Notes under the pieces: generated by a model
What the model saw: the letters and a program-made list of their open reading frames with translations, nothing else
The model's database searches: none
Told to the model about the DNA's origin: nothing
NCBI GenBank assembly: GCA_017470145.1
Contig: JAFUFB010000012.1
Location: 1 to 46,535, forward strand
From: Clostridia bacterium
GTDB taxonomy: Bacteria; Bacillota; Clostridia; Christensenellales; Aristaeellaceae
Length of the DNA stretch: 46,535 bases
Reading direction: 5' to 3'
Part shown: positions 1 through 46,535 of the stretch, one piece after another
How the letters are laid out: each line of letters starts with the position of its first letter
How positions within the stretch are numbered: position 1 is the first letter of the stretch
Translations under genes and position numbers: made by a program

Positions 1-39
1 ATACAGGGCCATACACAGGGAAAACTCTCCCGGAACGAG

Positions 40-80
40 AAAACCTCGCAAGCCTTATAAATCAAGACTTGCGAGGTTTT
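40..80 (-). terminator. Terminator after the tRNA-Ser pair
   Basis: A 13-bp perfect inverted repeat (arms 40-52 and 68-80, core ACCTCGCAAG) ends in four Ts when read on the minus strand. It lies just beyond the 3' end of tRNA-Ser(GCU), so it probably ends the tRNA transcript. The symmetry would also allow it to act on the plus strand. Confidence 0.75.
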
Positions 81-83
81 ATG

Positions 84-171
84 CGGAGAAGCCGGGATTT
101 GAACCCGGGCTGCGGTCACCCGCACTACTCCCTTAGCAGGGGAGCCCCTTCGGCCACTTGGGTACTTCTCC
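84..171 (-). tRNA. tRNA-Ser (anticodon GCU)
   Basis: Read on the minus strand, this folds as a class II tRNA. The acceptor stem is GGAGAAG with CTTCTCC, followed by a G discriminator. The anticodon stem is CTCCC/GGGAG around the loop CTGCTAA (anticodon GCT), there is a long variable arm as in serine tRNAs, and the T arm carries GGTTCAAATCC. It decodes AGC/AGU serine codons. The genome has CAT rather than CCA after the discriminator, so CCA must be added enzymatically. It lies 11 nt beyond tRNA-Ser(UGA) and probably shares its transcript. Confidence 0.96.
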
Positions 172-182
172 AGGCCGGTCAG

Positions 183-268
183 CGGAGCGAGAGGGATTCG
201 AACCCCCGGTACCTTTCGGTATCACTGGTTTTCAAGACCAGCGCCTTCAACCGCTCGGCCATCGCTCC
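183..268 (-). tRNA. tRNA-Ser (anticodon UGA)
   Basis: On the minus strand the acceptor GGAGCGA pairs with TCGCTCC, with G as discriminator. The anticodon stem CTGGT/ACCAG encloses CTTGAAA, giving anticodon TGA. A long variable arm and the GGTTCGAATCC T arm complete a class II serine tRNA reading UCA-type codons. No CCA is encoded. It is the first gene of a two-tRNA unit transcribed from a good promoter at 289-317. Confidence 0.96.
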
Positions 269-288
269 AGGTTCAACCAGCAACAGGT

Positions 289-317
289 ATGATACCATGC
301 CAAGCAACTTTCGTCAA
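289..317 (-). promoter_or_regulatory. Promoter of the tRNA-Ser pair
   Basis: On the minus strand TTGACG (312-317), a 17-bp spacer and TATCAT (289-294) form a near-consensus sigma-A promoter. The predicted start, near 282, lies about 14 nt before the mature tRNA 5' end. Confidence 0.8.
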
Positions 318-344
318 GCACAAATTTTTTCGCCCGCTTTGAAA

Positions 345-1079
345 TCAGCTCAGAATCAGGACCTCACCTTCCGCGCTGACCTGGGTCATTTTTCCATCCT
401 GAATCAAGTGGGCCTCTCCTCTCAGCTCTTCTACACCGTCATATACGAACAAATAGCTTCCGTCCGGTATTGCGTAGAACTTTTTCCCCATGCTGTCCGG
501 GAACGCAATGTCCTCGAACACCCGTAATCCATCCAGTACATCTTCCCGGATCATCTGCAGATGGGGCAGGAGCATGGTTTCTGTCAGCGCCAACCCCTTC
601 AGGAACCGATGATATTCCGGATCCAGCGCCTCTCCCTCCATCTCTGGCTGCGCGTACACCGTATCCGCACTGTTCATGCTGCCCGCGCTGATACCCATTA
701 GAACTCCGTCAAAATCCGCAATCAATTGCCGCAAGCCAATATCTTCAAAGAATAGGTTCTGCGTTGGAACATGTCCGCCTGCCAGCACGATAAAGTCCGC
801 ATTCTGAATCAATTTCCGAGCATCTGTGGAATTCCTGCCGTCAAGCACCATCATTTCGGCAAAAGAGAAGTCCGCTTCTTCAAATGCGGTTTTTACATTC
901 CCCGCAAATCGATCCGTCTTTTCTGGAATATCCGGATTTGCGCAAATGAATAGCATTCTGATCTGGGACTTGAGGCATCTCCGTAATTCGGAGATGAATT
1001 CATTTGCCGGATTTAGCTCTACGGAACCGGAAATAATGGGGCTACTGGTTAAAAAGCATTTCCTGTTTTCTGCGCTCAT
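345..1079 (-). CDS. Peptidase S51-family protein (dipeptidase E / cyanophycinase-like)
   Basis: This 244-residue protein has the class I glutamine-amidotransferase-like fold of the S51 serine peptidases. The nucleophile elbow GISAGS is at 129-134 with Ser131 as the likely nucleophile, and LAGGHVPTQ (99-107) matches the glycine-rich strand before the active site. Known family members hydrolyse N-terminal Asp dipeptides or cyanophycin; the substrate here cannot be assigned. There is no signal peptide, so it should be cytoplasmic. It starts 12 nt after the ThuA-like gene with a GGAGAAC ribosome-binding site, so the two are probably co-transcribed. Confidence 0.82.
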   Translation of the reverse strand: MSAENRKCFLTSSPIISGSVELNPANEFISELRRCLKSQIRMLFICANPDIPEKTDRFAGNVKTAFEEADFSFAEMMVLDGRNSTDARKLIQNADFIVLAGGHVPTQNLFFEDIGLRQLIADFDGVLMGISAGSMNSADTVYAQPEMEGEALDPEYHRFLKGLALTETMLLPHLQMIREDVLDGLRVFEDIAFPDSMGKKFYAIPDGSYLFVYDGVEELRGEAHLIQDGKMTQVSAEGEVLILS

Positions 1080-1091
1080 GCTGTTCTCCCT

Positions 1092-1715
1092 TCATTCCGC
1101 CTGATTGAGCCACTGGATGCTCCGGGAAATCATATCCAGATATTGCGGCACCCGGAATGTTTCCAGGCTGTGTCCCGGCGTCAGGAAGACGATCCGTCCA
1201 TGACCAACTTCTCGGAGCCAGCCGCCCAGGTACTGTTTTCCGTCATAGACATAGTTCAGAACAGGTGTTACATTCTCTCCGGACATTTCGAACTGATAAG
1301 GTTCCTCAGAAATAGCAAAGCCCTCACAGCCCGCCAGGAATCCTTCCTCTGCCGGTGTAAAACTTAGCTCCGTCTGTGGAGGATGGCGGAGGAATTTCCC
1401 ACCGATCAGGTGATAAAGCCGATCGCTGGTCTGCAGGGAAATCCCGTTATGCAGGCAGAGCAGCTTTTCGCCTTCCAGCACGAACGCCTCTATCTCCTCC
1501 GCAACCGGCTCCGGCAGGGGCGTATCGAAAGCATCCAGGTAGGAAATCAGCAGAGAAACACCTTCCCGGCGAAGCGCTTGAAGGCGTTCCAGTTTGTCCG
1601 TCAGCTCCACCTCGTACTCGTCTTTGATCAAATCCCTTAGCACTTTGTCCACGCCCTGGAAGGGATGATACGGCGCATTTACATAGGTTCCTAAAATCAC
1701 AGCCTTCTTGGCCAT
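1092..1715 (-). CDS. ThuA-like domain protein
   Basis: This is a 207-residue protein of the ThuA family, which has a glutamine-amidotransferase-like fold and is known from trehalose and sugar utilisation loci. Family-typical segments are visible: an N-terminal AVILG strand, LLISYLDAF around 55-65, CLHNGIS in mid-protein and FLTPGHSLETF near the end. I chose the ATG at 1715 because GGAGGAGGAATCAGA lies directly before it; an in-frame extension upstream lacks a ribosome-binding site and looks non-coding. There is no signal peptide. It heads a pair with the S51 peptidase gene. The role is probably sugar-related but unproven. Confidence 0.78.
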   Translation of the reverse strand: MAKKAVILGTYVNAPYHPFQGVDKVLRDLIKDEYEVELTDKLERLQALRREGVSLLISYLDAFDTPLPEPVAEEIEAFVLEGEKLLCLHNGISLQTSDRLYHLIGGKFLRHPPQTELSFTPAEEGFLAGCEGFAISEEPYQFEMSGENVTPVLNYVYDGKQYLGGWLREVGHGRIVFLTPGHSLETFRVPQYLDMISRSIQWLNQAE

Positions 1716-1831
1716 TCTGATTCCTCCTCCTGTTGTCCCGGATTGCTTTAGCTTCGAAAGTTTGAATGCTTTCATCTCCCGCAACAATAGTCCACACACC
1801 TGCGAAAGGCAATATGCATTAAGCAGTCACC

Positions 1832-2548
1832 TTACCAGGGCAGCTCTGCTCCCTGGTAATCCAGATAGTACGGTCTTTCCCGTACAGGTCTGATCTCGTC
1901 CAGCGCTACCCGCAGAATTCCTTCCGCGGAAATATCCGGCGAAATGGCTGCCGTGGTATCCAGATGGCCGCGCATATAGGTAGCCACATGGCCAGGATGA
2001 ATCTGGATCACCTGACCGCCTTCCTTCTGCAGCGTGTTATGGATCAGCGTCCCCTGCATATTGTTGGCCGCCTTGGACATACAGTATCCGAACCAACCCG
2101 TGCGCCAACAATCCGCAATACTTCCTGCCTCAGAGGAAATATTCACGACCGTTTTCCCTTCGCCCTCTCGCAGCAGGGGAAGCAACGCAGTTGTCACCCG
2201 CAGCGTTCCCAGCGCGTTCACATTGAACACTCGTTGCATGAGATCAAAGTTCAACTCCGCGTCCGGTCCGTCCTCCATCTCTCCCAGGATTCCGGCGTTG
2301 TTGATCAGCAGATCCAGGTGAGGAAAAGTTGCGGAAACCTGCTCCGCCAGAGCTTTGACGCTCTCGTCCTGCCCGATATCGACCTGGAAGATACGTATTT
2401 TCCCGGTATGCTCCTCCGCCAGACGGTCCAGTTGCTTTTCCGATTCATCCAATCTGCAGGCCGCCACAGTATATCCTCTTGCAACCAGGGACTGGACCAA
2501 TGCCAGGCCCACGCCATGATCGCATCCTGTTACCAGCGCGTACTTCAT
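1832..2548 (-). CDS. Short-chain dehydrogenase/reductase (SDR)
   Basis: This 238-residue classical SDR should be a cytoplasmic NAD(P)-dependent oxidoreductase. It has the cofactor motif TGCDHGVG at 7-14, NNAG at 83-86, the catalytic serine in NISSE near 138-139, and YCMSK with Tyr155 and Lys159. Length and order match the family; the substrate cannot be predicted. An AGGAGG site precedes the ATG. It has its own promoter (2578-2606) and is divergent from the ATPase gene on its right. Confidence 0.88.
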   Translation of the reverse strand: MKYALVTGCDHGVGLALVQSLVARGYTVAACRLDESEKQLDRLAEEHTGKIRIFQVDIGQDESVKALAEQVSATFPHLDLLINNAGILGEMEDGPDAELNFDLMQRVFNVNALGTLRVTTALLPLLREGEGKTVVNISSEAGSIADCWRTGWFGYCMSKAANNMQGTLIHNTLQKEGGQVIQIHPGHVATYMRGHLDTTAAISPDISAEGILRVALDEIRPVRERPYYLDYQGAELPW

Positions 2549-2577
2549 TTGATCTGCCTCCTGAATCTTGATGCCCT

Positions 2578-2606
2578 ATCATACCATATGAGGAAGGGTC
2601 GGGCAA
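2578..2606 (-). promoter_or_regulatory. Promoter of the SDR gene
   Basis: On the minus strand TTGCCC (2601-2606), 17 bp and TATGAT (2578-2583) lie about 30 nt upstream of the SDR start codon. Confidence 0.7.
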
Positions 2607-2646
2607 CCTAACAAGTCAGAGATTCGTTATGGCTGGAGTGAAAAGT

Positions 2647-2681
2647 TAACTTCCAGCGTCAGAAGAGGGAATTGGAAGTTA
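2647..2681. repeat. 9-bp inverted repeat in the divergent spacer
   Basis: TAACTTCCA (2647-2655) and TGGAAGTTA (2673-2681) form a perfect inverted repeat with a 17-bp centre. It lies about 40 bp behind the SDR promoter. It may be an operator or a chance repeat; no factor can be named. Confidence 0.45.
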
Positions 2682-2757
2682 GTCATACATCAAAATATAT
2701 TTAGCCTCTGATGGTAAGTAAATCAGGGTTGATCCAGTTTTGAGTTGAACTATATGA

Positions 2758-2838
2758 TTTTTTCTGTAGAAAAAAAGAAACATACATGATTTTATCTATA
2801 GTAAAAATAAATTCTTGTGGGTTTTTTCTATAGAAAAA
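2758..2838. promoter_or_regulatory. Three phased palindromes upstream of ATPase A
   Basis: Three copies of a palindrome with consensus TTTTCTATAGAAAA are centred on CTGTAG (2764-2769), CTATAG (2796-2801) and CTATAG (2828-2833). Centre-to-centre spacing is exactly 32 bp both times, close to three helical turns, so the sites face the same side of the DNA. The third copy ends one base before the -35 box of the ATPase gene. The pattern fits cooperative binding by a dimeric regulator, possibly the ATPase itself. Confidence 0.75.
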
Positions 2839-2839
2839 C

Positions 2840-2868
2840 TTGTATTATGAACTATTTTTGTATATACT
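2840..2868 (+). promoter_or_regulatory. Promoter of ATPase A
   Basis: TTGTAT (2840-2845), a 17-bp spacer and TATACT (2863-2868) form a sigma-A-type promoter. The predicted start, near 2875, leaves a very short leader before GGAGGTG (2877-2883) and the ATG at 2887. Confidence 0.75.
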
Positions 2869-2886
2869 TCTTTCATGGAGGTGTAC

Positions 2887-4218
2887 ATGATGTTGCGACG
2901 GAAAATGATGGCGGAATTGATCCGCTGGAGAGAATCAGGCCCGGAAAAGAAATGCCTCATGATTCGCGGCGCCAGACAGGTCGGGAAAACCTATTTGGTT
3001 CGGGAGTTTGGGAAAAGCTATACCAACTACATAGAGTTGAATTTTATTGAACATCCAGAATACAGCAATATTTTCAGCGGCAGCCTGGATGTGGACACGA
3101 TGCGGCTTAACATATCTGCACTTTTCCCTTCAGCAGTGTTTACTCCCGGAGAAACGCTTATTTTACTGGATGAAATACAGGAATCTCCGGAGGCTCTGAC
3201 GTCGCTGAAATTCTGGACGCTGGATCACCGTTATGATGTCATCGCTACAGGTTCAACACTGGGGATAGACTATAAGACATCCTTCTCTTTCCCCGTCGGG
3301 CATGTAAAGACGTTAGAGATGACATCCCTTGATTTTGAAGAATTTCTCTGGGCTAAAGGGATGAAAGAAGAAGTGATTGAGCAGGTTAGAACCTGCTTCC
3401 AGAATCGGGAAGCAGTTCCGTCCGTAATCCATGATCGGATGATGCAATTGATGAAGGAATACCTGATCACGGGTGGAATGCCAGAGGTTGTAAAGCATTT
3501 TCTGGCCAGCAACAATCTTGCCTCTATGGATGAAATTCAACGTCAGATATACGCTGATAACATAGACAATATCGCTCATTATGCGCCATCGCAGATCCGA
3601 ATGCGAACCCAGAAATGCTATCGGTCTATTCCGGCCCAGTTGTCCAAAGAGAATCACAAATTTCAGTATAAAATTGTAGAACAGGGGGGAACATCCACTC
3701 GTTTTGAGACCTGCTTGGATTGGTTGGAAAAAGCCTATTTGATTCTTCCTGTTCATCACGTATCTGCCATCGGGTTTCCGCTGGACAGTTTTCACGAGGA
3801 GGGTACGTTTCGAATCTATCCCACGGATATAGGCATGCTGATCGCCGCTTATCCATTTCTGGTCAAAGGCGCCCTCTGGGAAAACGAAAATCTAGAGGAT
3901 CAGCCAAGAAATCTCATCGTTGGCCAAGCTAAAGGAGGCATATACGAAGCGCTGGCTGCTGATATGCTATATAAACGAGGCTATCGAGACTTGTTTTATC
4001 TGAAGGATCAGAAATCAACCCGGGAAGTAGAATTCTTCATCACGAATCAAGATGGGATCATTCCGGTAGAAATTAAAGCTGGCCGAAATCGAGCCAACTC
4101 ATTGGGCCATCTGCTGGAAAATCCGATGATTCCGTATGGATATAAGCTATCTTCTCAAAATGTGGGGGTATCGGGCAAGCGGATTACGCTTCCCTTGTAT
4201 ATGCTGATGTTCCTATGA
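2887..4218 (+). CDS. ATPase A: AAA_14-type ATP-binding protein with DUF4143
   Basis: This protein of about 443 residues belongs to a widespread orphan family that pairs an N-terminal P-loop ATPase with a C-terminal DUF4143 domain. Walker A is GARQVGKT near residues 27-34, Walker B is LILLDEIQ near 90-97, and a sensor-like VIATGS follows. The C-terminal domain ends in a PD-(D/E)XK-like pattern, with REVEFF followed by PVEIKAG (ExK retained, the usual Asp replaced by Glu). GGAGGTG at 2877-2883 supports starting at 2887 or 2890. It is a monocistronic, AT-rich island gene behind three phased palindromes. Cellular function is unknown for the family; autoregulation is my inference from the operators. 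Confidence 0.85.
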   Translation: MMLRRKMMAELIRWRESGPEKKCLMIRGARQVGKTYLVREFGKSYTNYIELNFIEHPEYSNIFSGSLDVDTMRLNISALFPSAVFTPGETLILLDEIQESPEALTSLKFWTLDHRYDVIATGSTLGIDYKTSFSFPVGHVKTLEMTSLDFEEFLWAKGMKEEVIEQVRTCFQNREAVPSVIHDRMMQLMKEYLITGGMPEVVKHFLASNNLASMDEIQRQIYADNIDNIAHYAPSQIRMRTQKCYRSIPAQLSKENHKFQYKIVEQGGTSTRFETCLDWLEKAYLILPVHHVSAIGFPLDSFHEEGTFRIYPTDIGMLIAAYPFLVKGALWENENLEDQPRNLIVGQAKGGIYEALAADMLYKRGYRDLFYLKDQKSTREVEFFITNQDGIIPVEIKAGRNRANSLGHLLENPMIPYGYKLSSQNVGVSGKRITLPLYMLMFL

Positions 4219-4222
4219 ACCA

Positions 4223-4464
4223 TCAAGCGCTACATTCCAATCTAACGGAACGCTTACTTGCAGGAAGTGTATAACGAGCAAACAGGAAAATCTCTGAGTG
4301 ACAAACAGACATGCCATTCTTTTCAATCTTTGTCATGTTCATTTTGCGTCCTCCAAATCGATCCAATACCTCTGGAGAAAATATCCGTCCTCCTCGATCT
4401 CATTTTCCAATTTTCCCCCATTGTACCTGATAGCTTTTGCAGATGGCCTGTGAGACAAAAGCAT
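4223..4464 (-). other. Possible remnant: two overlapping small reading frames
   Basis: The spacer between ATPases A and B has no clear gene. On the minus strand, 4339-4464 would encode 41 residues with a protein-like acidic and aromatic stretch (GKLENEIEEDGYFLQRYW). Its stop overlaps, as ATGA, the start of a 39-residue frame at 4223-4342. Neither has a convincing ribosome-binding site and I recognise no family. They may be eroded gene pieces or chance frames. Confidence 0.25.
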
Positions 4465-4498
4465 TTTACCACTGATAACTACCTTGACAAGTTAGCGC

Positions 4499-4527
4499 TT
4501 GACAGGAAATATAATTCTGCATATTAT
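4499..4527 (+). promoter_or_regulatory. Promoter of ATPase B
   Basis: A perfect TTGACA (4499-4504), 17 bp and TATTAT (4522-4527). A second TTGACA at 4484-4489 with TATAAT at 4510-4515 is spaced 20 bp and is less likely to be used. The predicted start, near 4534, falls inside the first operator repeat. Confidence 0.82.
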
Positions 4528-4572
4528 GAACTCATAAGTTCAGAACTCGTAAGTTCAGAACTTATGAGTTCA
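4528..4572. promoter_or_regulatory. Triple 15-bp tandem palindrome over the start site of ATPase B
   Basis: Three head-to-tail 15-mers run without gaps: GAACTCATAAGTTCA (4528-4542), GAACTCGTAAGTTCA (4543-4557) and GAACTTATGAGTTCA (4558-4572). Each contains the palindromic half-sites GAACT and AGTTC, and the block as a whole is nearly palindromic. It begins directly after the -10 box and covers the predicted transcription start, the classic position for a repressor operator. Confidence 0.82.
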
Positions 4573-4605
4573 TTTTAGAAATAAAGTTCGAAGGGGGTAT
4601 GTTTG

Positions 4606-6021
4606 ATGTTCATCGGCCGCGAAGCAGAATTGCAGAAAATGAATCAAAGATATGAGCGGGATAGCCTTGAATTCATTGTGATTTACGGCCGTCGGAGAGT
4701 CGGGAAAACTGCGTTGATCAATGAGTTTGTGAAAGACAAACCCTGTATCTACTTCTCGGCGCTACGCGCTAACAGAAAAGAAAACCTGGAAGCTTTCTCA
4801 AAGTCGATATATCAGTTTGATCATCCAGATGTGCAGGAGGCTCCTGTTTTTTCCTCCTTTGATTCAGCTTTTTCCGAAATTACAAGGATGGTGGAGAAAA
4901 ATAGAATCGTCCTTGTTATCGATGAATTTCCCTATCTGGCTGAAGCTGACGAGTCAATTTCCTCTCGATTACAGCATCTTCTTGATCATGACTGGGGAAA
5001 AACAAAAATCTACTTGATTTTATGTGGTTCTTCCATGAGCTACATGGAGAAAGAAGTCCTCAGTGGGAAAAGCCCATTATTTGGCAGACGAACAGCTCAG
5101 CTTTATCTTCAGCCGATGGACTATTTGACGTCTGCTCGATTTCTTCCTGATGCATCACCGGAGGAAAAGGCTATTATTTACGGGATCACTGGTGGCATTC
5201 CGCATTATATTAACAAATTGGGTTTCGCAGGTTCCCTTCAAAATGCATTATTGGATAATCTGTTTGATTCGTCTGCATATCTATTCGAAGAGCCACAGAA
5301 TCTATTAAAACAGGAACTAAGAGAACCGGCACTTTATAATTCTATCATCTCTGTTATTGCCGCAGGAAACACAAAACTAAGCGATATTTCGACAAAATCC
5401 GGTATGGATCAGTCCGCGTGTCTGAAATATATTAAAGTGTTGATGGAATTAGCAATCATAAAAAAAGTAGAACCCGTTGTAGACCGATCTGCCAAAAAGA
5501 AGGAATACCGTGTTGCAGATCCCTTCTTCCGTTTTTGGTATCGCTTTGTGCCGCAAAACATGACTGCAATTACAACCGGTACGATGAGCCGAATTTACCA
5601 TGCTGCTGTAGAGAGCTATTTGTCAGGATATATGGGAGCGACTTTTGAGGATATCTGTCGGCAATATTTACTTTTACACATGGATCAACTGCCATTTCCT
5701 ATTCATGAGATTGGAGAATGGTGGGGGACTTTGCCAAAGGAAAAGAAAGAAGCGCAAATTGACATTGTAGCTACCTCTATTCGTGAAAATAATGTTCAAG
5801 ACGGAAGGCAATATCTGATTGGTTCATGTAAATATCTGAATGATCAGGTTGGTGTAGAGGAATTTGCGCTCATGAAGAATTATGCATCCGCCTTCACAAG
5901 TATTCAAGACGAGTGCTATTTCTATATCTTTTCCAAATCAGGTTTTACCCAGAAACTTCATGAATTGGAAAAAAATGGGGAAGTACATCTCATCTCGCTT
6001 TCAGATATATATCAGAATTAA
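4606..6021 (+). CDS. ATPase B: ATPase_2-type protein with DUF234
   Basis: This protein of about 471 residues begins with the hallmark FIGRE motif of the archaeal-ATPase (PF01637-like, STAND-class) family. Walker A is GRRRVGKT near 28-35 and Walker B is VLVIDEF near 105. A winged-helix-like segment sits in mid-protein, and the DUF234 signature VADPFFRFWYRF is near 306-317. The C-terminal nuclease-like core reads AQIDIV followed by GSCKY, so Glu of the usual ExK is replaced by Ser while Lys is kept. GGGGG before position 4597 supports the ATG at 4606; a TTG one codon upstream is possible. It is AT-rich, alone in its transcript, and has its own triple operator. Function is unknown. Confidence 0.85.
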   Translation: MFIGREAELQKMNQRYERDSLEFIVIYGRRRVGKTALINEFVKDKPCIYFSALRANRKENLEAFSKSIYQFDHPDVQEAPVFSSFDSAFSEITRMVEKNRIVLVIDEFPYLAEADESISSRLQHLLDHDWGKTKIYLILCGSSMSYMEKEVLSGKSPLFGRRTAQLYLQPMDYLTSARFLPDASPEEKAIIYGITGGIPHYINKLGFAGSLQNALLDNLFDSSAYLFEEPQNLLKQELREPALYNSIISVIAAGNTKLSDISTKSGMDQSACLKYIKVLMELAIIKKVEPVVDRSAKKKEYRVADPFFRFWYRFVPQNMTAITTGTMSRIYHAAVESYLSGYMGATFEDICRQYLLLHMDQLPFPIHEIGEWWGTLPKEKKEAQIDIVATSIRENNVQDGRQYLIGSCKYLNDQVGVEEFALMKNYASAFTSIQDECYFYIFSKSGFTQKLHELEKNGEVHLISLSDIYQN

Positions 6022-6084
6022 TGACTCCTAAACTTCAACACGCATCAAACAATAGACAAATCATCTTGGAGAGAACTTTTTCTA

Positions 6085-7449
6085 TCAAAAGCTGACTCCC
6101 TTTCGACGCAGATAGCAGGATCCGAAAAGGAAGAATAGCACCAAATTATGAGCGATCATGCAGCCCCAGGCGGAAATCAGCCCCAGATCCATCATCTGCG
6201 TGCATAGGAAGGTGCCCACGATTCGCACGCCCCACATGCAGGCCACGTTAAAGATCAGAGGCAGTCGGGTTTGTCCCATCCCCTGCATCATTCCCTCCAC
6301 TACGATGGGAATGCCGTAGAAGGGCTCGGACAGGGCCACCATCTTCAGCACTGTGGTTCCCAGAAGGACCACCTGCTCATCTCTGGCAAAGATGCGAACC
6401 AGCGGTTCTGCCATCACGAAAAGCAGTCCGCCGGAAAGGATCATCATCAGTACCTCCAGGATCACCATGGTCCTTCCGAGACGCTTGAATCCGGCAGAGT
6501 CCCCGGCGCCATAGGCATTTCCCGCCAGCGTCGCCGCGGCGGTTTGCATTCCCCAACCGGGGATATAGAAGGCGGATTCCACCGTGTTCGCGATGGTATG
6601 CGCGGCGGTAGACACATCCCCCAGGCTGTTGATCATCGCGGCGAAAACCACGTATCCCAGCGAGGTCATGAATCGCTGTACCAGGTTGGGGATCGCCACC
6701 TGAAAGCATCTTCGAGTCAGATCTGACGTTAGGCGGAAGGACTCTCCCCTGGGAGAGATGTTCTTTTGGCGAAAGAGCGCCACCGTGATGGCCACCCCGC
6801 CATAGGCAAAGGACAGGGCGGAAGCCAGCGCAGCCCCCTCCACGCCCCATCCACACCCCCAAAGGGTTATTTCTAAACCTGCCAGCCGGAGGGAGCGGCT
6901 GGGATAGATGAAAAGGAAATTCAGCGCCACATTGATCAGATTCACCAGGACGCCCACCTGCATGGGCGTCTTTGTGTCTCCCGCGCTGCGCAGGGCGGTA
7001 CCCAGAATCACGCTGGCCGTGCGGAACAGCATGGAGGAATACAAGATCAGGAAATATCGGGAACTGATCGCCTGAATAGACGGGTCCACCTGCATCCAGA
7101 TGGGAATCATGCCGCTGAGCAAAGTAGTCACCATGGTCATCGCCACGCCGGTGATCAGCGTCATGGTCACGGCCTGGGCGCTGGCCCTGCGGGCAGTTCT
7201 TTGATCCCCCGCCCCCAGGGACTGACTGATGATCGCCAGAAAGCCAACGCCTATGGCAGAGATCGTGCTGCCAATCAGCCAACTGACCGTACTGGTGGAT
7301 CCCACCGCCGCGGTCGCCTGGGTCCCCAGACTACCCACCATCGCGGTATCGATGTACTGGACCGCCGTTTGCATCAGCTGCTCCAGCATGGTAGGCCAGG
7401 CCAGGGACAGAATGACAGACAGCATGGAAAGGTCAAAATACTGTATCAA
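6085..7449 (-). CDS. MATE family multidrug efflux transporter
   Basis: This 454-residue polytopic membrane protein has the length, twelve hydrophobic segments and two-fold repeat of MATE exporters, which extrude drugs or metabolites in exchange for Na+ or H+. Typical segments are WPTMLEQLMQTAVQYIDTAMVG at the N-terminus, cut here to its key words WPTMLEQ and DTAMVG, and WGMQTAAATLAGNAYGAG in the second half. The start is TTG at 7449 because AAGGAG lies five nucleotides upstream. GC content is like the core genome, unlike the ATPases on both sides. It is convergent with ATPase B. The substrate cannot be told. Confidence 0.92.
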   Translation of the reverse strand: MIQYFDLSMLSVILSLAWPTMLEQLMQTAVQYIDTAMVGSLGTQATAAVGSTSTVSWLIGSTISAIGVGFLAIISQSLGAGDQRTARRASAQAVTMTLITGVAMTMVTTLLSGMIPIWMQVDPSIQAISSRYFLILYSSMLFRTASVILGTALRSAGDTKTPMQVGVLVNLINVALNFLFIYPSRSLRLAGLEITLWGCGWGVEGAALASALSFAYGGVAITVALFRQKNISPRGESFRLTSDLTRRCFQVAIPNLVQRFMTSLGYVVFAAMINSLGDVSTAAHTIANTVESAFYIPGWGMQTAAATLAGNAYGAGDSAGFKRLGRTMVILEVLMMILSGGLLFVMAEPLVRIFARDEQVVLLGTTVLKMVALSEPFYGIPIVVEGMMQGMGQTRLPLIFNVACMWGVRIVGTFLCTQMMDLGLISAWGCMIAHNLVLFFLFGSCYLRRKGVSF

Positions 7450-7633
7450 AGCTTCTCCTTCCCCTCATGAGGCAAACTGGTTATGCCGCGTCATTTGGCC
7501 GCGGCCCACAGGATTTATCCGATTTCAAAGAAGAAAGAGCCGCTCCACAGAACAGCTCTGTCAACCACCTGATTCCAGGTACATTCTATGGAAACTGATA
7601 AATAAGCCAGAACTAGCCATTCTCAGAGGTCGA

Positions 7634-9082
7634 TTACCTTTCTTTTTCAAACAAATCGTCCAGCACAACCTGCCCCTGAATTTGGTTGCTGTACTTGTTC
7701 TGTTTCACCCCATAGGTTGTGATCACAACCAGCTGAAGGGATTTTGTCGTCCCTGTAGCTTTTCTGAAGGCTTCCACCTTGTTTCGAAGAACTAAATCGT
7801 AAGCCTTGTCAATTTCATATACGTTCTGAGAATATTTTGCCTCGCAAAGAGAGATCACATGATCTCTGCGGTCCAGAACCATATCAATCTGTGCGCCAGT
7901 CTCCTCTTCCCTATCCTCCTCCGCTTTGATGCGCCATGTGGAGGCCTCCGTAAGAACGCCTGAGATTCCGAGGCGTTGCTTGATTTGCGGTAGATGATCC
8001 CGGCATAGCTGTTCAAATATGAGTCCTGCCCATGCTACTCTCGAAGGATTATCATAGGTATGCGTCCAATATGATTCATCCACGCCATAATGGTCTTTTG
8101 CGAAGCGAAAATAAAACATCGTGAAATAATCACTCAGTTGATATCTTGTCTCTTTTTTCTTCTGACGATAATAGGAGATCGCATGAATGAAGCCTGCGTC
8201 TGTCATTCTCTTCAGCCTTTGGGAGAATTCCCCGTTATAGGACATCCCAGCCTGCTGGGCCAGCTCCTTCTTCGTCATGCCGTATCGCTTTTGGCTCAGA
8301 ATCTCCGCAATCTTTATGTACTGTTCGCTATGCTTGAACAGCGTTCTGAAAAGATTGTCAAATTCATCCCCCAGTTCAGCCCCTTTGCTGAAGAACAACC
8401 TGTCAATATTGGCGCTCAGTGACAGCTCTTCATCCAGAAAGCCTAAATAGTATGGAATCCCGCCCATGATCATATAACACTGAGCGATATCATATCTGGA
8501 CCAGTCTATTCCTAAAGATCGAAGGAAAACCTCTGTTTCCCCAAGAGTGAACGGTTCAAGATGCAAACTACAGGTTTTCCTGCTGAACAATCCGCCCTTG
8601 TTGCGGTCGATATTCTCAACCATCCAGGATGTCGCTGATCCACAGACGATAAACACCAGATGATCACAGGAATTGCCAAAGGAATTCCAAAAGTATTCAA
8701 AGGATGGAAGAAAATCAGATCCATTTGTATCCATCCATGGCATTTCATCAAAGAAAACCACATGCTTTTCATCTGCGGGAAGGCCAGAGAGGTAGGTTTG
8801 CAGGTGTTCAAAAGCTTCCTTCCAGTTTCTGGGAACTGAAGTGGCCACTTTGGAGCGGCGGTTCAGCTCCAAAGTAAAATTCTCTAACTGGCTTTCTTTT
8901 GTCGCGTTGTATGATCCAGTTAATTTGAAGTCAAAACGCTTTTCAAAAAATTCGTTAATCAGAAAGGTTTTGCCAACTCTGCGTCTGCCGTACACAACAA
9001 CCAGCTGGGCCTCCGTCTTTCGGAGACAGCGCCTCAGCTTTCTGCACTCCTCTTCTCTGCCGAAAAGCTTCGTTTCTTTCAT
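7634..9082 (-). CDS. ATPase C: ATPase_2-type protein with DUF234
   Basis: This 482-residue paralog opens with LFGREEE. Walker A is GRRRVGKT near residues 32-39 and the Walker B region is VVFFDEMPWMDT near 108-119. A winged-helix region (MTKKELAQQAGMSYNG) and the DUF234 segment YQLSDYFTMFYFRF follow. The C-terminal nuclease-like core looks intact, with AQIDMVLDRRDHVISL followed by CEAKY (Asp...ExK). AAGGAGG precedes the ATG. It resembles ATPase D (38640-40076) most closely; both have a PWMDT/SWMDT box after Walker B. It is AT-rich and monocistronic. The promoter lies inside a 15-bp inverted repeat. Function is unknown. Confidence 0.86.
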   Translation of the reverse strand: MKETKLFGREEECRKLRRCLRKTEAQLVVVYGRRRVGKTFLINEFFEKRFDFKLTGSYNATKESQLENFTLELNRRSKVATSVPRNWKEAFEHLQTYLSGLPADEKHVVFFDEMPWMDTNGSDFLPSFEYFWNSFGNSCDHLVFIVCGSATSWMVENIDRNKGGLFSRKTCSLHLEPFTLGETEVFLRSLGIDWSRYDIAQCYMIMGGIPYYLGFLDEELSLSANIDRLFFSKGAELGDEFDNLFRTLFKHSEQYIKIAEILSQKRYGMTKKELAQQAGMSYNGEFSQRLKRMTDAGFIHAISYYRQKKKETRYQLSDYFTMFYFRFAKDHYGVDESYWTHTYDNPSRVAWAGLIFEQLCRDHLPQIKQRLGISGVLTEASTWRIKAEEDREEETGAQIDMVLDRRDHVISLCEAKYSQNVYEIDKAYDLVLRNKVEAFRKATGTTKSLQLVVITTYGVKQNKYSNQIQGQVVLDDLFEKER

Positions 9083-9107
9083 CTAAGCAGCCCCTCCTTA
9101 TACGGAG

Positions 9108-9136
9108 ATATTAACATAGATAATGACGATTTTCAA
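9108..9136 (-). promoter_or_regulatory. Promoter of ATPase C
   Basis: On the minus strand TTGAAA (9131-9136), 17 bp and TAATAT (9108-9113). One operator arm (9115-9129) fills the spacer and the other (9144-9158) lies just upstream of the -35 box. Confidence 0.8.
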
Positions 9137-9204
9137 GAGATTTTCGTCATTATCTATGGTTTTTCATAATAAAATGACGAAAATGAGAACATTTCCGTCA
9201 TTTT
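9115..9204. promoter_or_regulatory. Two inverted repeats with a TGACGA core around the ATPase C promoter
   Basis: The first inverted repeat has perfect 15-bp arms, CATAGATAATGACGA (9115-9129) and its complement (9144-9158). The second has arms 9171-9185 and 9190-9204 with one mismatch and the core AAAATGACG. All four arms share ATGACG. One repeat embraces the -35 box and the other lies just behind it, so bound protein would block the promoter. Confidence 0.8.
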
Positions 9205-9272
9205 GTCTATTGTGTGCTGATTTTCTTTTATGTCACTACGGACAGCTGTTTGCCGTGGATGCGTTTCCTTGC

Positions 9273-11072
9273 TTACGCCGCGGTTTCCTGGGTCTGGGCG
9301 GTGTACAGCTGATAATACAGCCCCTTCTTCGCCATCAGCTCCTCGTGGCTGCCCATCTCCGCGATGCCCTTGTTGCTGATATACAGAATGCGGTCGCAGT
9401 TCTTGATGGTGCTCAGCCGATGGGCGACGATGAAGCTGGTCCGATCCTTCAGCATCTCCTGGATGCCCTCCTGCAGCAGGCGCTCCGTCTGGGTGTCGAT
9501 GGAGGAGGTGGCCTCGTCCAGAATCAGAATGGCGGGATTGCTCAGCAGGGTCCGGGCGAAGGCCACCAGCTGCCGCTCTCCCTGGGAAAGGTTCCCTCCC
9601 CGCTCCTTGATCTCCGTTTGATAGCCATCGCTCATCTTGCGAATGAACTCATCCGCCCGGACCCGCTTGGCCGCCTCCCGTACCTCCTCGTCGGTGGCGT
9701 CCAGCCGGCCATAGCGGATGTTATCCATCAGCGTGCCGGAGAAGATGAAGCTATCCTGCATCATGATGCCCAGCTGGGAGCGGAGGCTGTGGAGCGTCAC
9801 CTGGCTGATATCCTGGGCGCTGCCATCCTGGCCATGCAGCAGAATGCGCCCGCCGTTCAGATTATAGAACCGGCACAGCAGATTGATGATGGTGCTCTTG
9901 CCAGCGCCAGTAGGGCCCACCAGGGCGATGCTTTCCCCGGCCTTTACGTGCAGATTCAGATTCTCCAGCACGTTCACGCCTTCCTCATACCCGAAGGTGA
10001 CGTTTTCAAAATCCACCTCGCCGGAAATATCGGTCAGGGGCTTCGCTCCCGGCGCGTCATCCACCACCACGGGCTCATCCATGGTTTCAAAGATGCGCTC
10101 CAGATAGGCGATGTTATTCACAAAGGAGTTATAGATATTGGCCAGGTTGGTGATGGGCTGCCAGAAGCGGCTGACATACTGCCCCATGGCCAGGATGACG
10201 CCGAAGGAAACCATCTCGCCCCCGCCCATCCAATAGACGCCGGCGATATACAGGAAGGTGGTCACGATCTGGGTCATGGTTTCGGAGCTGAGCCATACGG
10301 TGTTGCTGATGTACACCGCCTTCAGCCAGGCTTGACGGCAAGCGGAGGCCAGGCGGCGCATGATGCCAATGTTGACCTCCTGCCGGTCGAAGAGCTGGCT
10401 GACCCGCACCCCGTCGATGGATTCCGCCAGATAGGCGTTATAATTGCTGTTCTTGTTGCTCTGGGCCTGCCAGGCTCGGCGCTGCCGGGGCTTGATCAGC
10501 AGGATGATGGCAATAAAGAAGGGCAGCCCCGCCACGATCACCGTCGCCAGGGTGGCGTTGGTGGAATACATGAAGATGACAATGAAAATCAGGTTAATGA
10601 TTTCCAGAATCATATTGATGATGCCGTTGGAGAGGATATCCGACACGGAGTTCACATAGTTAATGACCCGGACCAGAATCTTTCCCGCGGGGCGGCTGTC
10701 ATAATAGCTGAAGGGCAGCTGCTGCAGATGGGCGAAAAGATCCGCCCGGATGTCATAGATAATCTGCTGACTCACATGGGCCATCATGCGGGAGCGAATG
10801 GTGGTAAAAACGATGCTGAGGGAAATCAGCCCCACAAACACCAGCGCCATCCGGCCAATCTCCCCGCTGTTGCCGCTGGGTACGGCCACGTCCAGCACCC
10901 ATTCCGTGATCTTCGGAATATACAGCGTGGCCACGCTGGCCAGGGCGCTGAGCAGCAGAGCTGCGATCATCTTCCATTTATGCCGGGCGATGTACTTCCC
11001 CGCCCGCATCAGATGCTTCCATTGGAAAGGGGATTCCAGCCGCTCGTCCACATCGAATTTATTCCGCGCCAT
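9273..11072 (-). CDS. ABC exporter subunit (consensus ATPase site half), permease-ATPase fusion
   Basis: This 599-residue half-transporter has an N-terminal six-helix exporter domain and a C-terminal nucleotide-binding domain. It carries Walker A GPTGAGKST, Walker B ILILDEATSS with the catalytic Glu, and the H-loop IVAHRLST. The signature motif is degenerate (LSQGE instead of LSGGQ). It should pair with the adjacent 580-residue subunit as an asymmetric heterodimer of the TM287/288 or BmrCD kind. GGAGG before the ATG at 11072 fixes the start, one base after the partner's stop codon. It probably exports drugs, lipids or peptides; the substrate is unknown. Confidence 0.93.
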   Translation of the reverse strand: MARNKFDVDERLESPFQWKHLMRAGKYIARHKWKMIAALLLSALASVATLYIPKITEWVLDVAVPSGNSGEIGRMALVFVGLISLSIVFTTIRSRMMAHVSQQIIYDIRADLFAHLQQLPFSYYDSRPAGKILVRVINYVNSVSDILSNGIINMILEIINLIFIVIFMYSTNATLATVIVAGLPFFIAIILLIKPRQRRAWQAQSNKNSNYNAYLAESIDGVRVSQLFDRQEVNIGIMRRLASACRQAWLKAVYISNTVWLSSETMTQIVTTFLYIAGVYWMGGGEMVSFGVILAMGQYVSRFWQPITNLANIYNSFVNNIAYLERIFETMDEPVVVDDAPGAKPLTDISGEVDFENVTFGYEEGVNVLENLNLHVKAGESIALVGPTGAGKSTIINLLCRFYNLNGGRILLHGQDGSAQDISQVTLHSLRSQLGIMMQDSFIFSGTLMDNIRYGRLDATDEEVREAAKRVRADEFIRKMSDGYQTEIKERGGNLSQGERQLVAFARTLLSNPAILILDEATSSIDTQTERLLQEGIQEMLKDRTSFIVAHRLSTIKNCDRILYISNKGIAEMGSHEELMAKKGLYYQLYTAQTQETAA

Positions 11073-11073
11073 G

Positions 11074-12816
11074 TTACACCGCCTCCTTTCCAGAGATACC
11101 ATATTGCAGGCAGCAGGTTTCCCAGTAATATCCCCGTCGGGCCATCAGCTGCGCGTGAGTTCCCATCTCGGCGATTTTCCCCTCCCGCAGCACCAGGATC
11201 AGATCCGCGTCCCGCATGGAGGAGATGCGCTGGGCAATGATAAACTTGGTGCAGGGGAAGGGCAGGTTCCGCAGCTGCTCCTGAATATACTGCTCCGTTT
11301 CGCTGTCCACTGCGGAGGTGGTGTCGTCCATGATCAGGATGCTGGGCCGCACCGCCAGGGCCCGAGCCAGGGCGATGCGCTGACGCTGGCCGCCAGAGAG
11401 GCCCACGCCCCGCTCGCCGATGATGGTATCATACCCCTCGGGCAGATGGTCGATAAACTCCCCGGCGGCGGCTCGATGGGCGAAATCCCGCACCTCCTCC
11501 AGAGTCAGATCCTGATCCCCGAAGGCAATGTTCCCCTCCACGGTGTCGGAAAAGAGGAACACATCCTGGGTGGCGGTGCCAATGCCGCCCCGCAGCTGCT
11601 GCAGCTTCCACTGGCGAACGTCGCAGCCATCCACCAGCACTGCCCCCTCCGTCACGTCGTAGAACCGGGCCAGCAGCTGAATCAGAGAGGTTTTGCCGCT
11701 GCCGGTGGGGCCCATGACCGCCACGGTCTGCCCCGGCTGCACCGCGAAGGATACATGCTCCAGAATCTGTTTTTGATCTATCTGGAAGGACACATCCCGG
11801 AACTCGATGGCGCCCTTCATCTGGGGATGATCCTCCGCGTCGGAGGCGTCGGTAATGGCGCGATTGGCAAACTGCACCTCCATGACCTTGGCGGCAGAGG
11901 TAGAGAATCTTTGCAGGTCATTAATCAGGTTGCCCAGCTCCCGCATGGGGTTGGACAAGGCCCAGCTGAGTCCGGTAAAGACCGCCATCTGGCCGGGGGT
12001 CATCTCCCCCCGGATGATGAACAATCCCCCCACGAACACCGTAACCAGCATCATGCCATTGGCCAGCAGCTCAATGATGGGAAAGAAGGAAAGCCACAGC
12101 TTGTTGATGCGCAGCTGGCTGTCCATAAAGGCCCGGTTCTTCTCGTCGAACCGTTCCTTCTCGTATTCCTCCCGGGCAAAGGCCTTCACCACCCGGTTGC
12201 CCGCGATGTTCTCCTGGGCCGCGGCGTTCATATCCGACAGCTTATCCCGCATGAGCACAAACCGGGGGCGCACATGCTTGGAGAAGAACTTGGTCACCAG
12301 CAGCAGCGCCGGGGTAATGGCGATCAGCAGCAGTGTCAGCTTCCAATTCACCAGGAAGAGGTAAATCCCCGCGAAAAGGAAGGTGCAAATGGCGTCGATG
12401 ATTCGGTAATCAATATAGCTCAGAAAATGCCGACACCAGTCCAGATCCGCGCTCATCCGGGTCATCAAATCCCCGGCCCGGTGCTGATCGTAGTACCGCA
12501 TGTCGTTATACTGCATCTTTTCGAACAGGCGACTGCGGAGATTATAAATCACATTCTGGGAATCCTTCTCCAGAAAGATGACCATCAGATAGCGCAGGCC
12601 TTCCCGCCCCAGCTTGACCACCAGCATCAGCATCAGGATGCCCATCAGCGGATCCGGATTCTGGGCCACGATGACCTCGTCGATCAGCCGCTGGCTGAGG
12701 GCGGGATTCACCACCAGCAGCAGGCAGGTAAACACGCTGATGGCCAGGGCGATGATATGGCGGCGACGATAGGGAGCGTCCATGTTTTCCCACAGCCACT
12801 TGATCTGGTACAGCAT
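11074..12816 (-). CDS. ABC exporter subunit (degenerate ATPase site half), permease-ATPase fusion
   Basis: This 580-residue half-transporter is the first gene of the pair. The nucleotide-binding domain has Walker A GPTGSGKTS and an intact LSGGQRQR signature. The catalytic Glu after Walker B is Asp (ILIMDDTTS) and the H-loop His is Gln (IIAQRISS). Its own ATP site is therefore non-catalytic and it lends its good signature to the partner's site, as established for heterodimeric exporters. The GGAGGAGGAAAAG site before 12816 fixes the start; the in-frame upstream extension overlaps the promoter and is not coding. Confidence 0.93.
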   Translation of the reverse strand: MLYQIKWLWENMDAPYRRRHIIALAISVFTCLLLVVNPALSQRLIDEVIVAQNPDPLMGILMLMLVVKLGREGLRYLMVIFLEKDSQNVIYNLRSRLFEKMQYNDMRYYDQHRAGDLMTRMSADLDWCRHFLSYIDYRIIDAICTFLFAGIYLFLVNWKLTLLLIAITPALLLVTKFFSKHVRPRFVLMRDKLSDMNAAAQENIAGNRVVKAFAREEYEKERFDEKNRAFMDSQLRINKLWLSFFPIIELLANGMMLVTVFVGGLFIIRGEMTPGQMAVFTGLSWALSNPMRELGNLINDLQRFSTSAAKVMEVQFANRAITDASDAEDHPQMKGAIEFRDVSFQIDQKQILEHVSFAVQPGQTVAVMGPTGSGKTSLIQLLARFYDVTEGAVLVDGCDVRQWKLQQLRGGIGTATQDVFLFSDTVEGNIAFGDQDLTLEEVRDFAHRAAAGEFIDHLPEGYDTIIGERGVGLSGGQRQRIALARALAVRPSILIMDDTTSAVDSETEQYIQEQLRNLPFPCTKFIIAQRISSMRDADLILVLREGKIAEMGTHAQLMARRGYYWETCCLQYGISGKEAV

Positions 12817-12919
12817 AAAAGCTTTTCCTCCTCCGCGCAGGCGCGGCCTCCAAAGGGCGGAGCGGTCTCCGCCTCCGGGATAAATCGGACACGCGAGAGG
12901 TGTTCCTCCGCGCGTATCG
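12817..12919 (-). promoter_or_regulatory. Structured leader of the ABC exporter operon
   Basis: The untranslated leader of about 100 nt is GC-rich and can form hairpins, for example GGCGGA with TCCGCC near 12850-12870. It may affect expression, but I recognise no riboswitch class. Confidence 0.35.
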
Positions 12920-12925
12920 CACGAC

Positions 12926-12953
12926 ATCATACCAGATCCCTGCTCAAAGTCAA
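12926..12953 (-). promoter_or_regulatory. Promoter of the ABC exporter operon
   Basis: On the minus strand TTGACT (12948-12953), a 16-bp spacer and TATGAT (12926-12931). Confidence 0.72.
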
Positions 12954-13004
12954 TCGTTTTTTTACAGAATGTTTGACAAAATATAGTCAATGAAATCGAG
13001 CATG

Positions 13005-13028
13005 AAAAAGCCCGCCCTCAGGCGGGTC
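13005..13028 (-). terminator. Rho-independent terminator after prs
   Basis: On the minus strand ACCCGCC and GGCGGGC pair around a four-base loop and are followed by five Ts. It lies 20 bp beyond the prs stop codon. Confidence 0.88.
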
Positions 13029-13048
13029 GAAATGGTTATTTTATTAGG

Positions 13049-14266
13049 TTACACCAGGCGGATGCCGGCCTCCTGCTGCTCCCGTTCGTAGCGCTTCAGC
13101 AGGCCATGGATCCGATCATAGGGGTTCAGCAGCTTGGACAGGCTGCGATCATGGTTCAGGGTGGCGATGATGAAGGAAATGTACTTGCTCATGTCCGCTT
13201 CGATGAACCATTCCCGCTCCGCCACCTCCGGCCGGCGATAGGTCAGGTTAGTGGAGATGACCCGGTCGATAATTCCTTCCTTATAGGCCTTGTCGTATTC
13301 CTCCAGCCCGTTGGTAAACAGGGCAAAGGTGGCCGCTGCGAAGATGCGGTTGGCCTTCCGCTTTTTCAATTCCTTGGCCAGCTCGATGACGCTTTCGCCG
13401 CTGGAGATGATATCGTCCGCCACGAAAACGTCCTTCCCCTCCACCGTGTTTCCCATATATTCATGGGCGACAATGGGGTTGCGGCCATTGACGATGCGGG
13501 TATAATCCCGCCGCTTGTAGAACATGCCCATATCCAGCCCCAGCACGGAGGCGTAGAAGATGTTCCGGTCGATGGCGCCTTCGTCAGGGGAGACGATCAT
13601 CAGATGATCCTTATCGATCCGCAGATGCTTTTCCCGCTTCAGCAGGGCTTTAAACACCTGATAGCTGGGCATGAAGCTTTCAAAGCCCAGGGTAGGAATG
13701 GCGTTCTGCACCCGGGGATCGTGGGCGTCGAAGGTAATGATATTGCTGACGCCCATGCGCTCCAGATCCTGCAGCATCATGGCGCAGTCCAGGCTCTCCC
13801 GGCTGGCCCGGCGGTGCTGCCGGCCCTCGTAGAGCATGGGCATAATGACGGAAATCCGCTTGGCCTTGCCATTGGTGGCGGCAATGATCCGCTTCAGGTT
13901 GGCGAAATGATCATCCGGGCTCAGGGGCACGTCCATTCCGTACATCTTATAGGTTTCGTTATAGGCGCCGGGATCGATCAGGATGAACAGATCGTATCCA
14001 CGGATGCTTTCTTTAATGAGGCCCTTGCCTTCCCCATTGCCAAAGCGGGGGCAGCTGACCTTGATCAGAAAATCCTCCCGCTCGAAGCCGGGGGTGGTCC
14101 GCATATCGCCTTCCTGGCCTTCATCGGCGTGATCCCGCCATTTCTTCAGCCAGCTGTTCACTTTTTCACCCATGGCTTCCGTGCCAGGCATCGCGATGAG
14201 CCCCAGAGGGCCTACAGGATAGGTCAGAAAGGATTCGGTGTTCCAGGCGCTAACGAAATCCGTCAT
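13049..14266 (-). CDS. prs: Ribose-phosphate pyrophosphokinase (long clostridial form)
   Basis: This 405-residue protein makes PRPP from ribose 5-phosphate and ATP for nucleotide, His and Trp synthesis. MPMLYEGRQHRRASRE near 140-155 corresponds to the substrate and ATP-binding region of Prs, and VFVADDIISSGES near 276-288 is the PRPP-binding loop. It is longer than the usual form of about 315 residues, with an N-terminal extension, as in some Clostridia. The PRPP loop lacks the usual DTAGT wording, so a divergent Prs-like enzyme is possible. TTGGAGGGA precedes the ATG. It is transcribed alone, divergently from the HtrA gene. Confidence 0.85.
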   Translation of the reverse strand: MTDFVSAWNTESFLTYPVGPLGLIAMPGTEAMGEKVNSWLKKWRDHADEGQEGDMRTTPGFEREDFLIKVSCPRFGNGEGKGLIKESIRGYDLFILIDPGAYNETYKMYGMDVPLSPDDHFANLKRIIAATNGKAKRISVIMPMLYEGRQHRRASRESLDCAMMLQDLERMGVSNIITFDAHDPRVQNAIPTLGFESFMPSYQVFKALLKREKHLRIDKDHLMIVSPDEGAIDRNIFYASVLGLDMGMFYKRRDYTRIVNGRNPIVAHEYMGNTVEGKDVFVADDIISSGESVIELAKELKKRKANRIFAAATFALFTNGLEEYDKAYKEGIIDRVISTNLTYRRPEVAEREWFIEADMSKYISFIIATLNHDRSLSKLLNPYDRIHGLLKRYEREQQEAGIRLV

Positions 14267-14308
14267 GATAGTCCCTCCAAGAAGTCCTCATAATGGGGAA
14301 ACACAGGT

Positions 14309-14337
14309 ATTATAGCGAAATTTTTTTCGATTGAGAA
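14309..14337 (-). promoter_or_regulatory. Probable promoter of prs
   Basis: On the minus strand a perfect TATAAT (14309-14314) lies 17 bp from a weak TTCTCA (14332-14337), about 45 nt before the start codon. Confidence 0.6.
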
Positions 14338-14495
14338 GGGGAAATTTTCGTTTTTCCGAACAAATTCGGGCTTTCAGAAAAATTGGTTTGTTTTTCACCT
14401 TTATCCCACATGAAAAAACGTTAACATTCCGTTCATACTCTGGACAAAAATGCGTCTTATACTGTCCTCGAAATCCAGAAAGGAGGATTTTGAAG

Positions 14496-15839
14496 ATGAT
14501 GAAGAAGATTTTGAACAAGAAGACTTTGGGATATATCTCCCTGGCAGTGGCCTGCCTGATGATTGGCTCCGGCGTTCTGGCCAGCCAGCCGGCCCAGGCG
14601 GCAAATTCCGTGATGACCAGCTCCTCCAGCTCCCCCTTCGTGGAGCCTATCGCCAAGGTGAAGGACAGCGTTGTGGGCGTAAACAACTACCAGCTGGTTT
14701 CCACCAACTATAACAACTACGGCAACGGCTATGGCAACTACTTCCCCTGGGGCGATTTCTTCGGCTTCGGCGGCGGCTACGGCAACGGCTATGGCAATGG
14801 ATACGGCAATGGCAACGGCAACCAGGATTCCAACCGGGAAGTGAAATACGGCAGCGGCTCCGGCGTAGTCATCGCCAAGGAATATGTCATGACCAACTAC
14901 CACGTGGTGGAGGACGCCAGCAGCCTGGAAATCGCCATCACCAAGGACGGCGTGGAGGATGCGGAGCTGTATAAGGCGACCGTCGCCGCCGAGGACGCGG
15001 ATCTGGACGTGGCCGTGCTGTACGTGCCCGGCCTGGATCTGGAGCCCGTGGAGCTGGGCGACAGCGACGCCCTGCAGGTGGGCGATCTGGTGTTCAACAT
15101 CGGCAACCCCATCGGCTTTAACGGCACCGTCACCGCCGGCATTATCTCCGGCCTGAACCGGGAAATCAGCACCGGCACCAGCACCGACCGCTATGGCCGC
15201 ACCACCAGCGTGGTCAACACCATGATCCAGACCGACGCAGCCATCAACAGCGGCAACAGCGGCGGTGGCATGTTCAACCTGGACGGCCAGCTGATCGGTA
15301 TTCCCACCCTGAAGTACACCGGCAGCCGGTATTCCTCCAGCGCCACCGTAGAATCCATCGGCATGTGCATCCCGGTGAATGACGCCAAGACCGTCATCGA
15401 AAAAGCCCTGGCCGCGGATGTTTCCGCCTTCAACGGTGCCAACAGCGCTTCCGCTGGAGCCCAGTCCCAGAATGGAAACGTGCAGAACAACCTGAACGGC
15501 AAGCCCCGCATGGGCGTCACCATTACTACCCTCACCGGCTCCGCCGTCCAGAACGGCGCGCTGCCCCGGGGCGCCTATGTGATTGAAGTGGAAGCCGGCA
15601 GCCCCGCGGAAGCGGCGGGTGTCCAGCAGTTTGACATCATCGTGGAAGCCAACGGCACCGTCATTTCCTCCACCACCGACCTGACCGGCGTCATCAGCGC
15701 CCTGAAGGAAGGGGACGAGGTGGCCCTGAAGGTCTTCCGCACGGGCGTGGATCTGTCTAACGCTGCCGAGATTCCCGAGGATGGGGAATATGTGGATCTG
15801 ACCCTGACCCTGGCGATCGTGGACGCGATTGCGCAGTAA
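14496..15839 (+). CDS. S1C serine protease, HtrA/DegP-like, with PDZ domain
   Basis: This 447-residue exported protease should act in envelope protein quality control. An N-terminal signal segment (residues 1-36, ending AQAA) may be cleaved or serve as an anchor. Residues 64-112 are an unusual Asn/Gly/Tyr-rich linker with repeated GYGN units. The trypsin-like domain carries the triad His136 (NYHVV), Asp171 (DLDVAVL) and Ser255 (GNSGGG). A single PDZ domain occupies about 340-435. AGGAGG nine bases before the first of two ATGs fixes the start. It is monocistronic, closed by a run of hairpins and a strong terminator. Confidence 0.93.
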   Translation: MMKKILNKKTLGYISLAVACLMIGSGVLASQPAQAANSVMTSSSSSPFVEPIAKVKDSVVGVNNYQLVSTNYNNYGNGYGNYFPWGDFFGFGGGYGNGYGNGYGNGNGNQDSNREVKYGSGSGVVIAKEYVMTNYHVVEDASSLEIAITKDGVEDAELYKATVAAEDADLDVAVLYVPGLDLEPVELGDSDALQVGDLVFNIGNPIGFNGTVTAGIISGLNREISTGTSTDRYGRTTSVVNTMIQTDAAINSGNSGGGMFNLDGQLIGIPTLKYTGSRYSSSATVESIGMCIPVNDAKTVIEKALAADVSAFNGANSASAGAQSQNGNVQNNLNGKPRMGVTITTLTGSAVQNGALPRGAYVIEVEAGSPAEAAGVQQFDIIVEANGTVISSTTDLTGVISALKEGDEVALKVFRTGVDLSNAAEIPEDGEYVDLTLTLAIVDAIAQ

Positions 15840-15852
15840 AATGCTTTCTTTT

Positions 15853-15945
15853 CCTCCCCCGAAGGGGGAGGAATTTATTTCTCTTTCTTTTTCCCTCCCC
15901 TCCGGGGAGGGCACTTTTATTTGCTTTTCATCCCCTCCGGGAGGA
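15853..15945 (+). terminator. Three C/G-rich hairpins after the HtrA gene
   Basis: CCTCCCCC/GGGGGAGG (15853-15871) and CCCTCCCC/GGGGAGGG (15893-15911) are each followed by T-rich DNA. A weaker CCC/GGG hairpin lies at 15931-15944. The three share a CCTCCCC-type core, so they look like repeated copies of one element. They probably act together as terminators or 3' mRNA stabilisers. Confidence 0.6.
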
Positions 15946-15961
15946 CGAAAAGCTCGTACCA

Positions 15962-15993
15962 CAAAGCCCGTCAGCTTTCGCTGACGGGCTTTG
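15962..15993. terminator. Bidirectional terminator between the HtrA and GNAT genes
   Basis: A perfect 14-bp stem, CAAAGCCCGTCAGC with its complement around TTTC, lies between two convergent genes, five bases beyond the GNAT stop codon. It can end transcripts from both sides. Confidence 0.85.
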
Positions 15994-15998
15994 TTGGA

Positions 15999-16472
15999 TC
16001 ACAATATCTTTTCCATATAAGTCTTTCGGACGCCGAAGCCCATCTTTTGATAGAACCCCAGGGCTTTCTCGTTCCCTTCCCAGACGTTCAACGTCACATC
16101 GTAGCAGCCCTGCTTCCGGGCATAGGCGGTGACGTAATCGCACAGCACCTTGCCTACGTGCTGCCCCCGGAAATGCTCGTCCACGCACAGGTCGTCGATG
16201 TACAGCGTCTTGGAATCCCGCAGGTTATTGGAGCCGGTAACGCTCTCCATCACGCAGAAGCAGTATCCCCGCACCTCTTCATCTGAATCCTCCGCCACGA
16301 ACACCGGCCGGCTGTCGTCCTGGAAAATCCCCAGCAGCTCCTCCGCCGTGTATTTCCGCGTGCCGGAGATGAACAGATCCGGCCGGATCACCGCGTGCAC
16401 CTCCAGCACCTGGCTCAGCAAATCCATCACCTTGGGGATATCCTTTTCTTCCGCCCGACGAATAATCAACAT
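15999..16472 (-). CDS. GNAT family N-acetyltransferase
   Basis: This 157-residue GNAT-fold protein transfers acetyl from acetyl-CoA to an unknown amine. It begins with IIRRAEEKDIPKV, typical of GNAT strand 1 and helix 1. IDDLCVDEHFRGQHVGKVLCDY near 95-116 contains the acetyl-CoA loop RGQHVG, and NVWEGNEKALGFYQKMGF is the C-terminal signature, given here by its key words NEKALGFYQ. The ATG at 16472 follows GGAAGGA; the in-frame extension upstream has no site. It is convergent with the HtrA gene and is probably a single-gene unit. Confidence 0.9.
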   Translation of the reverse strand: MLIIRRAEEKDIPKVMDLLSQVLEVHAVIRPDLFISGTRKYTAEELLGIFQDDSRPVFVAEDSDEEVRGYCFCVMESVTGSNNLRDSKTLYIDDLCVDEHFRGQHVGKVLCDYVTAYARKQGCYDVTLNVWEGNEKALGFYQKMGFGVRKTYMEKIL

Positions 16473-16509
16473 GGTTCCTTCCTGATTCCTTTCCTCTTTC
16501 TTTCCCAAT

Positions 16510-16534
16510 GCGCCGAATCACCCAAATTCGGCGC
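16510..16534. repeat. Hairpin in the GNAT leader
   Basis: GCGCCGAA (16510-16517) and TTCGGCGC (16527-16534) form a perfect 8-bp stem upstream of the GNAT start. The A-run lies on the wrong side for a minus-strand terminator, so it is more likely a leader structure. The rest of the 16473-16678 spacer shows nothing else clear. Confidence 0.4.
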
Positions 16535-16631
16535 AAAAAATGGCTGCGCCCTTCCAATGTATTCCCAGGAAGAGCCTCCCTCCGTCTTTTCTCCGCGCGC
16601 CTTTCGGCGGCTTCTTCTCCACAGACGTGCA

Positions 16632-16666
16632 AGAAAAGCCGCCCCCTGAAAAGAGGTACGGCTTTC
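16632..16666 (-). terminator. Weak terminator after the DUF1858 gene
   Basis: On the minus strand GAAAGCCG and CGGCTTTTC form a stem with a long loop, followed by only a short T-run. It lies about 15 bp beyond the stop codon. Confidence 0.45.
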
Positions 16667-16678
16667 CTTTTATTTGAC

Positions 16679-16882
16679 TTAGTTCGCCGCGGCGATGCGG
16701 GCGTTGATGGCCTCCACCACGGGCACGGGATCGAACCCATGCACCATGCAGGCATCCTCCAGACTCTCGGCCTGGCTGGCCGGGCAGCCCAGGCAGTGCA
16801 TGCCAATGGACATCAGCACCTCGATGGCCTCCGGATGCTTCATCACGATTTCGCCCACCAGGGTCTTCTCATTTACTTCCAT
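16679..16882 (-). CDS. DUF1858 redox-disulfide domain protein
   Basis: This 67-residue protein is a single DUF1858 domain, often found next to or fused with hybrid-cluster proteins. The family features are the opening VNEKTLVGEIVMKHPE, the CLGC pair near residues 31-34 (GMHCLGCPAS), and a HGFDP-type end. The cysteines probably form a redox-active disulfide or bind a metal. The partner is unknown and no hybrid-cluster gene is in the window. The ATG at 16882 is preceded by AGGAGA and a strong promoter (16941-16969), so the longer in-frame reading upstream is not used. Confidence 0.88.
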   Translation of the reverse strand: MEVNEKTLVGEIVMKHPEAIEVLMSIGMHCLGCPASQAESLEDACMVHGFDPVPVVEAINARIAAAN

Positions 16883-16940
16883 GATTCCTGAAATCTCCTC
16901 TCCAAACGCGGGGCCGCCCCCGGGAAATGGCAACGGGCGT

Positions 16941-16969
16941 ATTTTATCACGCCGCGGCATCCTTGGCAA
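16941..16969 (-). promoter_or_regulatory. Promoter of the DUF1858 gene
   Basis: On the minus strand TTGCCA (16964-16969), 17 bp and TAAAAT (16941-16946). Confidence 0.75.
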
Positions 16970-16992
16970 GGCCTTCTTGCAAAAATATTTGA

Positions 16993-18099
16993 TCAAATGG
17001 AATGAGTAGATTTTCCCCGGCCATGGAGGGCCCACCCCAGCAGGGTGATCACCAGCCCCCAGCGAAGCATGCCGCTCCAGAACCGAATTTCCGCCAGCTC
17101 CGCCGTCCGGAATTGCACCGGCGCCGCGGCCGCCGCGGTCAGTTCCCGAAAGCGCTGGGCGATGGCTTCCGGGTCCACCAACACCTCCGGCACCCATTCC
17201 GGAAAGATGTTCAGGAGCCCCGCGCCCCAAACCACCAGACCCGCTCCCGCGGCGATGGTGATCCCTGCCAGCGCCAGGGCCGCCAAGCTCCGGCCCAGCA
17301 GCTTTCCCCAGACCTGCCGGGGATACTTGTTCTTCAGCTCCGCCCTAAGGGCGTTCATTTCCCCCGCCAGCCTCTGCCGCAGGAAGCGGATCCACCGCCC
17401 CAGCAGCCAGCATCCCAGCACGATGAGAATCACCCGTAGCAACACCGTGCCCCGGGTTCGCTCCTTCTGCAGGGAAATCACCTGCCCCGGGCCAAAGGCT
17501 TCCCTGGCTCCATTGGCAAAAACCGTCTCCATCCCGGCGTCCGCGCCCCCCGCCGCCGAGGCCACCAGGATTTCCGGGGTCGGGGCGTCCTTGAGGCCCA
17601 GGGGAATCCAGGCGGCATAGCTGCCGGTTTTTCCCACCCCCTGGCTGGCCGCGGCTACGCCTACGACTTCATATTCCTTTTGCCCCAGGGAGACCCGCTG
17701 CCCCAGGGGATCCTGGTCCCGGAAAAGCAGGAAGGCCAGCTCCCCGTCCAGCACCATGACTCGCTCCCCCGCATCCCCCCGGGCCAGGGGCCGGCCGGCA
17801 GAGAAGGCCCGGGGATAAACCTCGAAATAGCCTCCCAGGGTTTGGTACAGGGTAATCTCTCCCTGGCTTTTCTCCCCGGCGGTGAGGGATACCTCCTCCG
17901 TCTGGCCGTGAAGAGCGTCGGCGGCGAAGGCGCCGGCCCATCTTTCCTCCACCTGGGCCAGCTTTTCCCCGTAATCTCCCTCCCCGGGCAGGAAGGCGTA
18001 CTGGAACATCTTCGGCCCGATGGAGAGGCCTATCAGCCCAGCCGCCATCAGCAGCCCGCCCAGCACCGCCAGCCAGGGGAATCGTCTTTTCTCGCTCAT
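16993..18099 (-). CDS. MacB-like (FtsX-type) ABC permease, last gene of the operon
   Basis: This 368-residue membrane protein has one N-terminal membrane segment (about 9-30) and an extracytoplasmic domain like the MacB periplasmic core. That domain contains the family-like phrases LARGDAGERVMVLDGELA and DPLGQRVSLGQKEYEVVGV, shortened here to DPLGQRV and YEVVGV. Two or three C-terminal membrane segments follow (about 218-236, 272-295 and 345-360). MacB relatives couple a separate ATPase to export or signalling. Its ATG overlaps the stop of the adaptor gene by four bases, implying translational coupling. No ATPase gene is nearby, so it must borrow one or act as a sensor. Confidence 0.75.
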   Translation of the reverse strand: MSEKRRFPWLAVLGGLLMAAGLIGLSIGPKMFQYAFLPGEGDYGEKLAQVEERWAGAFAADALHGQTEEVSLTAGEKSQGEITLYQTLGGYFEVYPRAFSAGRPLARGDAGERVMVLDGELAFLLFRDQDPLGQRVSLGQKEYEVVGVAAASQGVGKTGSYAAWIPLGLKDAPTPEILVASAAGGADAGMETVFANGAREAFGPGQVISLQKERTRGTVLLRVILIVLGCWLLGRWIRFLRQRLAGEMNALRAELKNKYPRQVWGKLLGRSLAALALAGITIAAGAGLVVWGAGLLNIFPEWVPEVLVDPEAIAQRFRELTAAAAAPVQFRTAELAEIRFWSGMLRWGLVITLLGWALHGRGKSTHSI

Positions 18100-19448
18100 T
18101 TTCCAGCATCCTTCGTGTATTCCATCACCGCGCCGCCCTCCGTCAGGGCCCGATCCTCCATATACAGCACCTTCTGATAGGTCAGATCCTCTGCAATGGA
18201 TACCGTGCTGCCGCTTTCCGCCAGTACGGTGACATCCATTTTCTGGGCCACCATGCGGCTGCCCCCGAAGGCGGAGCCTTCGCTCTGGCCCACGTAGACA
18301 TACCGGCTGTCCCCGCTACCCCGCACCGCGGAGGCGGGCAGCAGGCAGGTGGCGTCCTGGCTGCGGGTGGTCATCCGGGCCTTCAGCTCGTTTTTCATCA
18401 TGGTACCTACGCTCCCCAGGGCGTAGATGGCGTCCTTGGTGATCTCCGCGTCGCCATAGGGATGGCCCTCATTGGTGAGCCCGGTGTTAATAATCTTCAC
18501 CGTGGGGCGGCTCCAGGTGTCCGCCTCCAGGCTGATGGAGGCGCCGGGCTTGACCTCCTGCTTCACCTCGCTGAGATCCACCCGGATCACCGGCGCCGAG
18601 CCCTCCGCCGTCATCTTCAGCACCACCGTGTCCCCGTCGATGGTGGCGCCCTTTTCCAGGCTGATTTCCGCGATATACATGGCCCGGGGCGCCGGAATCT
18701 TTTCCATGGTCTTCTGCAGCACCTGCAGCGTCGTCATCTGGGTTTCCAGGTCCGCCAGCTTCTGCTGGGCCTCCTTCTTCTGCTGCAGGGCCGTCCAGGT
18801 TTCCTCCGGAATAGCGTACCGCTCCAGGGCGGCCAATTCCGCCCCCGCTTCCGTCAACTCCTCCGCCGCCTGCCCCCAGGCTTCAAAGAGAGCCGCCGCG
18901 GCCTCGCTGGCTCCCTCCGGCAAGGTTTCTTCCCCGTTCCAGGTCAGGTTTTCCTGCCGCAGGGCGGCCGCCAGATTCACCCGGGCTTCCCGCTCCGCCT
19001 CCCGGGCGCCGTCTTCCCGCTCCCAGGCCACCTGCCAGCTCTGCTCCCCCCGGGTCAGCCGGACCTCCGCCGTCTTCTTTTCCAGGGTCCGCAGCTCCTT
19101 CTGGGCGGTGGCAGATTCCTTCCGCAGGCTCTCCAGGGTCTTCTCCGCGTCCGTCACCTTCGTGGTCAGCAGGGTTTCTCCCGCCTTCACCTGATCCCCG
19201 GCGGCCACGTGCACCCGGGTCACCGTCAGGCTCAACCCTTCCGGAATCTCCAGCTTCAATTCTTCCGTTTCGGGGAAGACCACCTTTCCCGTCAGCTGGG
19301 TTTCCTGCTCCATTTTGCCCATTTTTGCCTGGGCGAAGCGCACCTTCGGCGTGGTCAGGGTGCGAATGGTGCCGGAAAAAAAGATACACAGGGCGACCAC
19401 GATGGCCAGAATCACCATACCCCGCAGGGCAAACTTTTTCATTTTCAT
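18096..19448 (-). CDS. Periplasmic adaptor (HlyD/MFP-type) protein 1
   Basis: This 450-residue membrane-fusion-type protein is anchored by one N-terminal helix (residues 8-28). The first half-lipoyl segment (TGKVVFPETEELKLEIPEG) leads into VHVAAGDQVKAGETLLTT. A long Glu/Ala-rich coiled-coil hairpin covers about 100-265 and beta-barrel-like segments follow. Such adaptors link ABC permeases with an outer component or the wall. GGAG sits five bases before the ATG at 19448, and the start overlaps the permease stop as ATGA. It probably works with the MacB-like permease encoded immediately after it. Confidence 0.82.
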   Translation of the reverse strand: MKMKKFALRGMVILAIVVALCIFFSGTIRTLTTPKVRFAQAKMGKMEQETQLTGKVVFPETEELKLEIPEGLSLTVTRVHVAAGDQVKAGETLLTTKVTDAEKTLESLRKESATAQKELRTLEKKTAEVRLTRGEQSWQVAWEREDGAREAEREARVNLAAALRQENLTWNGEETLPEGASEAAAALFEAWGQAAEELTEAGAELAALERYAIPEETWTALQQKKEAQQKLADLETQMTTLQVLQKTMEKIPAPRAMYIAEISLEKGATIDGDTVVLKMTAEGSAPVIRVDLSEVKQEVKPGASISLEADTWSRPTVKIINTGLTNEGHPYGDAEITKDAIYALGSVGTMMKNELKARMTTRSQDATCLLPASAVRGSGDSRYVYVGQSEGSAFGGSRMVAQKMDVTVLAESGSTVSIAEDLTYQKVLYMEDRALTEGGAVMEYTKDAGK

Positions 19449-20305
19449 TTCAACTCCGTCAATTGTATCCCGCTGAGGATATCCTCCTGGAAGAAAAGGT
19501 ACACGAACAGCGCCGGCAAGATGTACAGCGCCGCCCCAGCAAACTCGAAGCCCGTATTTTCACTGGCCAGCTGATTGAACATGGTGGACAGGGGCTGCAG
19601 CTCCTGCCGGGCTGCCAGGTAGGTCAGGGGCTGCTCCACCAGGTTCCAGCTCTCCGCGAAGGATAGAGCCGCCGCGGCTCCCAGAATGGGCCGGCACACG
19701 GGCAGAATCACCCGCAGATATACGCTCCAAGTTCCCGCCCCGTCCATCTCTGCCGCCTCGATGAGCTCATTGGGCAGGCCCACCATGAACTGGCGAATCA
19801 GGAAGATATAGAAGGGGGCAAACCACATGGGCAGAATCACCGCCCAGATGGTGTTGATCAGCCCCAGGCTCCGCAGCGTCAGCACATTGGGCACCATGGT
19901 TACCTGGAAAGGCAGCAGCATCAGCAGAATAATGCCGAAGAAGATACCCTCCCGCCCGGGGAATCGGAATTTGCTCAGGGCAAAAGCCATGGGGGGAATG
20001 ATCAGGGCCTGCCCCAGCAGAATCAGCGCCGCGTACATTACGGAGTTGACGAACAGCCAGAGCACCGTATGGTCGGCGATGAGGATCTGGTGGTACTGCC
20101 CCAGGGACACCAGGTTGGGAATCAGATGGGCCTCCATCCACTGGGTCTCGTCATAGCTGCCCCGGGTTTTCATAAAGGCCTTCATCTCCCCGATGGAAGA
20201 GAAGGAATACAGAAAGGTCTGCACCATGGGGAGCAGCAGCAATATCGCCAGCAGCAACAGCAGGAACTGGGCCAGCCGCAGGCGGAAGCCCTTCATTTTT
20301 CGCAT
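19445..20305 (-). CDS. CUT1-type ABC sugar permease (MalG-like)
   Basis: This 286-residue inner-membrane permease has six hydrophobic segments and the cytoplasmic EAA loop, EAAEMDGAGTWSVYLRVILP (about 192-211), which docks the ATPase. This motif and length fit the MalG half of carbohydrate (CUT1) importers. GGAGGCGGAG precedes the ATG. It follows the MalF-like gene by 13 bp and overlaps the adaptor gene by four bases. No cognate ATPase is encoded here; Firmicutes often share one MsmX-type ATPase among several such importers. Confidence 0.92.
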   Translation of the reverse strand: MRKMKGFRLRLAQFLLLLLAILLLLPMVQTFLYSFSSIGEMKAFMKTRGSYDETQWMEAHLIPNLVSLGQYHQILIADHTVLWLFVNSVMYAALILLGQALIIPPMAFALSKFRFPGREGIFFGIILLMLLPFQVTMVPNVLTLRSLGLINTIWAVILPMWFAPFYIFLIRQFMVGLPNELIEAAEMDGAGTWSVYLRVILPVCRPILGAAAALSFAESWNLVEQPLTYLAARQELQPLSTMFNQLASENTGFEFAGAALYILPALFVYLFFQEDILSGIQLTELK

Positions 20306-20318
20306 GCGCTCCGCCTCC

Positions 20319-21173
20319 TCAGGTCAGGCCCCGCTGGGCCCGCCGCTGCATCCAGAACAGCAGCCCGAACAGGGCGAACACCAGCACCGCGAAGCTATAG
20401 GCCGCGGTGGTCACGTTTTGATAATTCAGCTTGCCATACATGTTGTTCATATAGTTTTGCAGGGTATACAGGGGTTCATCCGGATAGGCCCCGCCGATGA
20501 AATACACCTCTTTGAAAATGCGGAAGGCGTTGACCCAGCAAAGGATGAACACCAGAAAGGCGGAGGGAACGATCAGGGGCAGGGTGATGGAAAAGGCCTG
20601 CCGCGGGAAGGAAGCCCCCTCCAGGGTGGCGTATTCATACAGGGATTCCGGAATGGCCTGCAGGGCCGCCAGGAAGATCACCACACAGAAGCCTAGATTT
20701 TTCCACAGGAACAGCAGCACCACCGGCAGCCGCAGCTCCTGCCCCTGCAGCCAGAACACCCGCCCTTGGCCCAGCAGGGTCAGGATCCGATTCACCGGCC
20801 CACCGTAATCGAACCACAGCAGCCAGATGATCAGCACCGCGCTGGAGGGCATCAGGTAGGGCAGCAGCACGCTGTTTCGGAAAAAGGCTCCCGCCGGGCG
20901 CATCCGGTTCAGCAGCACGCTGAGCACGAAGGAAAGCAGGAACAGGCTGGGGCTGCAGATCAGGCTCAGCTCCATGGTGTTCTTCAGCCCCAGCTGAAAC
21001 ATGGGGTTCTGCCAGACATTCAGGTAATTCTGGAAGCCCACGAAGGCGTTTTCGTAGCTGCCGTCCGTCAGGCTGTACCAAATGCCCCCGAAGAAGGGCG
21101 CCACATAGAACAGCAGAATCCCCGCCAATCCAGGCAAAAGGAATGGCAAGACCAGGCTTTTTTTCTTATACAA
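20319..21173 (-). CDS. CUT1-type ABC sugar permease (MalF-like)
   Basis: This 284-residue permease has six membrane segments. The EAA loop reads YEYATLEGASFPRQAFSITL, near residues 189-208. The N-terminal LVLPFLLPGLAGILLFYVAP is typical of MalF-type subunits of carbohydrate importers. Translation appears to start at TTG (21173) with GAGGT nine bases upstream. It forms the channel with the next gene. A large hairpin (21199-21253) separates it from the solute-binding gene and may set different expression levels for the two. Confidence 0.9.
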   Translation of the reverse strand: MYKKKSLVLPFLLPGLAGILLFYVAPFFGGIWYSLTDGSYENAFVGFQNYLNVWQNPMFQLGLKNTMELSLICSPSLFLLSFVLSVLLNRMRPAGAFFRNSVLLPYLMPSSAVLIIWLLWFDYGGPVNRILTLLGQGRVFWLQGQELRLPVVLLFLWKNLGFCVVIFLAALQAIPESLYEYATLEGASFPRQAFSITLPLIVPSAFLVFILCWVNAFRIFKEVYFIGGAYPDEPLYTLQNYMNNMYGKLNYQNVTTAAYSFAVLVFALFGLLFWMQRRAQRGLT

Positions 21174-21198
21174 GGATAAATACCTCAGTTTTCCGCAA

Positions 21199-21253
21199 TC
21201 TCAATCGGCGCCAGCGCCCCTTGGAGCGGGGCGCTGGCTTGTTTCGATTGAGA
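21199..21253 (-). repeat. Long two-part hairpin between solute-binding and permease genes
   Basis: An outer 9-bp stem, TCTCAATCG (21199-21207) with 21245-21253, encloses an inner perfect 11-bp stem, GCCAGCGCCCC (21210-21220) with 21228-21238. Smaller hairpins follow at about 21265-21295. No T-run follows on the minus strand. It probably protects the upstream mRNA end or attenuates read-through, as inter-cistronic hairpins do in maltose operons. Confidence 0.65.
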
Positions 21254-21305
21254 ACTTCACCTTCCTTCCGCCTGCGGCGGACGCCCCACTGGGGCGACGG
21301 TCGGC

Positions 21306-23681
21306 TCAGTTCCCTTCCAGTCTCATCATCTGTACTTTTTTATCGATGAAGCTCAGCAGGTCTCCGGCGCTGGTGGTGCCGTCTAGGAAGCCCTGCTGCA
21401 GGCCCCAATACTGCTCCCCATTCTCCCCGCTGTACAGCGTGTCCAGATAGTTCCACCGCTGGATCTGGATGTACTTCGCCCGCTCCCGGTACCGCTCAAT
21501 GCCCTCGGGGCTCACCATCCAGTTGTTCTGGTCGAAATCCCGCAGGGTTTCCTCGTAGTTCTTGACAATCTCCGTCCAGTTCTCCATCTCCTCCTCATCC
21601 CCGGAGGCGGTGGCCTTCTCCAGATTCGTCTTTGCGCTCTGGTAATATTTCTCGATGTTCTTCTTCTGCTCCTCGTGGTTCGGGTAGCGGACGGGCTCGT
21701 TCATATTCGGGTTCAGAGTATACCGGGTCTCCATATCCATATGGGCCATCAGCGTCTCCAGGAAGGCGATGGCCGCCTCGGGATGCTGGGAGTAAGGGTT
21801 CACAAAGGCCACGCTCATGGACAGGGGCAGCACCGGCTCCTCCCCTTCCGTCAGCCCCAGGGCCAGCGGCTGGGCCGCCATGGCGTAGCTTTCCATGGGG
21901 ATGTTGGCATAGGTCTCCAGCAGGCTGGGCTTCGATCCGCCCCATTCCTCGTAGAGGTTCTCCTCCTCCATCCGCATCATGTCCTCCTCGGACAGCACAT
22001 CCAGGGCGTCGAAGTTGATCTTCTGAATCCGCTCCAGCAGGTTCCGCAGGGCCGGGGTGTTCATGGGCTCCCCGTCGTGGGTCAGGCTATACTGGGCCAG
22101 CAGGGACCGCAGCAGGATAGATCGAATGGAGCTCCGATCCGTATACAGCTCGAAGGCCCGCGCCTCCTTGCCGCTCAGGCGGGAGGGCAGCTCCTCCAGG
22201 AAGTCCATCATGCCCTCCCAGGTGGTGGGCATATCCTCCGCCGTCAGCCCCACCGCCTCCAGGTTCTTGGGCTGATAGCCCATGGTGTAGCCGGAGACGC
22301 CGGTGGGAATCGCCAGCAGCTTGCCGTCCTTCTTCACCGCGTCCCCTACGAAGGGATACAGGCTGTCCACGGCGCTGGAGAGGGCCTCGCTGCCGCTCAA
22401 ATCCAGCAGGAAGCCCCGGTCAAACAGGGCGCCGAAGGCGCTGGATTCCATGCTCATCAGGTAGACGTCCACATCGCTGTCCCGGTTCATCATGGACTGC
22501 AGCAGGGTGGATTCATCCCCGTAGCTTTCCCGCACCAGGGCGATGTCGTTATGCTCAGAGGCGAAAAGGAAGCTGGCGTTGTCCAGATTCCGGCTCCAGG
22601 TGTAGGGCCGAACCCGCAGGGTTACCTCGCTGCGCAGGGCCGGGTCCGTGTTCCGCAGGAAGGCGCCGTTGTAGTTCCAAACCAGCATCTGCCCCTGCTC
22701 CGTCAGCTGGGCGAAGCTGCGCCCGCTGCTGACCGGGCAGTCGTTGACCACCTCCGCCTGGCTGGGATCGCCCCCTTTGGCGCCGTAAATCTCCCCATCC
22801 CGGGCGAAGAAGAGGGTGTCCGTCTCCGGCTGATAGGCGATGGAGTTCACGCTGCCGGAATTCTCCAGGCTGAAGCGATACAGGGGCTCCAGGCTTTCGC
22901 TGTCCGGATCGTACAGGCTGATGACCTGCTCCGCCTGCTCGCCCCAGCGGTACTGGGCCACCATCAACCGGCCGTCCTCGCTGGGGGCGATGTCGTTCCA
23001 GTCCTGTACGCTCTGCTCCGTCATTTCCCCGGTGGTCAGGTCAAAAATCTCCAGGCTCTGCTCCCCTTCGTTGTCATAGGTCAGCATATACAGCCGATTT
23101 CCGGAGGCCACGGTGCTATTGGGATATTTAATTTCCGTCCAGGAGCCGTAGGTGTAGGTCATGCCTTCCCAGTCCAGCTTCAGGGTGTCCTCCGCCGCCA
23201 GGTCCGCCTTGCCGTCCTGCAAAATCAGCTTCCGCACATGGCCGCCATCCACCTGGTTGCCCTCCTCGCGATAGGTGATTCGGTTTGTCACGGCGTAGAT
23301 CTCCCCCTCCATGGGGAACCAGCACAGAGCGTTTTCATAGGTATGGTAGATCAGCCCAAGCTCCTCCTGGGCCTCCCCTTCCTCGCTCTCCGTTTCCACC
23401 GCGTCCTGGGTCAGGCCGTTCATCCGGTCCTCCATCTCCTGCATGTCGTAGGACACGGTTTCGCCGCTGGCTGGGTCATAGACCCGCAGCTCCGCGTTCA
23501 TGCCATTGATGAACAGATAGATTTTTCCGTCCATCATCACCACGTTCTCCAGGGACCCGGAGTAATAGGCATCGTCCGAGGTCAGTATCGCCAGGGCCCG
23601 ATCCCCCTCCCCGGCCAGGGCCGTATGGCCCAGGGCCAATGCCAGCATCATGGCCAGCAAACCGTATATCCACCTTTTCAT
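21306..23681 (-). CDS. Secreted beta-propeller-like / solute-binding fusion protein
   Basis: This large 791-residue secreted protein has an N-terminal signal peptide ending near ALAGE (residue 23). Residues about 30-370 contain repeated strand-rich units (VVMMDGKIYLFING, NRLYMLTYDNEG, DTLFFARDGEIYG) resembling a beta-propeller. Residues about 380-790 resemble a family 1 extracellular solute-binding protein (DVYLMSMESSAFGALFDRG, LLAIPTGVSGYTMGYQP and so on, quoted only in part). It precedes two CUT1 permeases, so it should deliver a ligand to them. There is no lipobox cysteine, which is odd for a Gram-positive binding protein. The ATG at 23681 follows GGGGA with a 10-nt gap. Confidence 0.8.
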   Translation of the reverse strand: MKRWIYGLLAMMLALALGHTALAGEGDRALAILTSDDAYYSGSLENVVMMDGKIYLFINGMNAELRVYDPASGETVSYDMQEMEDRMNGLTQDAVETESEEGEAQEELGLIYHTYENALCWFPMEGEIYAVTNRITYREEGNQVDGGHVRKLILQDGKADLAAEDTLKLDWEGMTYTYGSWTEIKYPNSTVASGNRLYMLTYDNEGEQSLEIFDLTTGEMTEQSVQDWNDIAPSEDGRLMVAQYRWGEQAEQVISLYDPDSESLEPLYRFSLENSGSVNSIAYQPETDTLFFARDGEIYGAKGGDPSQAEVVNDCPVSSGRSFAQLTEQGQMLVWNYNGAFLRNTDPALRSEVTLRVRPYTWSRNLDNASFLFASEHNDIALVRESYGDESTLLQSMMNRDSDVDVYLMSMESSAFGALFDRGFLLDLSGSEALSSAVDSLYPFVGDAVKKDGKLLAIPTGVSGYTMGYQPKNLEAVGLTAEDMPTTWEGMMDFLEELPSRLSGKEARAFELYTDRSSIRSILLRSLLAQYSLTHDGEPMNTPALRNLLERIQKINFDALDVLSEEDMMRMEEENLYEEWGGSKPSLLETYANIPMESYAMAAQPLALGLTEGEEPVLPLSMSVAFVNPYSQHPEAAIAFLETLMAHMDMETRYTLNPNMNEPVRYPNHEEQKKNIEKYYQSAKTNLEKATASGDEEEMENWTEIVKNYEETLRDFDQNNWMVSPEGIERYRERAKYIQIQRWNYLDTLYSGENGEQYWGLQQGFLDGTTSAGDLLSFIDKKVQMMRLEGN

Positions 23682-23700
23682 TGCACTAAAATCCCCTTTC

Positions 23701-24804
23701 CTATTCTTCTGCCGCCACCGGATGCTCCGCCTGCTCCGCATCCTTTACATACAGGATCACCGTCATACCGGACCGGATGCGCTCATCCGCGTCGATGGTG
23801 GCATAAGCCTTGAAGGTTTTCCGGTCCGTCTCGGTTTTCTGCTCCGCGCTGATGTAGGAGATGGAGGCGATTTCTCCCTCATAGGTCTTGCCGTTCTCCG
23901 TTTCCCAGTACAGCTCCATGGACACCTGCTGCCCTTCCCGCAGGGCGAAGAGGTCCGCCTCCGGCACGTCGAATTCCACCTGCAGGCTGCCCTCCGGGAT
24001 CACCTTCATCAAGGCGTCCCCCTTGGCCACGGTGTCCCCGTTGTTCTTCTCCACGCTGGAGATGATGCCGCTGACGGGGCTCAGCACCCGCTGATCCGGG
24101 GCATACAGCCCGTCCAGCACGCCCTCCACCGTTTCGAACAGCAGCTCGCCCCGCTCGATGAAGTCCCCGTTCTTCACATGGATTTTCAGCACGCTGCCCG
24201 CGCCCTTCACGGCTACGGGCTTCGCCCGGTCCACCGTTCCCCGGCCGACGCAGCTTTCCTTGGTGTAATCGTTCTTGCGATAAACGTCCACCTTCTCACC
24301 CATGTAGAAGTCCCCGCCGGTCACCTCGATGCTGTATCCTTTCTCCGTCAGGGCGCTGATCATCCCCGTGCCTTTGTGGGAGCCATCCGTGACGCAGCGC
24401 AGGTACACCCGTTCTCCCAGATGGATGTATCTGTTCTCGCTGGCGGTGTAGGCCTTCTCCGTGGTAGCCTCGATGGTGTATCGATTGGTGGGCTCGATGT
24501 ACAGGCTGGCGCCGTAGCGCTCCGTAATATCCTCCGCCTTATCCCCCTCGGCGATATACAGCCCCGCCACCGTGCCCTCAATGGGCGCGTAATTCAGGGT
24601 GGATTCAATCTTCGCCAGGGTTTCCCCTTCCGTTACTAGGTCTCCCGCCCGTTTCCGGCTCTCCGCGATCTTGCCCCCGAAGCCCACCTGGATGGGAATG
24701 ATCTCCCCGGCCACGATGGTTCCCTCGTAGGACAGCTCCGCCCAGGCGGAACCCAGGCCCAGCAGCAGCGCCAACACCAGCAGCATGCTCATCATTCGCT
24801 TCAT
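23701..24804 (-). CDS. Periplasmic adaptor (HlyD/MFP-type) protein 2
   Basis: This 367-residue exported protein has a cleavable-looking signal ending AWAE (about residue 23). Two biotinyl-lipoyl-like halves are visible, around VGFGGKIAESRKRAGDLVTEG and PVSGIISSVEKNNGDTVAKG (key words GDLVTEG and GDTVAKG). Beta-barrel segments extend to RSGMTVILYV near the end. It lacks the long coiled coil of adaptor 1. The ATG overlaps the stop of the surface-protein gene (ATGA). It should act outside the membrane with the permeases of the same operon; the cargo is unknown. Confidence 0.8.
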   Translation of the reverse strand: MKRMMSMLLVLALLLGLGSAWAELSYEGTIVAGEIIPIQVGFGGKIAESRKRAGDLVTEGETLAKIESTLNYAPIEGTVAGLYIAEGDKAEDITERYGASLYIEPTNRYTIEATTEKAYTASENRYIHLGERVYLRCVTDGSHKGTGMISALTEKGYSIEVTGGDFYMGEKVDVYRKNDYTKESCVGRGTVDRAKPVAVKGAGSVLKIHVKNGDFIERGELLFETVEGVLDGLYAPDQRVLSPVSGIISSVEKNNGDTVAKGDALMKVIPEGSLQVEFDVPEADLFALREGQQVSMELYWETENGKTYEGEIASISYISAEQKTETDRKTFKAYATIDADERIRSGMTVILYVKDAEQAEHPVAAEE

Positions 24805-26408
24805 TGGTCATTTCCCTCCTGTTTGATGTTCAAAAGCGTCGGAAATCCTTCTTCCGCGCCTGTCAGTATTCCCTCCAGATACATGGGGGCCAAAGGGTTC
24901 TCGTCGGGATAAAAGTCCTGTCCTTCCACCTGAACCCGCCAGGCCGGGGTTTCCCCTTCCGCCATGGTCAGGGTGTAGGTAAAGCGCCGGGCCGCCGTCC
25001 CCCGGCTTTTCAGCTCGTCATAAGCCCAGCCTGCCAGGAAGCCCTCCGTCGGGGCGGCCAGGGCTTGTTCCCCCTGCTGAAACACCACGTATTTCACGCC
25101 GCTGCGGTTCAGGGTTCGCAGGGCCGCTCCGCCGATTTCCCAGGCCGCGGTGTCTGGCGTGTCCGTCTCTTCAGTGGTTTCTTCCACCCGCAGGATCAGG
25201 GCGTCCCCTTGGAGAGCGTCCTGTGGATCCCAATCCCCCAGGGCCACGGTGAACCGCCGGGGCGCTCCCTTTCCATCGGAAAGGTTCAGCTCCAGCTCCT
25301 CTCCCTCCAGGGTCAGGGTGTGCATGGGTTCCTCCCCGGCGGAATCCCCCAGGTTCAGGTTCACCTGGGCATAATCATGGGTGGTCACCACCCGGCTCTT
25401 CCCATGGGTCTGCCGCTGGCCGGATCCGCCGCCGGAATAATACGCTGGCGCAGCGGGCGCCTCCCATTCAATTTCTTCATAGGGATCCATTGTGGGTTCC
25501 GGCGTGACCGTAGGTTCCGGGATCGCTGTCGTCTCTGGCGTTTCCACAGGCGCTGGAATCTCCGGCACCTCCGGCGATTCTGAAGGCACTGGCGTTTTCT
25601 CTGGCAGGGGCGTTATCTCCGGCACCCCCTCGAAGGCGTCCTCCGCCAGGAAGGACACTCCCTCCAATCCCGTTCTATCTAATCTCCCGCAATTCCAAAA
25701 AGCATGGGCAAGGATCGTGTTCAACCGGCTATCTGTGGTCCGGATCACCTGTCGCAGGGCGGCGCATTCCGCGAAGGCATTCTCCTGAATTTCCTCCACC
25801 GAGTCCGGCAGCACTACGATCTCCAGCGCCGTGTCTCCCCGGAAGGCCTCCCGGCCGATGACCCGGACCCCCGCCGGGATTTCCGCCACCTGGCGGCTGG
25901 AGCGGCCCCGCCAGCCCACCAGTACATCCCCTTCGATGACATACAGCTGTTCCGGAGCCAGGATCGACTCCGGGGAAGGCGTTTCCACCGGAACCAGCGT
26001 CTCCTCCGCAGGGGGAAGCTCCGTGATCTCCACCGGGTCCTCCGGCATCGGCTCTTCCGTGGGAATAGTTTCAATGATTTCGATGGGCGCCTCTGTGGGC
26101 TCTTCCACCGGGATCACCGGGATGTTCTCCCCGATCTCTTCCGTCCCCGGGAGAGTGGGCATCTCCGTCGGCGCTTCAGCAGCTGGCGCTTCCGTAGTCT
26201 CCTCCGAAGGCGTTTCCGTCGGCGGGGCCGCGTCCGTCTCTCCTTCCCCGGGGGAGGCTTCCGGCGCGGTTTCCGCGATCGGAACCTCCCAGACCTCCTC
26301 CAGCCCCTCCGCCAGGGAAGGAATGCCTATGGGGCCGCCGTTCCAGGACCCCCACAGCAGGGAGGCGGCCATCGCCAGGCTCGCTCCCCGCAGGATGATC
26401 TTTCTCAT
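24801..26408 (-). CDS. Surface protein with LRR_5 (BspA-like) repeats and Pro/Glu/Thr-rich linkers
   Basis: This 535-residue exported protein is the first gene of a seven-gene operon. After a signal peptide (about 1-33) comes a low-complexity P/E/T-rich stretch (about 45-155). BspA-type leucine-rich repeats occupy about 155-265 (VRVIGREAFRGDTALEIVVLP, IQENAFAECAALRQV, quoted in part). A second P/E/T-rich linker ends near a short GGGSG segment, and a C-terminal beta-rich domain of about 190 residues is unfamiliar. It probably sits in the cell wall as adhesin or sensor. There is no LPXTG motif. The ribosome-binding site is weak, so the start is less certain. Confidence 0.72.
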   Translation of the reverse strand: MRKIILRGASLAMAASLLWGSWNGGPIGIPSLAEGLEEVWEVPIAETAPEASPGEGETDAAPPTETPSEETTEAPAAEAPTEMPTLPGTEEIGENIPVIPVEEPTEAPIEIIETIPTEEPMPEDPVEITELPPAEETLVPVETPSPESILAPEQLYVIEGDVLVGWRGRSSRQVAEIPAGVRVIGREAFRGDTALEIVVLPDSVEEIQENAFAECAALRQVIRTTDSRLNTILAHAFWNCGRLDRTGLEGVSFLAEDAFEGVPEITPLPEKTPVPSESPEVPEIPAPVETPETTAIPEPTVTPEPTMDPYEEIEWEAPAAPAYYSGGGSGQRQTHGKSRVVTTHDYAQVNLNLGDSAGEEPMHTLTLEGEELELNLSDGKGAPRRFTVALGDWDPQDALQGDALILRVEETTEETDTPDTAAWEIGGAALRTLNRSGVKYVVFQQGEQALAAPTEGFLAGWAYDELKSRGTAARRFTYTLTMAEGETPAWRVQVEGQDFYPDENPLAPMYLEGILTGAEEGFPTLLNIKQEGNDQ

Positions 26409-26439
26409 CTTTCGCGTCTCTCTTTGCCAAATAAATTGG

Positions 26440-26460
26440 GCGCGGATATTTGAAATCCGC
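26440..26460. repeat. Small hairpin in the LRR operon leader
   Basis: GCGGAT and its near-complement ATCCGC form a short stem just downstream of the operon's predicted start site. Its function is unknown. Confidence 0.3.
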
Positions 26461-26466
26461 ACCCTG

Positions 26467-26495
26467 ATTATACCGTTTTCCCCATGCCTTGTCTA
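26467..26495 (-). promoter_or_regulatory. Promoter of the seven-gene surface/transport operon
   Basis: On the minus strand TAGACA (26490-26495), 17 bp and TATAAT (26467-26472). It is the only good promoter seen ahead of the block that ends at 16993. Confidence 0.82.
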
Positions 26496-26522
26496 TGAAT
26501 CCGGTGAAATGTTACATTTGCG

Positions 26523-27407
26523 TTACTCCCCGATCTTTCCAAAGCAGATCATGCTGCCCTGGGATCGGAGGCCCTTATCCCCGGTTTCGATGATTTTCCC
26601 GTTGAACATCAGGGTCGCCGTCTGGCCCCCGTCCAGGTTCAGGGCCTCCACGCAGCCCTTTTCCTGCAACAGCTGGGCCATCCAGTCCAGATGCACCCCC
26701 GCGTAGCTGCCCTTGGGCCGGCCCCGCACCACCAGGGCCACATAATGCCAGGGTTCCACCATTCCCAGGGCCACCCGGGGCTCATTGTAGGGATAGTACT
26801 TGGGGTTCAGCACCTCAGGATTGATCTCTCCCTCGGAGATCAGGATGGGCCCGAAGGAGAACACCTGCTGGGCCCCCATAGCCAGATATTCCTCCGCCGT
26901 GTAGGCATCGCAGACGTAGGTTTTCATGCTGCCATCGGGATACAGCGCCATGGTGTCCAGGTTAGGCCAGGCCCGCTTCTTGGCACTGTTGCGGGTCTTG
27001 GTGGCCAGGATTTCCCCGTCCCGGATCACCACGCCCTTGTAGTCATACTTCTGCAGCCGGATGCCGTACATATCATCGCTCATGGCAAAGAGGGGATGGG
27101 CCTTCTCCTGCAGCAGCTCCGGGCTCACCAGCTTATAGCCAGCCGGGCGCTTCTTCGTGGGCTCCGTCATCACGGGATACAGGGGGCTTTCCGGCGAGGC
27201 CCAGATCTCCGCCACGCAGTATTCCCGGGTCTTCGTGGCGCTGCCCACCTTGACCTTCTCCGACGCCTGATCGATGACGATGGTCAGGGCGTCGGAATGA
27301 TATTCCCACCGGCCGTTTTCCGGATCCTCCATCAGGGTCGGGGTCTCGGCCAGGCACCCGCTCCAAAGGAGCAGCGCCGCCAAGCACAGTGTCAAGCATC
27401 GTCTCAT
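26523..27407 (-). CDS. Phosphodiester glycosidase (NAGPA-domain) family protein
   Basis: This 294-residue exported protein matches the NAGPA family, related to the human mannose-6-phosphate uncovering enzyme. Typical segments are ALGMVEPWHYVALVVRGR (about 213-230) and the C-terminal ALNLDGGQTATLMFNG (about 257-272). In bacteria the domain is thought to act on wall or exopolysaccharide phosphodiesters. The N-terminus is a signal sequence; WSGC near residue 18 resembles an imperfect lipobox, so it may be a lipoprotein. AAGGA precedes the ATG. It is the last gene of the operon starting with the HsdR/GIY-YIG fusion. Confidence 0.87.
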   Translation of the reverse strand: MRRCLTLCLAALLLWSGCLAETPTLMEDPENGRWEYHSDALTIVIDQASEKVKVGSATKTREYCVAEIWASPESPLYPVMTEPTKKRPAGYKLVSPELLQEKAHPLFAMSDDMYGIRLQKYDYKGVVIRDGEILATKTRNSAKKRAWPNLDTMALYPDGSMKTYVCDAYTAEEYLAMGAQQVFSFGPILISEGEINPEVLNPKYYPYNEPRVALGMVEPWHYVALVVRGRPKGSYAGVHLDWMAQLLQEKGCVEALNLDGGQTATLMFNGKIIETGDKGLRSQGSMICFGKIGE

Positions 27408-27443
27408 TGGATCAGTCCTTCCCCTTTCGTTTTTCCTTCGGCC

Positions 27444-28259
27444 TCATTTGATGTAATAGGCCCGCAGAATCGCCTCGTTCCATCGGGCGGGCAGAAATTT
27501 GTGCAGATACACCGCCAGGTGTTGGTCCGGGCTGGCGATCCGCCGCCGGAAGGGCATCCATTTTCTGTCCAGCATCCGGGCCACCTTCCGTCCCAGCCGG
27601 TCCGGGTCGCTGCCATGGGTTTCGTCATGGTGGATTTTCGCCGTAGCGCTGTCGTAGGCCGCGGCATAGGGGGATTCCGGCCCCATCTTCGCCCCGTGGG
27701 GGCGATATTTCTCGCTGCCGCTGCGGTGATCTCCTGGCTCCACCAGCGCCACCTGAATGCCGAAGGGCCTTACCTCCATCTGCAGTCCCTCGGCGTATCC
27801 CTCGATGGCGTGCTTGCTGGCGGTGTAGGCGTTCTGGAAGGGGATGCCCATGAGTCCGTTGATGGAGGAATACATCACGATTCGGCCTTCTTTTTGCGCC
27901 CTCATGATGGGCAGCGCCTGCTGATTCATCCGCACCATGCCCAGGAAATTGGTGTTCATCACCCGCTGATATTCCTCCACCGTGGTTTCCTCACAGGAGC
28001 CCAGCACCAGCATCCCCGCGCATTGCACCACCGCGTCCACCCAGGGGGAGATTTCCAGCGCCGCGTCGCAGAAGGCCTGCACGCTCTCCTCCCGGGTTAC
28101 GTCCAGGGGCAGCTGATGGATACCCTCCTTCTCCTCCGCCTGGGCGAAACTGCGGGCCCCGGCGATCACCGTCCATCCCGCGTCCCGCAGGGCCAGGGCC
28201 GTGTGCAGCCCCAGGCCGCTGGAAGCCCCCGTGACCCAGACGGTCTTCTGCCTGTTCAT
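27444..28259 (-). CDS. Short-chain dehydrogenase/reductase (SDR)
   Basis: This 271-residue classical SDR has TGASSGLG at 10-17 (cofactor), CAG at 80-82 replacing the usual NAG, SSINGL near 131 with the catalytic Ser, and YTASK with Tyr145 and Lys149. The substrate is unknown. I chose the ATG at 28259 because [13 protein letters not shown] is a normal SDR N-terminus and the codon overlaps the stop of the upstream nuclease-fusion gene by four bases (ATGA). This indicates tight coupling with a gene of apparently unrelated function. Confidence 0.9.
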
Positions 28260-29839
28260 GATTCCTGTTCTCCTTCCTGCTCCTCCGCCGGCTGACGCCA
28301 TGCCTCAATCAGCCGCTGCTTCTGCCCCCGGGAAAGCTGCTTCATCCGCCATTCCCGGCGCATGGCCTCCTCCTTGGAGGCGAATTCCTCATAATACACC
28401 AGCCGCACCGGCCGCCGACTACGGGTATATTTCGCCCCCCGGCCCTCGTTGTGGGCGCTAATCCGGCGGCCCAGATCGTTGGTCCAGCCGCAGTAGAGAC
28501 TGCCGTCCGCGCATTCCAGCAGATAGGTATAGTTCCCTCCCTGCTCCGGCTCCGCGGCCCGGGTGTATCGGATGATCATCGCCCCGGGGTCCGCTCCCCG
28601 CAGCCCGCTGGCGAAGCGGCTCATCCGCTCCGATCCCGGGAAGGGGGATGGCAAAATGAACACCCGCCGACCGGCGAAATCCCGTTCCTCCGCCTCCCGC
28701 AGCCAGGTTTTGGGTCGCTCCGCCGGCTCCATCAGCAGGGGCTTCCCCGCCTCCGTGCGGCCCCGCCGGCCCGTTTCCAGGCCCACTTCCCGCAGTCGGA
28801 CGTCCATCTGCTTTAGCTCCCGCCGGTTGGCCGCTACCCAGTAGATTCGGCTGTCCGGCATCTCCTCCTGAATCATCTCCATCAGGGAGGCGATCAGCGC
28901 CGCCTCCCCCGAGGCGCCGTGGGCCGCCATCCGCCAATTGCGGAAGCCCCGGCGAATCTTCCCCCGGGCCTGCCACAGGGCAAAAAACTGTTCCGCGGAC
29001 AACAGGTTCTTCCGCAGCTCCGCCCCCTCCTGGCCGTATCGAAGGCCGCAGCGAATCAGGAAGAGGAATCGCTCCGGGGCGAACAGCGCTGTCAGCATGC
29101 GATGGGTCAGGGTCTGGGGGGACAGGCTCCGCCGAGCCTCCCGATTTCGGGGCAGCGCCTTCAACCCCAGGTCTCGCAGCAGGGCCTCCAGGGTCTCCGG
29201 GGGCGTCTCCCGCAGCTGAACCCCCGTGCCCCGATAGCTCTCCGGAAACACCCGCAGGGGAAAATCCTCCCGGGCAATGGTGGCGAAGCAGGCGCCCTCT
29301 GTAGGCAGCAGGCGATCCCCGTCGTATTCCCGGTTGTTGGAAAAGGCCAGCACCTGGGCCGCCTGCAGATAGGGGCGGAATTCCGGCCGGCCGAAGCGAT
29401 CCCGCATCCGGTCGTATTCCGCCTGAATGCCCTTGCTCTGCCGCTCGGTCTTGACCTCGATCATGGCCAGAGGCAGCCCATTGACCATCAGGGTCAGGTC
29501 TGGCCGGAACCGGCTTTTCCCCTGGCCGCAGCTCAATTCCGGAATCACCAGGAACTCGTTGTTCTCCGCCCGGCCATAGTCGATCAGCCGCCGGCCCTGC
29601 CAGCCCTCCCGGATCAGGCGATAAAAGCGCTCCCCCAGGTCCGGCCGGTTCAGGCTTTCCGCCAGGGTATCCATCAGCTCCTGGGCCTGTTCCTCCCTCA
29701 GCGCTTCCCCGTTGATCCGGCTCACCGCCGCCCGCAGAGAATCCCCCAGGATGTTCGTCCGCCGATCCCGCAGGGCTTCCCGGCCAGGGAAGTATCCATA
29801 GCCCAGCCGCGTCAAATGCAGCGCCGCCGGAAGCTTCAT
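28256..29839 (-). CDS. HsdR N-terminal nuclease fused to a GIY-YIG nuclease
   Basis: In this protein of about 527 residues, residues 60-190 match the HsdR N-terminal (type I restriction endonuclease) domain. Its PD-(D/E)XK core is intact: RPD with Asp114, then MIEVK with Glu128 and Lys130, and a following Gln139/Tyr142. Residues 250-345 align by eye with the start of the HsdR motor, but the Walker A site reads HGASGEAAL (307-315) with Lys replaced by Glu. Residues 437-512 form a UPF0213-like GIY-YIG domain ([32 protein letters not shown]) with its Arg and Glu kept. There is no HsdM or HsdS nearby. The start at 29839 follows GGGAGG; a start at 29917 is possible. Confidence 0.8.
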
Positions 29840-29927
29840 CAGCACATCCTCCCGCCGAAGGCCGGCCACGGCGATTCCCCCCTTGTCTTCCCGATGTTCC
29901 CCTGCATCATACACCATTTTTTCCCAG

Positions 29928-29966
29928 AAAAAAAGCCCGCCTCCCCCTTTTCCAGGAGAGACGGCG
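29928..29966 (-). terminator. Rho-independent terminator after the rubredoxin gene
   Basis: On the minus strand a GC-rich stem (GCCGTCTCTCC region with GGGAGGCGGGC, some G-U pairs) ends in a run of seven Ts. It lies about 10 bp beyond the rubredoxin stop and closes that gene before the fusion-nuclease operon. Confidence 0.8.
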
Positions 29967-29976
29967 CCTTCCGCGA

Positions 29977-30135
29977 TTATTCCACTTCGGTGAAAGCGGA
30001 CTTGTCCAGGCCGCACACGGGGCATACCCAATCCTCCGGGATGTCCTCAAAGGCGGTGCCGGGAGCGATGCCGCTGTCAGGATCGCCCACCTCGGGATCA
30101 TAGATGTATCCGCAGGGGCATTCGTACTTCTTCAT
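29977..30135 (-). CDS. Rubredoxin
   Basis: This 52-residue one-electron carrier binds a single iron through four cysteines. [19 protein letters not shown] is the rubredoxin middle, and the second knuckle CPVCG is normal. The first knuckle reads ECPCGY, so the two cysteines are one residue apart (C6, C8) rather than the usual CxxC. The codons TGC CCC TGC are clear in the sequence. A GGAGGAG site precedes the ATG. It has its own strong promoter (30188-30216), whose -35 box overlaps the end of the upstream phosphatase gene. It probably serves oxygen or peroxide defence with partners elsewhere. Confidence 0.93.
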
Positions 30136-30187
30136 GGATGGTGCTCCTCCTTTTATTTTTCCGGGCCTGTCGCCCTCGTCAAGGGGT

Positions 30188-30216
30188 ATTCTACCGTCCA
30201 ATGACCTCCTTGTCAA
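30188..30216 (-). promoter_or_regulatory. Promoter of the rubredoxin gene
   Basis: On the minus strand a perfect TTGACA (30211-30216), 17 bp and TAGAAT (30188-30193). The -35 overlaps the HAD gene stop codon. Confidence 0.85.
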
Positions 30217-30851
30217 GCGGGGAAAAAGGCCTTCACCCGCTCCGGCAGGGCCTGAATCTCCGCCAGATGCGGCGTCCCCTCCGGCACAGCGCCAAAGCCG
30301 TAGGCCGCATGCAGGAAGGGCAGCCCCGCCTCCATGGTGGCGTCGTAATCCCCCTGGGTGTCGCCGATGTACAGCGCCTGCTCCAGCCCGTTCCGCTCCA
30401 CCACCAGGCGAATGTTGTATCCCTTGCCGTGGCCGGTGTGGCCGAAGTTTTCCGTGTCGTCGATGTATTGCCCCAGCTGATGATGAGCCAGGAAGGCCTC
30501 GATGTATCCCTCCTGACAGTTGCTGACAATGGCAAGGAAATAGCCCTGGGCTTTCAGGGTCCGCAGGGTCTCCTCCAGCCCGGCGTAGAGGATGCCCCCG
30601 TGCTGCAGCAGGTAATCATTCTCCCGCCGCAGGCAGGTGTCCATCAGCCGAATCGCCTCCGCCGCCGTCTCTCCGGGGAAGGTTTCCTGGGCGATGACGT
30701 CCATGGTCTTGCCCATGATGGAGTGCACATAGTCCGTGTCCATCCGCTCCGGCCGGCCCATCTCTGCCAAGGCTTCGTTCCAGGCGGCGGCCACCCCTTC
30801 CGCCGAATCCCACAGCGTGCCATCCAAATCAAACAGAATTCCTTTTTTCAT
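30213..30851 (-). CDS. HAD-superfamily hydrolase (phosphoglycolate phosphatase-like)
   Basis: This 212-residue cytoplasmic phosphatase or mutase has the HAD motifs in order: [10 protein letters not shown] at 6-15 (nucleophile first Asp), the second-motif VSN near 108-110, a Lys in GHGKGY near 141, and the acidic [10 protein letters not shown] near 160-169. A helical cap lies between motifs 1 and 2, as in subfamily I. The substrate cannot be assigned. The ATG at 30851 follows GGGG; a TTG four codons upstream is a poorer choice. It is located between a terminator (30874-30911) and the rubredoxin promoter. Confidence 0.9.
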
Positions 30852-30873
30852 CTTTTCCCCCAAATTGATATAT

Positions 30874-30911
30874 AAAAAGCCGGGGAAAGGGAAAAACCCA
30901 TTCTCCGGCTC
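30874..30911 (-). terminator. Terminator after the small hypothetical gene
   Basis: On the minus strand AGCCGGAGA pairs with a TCCCCGGCT region and is followed by TTTTTAT. It lies about 15 bp beyond the stop at 30926. Confidence 0.78.
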
Positions 30912-30925
30912 CTGGGCTGCGTAAA

Positions 30926-31159
30926 TTACTTATGCTCTTCCAGCCACTTTTCCGCGTTCGCCTTTGAAATGCGCTTAATATCTTCCTTGGTGTAGGGAGA
31001 TTCTTCGCCGCCGTTGGTGTACAGGAAATACTTTCCACCCTCGGTCTGGAAGAGGCACTCTTCGTAGCCAGCGGGATCGCCGATGGAACCAGCAGTCACC
31101 TTGCCCAGCAGCTCGGATGCTTCGGTATCATACTCCACACTCGCGATTGTCTTCTTCAT
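30926..31159 (-). CDS. Small conserved hypothetical protein
   Basis: This 77-residue, soluble, acidic protein begins KKTIASVEYDTEASELLG. It contains GDPAGYEECLFQTEGGKYFLY in mid-sequence (quoted in part as GYEECLFQT), and ends ISKANAEKWLEEHK. The pattern resembles small uncharacterised clostridial proteins, but I know no function and see no signal or membrane segment. AGGAGA precedes the ATG at 31159. The longer in-frame reading upstream runs through the structured-RNA candidate and the promoter and is not coding. It has its own promoter and terminator. Confidence 0.75.
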   Translation of the reverse strand: MKKTIASVEYDTEASELLGKVTAGSIGDPAGYEECLFQTEGGKYFLYTNGGEESPYTKEDIKRISKANAEKWLEEHK

Positions 31160-31232
31160 TCCCTTTCTCTCCTTTTCAAGCTCATTTTCGGACGCCAAAG
31201 CCTTATTTTTCAAGCCTTCGAATCCAATCGGC

Positions 31233-31261
31233 ATGATAACACAAATCGGTAATAAATGCAA
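31233..31261 (-). promoter_or_regulatory. Promoter of the small hypothetical gene
   Basis: On the minus strand TTGCAT (31256-31261), 17 bp and TATCAT (31233-31238). Confidence 0.75.
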
Positions 31262-31295
31262 CACTTCCCGCATGGAATAATACTGCCCAGATTGG

Positions 31296-31469
31296 ACAAG
31301 AAAGCCGCTCTTTTCGCTGCTTTTCGCCCTGCGAAGGGATGTTTCAATCCGGGGCCCTTGGAAGACGTCGGCACTTAGCGGGTGGCGAAGGCAGCCGCTT
31401 TGTGCCGCTACGTCTGGAACGGAGCGAGAGCGTGCCCCGGAGGGGAACTCCCGCGCGCAAGGGCGCTGC
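31296..31469 (-). ncRNA. Structured RNA candidate, 6S RNA-like
   Basis: This stretch of about 174 bases folds into one long rod. The closing stem is 31326-31333 with 31456-31464, followed by a large asymmetric bubble and a 7-bp stem CCGGGGC (31349-31355) with 31434-31440. A second bubble leads to a terminal arm starting GACGT (31364-31368) with 31410-31414 and continuing GGCAC/GTGCC and AGCGG/CCGCT. Length and rod-with-bubble shape match 6S RNA, the RNA polymerase regulator. On the minus strand a TAGAAT box (31476-31481) lies just before it and a hairpin plus T-rich tract (31296-31322) ends it. The -35 box is weak and I could not confirm a 6S consensus. Confidence 0.5.
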
Positions 31470-31478
31470 ATGCTCATT

Positions 31479-33242
31479 CTATTGCTTCAATATTTCCGGG
31501 CCGAATTGCTTCACCAGGCGGTTCACATCCTCCTTGGCCATGACCATCACCAGCTCCGTCCCCGTATCCGTATACTCCTCCGACAGCACCCGCCCCAGGG
31601 GGCGAATCTGTGCAATCAGACCATACTGGCTGAAGGGGATCACAAAGGTCACCGGGGCATAGTTATCTTGCAGGGCCTCGGCGATTTTCCCCCGCAGCTC
31701 CTCCAGGCCTTCGCCGGTTTTCGCAGAGATCATCACCGCGCCGGGGAAGGTGGGCCAGGGATCAGCGATGTCGCATTTGTTCACCGCCTCGATGACCTTC
31801 GCCTCCGTGGCTCCCAGGTCGCTGAGCACCTGCTCCACCGTGTCGTGCTGGGCCGCCATCTCCCGGCTGGCCCCATCGTTGACGATGACCAGCACGTCCG
31901 CCAGAGCCGCCTCCTCCAGGGTGGATCGGAAGGCGCTGACCAGGGTATGAGGCAGCTTGCGGATGAAGCCCACCGTATCCACCAGCAGATATTCCGTCTT
32001 CTCCGGGGTTTCCATCCGCCGGGATACCGCGTCCAGGGTGGCAAACAGCTGATCCTGAGCGTAGACCCCCGCCCCCGTCAGGGTGTTCAGCAGGGTGGAT
32101 TTTCCGCTGTTGGTGTATCCCACCAGGGCCACCACCGGCGTCCCGTTCTTCTCCCGGCTCTTCCGGCGGATCTCCCGCTGCTTTTCCACCTCGGAAAGCC
32201 GCCGCCGCAGCTCCGTCATCCGCTCCCGAATCCGCCGCCGGTTCATCTCCAGCTGGCTTTCCCCCGGGCCCCGGGTGCCGATGCCGCCGGCCAGCCGGCT
32301 CAGCACCAGCCCCTGGCCGATGAGCCGGGTGCTCTGGTATTGCAGCTGCGCCAGCTCCACCTGCAGCTTGCCTTCGCTGCTGACCGCCCGCTGGGCGAAA
32401 ATGTCCAGAATCAAGGTGGTTCGGTCGATGACCTTCACCCGCAGGACGTCCTCCAGGTTCCGGGTCTGGATGCCCGTCAGCTCCTCATCCAGGATGCACA
32501 GATCCGCGTCCAGGGCCTGGCATTCCCGGGCCAGCTCCTCCGCCCGGCCCCGGCCGATAAACAGCGCCCCATCCGGCTTATCCCGCTTTTGCAGGAACAT
32601 GCCCACCACCTGGGCGCCGGCGGTTTCCGCCAATCGCTTCAGCTCCTCCAGGGATTCCTGGCTTTCGATTCCCATCAGCACGGCCTTCTCCGGCCCCTCG
32701 GAAACCTGATCCGTCTCCGCCACGCCCACCAGCCCGTCACTAATCTCGATCTGGTCCAGCCATTCCCCGTCCGGCACCTTGTACCAGGCCACCCGGGGCG
32801 GCATCAGGATATCCTTCTCCGAGGTCAGGAAGGCGGTTTGTACATTCAGTGGTTCCCCGTCCTTGACCCCCACCGCCGTCATGGCGTCGTATCGGAAGAT
32901 CTTCAGCGCGCTGAGATCCACATCGCTCAGGTGCCCATCCCCGTCCGGATGGGTGTGGATGCAGCGCACCCGGCTGAGCCGCCGGGCATTGCGGCGCAGC
33001 CGGAAATCCACCAGCTCCACGTCGCAATCCGTGCCCACCGCCACGTGCACAATCTCCCCATCCCGGGTGATGTAAATGGCGATTTCCCGGTTCAGCTTGC
33101 AGGAATATTCCGCCAGCAGCTGCATCAGCTCCCGGGGCAGATATTCCCCCTCCTCCAGCTCGTAATTATACAGGTCGTCCAGCTGAGCCAGCAGGGCGTC
33201 CCGGATGCCTTCGATGTTTCCCTGTACGTTATGCTTAATCAT
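31479..33242 (-). CDS. hflX: GTPase HflX
   Basis: This 587-residue GTPase binds the 50S subunit and helps split stalled or stressed ribosomes. An N-terminal extension of about 180 residues precedes the HflX core. The core has the glycine-rich SRLAGGIGTRGPGESQLE loop near 352-369 (quoted by its ends), G1 GYTNSGKST, G3 DTVGF and G4 NKCD, followed by a short C-terminal domain. The length is typical of clostridial HflX but longer than the enterobacterial protein. It is the last gene of the rsmA-dut-manA-hflX operon, starting directly after the manA stop (TAA-ATG). The stop codon TAG is part of the putative -10 box of the RNA gene downstream. Confidence 0.95.
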   Translation of the reverse strand: MIKHNVQGNIEGIRDALLAQLDDLYNYELEEGEYLPRELMQLLAEYSCKLNREIAIYITRDGEIVHVAVGTDCDVELVDFRLRRNARRLSRVRCIHTHPDGDGHLSDVDLSALKIFRYDAMTAVGVKDGEPLNVQTAFLTSEKDILMPPRVAWYKVPDGEWLDQIEISDGLVGVAETDQVSEGPEKAVLMGIESQESLEELKRLAETAGAQVVGMFLQKRDKPDGALFIGRGRAEELARECQALDADLCILDEELTGIQTRNLEDVLRVKVIDRTTLILDIFAQRAVSSEGKLQVELAQLQYQSTRLIGQGLVLSRLAGGIGTRGPGESQLEMNRRRIRERMTELRRRLSEVEKQREIRRKSREKNGTPVVALVGYTNSGKSTLLNTLTGAGVYAQDQLFATLDAVSRRMETPEKTEYLLVDTVGFIRKLPHTLVSAFRSTLEEAALADVLVIVNDGASREMAAQHDTVEQVLSDLGATEAKVIEAVNKCDIADPWPTFPGAVMISAKTGEGLEELRGKIAEALQDNYAPVTFVIPFSQYGLIAQIRPLGRVLSEEYTDTGTELVMVMAKEDVNRLVKQFGPEILKQ

Positions 33243-34205
33243 TTACTCTCCTCTGGGCATGGAAAGTGCGGCTCTCCCCGTTCCCCGCAGGCTCAGCTTC
33301 GGGCTGAGGGCCGGCAGGAAGAAGCTTTCCCCTTTCTTCATCTCCACGGCGCCGCCTTCCCATGCCAGGGCCAGCCCCTGGTCCAGAGCCGTCAGGAAGC
33401 CGAAGTCCTGCAGCGCCGGCAGCGCGATTTCTTCCTCCTCCGCCCGGATCAGGTCCAGGCTGAAGAAAGGTTCCTCCAGCATACGGGTCACGCCCCGGGC
33501 CTCCTCCCAGTGCTTCGGTTCCGGCGCGAAGCTCAGGTTGGTCACGTCCAGGGCCTTCTGAATATGCAGCTCCCGACGGTTCCCCTTGGCGTCCACTCGG
33601 TCCCAGTCATAGAAGCGATAGGTGACGTCCGAGCTCTGCTGAATCTCGTACAGCAGGATGCCCGCGCCGATGGCATGCACCGTGCCCGCGGGAATATTGC
33701 ATACATCCCCGGGCCGCACCTTCACCCGGCGCAACAATGGAGACACCGCCGGTCCCTGGGCGCAGGCGGCCTCCAGGGTCTTTAGATCCGTCCCCGGCTG
33801 AATGCCGTATACCAGCTCCGCCCCCTCTGGGCAATCCAAAATCAGCCAGGCCTCCGTCTTCCCCAGCTTGCCGTTCTCGTGCTCCCCGGCGTAGGCATCG
33901 TTGGGGTGTACCTGCACGCTCAGGGCCTCCTGGGCGTCGATCAGCTTCAGCAGCAGGGGGAAGGCCTTCCCCGCGTACCGGCCCACATAAGCCGCGCCGT
34001 TCTCCGCGATGAGCTCCGTCAGCTTCCGCCCCCCGTCGTCCGTGCTCTCCAGGCCGGGGATGCAGCTGATCTCCAGGCTCTCCCCGGTAGGCACCTCCGG
34101 AATGTCCTTGCCGAATACCGTCTTTAGTTTGTCGCCACCCCAGGGGGTCAGCTTTCCGCCCCGAAAGGCTGGATGCATCCGAATGGGGGTATATTGTGTC
34201 GTCAT
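33243..34205 (-). CDS. manA: Mannose-6-phosphate isomerase, class I
   Basis: This 320-residue zinc enzyme interconverts mannose 6-phosphate and fructose 6-phosphate. Visible family features are TPWGGDKL near the N-terminus, QVHPNDAYA near 94-102 with metal-binding residues, KTEAWLIL near 113-120, and PAGTVHAIGAGILLYEIQQ near 170-188 (quoted as GTVHAIG). There is a C-terminal cupin-like part. AAGGAGGAAG before the ATG at 34205 fixes the start. It sits between dut and hflX in one operon, linking sugar metabolism to housekeeping genes by position only. Confidence 0.95.
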   Translation of the reverse strand: MTTQYTPIRMHPAFRGGKLTPWGGDKLKTVFGKDIPEVPTGESLEISCIPGLESTDDGGRKLTELIAENGAAYVGRYAGKAFPLLLKLIDAQEALSVQVHPNDAYAGEHENGKLGKTEAWLILDCPEGAELVYGIQPGTDLKTLEAACAQGPAVSPLLRRVKVRPGDVCNIPAGTVHAIGAGILLYEIQQSSDVTYRFYDWDRVDAKGNRRELHIQKALDVTNLSFAPEPKHWEEARGVTRMLEEPFFSLDLIRAEEEEIALPALQDFGFLTALDQGLALAWEGGAVEMKKGESFFLPALSPKLSLRGTGRAALSMPRGE

Positions 34206-34236
34206 CTTTTCTTCCTCCTTTTTTGCTCCCGCGCGC

Positions 34237-34719
34237 TTAAACCCCTGTAGAGCCCATTCCACCCTTTCGCTCCTTGAAATCTTCCTCTTCCTCCGCCAAC
34301 CCATAGGGCAGCAAAATCCCCTGGCAGAATCGGTCTCCCCGGGCGATCATCAAATCATGATCCAAGGGATTCCGCAGGGATACCATAATATGCCCCTCGT
34401 TGTCCGCGAAGGCATAATCGCTGTCGATAATTCCCACCGTGTTGCTCAACCGCGTCTGGTGCTTGAATCCCAACCCGCTGCGAGGGAAGATCATCAGCAC
34501 CCATCCCTCCTGCATTTCGCATCGAATCCCCGTGGGGATCACAGCCTTCCCCCCTGCGGGAATCACCGCGTCCATGGGGGACACGAAGTCATATCCCGCG
34601 CTTCCCCGGGTGGACCGCTTCGGCAAGGGAATCTCCTCCCGGGGCAGCACATCCCCCTTCCCCGCCATGGCCAGGCGATACTGCTCCTCCGATACATGGG
34701 TAAACTTCGCAATGCTCAT
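34237..34719 (-). CDS. dut: dUTP diphosphatase (dUTPase)
   Basis: This 160-residue trimeric-type dUTPase hydrolyses dUTP to dUMP and keeps uracil out of DNA. The conserved motifs appear in order: TRGSAGYDF near 37-45, PRSGLGFKH near 80-88, NTVGIIDSDY near 93-102, the GDRFCQGIL region, and the C-terminal GGMGSTGV that closes the active site. The second part of motif 3 carries Asp at the catalytic position. The N-terminal 25 residues are a short extension. It lies 33 bp after rsmA in the same operon. Confidence 0.94.
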   Translation of the reverse strand: MSIAKFTHVSEEQYRLAMAGKGDVLPREEIPLPKRSTRGSAGYDFVSPMDAVIPAGGKAVIPTGIRCEMQEGWVLMIFPRSGLGFKHQTRLSNTVGIIDSDYAFADNEGHIMVSLRNPLDHDLMIARGDRFCQGILLPYGLAEEEEDFKERKGGMGSTGV

Positions 34720-34752
34720 TTTGATTCACTCGCTTCCTTCTGTCAAGTTCGG

Positions 34753-35607
34753 TTAATTCTCTTGTTTCTCTTCTTGAACCTCCGCCCAGACGTCCGCCAG
34801 AGCCGCCAGCTGTTCCAGATTTAGCTTTTCTCCCCGGATCTTTTCGTCCAGCCCGGCCCGGCGCATAAGCTCCAGGGCTTCCTCCCGGCTCAGATGCAGG
34901 GAGGCGCTCAGGCCATTGGTCATAGTTTTCCGCCGTAGGGCGAAGGCCGCTGTGACGATCTGGAAAAAGGCCTTTTCGTCCTTCACCCGGACCGCCGGCT
35001 CCTGCCTCCTGGGCAACACGATGAAGGCACTGTCCACCTTCGGTACAGGGGTAAAACAGCTGGCCGGCACGATCTGGGCCAGATAGGGCTCGCACAGGTA
35101 TTGGCACCGTACCGCCAGGGGGCCCCATCCCTCCTCCCCCGGGGAGGAAAGGATTTTCTCCGCCACTTCCTTCTGCACCATCAGCGCCATTCTGGAAATG
35201 GGCAGCCCGGAGGTCAGTAGCCGGGTAATCAGCGGGGTCGTAATATAGTAAGGGATATTGGCCACCACCGCGAAGGGCTTCCGCAGCTCCCCTGTAATCT
35301 CCTCCAAATCCACCGCCATCACATCCCCCTGCACCAGGGAGAAATTGTCCTGTCCTGCCATGAAGGCGTTCAGCAGCGGAATCAGCCGCTCATCCAGCTC
35401 CAGGCTCAGCACATGATGAGCCGCCCCGCACAGGTGCTTCGTCAGGCTCCCCGCCCCGGGGCCGATCTCCAGCACATCGTCTTCCCTGCTGATTCCTGCG
35501 TCCGCCACCAGGGAAGCCAGCAGATCCTCATCATAGATAAAATTCTGCCCCAGGCTCTGCTTGTATCGCAGGTTGCTCTCCCGAATCCGATCCTTCGTCT
35601 TGCTCAA
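34753..35607 (-). CDS. rsmA: 16S rRNA dimethyladenosine transferase (KsgA)
   Basis: This 284-residue methyltransferase dimethylates two adjacent adenines near the 3' end of 16S rRNA during late 30S assembly. The N-terminal KQSLGQNFIYD, the SAM loop LEIGPGAGSLT (about 47-57) and the catalytic NIPYYITTP (about 118-126) are diagnostic. Translation appears to start at TTG (35607) with GAGG six bases upstream. It is the first gene of the rsmA-dut-manA-hflX operon with a clear promoter at 35649-35677. Confidence 0.96.
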   Translation of the reverse strand: MSKTKDRIRESNLRYKQSLGQNFIYDEDLLASLVADAGISREDDVLEIGPGAGSLTKHLCGAAHHVLSLELDERLIPLLNAFMAGQDNFSLVQGDVMAVDLEEITGELRKPFAVVANIPYYITTPLITRLLTSGLPISRMALMVQKEVAEKILSSPGEEGWGPLAVRCQYLCEPYLAQIVPASCFTPVPKVDSAFIVLPRRQEPAVRVKDEKAFFQIVTAAFALRRKTMTNGLSASLHLSREEALELMRRAGLDEKIRGEKLNLEQLAALADVWAEVQEEKQEN

Positions 35608-35648
35608 TCTATCCTCACACTTCTTCCATAAAAGCGGTTTTTTAGGGA

Positions 35649-35677
35649 ATTATACCACTCAGATCTTCTTTCCGCAA
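35649..35677 (-). promoter_or_regulatory. Promoter of the rsmA operon
   Basis: On the minus strand TTGCGG (35672-35677), 17 bp and TATAAT (35649-35654). The surrounding 34 bp are nearly repeated at 43550-43583 ahead of the GH88/105 gene. Confidence 0.75.
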
Positions 35678-35771
35678 ACGCCAGGGAAAAGGAAAGGATC
35701 AACGATCATTATATAAACAGGTGTTTTCGTCGTGAACATCCGGAACGTATTTCGCGAAAAAGACTGACGAC

Positions 35772-35820
35772 CTTGCAACATTTTAGAATCATTTCTAAAG
35801 TTTGCAAGTTATCTTGCAAG
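35772..35820. promoter_or_regulatory. Nested TTGCAA palindrome array upstream of ATPase E
   Basis: Three copies of CTTGCAAG-type palindrome lie at 35772-35778, 35802-35808 and 35813-35820. The first two enclose an inner inverted repeat, TTTAGAA with TTCTAAA, so the block forms a nested palindrome. The third copy contains the -35 hexamer of the ATPase promoter, so a bound protein would block polymerase. Confidence 0.75.
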
Positions 35821-35842
35821 AAATAGAAAAATGTGATATTCT
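35814..35842 (+). promoter_or_regulatory. Promoter of ATPase E
   Basis: TTGCAA (35814-35819), 17 bp and TATTCT (35837-35842). The predicted start, near 35849, leaves a leader of about 67 nt. Confidence 0.75.
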
Positions 35843-35915
35843 TTGCATCGTGACGTACATGCTATGCACTGTTGGCGTGTCCGAAATACCAGTAACTGCA
35901 CTTGAGGTGATATTT

Positions 35916-37136
35916 ATGAAACTAATCCGCGAGAACTACCTAAAGATGATTCGTCCATACTATGAAGCTGACTTAATCAAAGTGATTACCGGGGTTCGTC
36001 GTGCCGGCAAATCCGTTATTCTGGAAAGCATTCGAGATGAGCTGCACCAATCTCACATCCCAAGTGATCATATTATTTATCTCAATTTGGAAGACCTCGA
36101 TTTTGAGTGGATTCAAACCGCCCAAGAACTGAATACGCAGATCAAAGAACGTATTCTCGACGAAAAAAGATATTATATTTTTATCGATGAAATTCAGCAT
36201 GTCGAGGCATTTGAAAAAGCCCTCGCTTCCTTTCGTGCAACTCTGAATGCCTCTATTTTTGTAACAGGCAGTAATTCACAGCTTTTATCGGGGGAACTTG
36301 CTACCTTGCTAACTGGAAGAACAGTTGAATTTGAAATTCTCCCCTTTTCATTCAGTGAAATGAAGGAATATCTCCTTCTGAATCAAATGAATTACAGTGA
36401 TGAAATGATCTATGATTACATCAAATGGGGTGGATTCCCGCTGCGTTTTGACTTCCATGAGGATGCTTCCATTCAGCGGTATCTTTCAAATCTCTATACG
36501 GGCATTATCAACAGGGATATTATTTCCAGACAGAGCCGCTTAGATCGCAGGGTATTTATGGATATCGCGATGTACGTCCTTGCCAACGCCGGGAAGGAGT
36601 TTTCCGCGGAAAATATCATCTCATACTACGAAAAGAAAAATAGTCGCGTCATCAGTCAAAGATCCGTATACAATTATATTGAGAAAATGCAAAAGGCATT
36701 TCTGATTCATTCTGTTCCGAAGTATGATATCTCCGGAAAAAAAGTTCTCCAAGCAAAACAAAAGTATTATGCGATCGATACCGGTCTCCAGGCAATACAT
36801 ACAAATACCATCAACTTTGAGGATACTTTTTTCCTTGAAAATATTATCTATAACGAACTTCTATTTCAAGGCTTTACCGTTTTCACAGGAAAGACATACA
36901 AGGGTGAAGTTGATTTCGTAGCGATAAAGGATGGTAGAAAATGCTTTATTCAGGTTTCTTATCTGATGACTTCACAAAGCACAATTGAAAGAGAGTTTGG
37001 AGCGTTTCGCCCCATTACAGATGCATCGCCTAAATACGTACTGTCCCTGGACAAGATCGATATGAGCAGAGATGGAATTGCGCACATCAATATCGTTGAC
37101 TTCCTGTTGCATAATAGATCGCTTGCTCTCACCTAA
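35916..37136 (+). CDS. ATPase E: AAA_14-type ATP-binding protein with DUF4143
   Basis: This 406-residue orphan ATPase has Walker A GVRRAGKS near 22-29, Walker B YIFIDEIQH near 84-92, and the sensor segment FVTGSNSQLLSGE near 111-123 followed by LTGRT. The C-terminal DUF4143 region holds YNELLFQGF and GEVDFVA, then FIQVSYL, where the usual ExK pair of the nuclease-like core has become QxS. Any cleavage activity is therefore doubtful. GAGGTGATATTT before the ATG at 35916 fixes the start; an upstream in-frame ATG lies inside the operator. It is AT-rich against GC-rich neighbours. Its function is unknown. Confidence 0.86.
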   Translation: MKLIRENYLKMIRPYYEADLIKVITGVRRAGKSVILESIRDELHQSHIPSDHIIYLNLEDLDFEWIQTAQELNTQIKERILDEKRYYIFIDEIQHVEAFEKALASFRATLNASIFVTGSNSQLLSGELATLLTGRTVEFEILPFSFSEMKEYLLLNQMNYSDEMIYDYIKWGGFPLRFDFHEDASIQRYLSNLYTGIINRDIISRQSRLDRRVFMDIAMYVLANAGKEFSAENIISYYEKKNSRVISQRSVYNYIEKMQKAFLIHSVPKYDISGKKVLQAKQKYYAIDTGLQAIHTNTINFEDTFFLENIIYNELLFQGFTVFTGKTYKGEVDFVAIKDGRKCFIQVSYLMTSQSTIEREFGAFRPITDASPKYVLSLDKIDMSRDGIAHINIVDFLLHNRSLALT

Positions 37137-37247
37137 GATAAAGCTCAGAAAATTCTCTACCAACGTTTCGTATTTCTGTCTGTGACTCCTGCCACATTTC
37201 ATCAGCTGTCACTGCAAATAATTCTTCCAATAATTCCGTTTTATCGC

Positions 37248-37397
37248 TCACTCCAGCGGAATAATCCTCCAGTATCCTTCTTTCCGTCCTCCGCTGCGTT
37301 CGATGAATCCCTTCTCTCTCAGCGTCCGTAAATAGGTCTCTGCGCTTCTGATGGAAACAGCATCGGAACCATCCAGCTTCACAATCCTGCAATACAT
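37248..37397 (-). pseudogene. Winged-helix C-terminal remnant
   Basis: A 49-codon frame reads ETYLRTLREKGFIERSGGRK and then GYWRII, which resembles the C-terminal winged helix of AlbA_2-domain ATP-binding or RecG-related proteins. The rest of such a gene is absent, so this is probably the tail of a deleted gene. The flanking 37137-37247 has no convincing gene. Confidence 0.5.
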
Positions 37398-37417
37398 AAT
37401 TCAGATCATAGATACAT

Positions 37418-37954
37418 TTAACTTCTATGCAGCCATTTCAGCTTGGGCTGAATGCGGTTTGCATACAGAGGAATCAATACTTCCAACAGCTTGTCATATA
37501 CCAGCATACTGATGATCGTGACAGCGCCAAACCCTATCGTCAGCCACATTCCCATCTCCTTAAATTCTTCCATGGCTGCAGTTATAGGGAAGAACAGTCT
37601 TAACAAAAGATACATCAGCACCAGCGAGACGGCAAAAACGCCTATCTTCATAAGCAGTTTCCCTCTCACCCGGTCAATCCGCCACTTGATGATCGGATAG
37701 TAGCCAAAGAAGATATAGAAAAATGCCGCTTCTTTATCGAAATCGATCAGCAGAGAAAGGATCGCCACGGCAGCATATGTTGTCCATGCGGGTTTCCTCC
37801 CAAACTCCACCGCCACCCACAGGTTAATTAACCCGCAAAGCAAGGGTACGGCATAGGTAGCCGCGGGAATAATGCCGCCAATGAGCATGATCACAAGCGA
37901 CAGCGCGGCCGCCATGCCGCAAAAGGCAATCATCGATGCCTGATTTCTTCTCAA
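37418..37954 (-). CDS. Integral membrane protein, unknown function
   Basis: This 178-residue protein has five to six hydrophobic segments (about 8-26, 32-52, 58-72, 76-90, 98-122 and 133-155) and a short basic C-terminus. The N-terminal half, with MIAFCGMAAALSLVIMLIGG (quoted as AFCGMAAALS), recalls small ECF-type S components, but I cannot assign a ligand. Translation appears to start at TTG (37954) after GGAGGATAGA, the same arrangement as rsmA. It is probably a single-gene unit. Confidence 0.78.
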   Translation of the reverse strand: MRRNQASMIAFCGMAAALSLVIMLIGGIIPAATYAVPLLCGLINLWVAVEFGRKPAWTTYAAVAILSLLIDFDKEAAFFYIFFGYYPIIKWRIDRVRGKLLMKIGVFAVSLVLMYLLLRLFFPITAAMEEFKEMGMWLTIGFGAVTIISMLVYDKLLEVLIPLYANRIQPKLKWLHRS

Positions 37955-38053
37955 TCTATCCTCCCGCTTTCTCCCGACAATGTTTTCTCATTTCAAACAC
38001 AAAGCTGATCACTTGTCGATTGGTGCAACTTTTCCCTGAATACCCTTCTTCTC

Positions 38054-38326
38054 TTATTCATCAATCAGCACAACATTCACATAGCTTGTTAAGTAGGTTT
38101 TGCCATCGATCTTCACCTGGATCACATCCGAATCATCGAAATCCAGCCAGGAATTGAGCTTACCATCAATCACTTCCCCATTCGGCAGCTTCACGATCGC
38201 GCGCTTAAAACTATACTTCATATCGAAAAGCTGACGATTTCCCACATGCGTCTGCCAGTAGATGACGCTTCCTCCAATCACGATGACCAATACTACCGCA
38301 ATGATCGCTACTACCTTTTTGTTCAT
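38054..38326 (-). CDS. Small membrane-anchored protein, unknown function
   Basis: This 90-residue protein has one N-terminal membrane helix (residues 4-24, VVAIIAVVLVIVIGGSVIYW) and a small extracytoplasmic beta-rich part. That part contains AIVKLPNGEVIDGKLNSWLDF, quoted as VKLPNGEVIDG, and DVIQVKIDGKTYLTSYVNVVLI, quoted as VIQVKIDG. The pattern is like small clostridial proteins of unknown role. The ATG overlaps as ATGA the stop of the decayed epimerase gene upstream, so it was probably translationally coupled to it. Confidence 0.68.
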   Translation of the reverse strand: MNKKVVAIIAVVLVIVIGGSVIYWQTHVGNRQLFDMKYSFKRAIVKLPNGEVIDGKLNSWLDFDDSDVIQVKIDGKTYLTSYVNVVLIDE

Positions 38327-38561
38327 TGTTCTTTACCCATCCTTTCCTTCACCCATTTTATTGATTCCACAGCATCCTGCAACACATACCTCGGATCACA
38401 GGAATAGAGTTCAATTACAACATTACCTTTGTAATCTTGCGCCTTCAATTTCTTGATGATCGCATTCCTTCATCACGAAGGCGTTTTAACGCATCATGGA
38501 CAGTAACCCCCGCGGCGACCGCACCGTCATGAATATTCTCGTAGAATACTGCTGTTTTCAC
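38323..38561 (-). pseudogene. Decayed sugar phosphate isomerase/epimerase
   Basis: A GTG start with GGAGGG upstream begins KTAVFYENIHDGAVAAGVTV, a typical N-terminus of xylose-isomerase-like TIM-barrel epimerases. After about 33 codons the frame is lost. The C-terminal end LKAQDYKGNVVIELYS followed by VKERMGKEQ appears in another frame. The intact gene would be about 270 codons, so more than 180 codons of the middle are deleted. Confidence 0.72.
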
Positions 38562-38639
38562 CCTTCTTCCCTCCTGAATTTACTGAAGCCCTCATCGTGT
38601 GTCCGGCGCCAATGAATGATCACTCTGTCCTCTTAACCT

Positions 38640-40076
38640 TCAAATCTCCCGCATCAAGTCTTCCGCCGTTATCTGGAATTGAATCTCCCCAGCATATTCA
38701 TTCCAGCTTAATCCATAGGGTGTCACCATTGTCTGATGTATCGCATCTCGGGTTTTTGTGACCCGCACAAAGTCTTCTGCCTTTTTCCGGAGTTCTTCAT
38801 TGATTGACCGAGAAATCAGGTAAGGCCCTCTGGCATATTTCATTTCCAGAAGATTTATCGTGCGATCCGCGCGCCAAATCACCAGATCGATCTGTGAACC
38901 GTTGATCCCATTTTCCGGATGTTTTCCGCACACAAAGGACGAAACATCGGTTAGAATACCGGATATGCCAAGCTTCGTCTTGATCTGGTCAATGTGCAGC
39001 AGACACAGTTGTTCGAAAGCTAATCCTGCCCAAGTGTTCACCATGGGCGTATTGATTTGATGGGACCAGTAATTCGGATCTCCTGGTTTTTTCCGGAGAA
39101 AATGATGATAAAACAAAATAAAGGGATCCATCAATTGGTATAAACTATCCTTGCTCTTTTTTCCAAACGCATGGTATTCCCGTATGAAGCCACAGCTTTC
39201 CAGCTCGTTTAATTTTTCTGAAAAAATACCAGAACCCGTTAGCCCTGTTGCTGCAATGATTTCATTACGTGTTAACCCCTTCTTTTTCCCAGCCAACGCG
39301 CGAACAATTTTCAGATAGTCACCCGGTTTTCTAAAGATGGCAGCAAACAAATAATCATATTCCTCTTTCATTGGCGCATCCTCCGCAAAGAAAAGCGCAT
39401 CCATATTCTGAGAAACGGATAACCCTTTCTGCATCAAGCCCCAATAAAACGGAATTCCGCCCACGGCCATATACAATTCCATGATTTGTGTATCTGAAAA
39501 AGCAAGATTCTGTTGTTCAACATATCTTTTACATTGGGCCAACGTAAAGGGCTTTAATCTAATCTGACCAGTCAGACGATTATATAAGCCCCCTTTGTTA
39601 TGGATTACCTTCTTGAGAATCCAGGAGGTTGCGGAGCTGCAAACAATCATCACAAGATCATGTTGCGCAGAGGCCCATGAATTCCAGAAATGCTCTAGAG
39701 CTTTCATCATGTCAGTCCTGGATGTATCCATCCAGGAAAGTTCATCCAGAAAAATGATTTTTTTGCGTTGGGTGCTTTGCAATACAAGCTGTTTGAGCTG
39801 TTGAAAAGCCTCAAACCAGCTCGTCAGAGCAGGGCGATTCTCCGGCAAGCCAGCATCCGTTAACGCGTTAGAGAAGGCCTGCAGCTGTTCCTTTCTTGTT
39901 CCCTGATATACGCCTGCATGCTGAAAAGTAAATCGGCCCTTGAACGATTCCCGAATTAGATATGTTTTCCCAACTCTGCGCCTGCCATATACTGCGATTA
40001 GTTGGGCTTCCTCGCGATCTGCAGCCGCCTCCAGGAATGCCATTTCCCGCTCTCGTCCGATCAGCAACGCTTTCAT
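38640..40076 (-). CDS. ATPase D: ATPase_2-type protein with DUF234
   Basis: This 478-residue paralog of ATPase C begins LLIGRERE. Walker A is GRRRVGKT near 31-38 and the Walker B region is IIFLDELSWMDT near 107-118. A winged-helix segment (LTRNEIIAATGLTGSGIFS) and the DUF234 signature YQLMDPFILFYHHF follow. The C-terminal nuclease-like core looks intact: SQIDLVIWRADRTINLL and then EMKYA (Asp...ExK). GGGAG lies unusually close to the ATG. It is AT-rich and monocistronic, with two long inverted repeats upstream. The function is unknown. Confidence 0.86.
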   Translation of the reverse strand: MKALLIGREREMAFLEAAADREEAQLIAVYGRRRVGKTYLIRESFKGRFTFQHAGVYQGTRKEQLQAFSNALTDAGLPENRPALTSWFEAFQQLKQLVLQSTQRKKIIFLDELSWMDTSRTDMMKALEHFWNSWASAQHDLVMIVCSSATSWILKKVIHNKGGLYNRLTGQIRLKPFTLAQCKRYVEQQNLAFSDTQIMELYMAVGGIPFYWGLMQKGLSVSQNMDALFFAEDAPMKEEYDYLFAAIFRKPGDYLKIVRALAGKKKGLTRNEIIAATGLTGSGIFSEKLNELESCGFIREYHAFGKKSKDSLYQLMDPFILFYHHFLRKKPGDPNYWSHQINTPMVNTWAGLAFEQLCLLHIDQIKTKLGISGILTDVSSFVCGKHPENGINGSQIDLVIWRADRTINLLEMKYARGPYLISRSINEELRKKAEDFVRVTKTRDAIHQTMVTPYGLSWNEYAGEIQFQITAEDLMREI

Positions 40077-40084
40077 CTCCCGCT

Positions 40085-40258
40085 TTATAATTTACCAAAT
40101 CGATAAAAATCTAATCGATTTGGTAAATTATAATGAAAACAAATCAATTTTGCAAGACCTTTTCTGATTTACAATATCAATATTTTGAGAACCATCCAAA
40201 ACATTTACTATGAATATTTTAAATTACCAAATCTCTAAAAAAAAGTGAGATTTGGTAA
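40085..40258. promoter_or_regulatory. Two distant inverted repeats with a TTACCAAATC core upstream of ATPase D
   Basis: The proximal repeat has perfect 20-bp arms (40085-40104 and 40114-40133, core TTTACCAAATCGAT) and overlaps the -10 box and start site. The distal repeat has perfect 12-bp arms, TTACCAAATCTC (40224-40235) with 40247-40258. Both share TTACCAAATC. Their distance, about 130 bp, would suit DNA looping between two operators. Confidence 0.82.
40127..40155 (-). promoter_or_regulatory. Promoter of ATPase D
   Basis: On the minus strand TTGCAA (40150-40155), 17 bp and a perfect TATAAT (40127-40132). The -10 is inside one arm of the proximal operator. Confidence 0.82.
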
Positions 40259-40299
40259 GAATAAAAAGGATTGAATTGTACTTCTCTCGTCCAGCGGAT

Positions 40300-40494
40300 T
40301 TATTCCTCCAGCCAATCCAGCTCCGCAGGGGTCCAGGCCAGATCCACATCCTTTTTGGAAACATAGCCATAAGTCCCTTCCACCTGCATGGGCCAGACAA
40401 TTTCCCCCGCCGGCACACAGACATAATAGTATCCCTTCTCCTCCTGGATCACATACATCCTGGTCCCCGCCGGCCATACAGACCCCTTTCTCAA
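40300..40494 (-). CDS. Small SH3-like protein or fragment
   Basis: This 64-codon frame resembles half of a bacterial SH3 domain (PAGTRMYVIQEEKGYYYVCV, then YGYVSKKDV). It would start at TTG (40494), seven bases after the blaI-like stop, with no good ribosome-binding site. It may be the remnant of a longer SH3 protein or a real small gene at the end of the blaI transcript. There is no signal peptide. Confidence 0.4.
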   Translation of the reverse strand: MRKGSVWPAGTRMYVIQEEKGYYYVCVPAGEIVWPMQVEGTYGYVSKKDVDLAWTPAELDWLEE

Positions 40495-40500
40495 CCCAAA

Positions 40501-40863
40501 TTACTTCTTGTCCCGGATCGCGTCCAGCAGGCTTTGCAGCTCATCCACCGTCATGTCCCCGGAATCCACCAGATTATTCACCAGCATGGCGGGCTGCCCG
40601 CCAAAGGCGCGGGAAACCAGCTTGCGGGTTTCAAAGGCGGAGGATTCTTCCTTGGAAATCAGGGGCGTGTACAGATGCACATAGCCATTGTTTTCCACGC
40701 TGACTGCCCCCTTCTCCGCCAGGCGCTTCAACAGCGTGATCACGGTATGCCGCGTCCATCCGGTGCCCGGCTCCAGGGTTTTGGTAATCTCCGACATCGC
40801 CTGGGGCGCGTGATCCCACAGGCATTCCATGATTTTCCATTCCGCTTCCGTAACCTGTACCAT
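40501..40863 (-). CDS. BlaI/MecI/CopY-family transcriptional regulator
   Basis: This 120-residue winged-helix repressor begins VTEAEWKIMECLWDHAPQAM, quoted as VTEAEWKIME, and continues GWTRHTVITLLKRLAEKGAV, the recognition helix. It ends with a dimerisation helix pair. Known relatives repress beta-lactamase or copper genes and are cleaved when a BlaR1-type M56 protease signals. The ATG at 40863 follows GGAGGG. It lies just after the M56 gene, so it was probably part of a sensor-repressor pair, now with a truncated sensor. Confidence 0.9.
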   Translation of the reverse strand: MVQVTEAEWKIMECLWDHAPQAMSEITKTLEPGTGWTRHTVITLLKRLAEKGAVSVENNGYVHLYTPLISKEESSAFETRKLVSRAFGGQPAMLVNNLVDSGDMTVDELQSLLDAIRDKK

Positions 40864-40877
40864 TTTCTTTCCCTCCA

Positions 40878-41981
40878 TCAGCCATTTCCCTGATAATCAA
40901 TCTCGTCCTGATTTCGATTCAGCCAGACCACCCGGAACTCCGGTTCCGTCTGGATGGCGAACAGCCCCAGATTCGGGGCCCCCGCTGCCCTGCCCTTGAT
41001 CACAAACAGCGCGTAATAATCTTCCCCAGCCCGGTATTCTCCAATCAACGCCACATAGTCTATTTCCCCGGTCATCTCCGGACAGAAGGCCTGCAGGAAT
41101 TCACTCTCATAGGCATCCATCCAATCCCCATAGTTCTCGTCCATCTCCATATAGTTGATGGGGGTATGATCCTCCTCGATCGGGATCTCTTCCGCCGCCA
41201 TCCAGGTCGTGATGCCGTTGTTCATCTGATAAAGATGCCCCTCCGAATCATAGATCAGGGTCAATCTACCCTCCGCGTCCTCGATCCGCCATCCCTCTGA
41301 TTCCGTCCGTTGAATGGAAAAGGGAAGCGCCGCGTCTTCTTCCAGGAAATATGGGCTTTCCCATACGCCCAGGGCAAAGGTGTTCAGGTCTTCCGCGTTC
41401 TCCGCGTAATTGGCCAGCAGCTCCGCATCCGTGGACCAATCTGATCGGTTTTCAATCTGCGGGATACGCAGGTTCCAGACCTGTTGCACCTCCGAGGTGG
41501 TAAATGCACCGATCAGGCACATGCTGGCCAGCATCGCGAAAGCCAGCGCCGCGCCGCGCTTCACCCCTCCGGAATGGAGGATCCCCTCCACCCTATCCTT
41601 GAGACGCTTCCCGGTCATGGTCATGCCGGTTGCCATGGTCAGCAGGCCAGGGGAATTTCTCCTTGCGGCCGCCAGCACCAGTACGCTGGCATAATCCCGC
41701 TTTTCGGAGTCATCCATCCGGGCAATGACACGATCATCGCAGGCCAGCTCGCAATCCGTTCGGCTCATCCAGGCCGCCAGCCAAACCAGGGGATTGAACC
41801 AATGCACTGCGCAGCAGATCAGCCGCACCAGGCTCCAGATATGGTCTCCGCCCTTCAAATGGCAAATCTCGTGGGTCAGCACCTGGCTGACCTCATTGGG
41901 TCTGGCGCTCAGGGGCAGCGCGATGTAGGGGCGGAATACGCCCACCAGGCAAGCGCTGGCCAGGGGATCCGTAAACTCCAT
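40878..41981 (-). pseudogene. N-terminally truncated M56 (BlaR1-like) metallopeptidase
   Basis: The open frame gives 367 residues. It keeps the zinc motif HEICH (37-41), the downstream ELACDD, a membrane segment near 139-157 and a C-terminal sensor-like domain. Normal M56 sensors have three more N-terminal membrane helices (about 150 residues) before the segment that here begins TDPLASACLVGVFRP. The sequence upstream belongs to the front half of a blaI gene in another frame, so a deletion fused the two. Whether a protein is still made from the ATG at 41981 is uncertain. Confidence 0.75.
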
Positions 41982-42142
41982 ACGATCGCGCCTTTGCGCA
42001 TCAGGCGCGACAGCAATATCGTAATCGTGTGCTCGGACCAGTTGTGTTCCTCCCTGATCCCCGAAATGATCTCACCAAGCGTCCTCGGCGACCGCTTCCA
42101 GAGAAGATTCAGAATGCTCCTTTCTGCCTTTGTAACCGTCAT
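41909..42142 (-). pseudogene. blaI-like gene fragment fused out of frame to the M56 remnant
   Basis: From the ATG at 42142 the frame encodes TKAERSILNLLWKRSPRTLG and then SEHTITILLSRLMRKGAI, the DNA-binding half of a BlaI-type repressor (about 53 residues). It then runs out of frame through the M56 sequence and stops. It overlaps 41909-41981 with the M56 frame. The breakpoint is near 41980. A GGGAGG site lies directly at the start, and the promoter with operators (42163-42214) is intact. Confidence 0.75.
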
Positions 42143-42162
42143 CCTCCCGTTCCTTTCCAATA

Positions 42163-42214
42163 TACAGTGTACGATCGTCAACATTAGTGTACGCTCGTTT
42201 ACACATTTTGTCAA
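42163..42214 (-). promoter_or_regulatory. Promoter with BlaI-type operators of the collapsed array
   Basis: On the minus strand TTGACA (42209-42214), 17 bp and TACACT (42186-42191). GTGTA/TACAC arms at 42187-42204 fill the spacer and -10, and TACAGTGTA (42163-42171), close to the BlaI/CopY TACA-TGTA operator, lies downstream. This fits autoregulation by a BlaI-family repressor. Confidence 0.75.
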
Positions 42215-42294
42215 TAGAATTGGTAAACTGTTACAATTGCAATATAATGCTTCGAAGCGCCCTTTGCCCTGCCTTTGATCACCAACAGCGCTAA
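42211..42294 (-). pseudogene. C-terminal scrap of a second M56 gene
   Basis: A 27-codon piece reads ALLVIKGRAKGASKHYIAI, matching ALFVIKGRAAGAP in the C-terminal domain of the M56 remnant at 40878-41981, and ends in a stop inside the -35 box of the blaI fragment. It indicates that a second M56 gene once lay upstream and was almost completely lost. Confidence 0.6.
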
Positions 42295-42318
42295 AAAACT
42301 AACCGAGGAATTTCCGAT

Positions 42319-43434
42319 CTAACCCAGGGCTTCGCACAGAGCGATGAGGGTCAGAGCCTGTCCATAGGCCATAGGCCGGCAGGCGATGCCCTTGTAATGC
42401 TCCGGATTCATGCCCATGGCTGTGCCAGCGGAAACGTTCTGAACCGTGCCGTCCTCCGCCACATTGTCAATGATGGCCTGAATAGCTTTCTCCGCACAAA
42501 CACGATATTCCTCTCCCAGGAAGCCGGCGCGGACGCCCCGCAGCATGCCGGCGGCGATGGCCGCGGACCCGGACACCTCCTCATAGCTGGTGGGGTCATT
42601 CAGAATGGTATGGAACAGGCCGGAGGGGGCCTGATTCCGCCGCAGACCTTCGGCATGGGCCTGGAAGGTGTCGATCAGGTACTGACGAACACCGGGCTGC
42701 AGCTCCGTAGCCTCCTCCAGGAACAGGGTCATCCCAAGGGTAAACCAGCTGTCCCCCCGGCACCAGAAGATGCCGCCGAAATTATCCCCTCGGGGAAAGC
42801 TGTAGCCATGATAGAGCAGGCCAGTGTTCTTATCAAAAAGATACTTGATATGCACCAGCACCTGATGCAGGGCTTCCTCCCGCCAGGCCTGATTGCTGAA
42901 GACCCTGCCGGCCTTTTGCAGGAAAAGCACCGCCATGAACAACGTATCCGCCCATAGCTGGCCTTCGTTCAGGATGACACCATTGCGGTCGCCGATGGCC
43001 GTGGTCACATGCTGAAAACCCCCATCCTTCGTCCGGGCCAGGCCATCCATCAGCCATTCGGCCCGCTCCCGGCAGAGCTGGCGGTATTCCTCCTTCTCCG
43101 GCAGCTGATCCATAATCTGCACCAGCGTCAGGAAGGGAGCGGTGGTGTTCACATTCCGGGAAGGAAGCCCGATTTCCAGATTGCGGCGGAGCCAGTTTTC
43201 AAAAAAGTCCAGATAACGGCCGTCGCCCTGGGCGTCCTGCAGCATCTTCAGGCCATACAGCCCGACGCCCTGAGGCCAATCCCATTCCTCGATGCCCGCG
43301 TCCCGGGCCACGTTGCCGGTCCGTACAGCTTCCGCCTGGCTGATCTTTTTATCCTCTTCATAATTCGCGCCGCCCAGGTTCATAAGCCGGTCCGTAACCC
43401 GCCCGATCGTATCCAAAAGCAATTGACGATTCAT
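42319..43434 (-). CDS. Glycoside hydrolase family 88/105 (unsaturated uronyl/rhamnogalacturonyl hydrolase)
   Basis: This 371-residue (alpha/alpha)6-barrel enzyme, without signal peptide, should cleave unsaturated uronic acid from oligosaccharides released by pectin or glycan lyases in the cytoplasm. WDWPQGVGLYGL near 51-62 and GQLWADTLFMAVLF near 157-170 (with the catalytic Asp as in YteR) are family features, as are LLYHGYSF and GGIFWCRGDSWF further on. AAGGAG nine bases before the ATG at 43434 fixes the start. It is monocistronic with its own promoter. No lyase or transporter for its substrate is beside it. Confidence 0.9.
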   Translation of the reverse strand: MNRQLLLDTIGRVTDRLMNLGGANYEEDKKISQAEAVRTGNVARDAGIEEWDWPQGVGLYGLKMLQDAQGDGRYLDFFENWLRRNLEIGLPSRNVNTTAPFLTLVQIMDQLPEKEEYRQLCRERAEWLMDGLARTKDGGFQHVTTAIGDRNGVILNEGQLWADTLFMAVLFLQKAGRVFSNQAWREEALHQVLVHIKYLFDKNTGLLYHGYSFPRGDNFGGIFWCRGDSWFTLGMTLFLEEATELQPGVRQYLIDTFQAHAEGLRRNQAPSGLFHTILNDPTSYEEVSGSAAIAAGMLRGVRAGFLGEEYRVCAEKAIQAIIDNVAEDGTVQNVSAGTAMGMNPEHYKGIACRPMAYGQALTLIALCEALG

Positions 43435-43551
43435 CTTCGATTTCTCCTTCCAAATTACGAATGCAATGACGATGAAACTCAATAAGTGCTGATTGATTCA
43501 TCAGCGGTCCCCTCTCTGGTTTCATCCGCCTTAGCGCGTTTCTTGGTTGGA

Positions 43552-43580
43552 ATTATACCATTCAGCGTCTCTTTCTGCAA
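43552..43580 (-). promoter_or_regulatory. Promoter of the GH88/105 gene
   Basis: On the minus strand TTGCAG (43575-43580), 17 bp and TATAAT (43552-43557), within a 34-bp block similar to the rsmA promoter region. Confidence 0.72.
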
Positions 43581-43665
43581 ACATCACGAAAAATCAGGGA
43601 CATCATCAATCAACACAACGTTTAAACGGCTTGTCCTTTTGTTTTTTTTCTTTTCAGATGGGTAT

Positions 43666-43701
43666 AAAAATACCCTGAGGTCGAAACGATCTCAGGGTAC
43701 T
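43666..43701 (-). terminator. Rho-independent terminator after rplA
   Basis: On the minus strand GTACCCTGAGATCG and CGACCTCAGGGTA form a long stem followed by TTTTTAT. It lies about 80 bp beyond rplA and ends the nusG-rplKA transcript before any rplJ gene. Confidence 0.9.
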
Positions 43702-43779
43702 TTTGCTACTTCATTAGAACTTCATCGGCATTTCTCGGCCGCCTCCGGTGGAGGATGAAGGCCGAAAAACGTTGACTCA

Positions 43780-44469
43780 TTAGAACTTCAGCGGGTTTAC
43801 CCGAATTCCAGGACCCATGGTGCTGGACAGGTACACACTGCGCATGTAAGTTCCCTTGGCGGCCGCGGGCTTCGCCTTGTTGATGGCGTCCACCAGCACG
43901 TTCAGGTTCTCCTGCAGCTTTTCCTTGCCGAAGGAAACCTTTCCGATGGGGCAATGGATAATAGCGGTCTTGTCCAGACGGTACTCCACCTTACCGGCTT
44001 TGATATCGTTGACAGCCCGGGTGATATCCATGGTCACGGTACCGGACTTGGGGTTCGGCATCAAGCCCTTGGGGCCCAGGATACGACCGATCCGGCCGAT
44101 CATGCCCATCATGTCAGGGGTCGCGACGCAAACGTCGAAATCGAACCAGTTCTCCTGCTGGATCTTCTGGATCATTTCTTCCGCGCCTACATAGTCGGCT
44201 CCGGCGGCTTCCGCTTCCTTCGCCTTGTCACCCTTGGCGATAACCAGCACCCGAATGGTGCGGCCAGTGCCGTGAGGCAGAACCACCGCGCCACGAACCT
44301 GCTGATCCGCGTGACGGGGATCCACACCCAGACGGACGGAGATCTCCACGGTCTCATCGAACTTGGCCTTGCCAGTCTTCAGAACCAGATCCACCGCTTC
44401 TTCCGGGTCATACTGCTTCAGATGATCGATCAGCTTCAGGCTGTCGTTATATTTCTTTCCGTGCTTCAT
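43780..44469 (-). CDS. rplA: 50S ribosomal protein L1
   Basis: This 229-residue protein of the L1 stalk helps release deacylated tRNA and usually represses its own operon. [12 protein letters not shown], the [20 protein letters not shown] region (quoted as GTGRTIRV), [22 protein letters not shown] (quoted as [10 protein letters not shown]) and the C-terminal [11 protein letters not shown] are diagnostic. It starts 16 bp after rplK. rplJ-rplL, which normally follow in Firmicutes, are not downstream; a terminator and a sugar hydrolase gene come instead. Confidence 0.98.
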
Positions 44470-44485
44470 ATTCGTCTACCTCCCG

Positions 44486-44911
44486 TCAGTCTTCCACCGT
44501 GACACCCATGCTGCGGGCAGTCCCGGCGACCATGCTCATGGCAGCTTCCAGGCTGCCAGCGTTCAGGTCAGGCATCTTGATGGTGGCGATCTTCTGCACC
44601 TGCTCCTTGGTCAGCTTGCCTACCTTATCCCGATTGGGACGGCCGCTGGCGGTCTCGATGCCCAGTTCCTTCTTGATCAGAACGGGGGCCGGAGGAGTCT
44701 TGGTGACGAAGGTGAAGGTACGGTCGGTATACACGGTGATCACCACGGGGATGATCAGGCCGGCATCCTTGGCGGTACGATCGTTGAATTCTTTGCAGAA
44801 TCCAGGAATGTTGACACCGTGCTGACCCAGGGCAGGACCGATGGGCGGAGCGGGCGTCGCCTTGGCGGCGGGAACCTGCAGCTTAATATAAGCAGCTACT
44901 TTCTTGGCCAT
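44486..44911 (-). CDS. rplK: 50S ribosomal protein L11
   Basis: This 141-residue protein forms the GTPase-associated centre with 23S r[23 protein letters not shown] (about 12-31) and [12 protein letters not shown] (about 33-44) are the rRNA and thiostrepton-region signatures, and SMGVTVED is the usual C-terminus. AGGAGG precedes the ATG. A structured leader of about 140 bases separates it from nusG and may hold the L1 feedback site. Confidence 0.98.
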
Positions 44912-45055
44912 TGTATGGCACCTCCTAAAAAATGTGGTCAGGCGAAAGCGTGTTTCAGCTTTCTCCCACGATCCTTCGCGCCATGCGCGAAGAACCTCCC
45001 TGCCTTATCAGGCAAGGCTATGCGAAGGGAGCGGCCAGGCCGCTCCCCAGGCAGC
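44912..45055 (-). promoter_or_regulatory. Structured leader between nusG and rplK
   Basis: Three hairpins stand in a row: GGGAGCGGCC with its complement around one base (45027-45047), TGCCT/AGGCA (45001-45014) and CTTCGCGC/GCGCGAAG (44974-44992). There is no T-run, so read-through is expected. L1 autoregulation at this leader is known in other bacteria; the exact site here is inference. Confidence 0.55.
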
Positions 45056-45592
45056 TTAGTCTTCCTTCTTGACCTGGTCCAGTTCTACCTCTACCGGCAT
45101 CTCTCTGCCCAGGAACATCTGCACCTTGACAGTCAGCTTGCCGCGAACGGTATCCACATCCTCGACCACGCCTTCGAAGTTTTCCAGGGGACCGGACAGA
45201 ATCCGGACATGCTCGCCGATGGCAAAGCCGAAGTCGATACTGGTCTGCTCGGTGTTGAGCATCATATCCACTTCCTCCTGGGTCAGCGGAACCGGCTTGG
45301 AATCGGGGCCCACAAAGCCGGTAACGCCGCGGGTGTTCCGAACGACATACCAGCTTTCGGTGGTTTCGATCATATGCACCAGCACGTATCCAGGATATAC
45401 CTTCCGGGTGCTCTTAACGCGCTTCCCGTTCCGAATCTCTACAACTTCTTCCATGGGGACCCGAACCTCGAAGATCAGGTCCTGCATGCCGTTGTTTTCT
45501 ACGGATTTTTCCAGCGTATCCTTGACCTTGTTTTCATAGCCCGAATAGGTATGAATCACATACCAGCAGGGCTCCTTGTTTGTTCCAGCCAT
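45056..45592 (-). CDS. nusG: Transcription termination/antitermination factor NusG
   Basis: This 178-residue protein couples RNA polymerase to pausing, termination and the ribosome. The N-terminal NGN domain opens WYVIHTYSGYENKVK and contains KVYPGYVLVHM. The C-terminal KOW domain has GEHVRILSGPLENFEGVVE (quoted as GPLENFEG). Length is normal. The ATG lies three bases after the secE stop, with GAGGGG inside the end of secE, so the two are translated from one mRNA. Confidence 0.98.
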   Translation of the reverse strand: MAGTNKEPCWYVIHTYSGYENKVKDTLEKSVENNGMQDLIFEVRVPMEEVVEIRNGKRVKSTRKVYPGYVLVHMIETTESWYVVRNTRGVTGFVGPDSKPVPLTQEEVDMMLNTEQTSIDFGFAIGEHVRILSGPLENFEGVVEDVDTVRGKLTVKVQMFLGREMPVEVELDQVKKED

Positions 45593-45595
45593 GTG

Positions 45596-46114
45596 TTAAT
45601 TCCCCTCAGCAGCTTCAGTAGCGGACTCGGCGGCCTCTTCTACAGCTTCGGCAGCCTCTTCCACAGCTTCTTCAACAGTCTCGGCAGCCTCTTCCACAGC
45701 TTCTTCCGCCGCGTCCGCGGCGTCTTCTACCGCTTCGGCAGCCTCTTCAGCCGCGTCTTCTACCGCGTCAGCGACTTCATCAGCCGCGTCTTCGACAGCA
45801 TCTTCCACAGTATCCGCCGCCGTGGACACGGAGGTGGAGGTGGAGGAGGTGGCGTTCACCAGACTGCGTACACCGGCGGAAGCGCCCATGTCCAGCAGAC
45901 CGATCACCACGCTCATGAAGAGCATGAACACGAGCACGATAATGGAATAGGAGATCAGCCGCTGCTTGGAGGGCCAGGTCACCTTCTTCAGCTCGTAATA
46001 CATGTTCCGGAAGGGCTTCGCGATCCTCTGGGGAAGGGTCTTGAACCAGTTCAGAACCTTCGCGCCCTTGCTGGGCTCAGCGTTCTTCGCCGGCGTCTTC
46101 TTTTCCTCAGACAT
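45596..46114 (-). CDS. secE: Preprotein translocase subunit SecE with long Ala/Glu tail
   Basis: This 172-residue SecE is needed for the SecYEG channel. The conserved amphipathic piece NMYYELKKVTWPSK (37-50) and a single membrane helix (about 54-75) are typical. A Ser/Thr linker (88-99) is followed by about 70 residues of a nearly pure Ala/Glu/Asp/Val repeat (units like AVEDAAEEA), predicted to be a helical, very acidic tail outside the membrane. Normal Firmicute SecE is 60-75 residues. GAGGATG precedes the ATG at 46114. It is in the standard rpmG-secE-nusG order. Confidence 0.95.
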   Translation of the reverse strand: MSEEKKTPAKNAEPSKGAKVLNWFKTLPQRIAKPFRNMYYELKKVTWPSKQRLISYSIIVLVFMLFMSVVIGLLDMGASAGVRSLVNATSSTSTSVSTAADTVEDAVEDAADEVADAVEDAAEEAAEAVEDAADAAEEAVEEAAETVEEAVEEAAEAVEEAAESATEAAEGN

Positions 46115-46165
46115 TTTTTTCACATCCTCACATATAGTTGTGGTGTGTGCGTGATTCAACAAGAA

Positions 46166-46327
46166 TTACTTGGTCTCGCGGTGAGTCGTATGCTTCTTGC
46201 AGAAGGGGCAATACTTCATCAGCTCGATACGATCCGGCGTATTCTTCTTGTTCTTCATGTTGTTGTAATTGCGCTGCTTGCACTCGGTGCAGGCCAGGCA
46301 AATCTTATTGCGGGCAGCATTAGCCAT
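46166..46327 (-). CDS. rpmG: 50S ribosomal protein L33 (zinc-binding form)
   Basis: This 53-residue protein begins [20 protein letters not shown] and ends with [16 protein letters not shown]. The two cysteine pairs (CTEC and CPFC) form the zinc knuckle of the C+ type of L33. An extra Cys at residue 10 replaces the more usual Val/Leu. AGGAGG-like GGGAGGAAAAA precedes the ATG. It lies between tuf and secE, the usual place in many Firmicutes. Confidence 0.95.
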
Positions 46328-46354
46328 TGCTTTTTCCTCCCGTGTCCAGATAAA

Positions 46355-46535
46355 TTATTCGATGACCTTGGCCACGACGCCAGAGCCCACGGTGCGGCCG
46401 CCTTCGCGGATAGCGAAGCGCAGTCCCTGCTCCATGGCGATGGGGGTGATCAGGGTGATTTCCATGTCGATGTTATCGCCGGGCATCACCATTTCCACGC
46501 CCTCCGGCAGCTTGATGTTGCCGGTCACGTCCGTG
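46355..46535 (-). CDS. tuf: Elongation factor Tu, C-terminal part (cut by the window edge)
   Basis: The last 59 codons and the stop of EF-Tu are present: [20 protein letters not shown], then [20 protein letters not shown] (quoted as [14 protein letters not shown]) and AKVIE. This is domain III, which helps bind aminoacyl-tRNA. The rest of the gene lies beyond the right edge of the window. It is the first visible gene of the translation cluster. Confidence 0.97.

Follow-up and report, generated by a model that had tools for sequence, protein, structure and literature searches.

Private repeat arrays at the promoters of STAND-type ATPase-nuclease genes of the PDC-S01 and PDC-S27 families

Introduction

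Why should related ATPase genes of a single bacterial genome each carry a different set of repeats at their promoters, and what might read them? The question is raised by a 46,535-nucleotide stretch of a Clostridia bacterium genome (the window), in which the first-pass annotation had pointed to five dispersed, AT-rich ATPase genes of the AAA_14/DUF4143 or ATPase_2/DUF234 type standing alone amid GC-rich genes, each with elaborate palindromes of its own at a near-consensus promoter, and had proposed that each protein recognizes these through its winged helix or its nuclease-like C-terminal domain.

Results

Five ATPase-nuclease genes in one window

The genes, designated W1 to W5, and the island that holds two of them are as follows:

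2887–4218, plus strand (open reading frame opens at 2875): W1, AAA_14/DUF4143, PDC-S01; STAND-type ATPase with winged helix and PD-(D/E)XK domain
4603–6021, plus strand: W2, ATPase_2/DUF234, PDC-S27
7634–9082, minus strand: W3, ATPase_2, PDC-S27
35916–37136, plus strand (likely start 35916; open reading frame opens at 35802): W4, AAA_14/DUF4143, PDC-S01
38640–40076, minus strand: W5, ATPase_2, PDC-S27; winged helix at residues 251–315, conserved E355, D397, E411 and K413
35609–43778 (8.2 kb), no strand assigned: accessory island with W4, W5, a gene for an M56 (BlaR1-type) peptidase and a GH88 gene

The likely start of W1 is 2887 or 2890, downstream of GGAGGTG. The DNA in which the five genes lie has ~38–48% GC as against mostly 50–68% for the genes around it, which bears out their description as AT-rich ATPase genes amid GC-rich ones; their isolation was overstated, since W4 and W5 share the island and W1 and W2 are neighbors. 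The family assignments held for W1, W2 and W4, whereas the ATPase_2 proteins W3 and W5 gave no DUF234 match, although in the predicted model of W5 the C-terminal part is PD-(D/E)XK-like. PADLOC profiles covered most of each protein: PDC-S01 for W1 (E-value 2.6 × 10–135) and W4 (1.4 × 10–133), and PDC-S27 for W3 (2.1 × 10–189), W5 (4.8 × 10–187) and, more weakly, W2 (7 × 10–60). In all, this genome has 17 distinct paralogues of the PDC-S01/S27 type.

The PDC-S01 and PDC-S27 proteins are, on the predicted models and fold matches, minimal STAND ATPases fused to a PD-(D/E)XK nuclease: nucleotide-binding, helical and winged-helix domains follow one another in the STAND order, Walker A and B are present, the fold matches agree, and G31, R33, G36, K37, D111 and E112 (W5 numbering) are invariant. 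Among the nuclease residues of the ATPase_2 type, D397 is invariant and E355, E411 and K413 occur in at least 90% of 39 sequences; for the DUF4143 type, E353 is invariant and E379 and D381 occur in at least 90% of 35 sequences. Missing fold matches to the nuclease carry no weight, because the VIA-align lists of such matches cover mainly residues 1–345.

Promoter arrays at the five genes

At the five promoters we located the following elements:

2759–2841, plus strand: W1 array, three CTRTAG palindromes centered at ~2766.5, 2798.5 and 2830.5 (32-bp period)
4499–4527, plus strand: W2 promoter-like site, TTGACA-17-TATTAT, with the –10 TATTAT at 4522–4527
4528–4571, plus strand: W2 array, GAACTNNTNAGTTC as three 14-bp palindromes repeating every 15 bp, immediately downstream of the –10
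9119–9202, minus strand: W3 array, a set of two TGACG inverted pairs, of which the proximal one overlaps the called –35
35772–35821, plus strand: W4 array, three CTTGCAA sites, giving four matches because one of them is self-complementary; the weakest of the five
40092–40126, minus strand: W5 array, proximal inverted pair TTACCAAATCGAT...ATCGATTTGGTAA
40224–40258, minus strand: W5 array, distal inverted pair TTACCAAATCTC...GAGATTTGGTAA

Both inverted pairs of the W5 array have the form TTACCAAATC...GATTTGGTAA. When tested blind against dinucleotide-shuffled sequence, the arrays of W2 (p=0.003), W5 (p=0.003), W3 (p=0.01) and W1 (combined p=0.013; direct repeats alone p=0.003) were significant, and that of W4 was not (p=0.13); the count of CTTGCAA at W4 has p=0.006 with the 7-mer word length chosen post hoc. 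Hence, the claim of an elaborate array at every gene stands for four of the five, with W4 weak. The five core sequences differ from one another, as had been stated. Within 369 kb of this genome (overlaps included), the W2 core is found at its own gene only, the W1 and W5 cores have one further site each, the long W3 core has none and its shorter form two; the 7-base W4 core is too short for such a uniqueness test.

Arrays are enriched upstream of both families

To homologues of both families we applied the same kind of analysis. The 184 profile hits comprised 156 distinct proteins, after setting aside 7 without a Walker motif or start as well as identical copies and proteins of <300 residues; 150 bp of upstream DNA were available for 153 of them and 160 bp for 152. 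Significant direct or inverted promoter repeats (p≤0.01) were recovered for 65 of 152, which thus show, with the exceptions given below, a trait of autoregulated repressor-operator pairs, namely repeated sites particular to the gene at its promoter; a later homologue set yielded 18 of 41. The controls were far lower, with 14 of 215 control genes, 2 of 40 AT-rich controls and 3 of 26 genes of the orphan ATPase-nuclease family PF09820 (1 of 26 in a separate inverted-repeat test; 4 of the 30 PF09820 loci contained no gene that could be used). The AT-rich and PF09820 counts rule out arrays being a general trait of AT-rich or orphan genes.

Palindromes had been predicted upstream of many such ATPases. 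The enrichment agrees with this, but the DUF4143 arrays are more often direct (31/73) than inverted (19/73) repeats, and about half of the homologues lack a detectable array (87/152 at p≤0.01; 65/152 at p≤0.05). In this genome, the paralogues L002, L004 (W4), L006, L012, L015 and L016 miss p≤0.02. A homologue from another genome, 96% identical to W1, has neither upstream homology to it nor an array, its contig starting 139 bp before the match.

Arrays change together with the protein they precede

Among ATPase_2 pairs that are 60–90% identical, the motif was common to 30 of 71 directed pairs, as against 2 for neighboring DNA; below 60% identity this fell to 8 of 685, as against 6. In this first comparison, pairs below 50% identity were represented by 700 drawn at random, with a control segment drawn for part of the pairs. 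An enlarged set gave sharing in 20 of 181 undirected pairs at 50–60% identity. We also scanned 84,980 species genomes in reverse, from motif to gene. The motif of the L006 clade occurred at 11 sites, and at all 11 the gene that follows immediately encodes such an ATPase. Two looser motifs were at an ATPase in 7 of 16 sites (motif 2; 6 of 16 by narrow profiles, L360 being added by broader ones) and 5 of 8 (motif 3, by both). Of the nine remaining sites of motif 2, six seem to belong to a different dispersed repeat of a single genus, and the other three have the 38-bp form but no ATPase within 1.5 kb on each side. Sharing of the palindromes with unrelated genes, which would speak against the original proposal, does occur to a degree, at a few sites away from ATPases; for the most part the arrays are gene-specific. 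As a side observation, the L006 array misses p≤0.02 in its own promoter, yet it was the L006 motif that proved conserved when genomes were scanned in reverse.

Mimicry of the arrays by phages was considered and rejected, as exact matches to the W5, W3, W2 and L006-clade motifs in viral_contigs numbered 2, 6, 0 and 0; with narrow seed profiles, an ATPase was found in none of the 8 viral stretches with an exact W5 or W3 motif, these counts being for exact matches to the four motifs only.

Taken together, the arrays are gene-specific and family-specific and co-vary with the protein; they are largely private to each gene, with orphan arrays and one array-less copy as exceptions.

Which part of the protein tracks the motif

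When motif sharing was compared with individual alignment columns, 58, 382 and 63 led the list, and three columns of the recognition helix, which spans residues 282–294 in W5, were among the top 7. By domain, the partial correlation was 0.32 for the NTPase and 0.29 for the winged helix, and by 21-residue window r was 0.39 for residues 46–66, 0.33 for 376–396 in the nuclease domain and at most 0.29 for the winged helix, all these pairs being phylogenetically non-independent. The proposal of the winged helix as reader thus gains from the recognition-helix columns, but the NTPase and residues 376–396 associate as much or more. For the nuclease-like C-terminal domain the proposal found no such backing: as a whole it shows no association, its identity being 0.59 in motif-sharing and 0.58 in non-sharing pairs, which leaves it unsupported as sole reader. 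We favor the winged helix as the putative DNA reader.

Proposed self-regulation and competing explanations

On the sequence evidence, each protein probably reads its own array, regulates itself and is insulated from its paralogues. The encoded protein would be the most likely reader, its winged-helix recognition helix binding the half-sites. Since the arrays precede, overlap or closely follow the promoter, it would regulate, and most likely repress, its own transcription; 27 arrays were upstream of the –35, 46 overlapped the promoter and 19 followed the –10 in 92 genes, the promoters being the calls of a simple consensus caller with a score of at least 9 for every gene listed. Paralogues within one cell, 17 in this case, would keep distinct sites and so avoid silencing or triggering one another, as phage immunity repressors do. 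If the STAND switch responds to a trigger, DNA binding and nuclease activity may then shift jointly.

It is very unlikely that the arrays instead form hairpins in RNA or cruciforms in DNA, with symmetry alone mattering and the sequences drifting. Inverted repeats are indeed common, the 19 arrays that follow a heuristically called –10 would therefore be transcribed, and drift too would make near relatives alike and distant ones unlike; but the other positions lie upstream of the called –35 or overlap the promoter, direct repeats prevail in the DUF4143 arrays, and in an 11-sequence clade the half-sites are fixed in sequence (partly owing to the search pattern) while the stem interior pairs no better than shuffles. 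Rfam at gathering scores matches only two tRNAs in the window. Equally doubtful are ends of single-gene mobile elements, be they terminal inverted repeats or insertion targets, for which one might cite the patchy distribution (homologues at E≤10–9 in 20 of 45 genus genomes for ATPase_2 and 32 of 45 for DUF4143, a tally that may be low as the family search did not pick up W1), homologues on phage and plasmid records, the orphan arrays, the array-less gene copy and the empty sites of the island. At the island position, where 8 relatives have the two flanks within a single locus, six contain only 84–151 bp and the other two ~1.7 and 2.9 kb of different DNA; what these sites reveal, however, is a multi-gene island rather than a one-gene insertion, and no clean empty site for the W1–W3 region was found among the relatives compared. 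The same motif at both ends, as in transposon terminal inverted repeats, is not seen, the array motif recurring ≤200 bp downstream in just 5 of 92 genes.

Orc1/Cdc6 initiators, with their origin recognition boxes, and iteron Rep proteins likewise place an ATPase and winged helix on repeated sites beside their own gene, and their paralogues have private sites each. An initiator-like binder of this kind, with the array as an origin or maintenance site and autoregulation secondary, would accord with the resemblance of the fold to that of origin-bound Orc1/Cdc6 and with the iteron-like direct repeats of the DUF4143 class, such as the W1 sites 32 bp apart; we regard it as most improbable given the nuclease domain with conserved catalytic residues, the many unlinked copies in one chromosome and the lack of a replication family match in all four other island reading frames tested. 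A separate regulator for each array is hardly more attractive. Trans-acting control is usual for many orphan genes, the M56/BlaR1-type gene adjoins W5, and some plasmid homologues have HTH or LuxR-type genes nearby; but paralogues in the same genome have different arrays, which vary along with the protein encoded downstream, and therefore each array would need its own linked regulator. Finally, it is conceivable, if unlikely, that the STAND protein is held autoinhibited on its own promoter DNA, the loss or unmasking of which during phage takeover would activate the nuclease and derepress the gene; if so, every paralogue would stand guard independently over a DNA address of its own, and the array would be more than an operator. 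Self-regulation through a private array remains our preferred reading; array binding, repression and coupling to the STAND switch would be its parts, and a defensive or selfish role its possible setting.

Discussion

In NLR-type STAND proteins the winged-helix domain is part of the switch and does not read DNA. Compared with the archaeal STAND-type ATPases 2qen (PAB2304) and 2fna (SSO1545) and with the STAND/NLR proteins CED-4, RPP1, NRC4 and Avs5, the proteins here differ in their C-terminal PD-(D/E)XK part, which lies outside most of the matched ranges, and in a DNA array that tracks recognition-helix residues. Phage immunity repressors bind inverted repeats at their own promoter and are insulated between paralogues. 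The AbiE antitoxin is likewise autoregulated through inverted repeats at its promoter, according to the available part of PMC7319586; unlike in either, the putative reader and the effector nuclease would here be one polypeptide. The mycobacterial IniR, as far as the accessible text of PMC5760070 goes, is similar in acting at a promoter and in being a STAND-type ATPase whose NTPase domain resembles that of SSO1545, but its predicted DNA reading falls to a separate C-terminal LuxR-like domain, its target is the neighboring iniBAC operon, and no nuclease domain, present in the ATPases here, is described in that text.

PDC-S01 and PDC-S27 are PADLOC single-gene phage defense candidates, in which an ATPase is fused to PD-(D/E)XK as in the window proteins; by the sections of PMC12988326 available, PDC-S01 is the fourth most common defense system across prokaryotes, occurrences reach tens of thousands for S01 and thousands for S27, and most such candidates still await validation. 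Their phage-defense role is that of a candidate, labeled by PADLOC and published surveys. The PADLOC models include neither a promoter array nor its co-variation with the protein, and the terms "palindrom" and "inverted repeat" are absent from the main text of PMC12988326. Among the matches listed from the open-access PMC literature, in the parts available, we found no description of the private promoter-array rule.

A DNA address that co-evolves with the gene, as in many members of these families, offers a handle on what the PDC-S01/S27 proteins bind: the rule predicts for each protein both the DNA reader, the winged-helix recognition helix, and its exact target sites. The arrays and proteins would also offer an evolved set of orthogonal repressor-operator pairs, and coupling of a STAND immune switch to DNA binding becomes testable through the private arrays. 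In two families that are very common and uncharacterized, a private array that is often present and changes together with its protein suggests that each protein controls itself via its own address.

Repertoire and predicted architecture of the ATPases

The window corresponds to contig C29 of a 2.45-Mb draft genome and codes for five ATPases (W1–W5), which the first-pass annotation had placed in the AAA_14/DUF4143 or ATPase_2/DUF234 families; these assignments stand, except that W3 and W5 lack a DUF234 match. PADLOC labels W1 and W4 as PDC-S01, and W2, W3 and W5 as PDC-S27. By our count, the genome codes for 17 distinct members of these families: 12 ATPase_2 proteins (those above the cut-off, after merging two pairs of identical copies from contigs C2 and C9) and 5 DUF4143 proteins (including W1, which is absent from the family search listing). 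The two identical pairs of ATPase regions indicate that C2 and C9 are redundant or duplicated in the draft assembly. The predicted structures are confident (pLDDT 95.1 for W5 and 91.1 for W1) and display a P-loop ATPase, a helical domain, a winged helix, and a C-terminal portion in which the residues conserved in PD-(D/E)XK nucleases are present. Among solved structures, the archaeal STAND-type ATPases 2qen and 2fna come closest, followed by CED-4, plant NLRs, and Orc1/Cdc6.

Winged helix in the W5 model (residues)
251–262, helix
270–277, helix
282–294, helix
298–301, strand
312–315, strand

Repeat arrays at the promoters of both families

In a first set of 156 distinct ATPases, drawn from all loci collected up to that stage, we scored the best inverted repeat between –150 and +20 against 300 dinucleotide-shuffled versions of that region. 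It was significant (p≤0.01) for 69 of 153 ATPases (ATPase_2, 45/79; DUF4143, 24/74) against 22 of 215 other genes of the same genome, where many matches resemble GC-rich terminators. With direct or inverted repeats allowed between –160 and +15, 65 of 152 ATPases (ATPase_2, 33/79; DUF4143, 32/73) reached p≤0.01 and 87 reached p≤0.05, compared with 14/215 control genes and 2/40 AT-rich controls. Significant repeats thus lie upstream of many homologs but not of all; inverted repeats occur in both classes, and direct repeats are the commoner form in DUF4143 (31/73 versus 19/73).

Since the first set contains orthologs and is hence not independent, a second set matters: 41 genes collected later with arrays disregarded, comprising plasmid and phage homologs and a phylum-wide survey. 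Here, 18/41 were significant in the direct-or-inverted test and 13/41 in the inverted-repeat test (p≤0.01), the latter including plasmid genes of Mesorhizobium, Acinetobacter towneri, and Vibrio coralliilyticus. Among three genes from haloarchaea, the one of Halomarina had an inverted repeat at p≤0.01 (p=0.04 and 0.47 for the others); those of the Phocaeicola, Bacteroides, Ruminococcus, and Wolbachia phage genes in this set did not reach that level. The arrays at ATPase promoters exceed chance expectation. The A. towneri and V. coralliilyticus plasmid genes (L288, L289), from two gammaproteobacterial orders, code for DUF4143 ATPases and both have ATGCGCATAAAAA-type repeats upstream. In Wolbachia phage WO (MN180249.1; L279:2932–4395), a PDC-S27-like homolog annotated as 'archaeal ATPase, fused to C-terminal DUF234 domain' lies directly 3′ of phage head genes; its promoter has no significant inverted repeat (p=0.33).

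For comparison, we used PF09820/PDDEXK_9, a family of orphan, patchily distributed ATPase-nucleases from the same genus, in which the first test gave a significant inverted repeat for 1/26 genes and the second a repeat of either kind for 3/26. The arrays are specific to the DUF4143 and ATPase_2 ATPases. One PF09820 gene (L319) is preceded by a perfect 31-bp inverted repeat of TGGGAC-type units, unlike other PF09820 promoters.

Privacy of the cores and co-variation with the protein

The claim that each gene has its own core sequence largely holds. In 369 kb of the source genome, with overlapping loci counted in, the cores of W2 and six other ATPase genes (L018, L009, L008, L001, L003, and L013) occurred at their own gene only. 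W1 and W5 had one extra site each, L012 and a shorter form of the W3 core two each, and the short W4 and L006 cores were widespread. The L017 palindrome recurs at L234:2288–2320 (contig C11, about 120,288), ~150 bp upstream of another ATPase gene, of the AAA-ATPase_like/PDDEXK_9 type and convergent with the L017 ATPase; this copy is possibly a shared operator or a relic.

Co-variation of array and protein is borne out. Searching the arm of one gene in its partner's promoter on both strands, we found that ATPase_2 arms recurred in 10/11 directed pairs with protein identity of ≥90%, 30/71 at 60–90%, and 8/685 below 60%; a non-repeat segment taken from these promoters did so in 4, 2, and 6 pairs, respectively. 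DUF4143 arms were shared in 16/34 pairs at ≥70% identity (non-repeat segment, 4) and 2/296 below. Thus, motif sharing outlives that of flanking sequence and wanes with protein divergence. The drop is gentler in an enlarged ATPase_2 set of undirected pairs, as 20/181 still share at 50–60% identity (33/73 at 60–88%).

As to which part of the protein tracks the array, we compared 167 phylogenetically overlapping ATPase_2 pairs of 55–85% identity, 38 of them with a common motif. Identity in sharing versus non-sharing pairs was 0.73 versus 0.53 for the recognition region (266–296; partial r 0.30), 0.72 versus 0.63 for the NTPase (0.32), and 0.59 versus 0.58 for the nuclease (–0.18). Columns 284, 283, and 288, where the recognition helix begins, rank among the seven most associated of up to 478 (3/7 in 282–288, hypergeometric p=7e-5, the range having been picked with the model in hand), and the top 40 include 10 from the winged helix (5.4 expected), 13 from the NTPase (18), and 9 from the nuclease (11.5). 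The proposed link to the winged helix is thereby supported at these columns, but the strongest 21-residue windows (46–66 and 376–396) both lie outside it. Accordingly qualified, the co-variation supports the winged helix as putative reader of the array, favoring rather than proving it.

Motif searches, nature of the site, and mobility

A pattern from one ATPase_2 clade (that of L006), gave 11 matches across 84,980 species genomes, a collection that may omit the window's own and near records. The matches come mostly from assemblies titled as ruminant-gut Clostridia, and all 11 immediately precede an ATPase_2 gene (ten assigned by profile; the eleventh, L258, recognized by eye as an apparently decayed copy). 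Searches of 308 genomes of the family with two further patterns were less clean. Of the 16 sites of TTCGGCAAAA...TTTTGCCGAA, 7 accompany DUF4143 ATPases, 6 fall in an apparent dispersed repeat of one genus, and 3 are orphan. GGCGCTAAC...GTTAGCGCC, with a gap of exactly 15 bp in 7/8 sites, had 5 at ATPase_2 genes (4 genomes) and 3 elsewhere, one being a small array with no such gene in the flanking DNA examined. Confinement of the palindromes to these ATPases holds for the L006-clade pattern but not for 9/16 and 3/8 sites of the other patterns. These ATPase-less sites make arrays and genes separable, and the converse case is a copy of the W1 reading frame with 96% identity (L120:140–1484; G072, contig C26), homologous from the ribosome site to a few bases past the stop codon between unrelated flanks, with no array in the 139 bp of upstream DNA covered. 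The dispersed repeat (L355–L359, L364; several genomes of one related genus), mostly with TCATCCGTC before and TCCACCTTCCCC after, looks like a small interspersed element. ATPase-type arrays or palindromes at L367:1501–1600, L361:1501, L354:1501, and L363:1501 have no ATPase gene within about 1.5 kb on each side, and may be relics or operators of other genes.

An array could be read as a DNA site or as a hairpin. Across the 11 L006-clade sequences, 20/33 columns are invariant, many of them fixed by the search pattern, and the four stem-pairing positions left free are paired in 22/44 cells against 45% in shuffles; this sequence pattern disfavors the hairpin and points to a DNA site. Relative to heuristically called promoters, arrays lie upstream of –35 in 27/92 genes, overlap the promoter in 46, and follow –10 in 19; for 5/92, the motif reappears in the 200 bp downstream.

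At E≤1e-9, DUF4143 ATPases occur in 32/45 and ATPase_2 in 20/45 genomes of the genus, and one of the sister genomes, G026, has neither. W4 and W5 share one island. Among 8 relatives for which a single locus includes both of its flanks, 6 have 84–151 bp at this site, and the remaining 2 carry other DNA of about 1.7 and 2.9 kb. Near both island ends lies a ~35-bp direct repeat, 86% identical (window:35646–35679 and 43549–43582), which may represent a target duplication or a piece of a promoter.

A predicted self-regulatory role

Surveys list both families as abundant defense candidates combining ATPase and PD-(D/E)XK domains, with validation pending for most (PMC12988326, PMC13356809). The AAA_14/DUF4143 gene TT_P0211 of Thermus thermophilus is reported as up 6.6-fold in a strain with both a plasmid and Argonaute (PMC4406477); an expression change has therefore been seen for a family member. 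The open-access literature searched held no account of the arrays. Their best explanation, which we regard as reasonably probable, is that the encoded protein is the predicted reader of its own array. Action of each ATPase on its own promoter array would be the simplest account because the protein travels with the array, the recognition residues of its winged helix track it, and the paralogs of one cell need insulation. Binding of the array by the encoded protein would probably repress its gene, and the STAND switch may be coupled to that binding.
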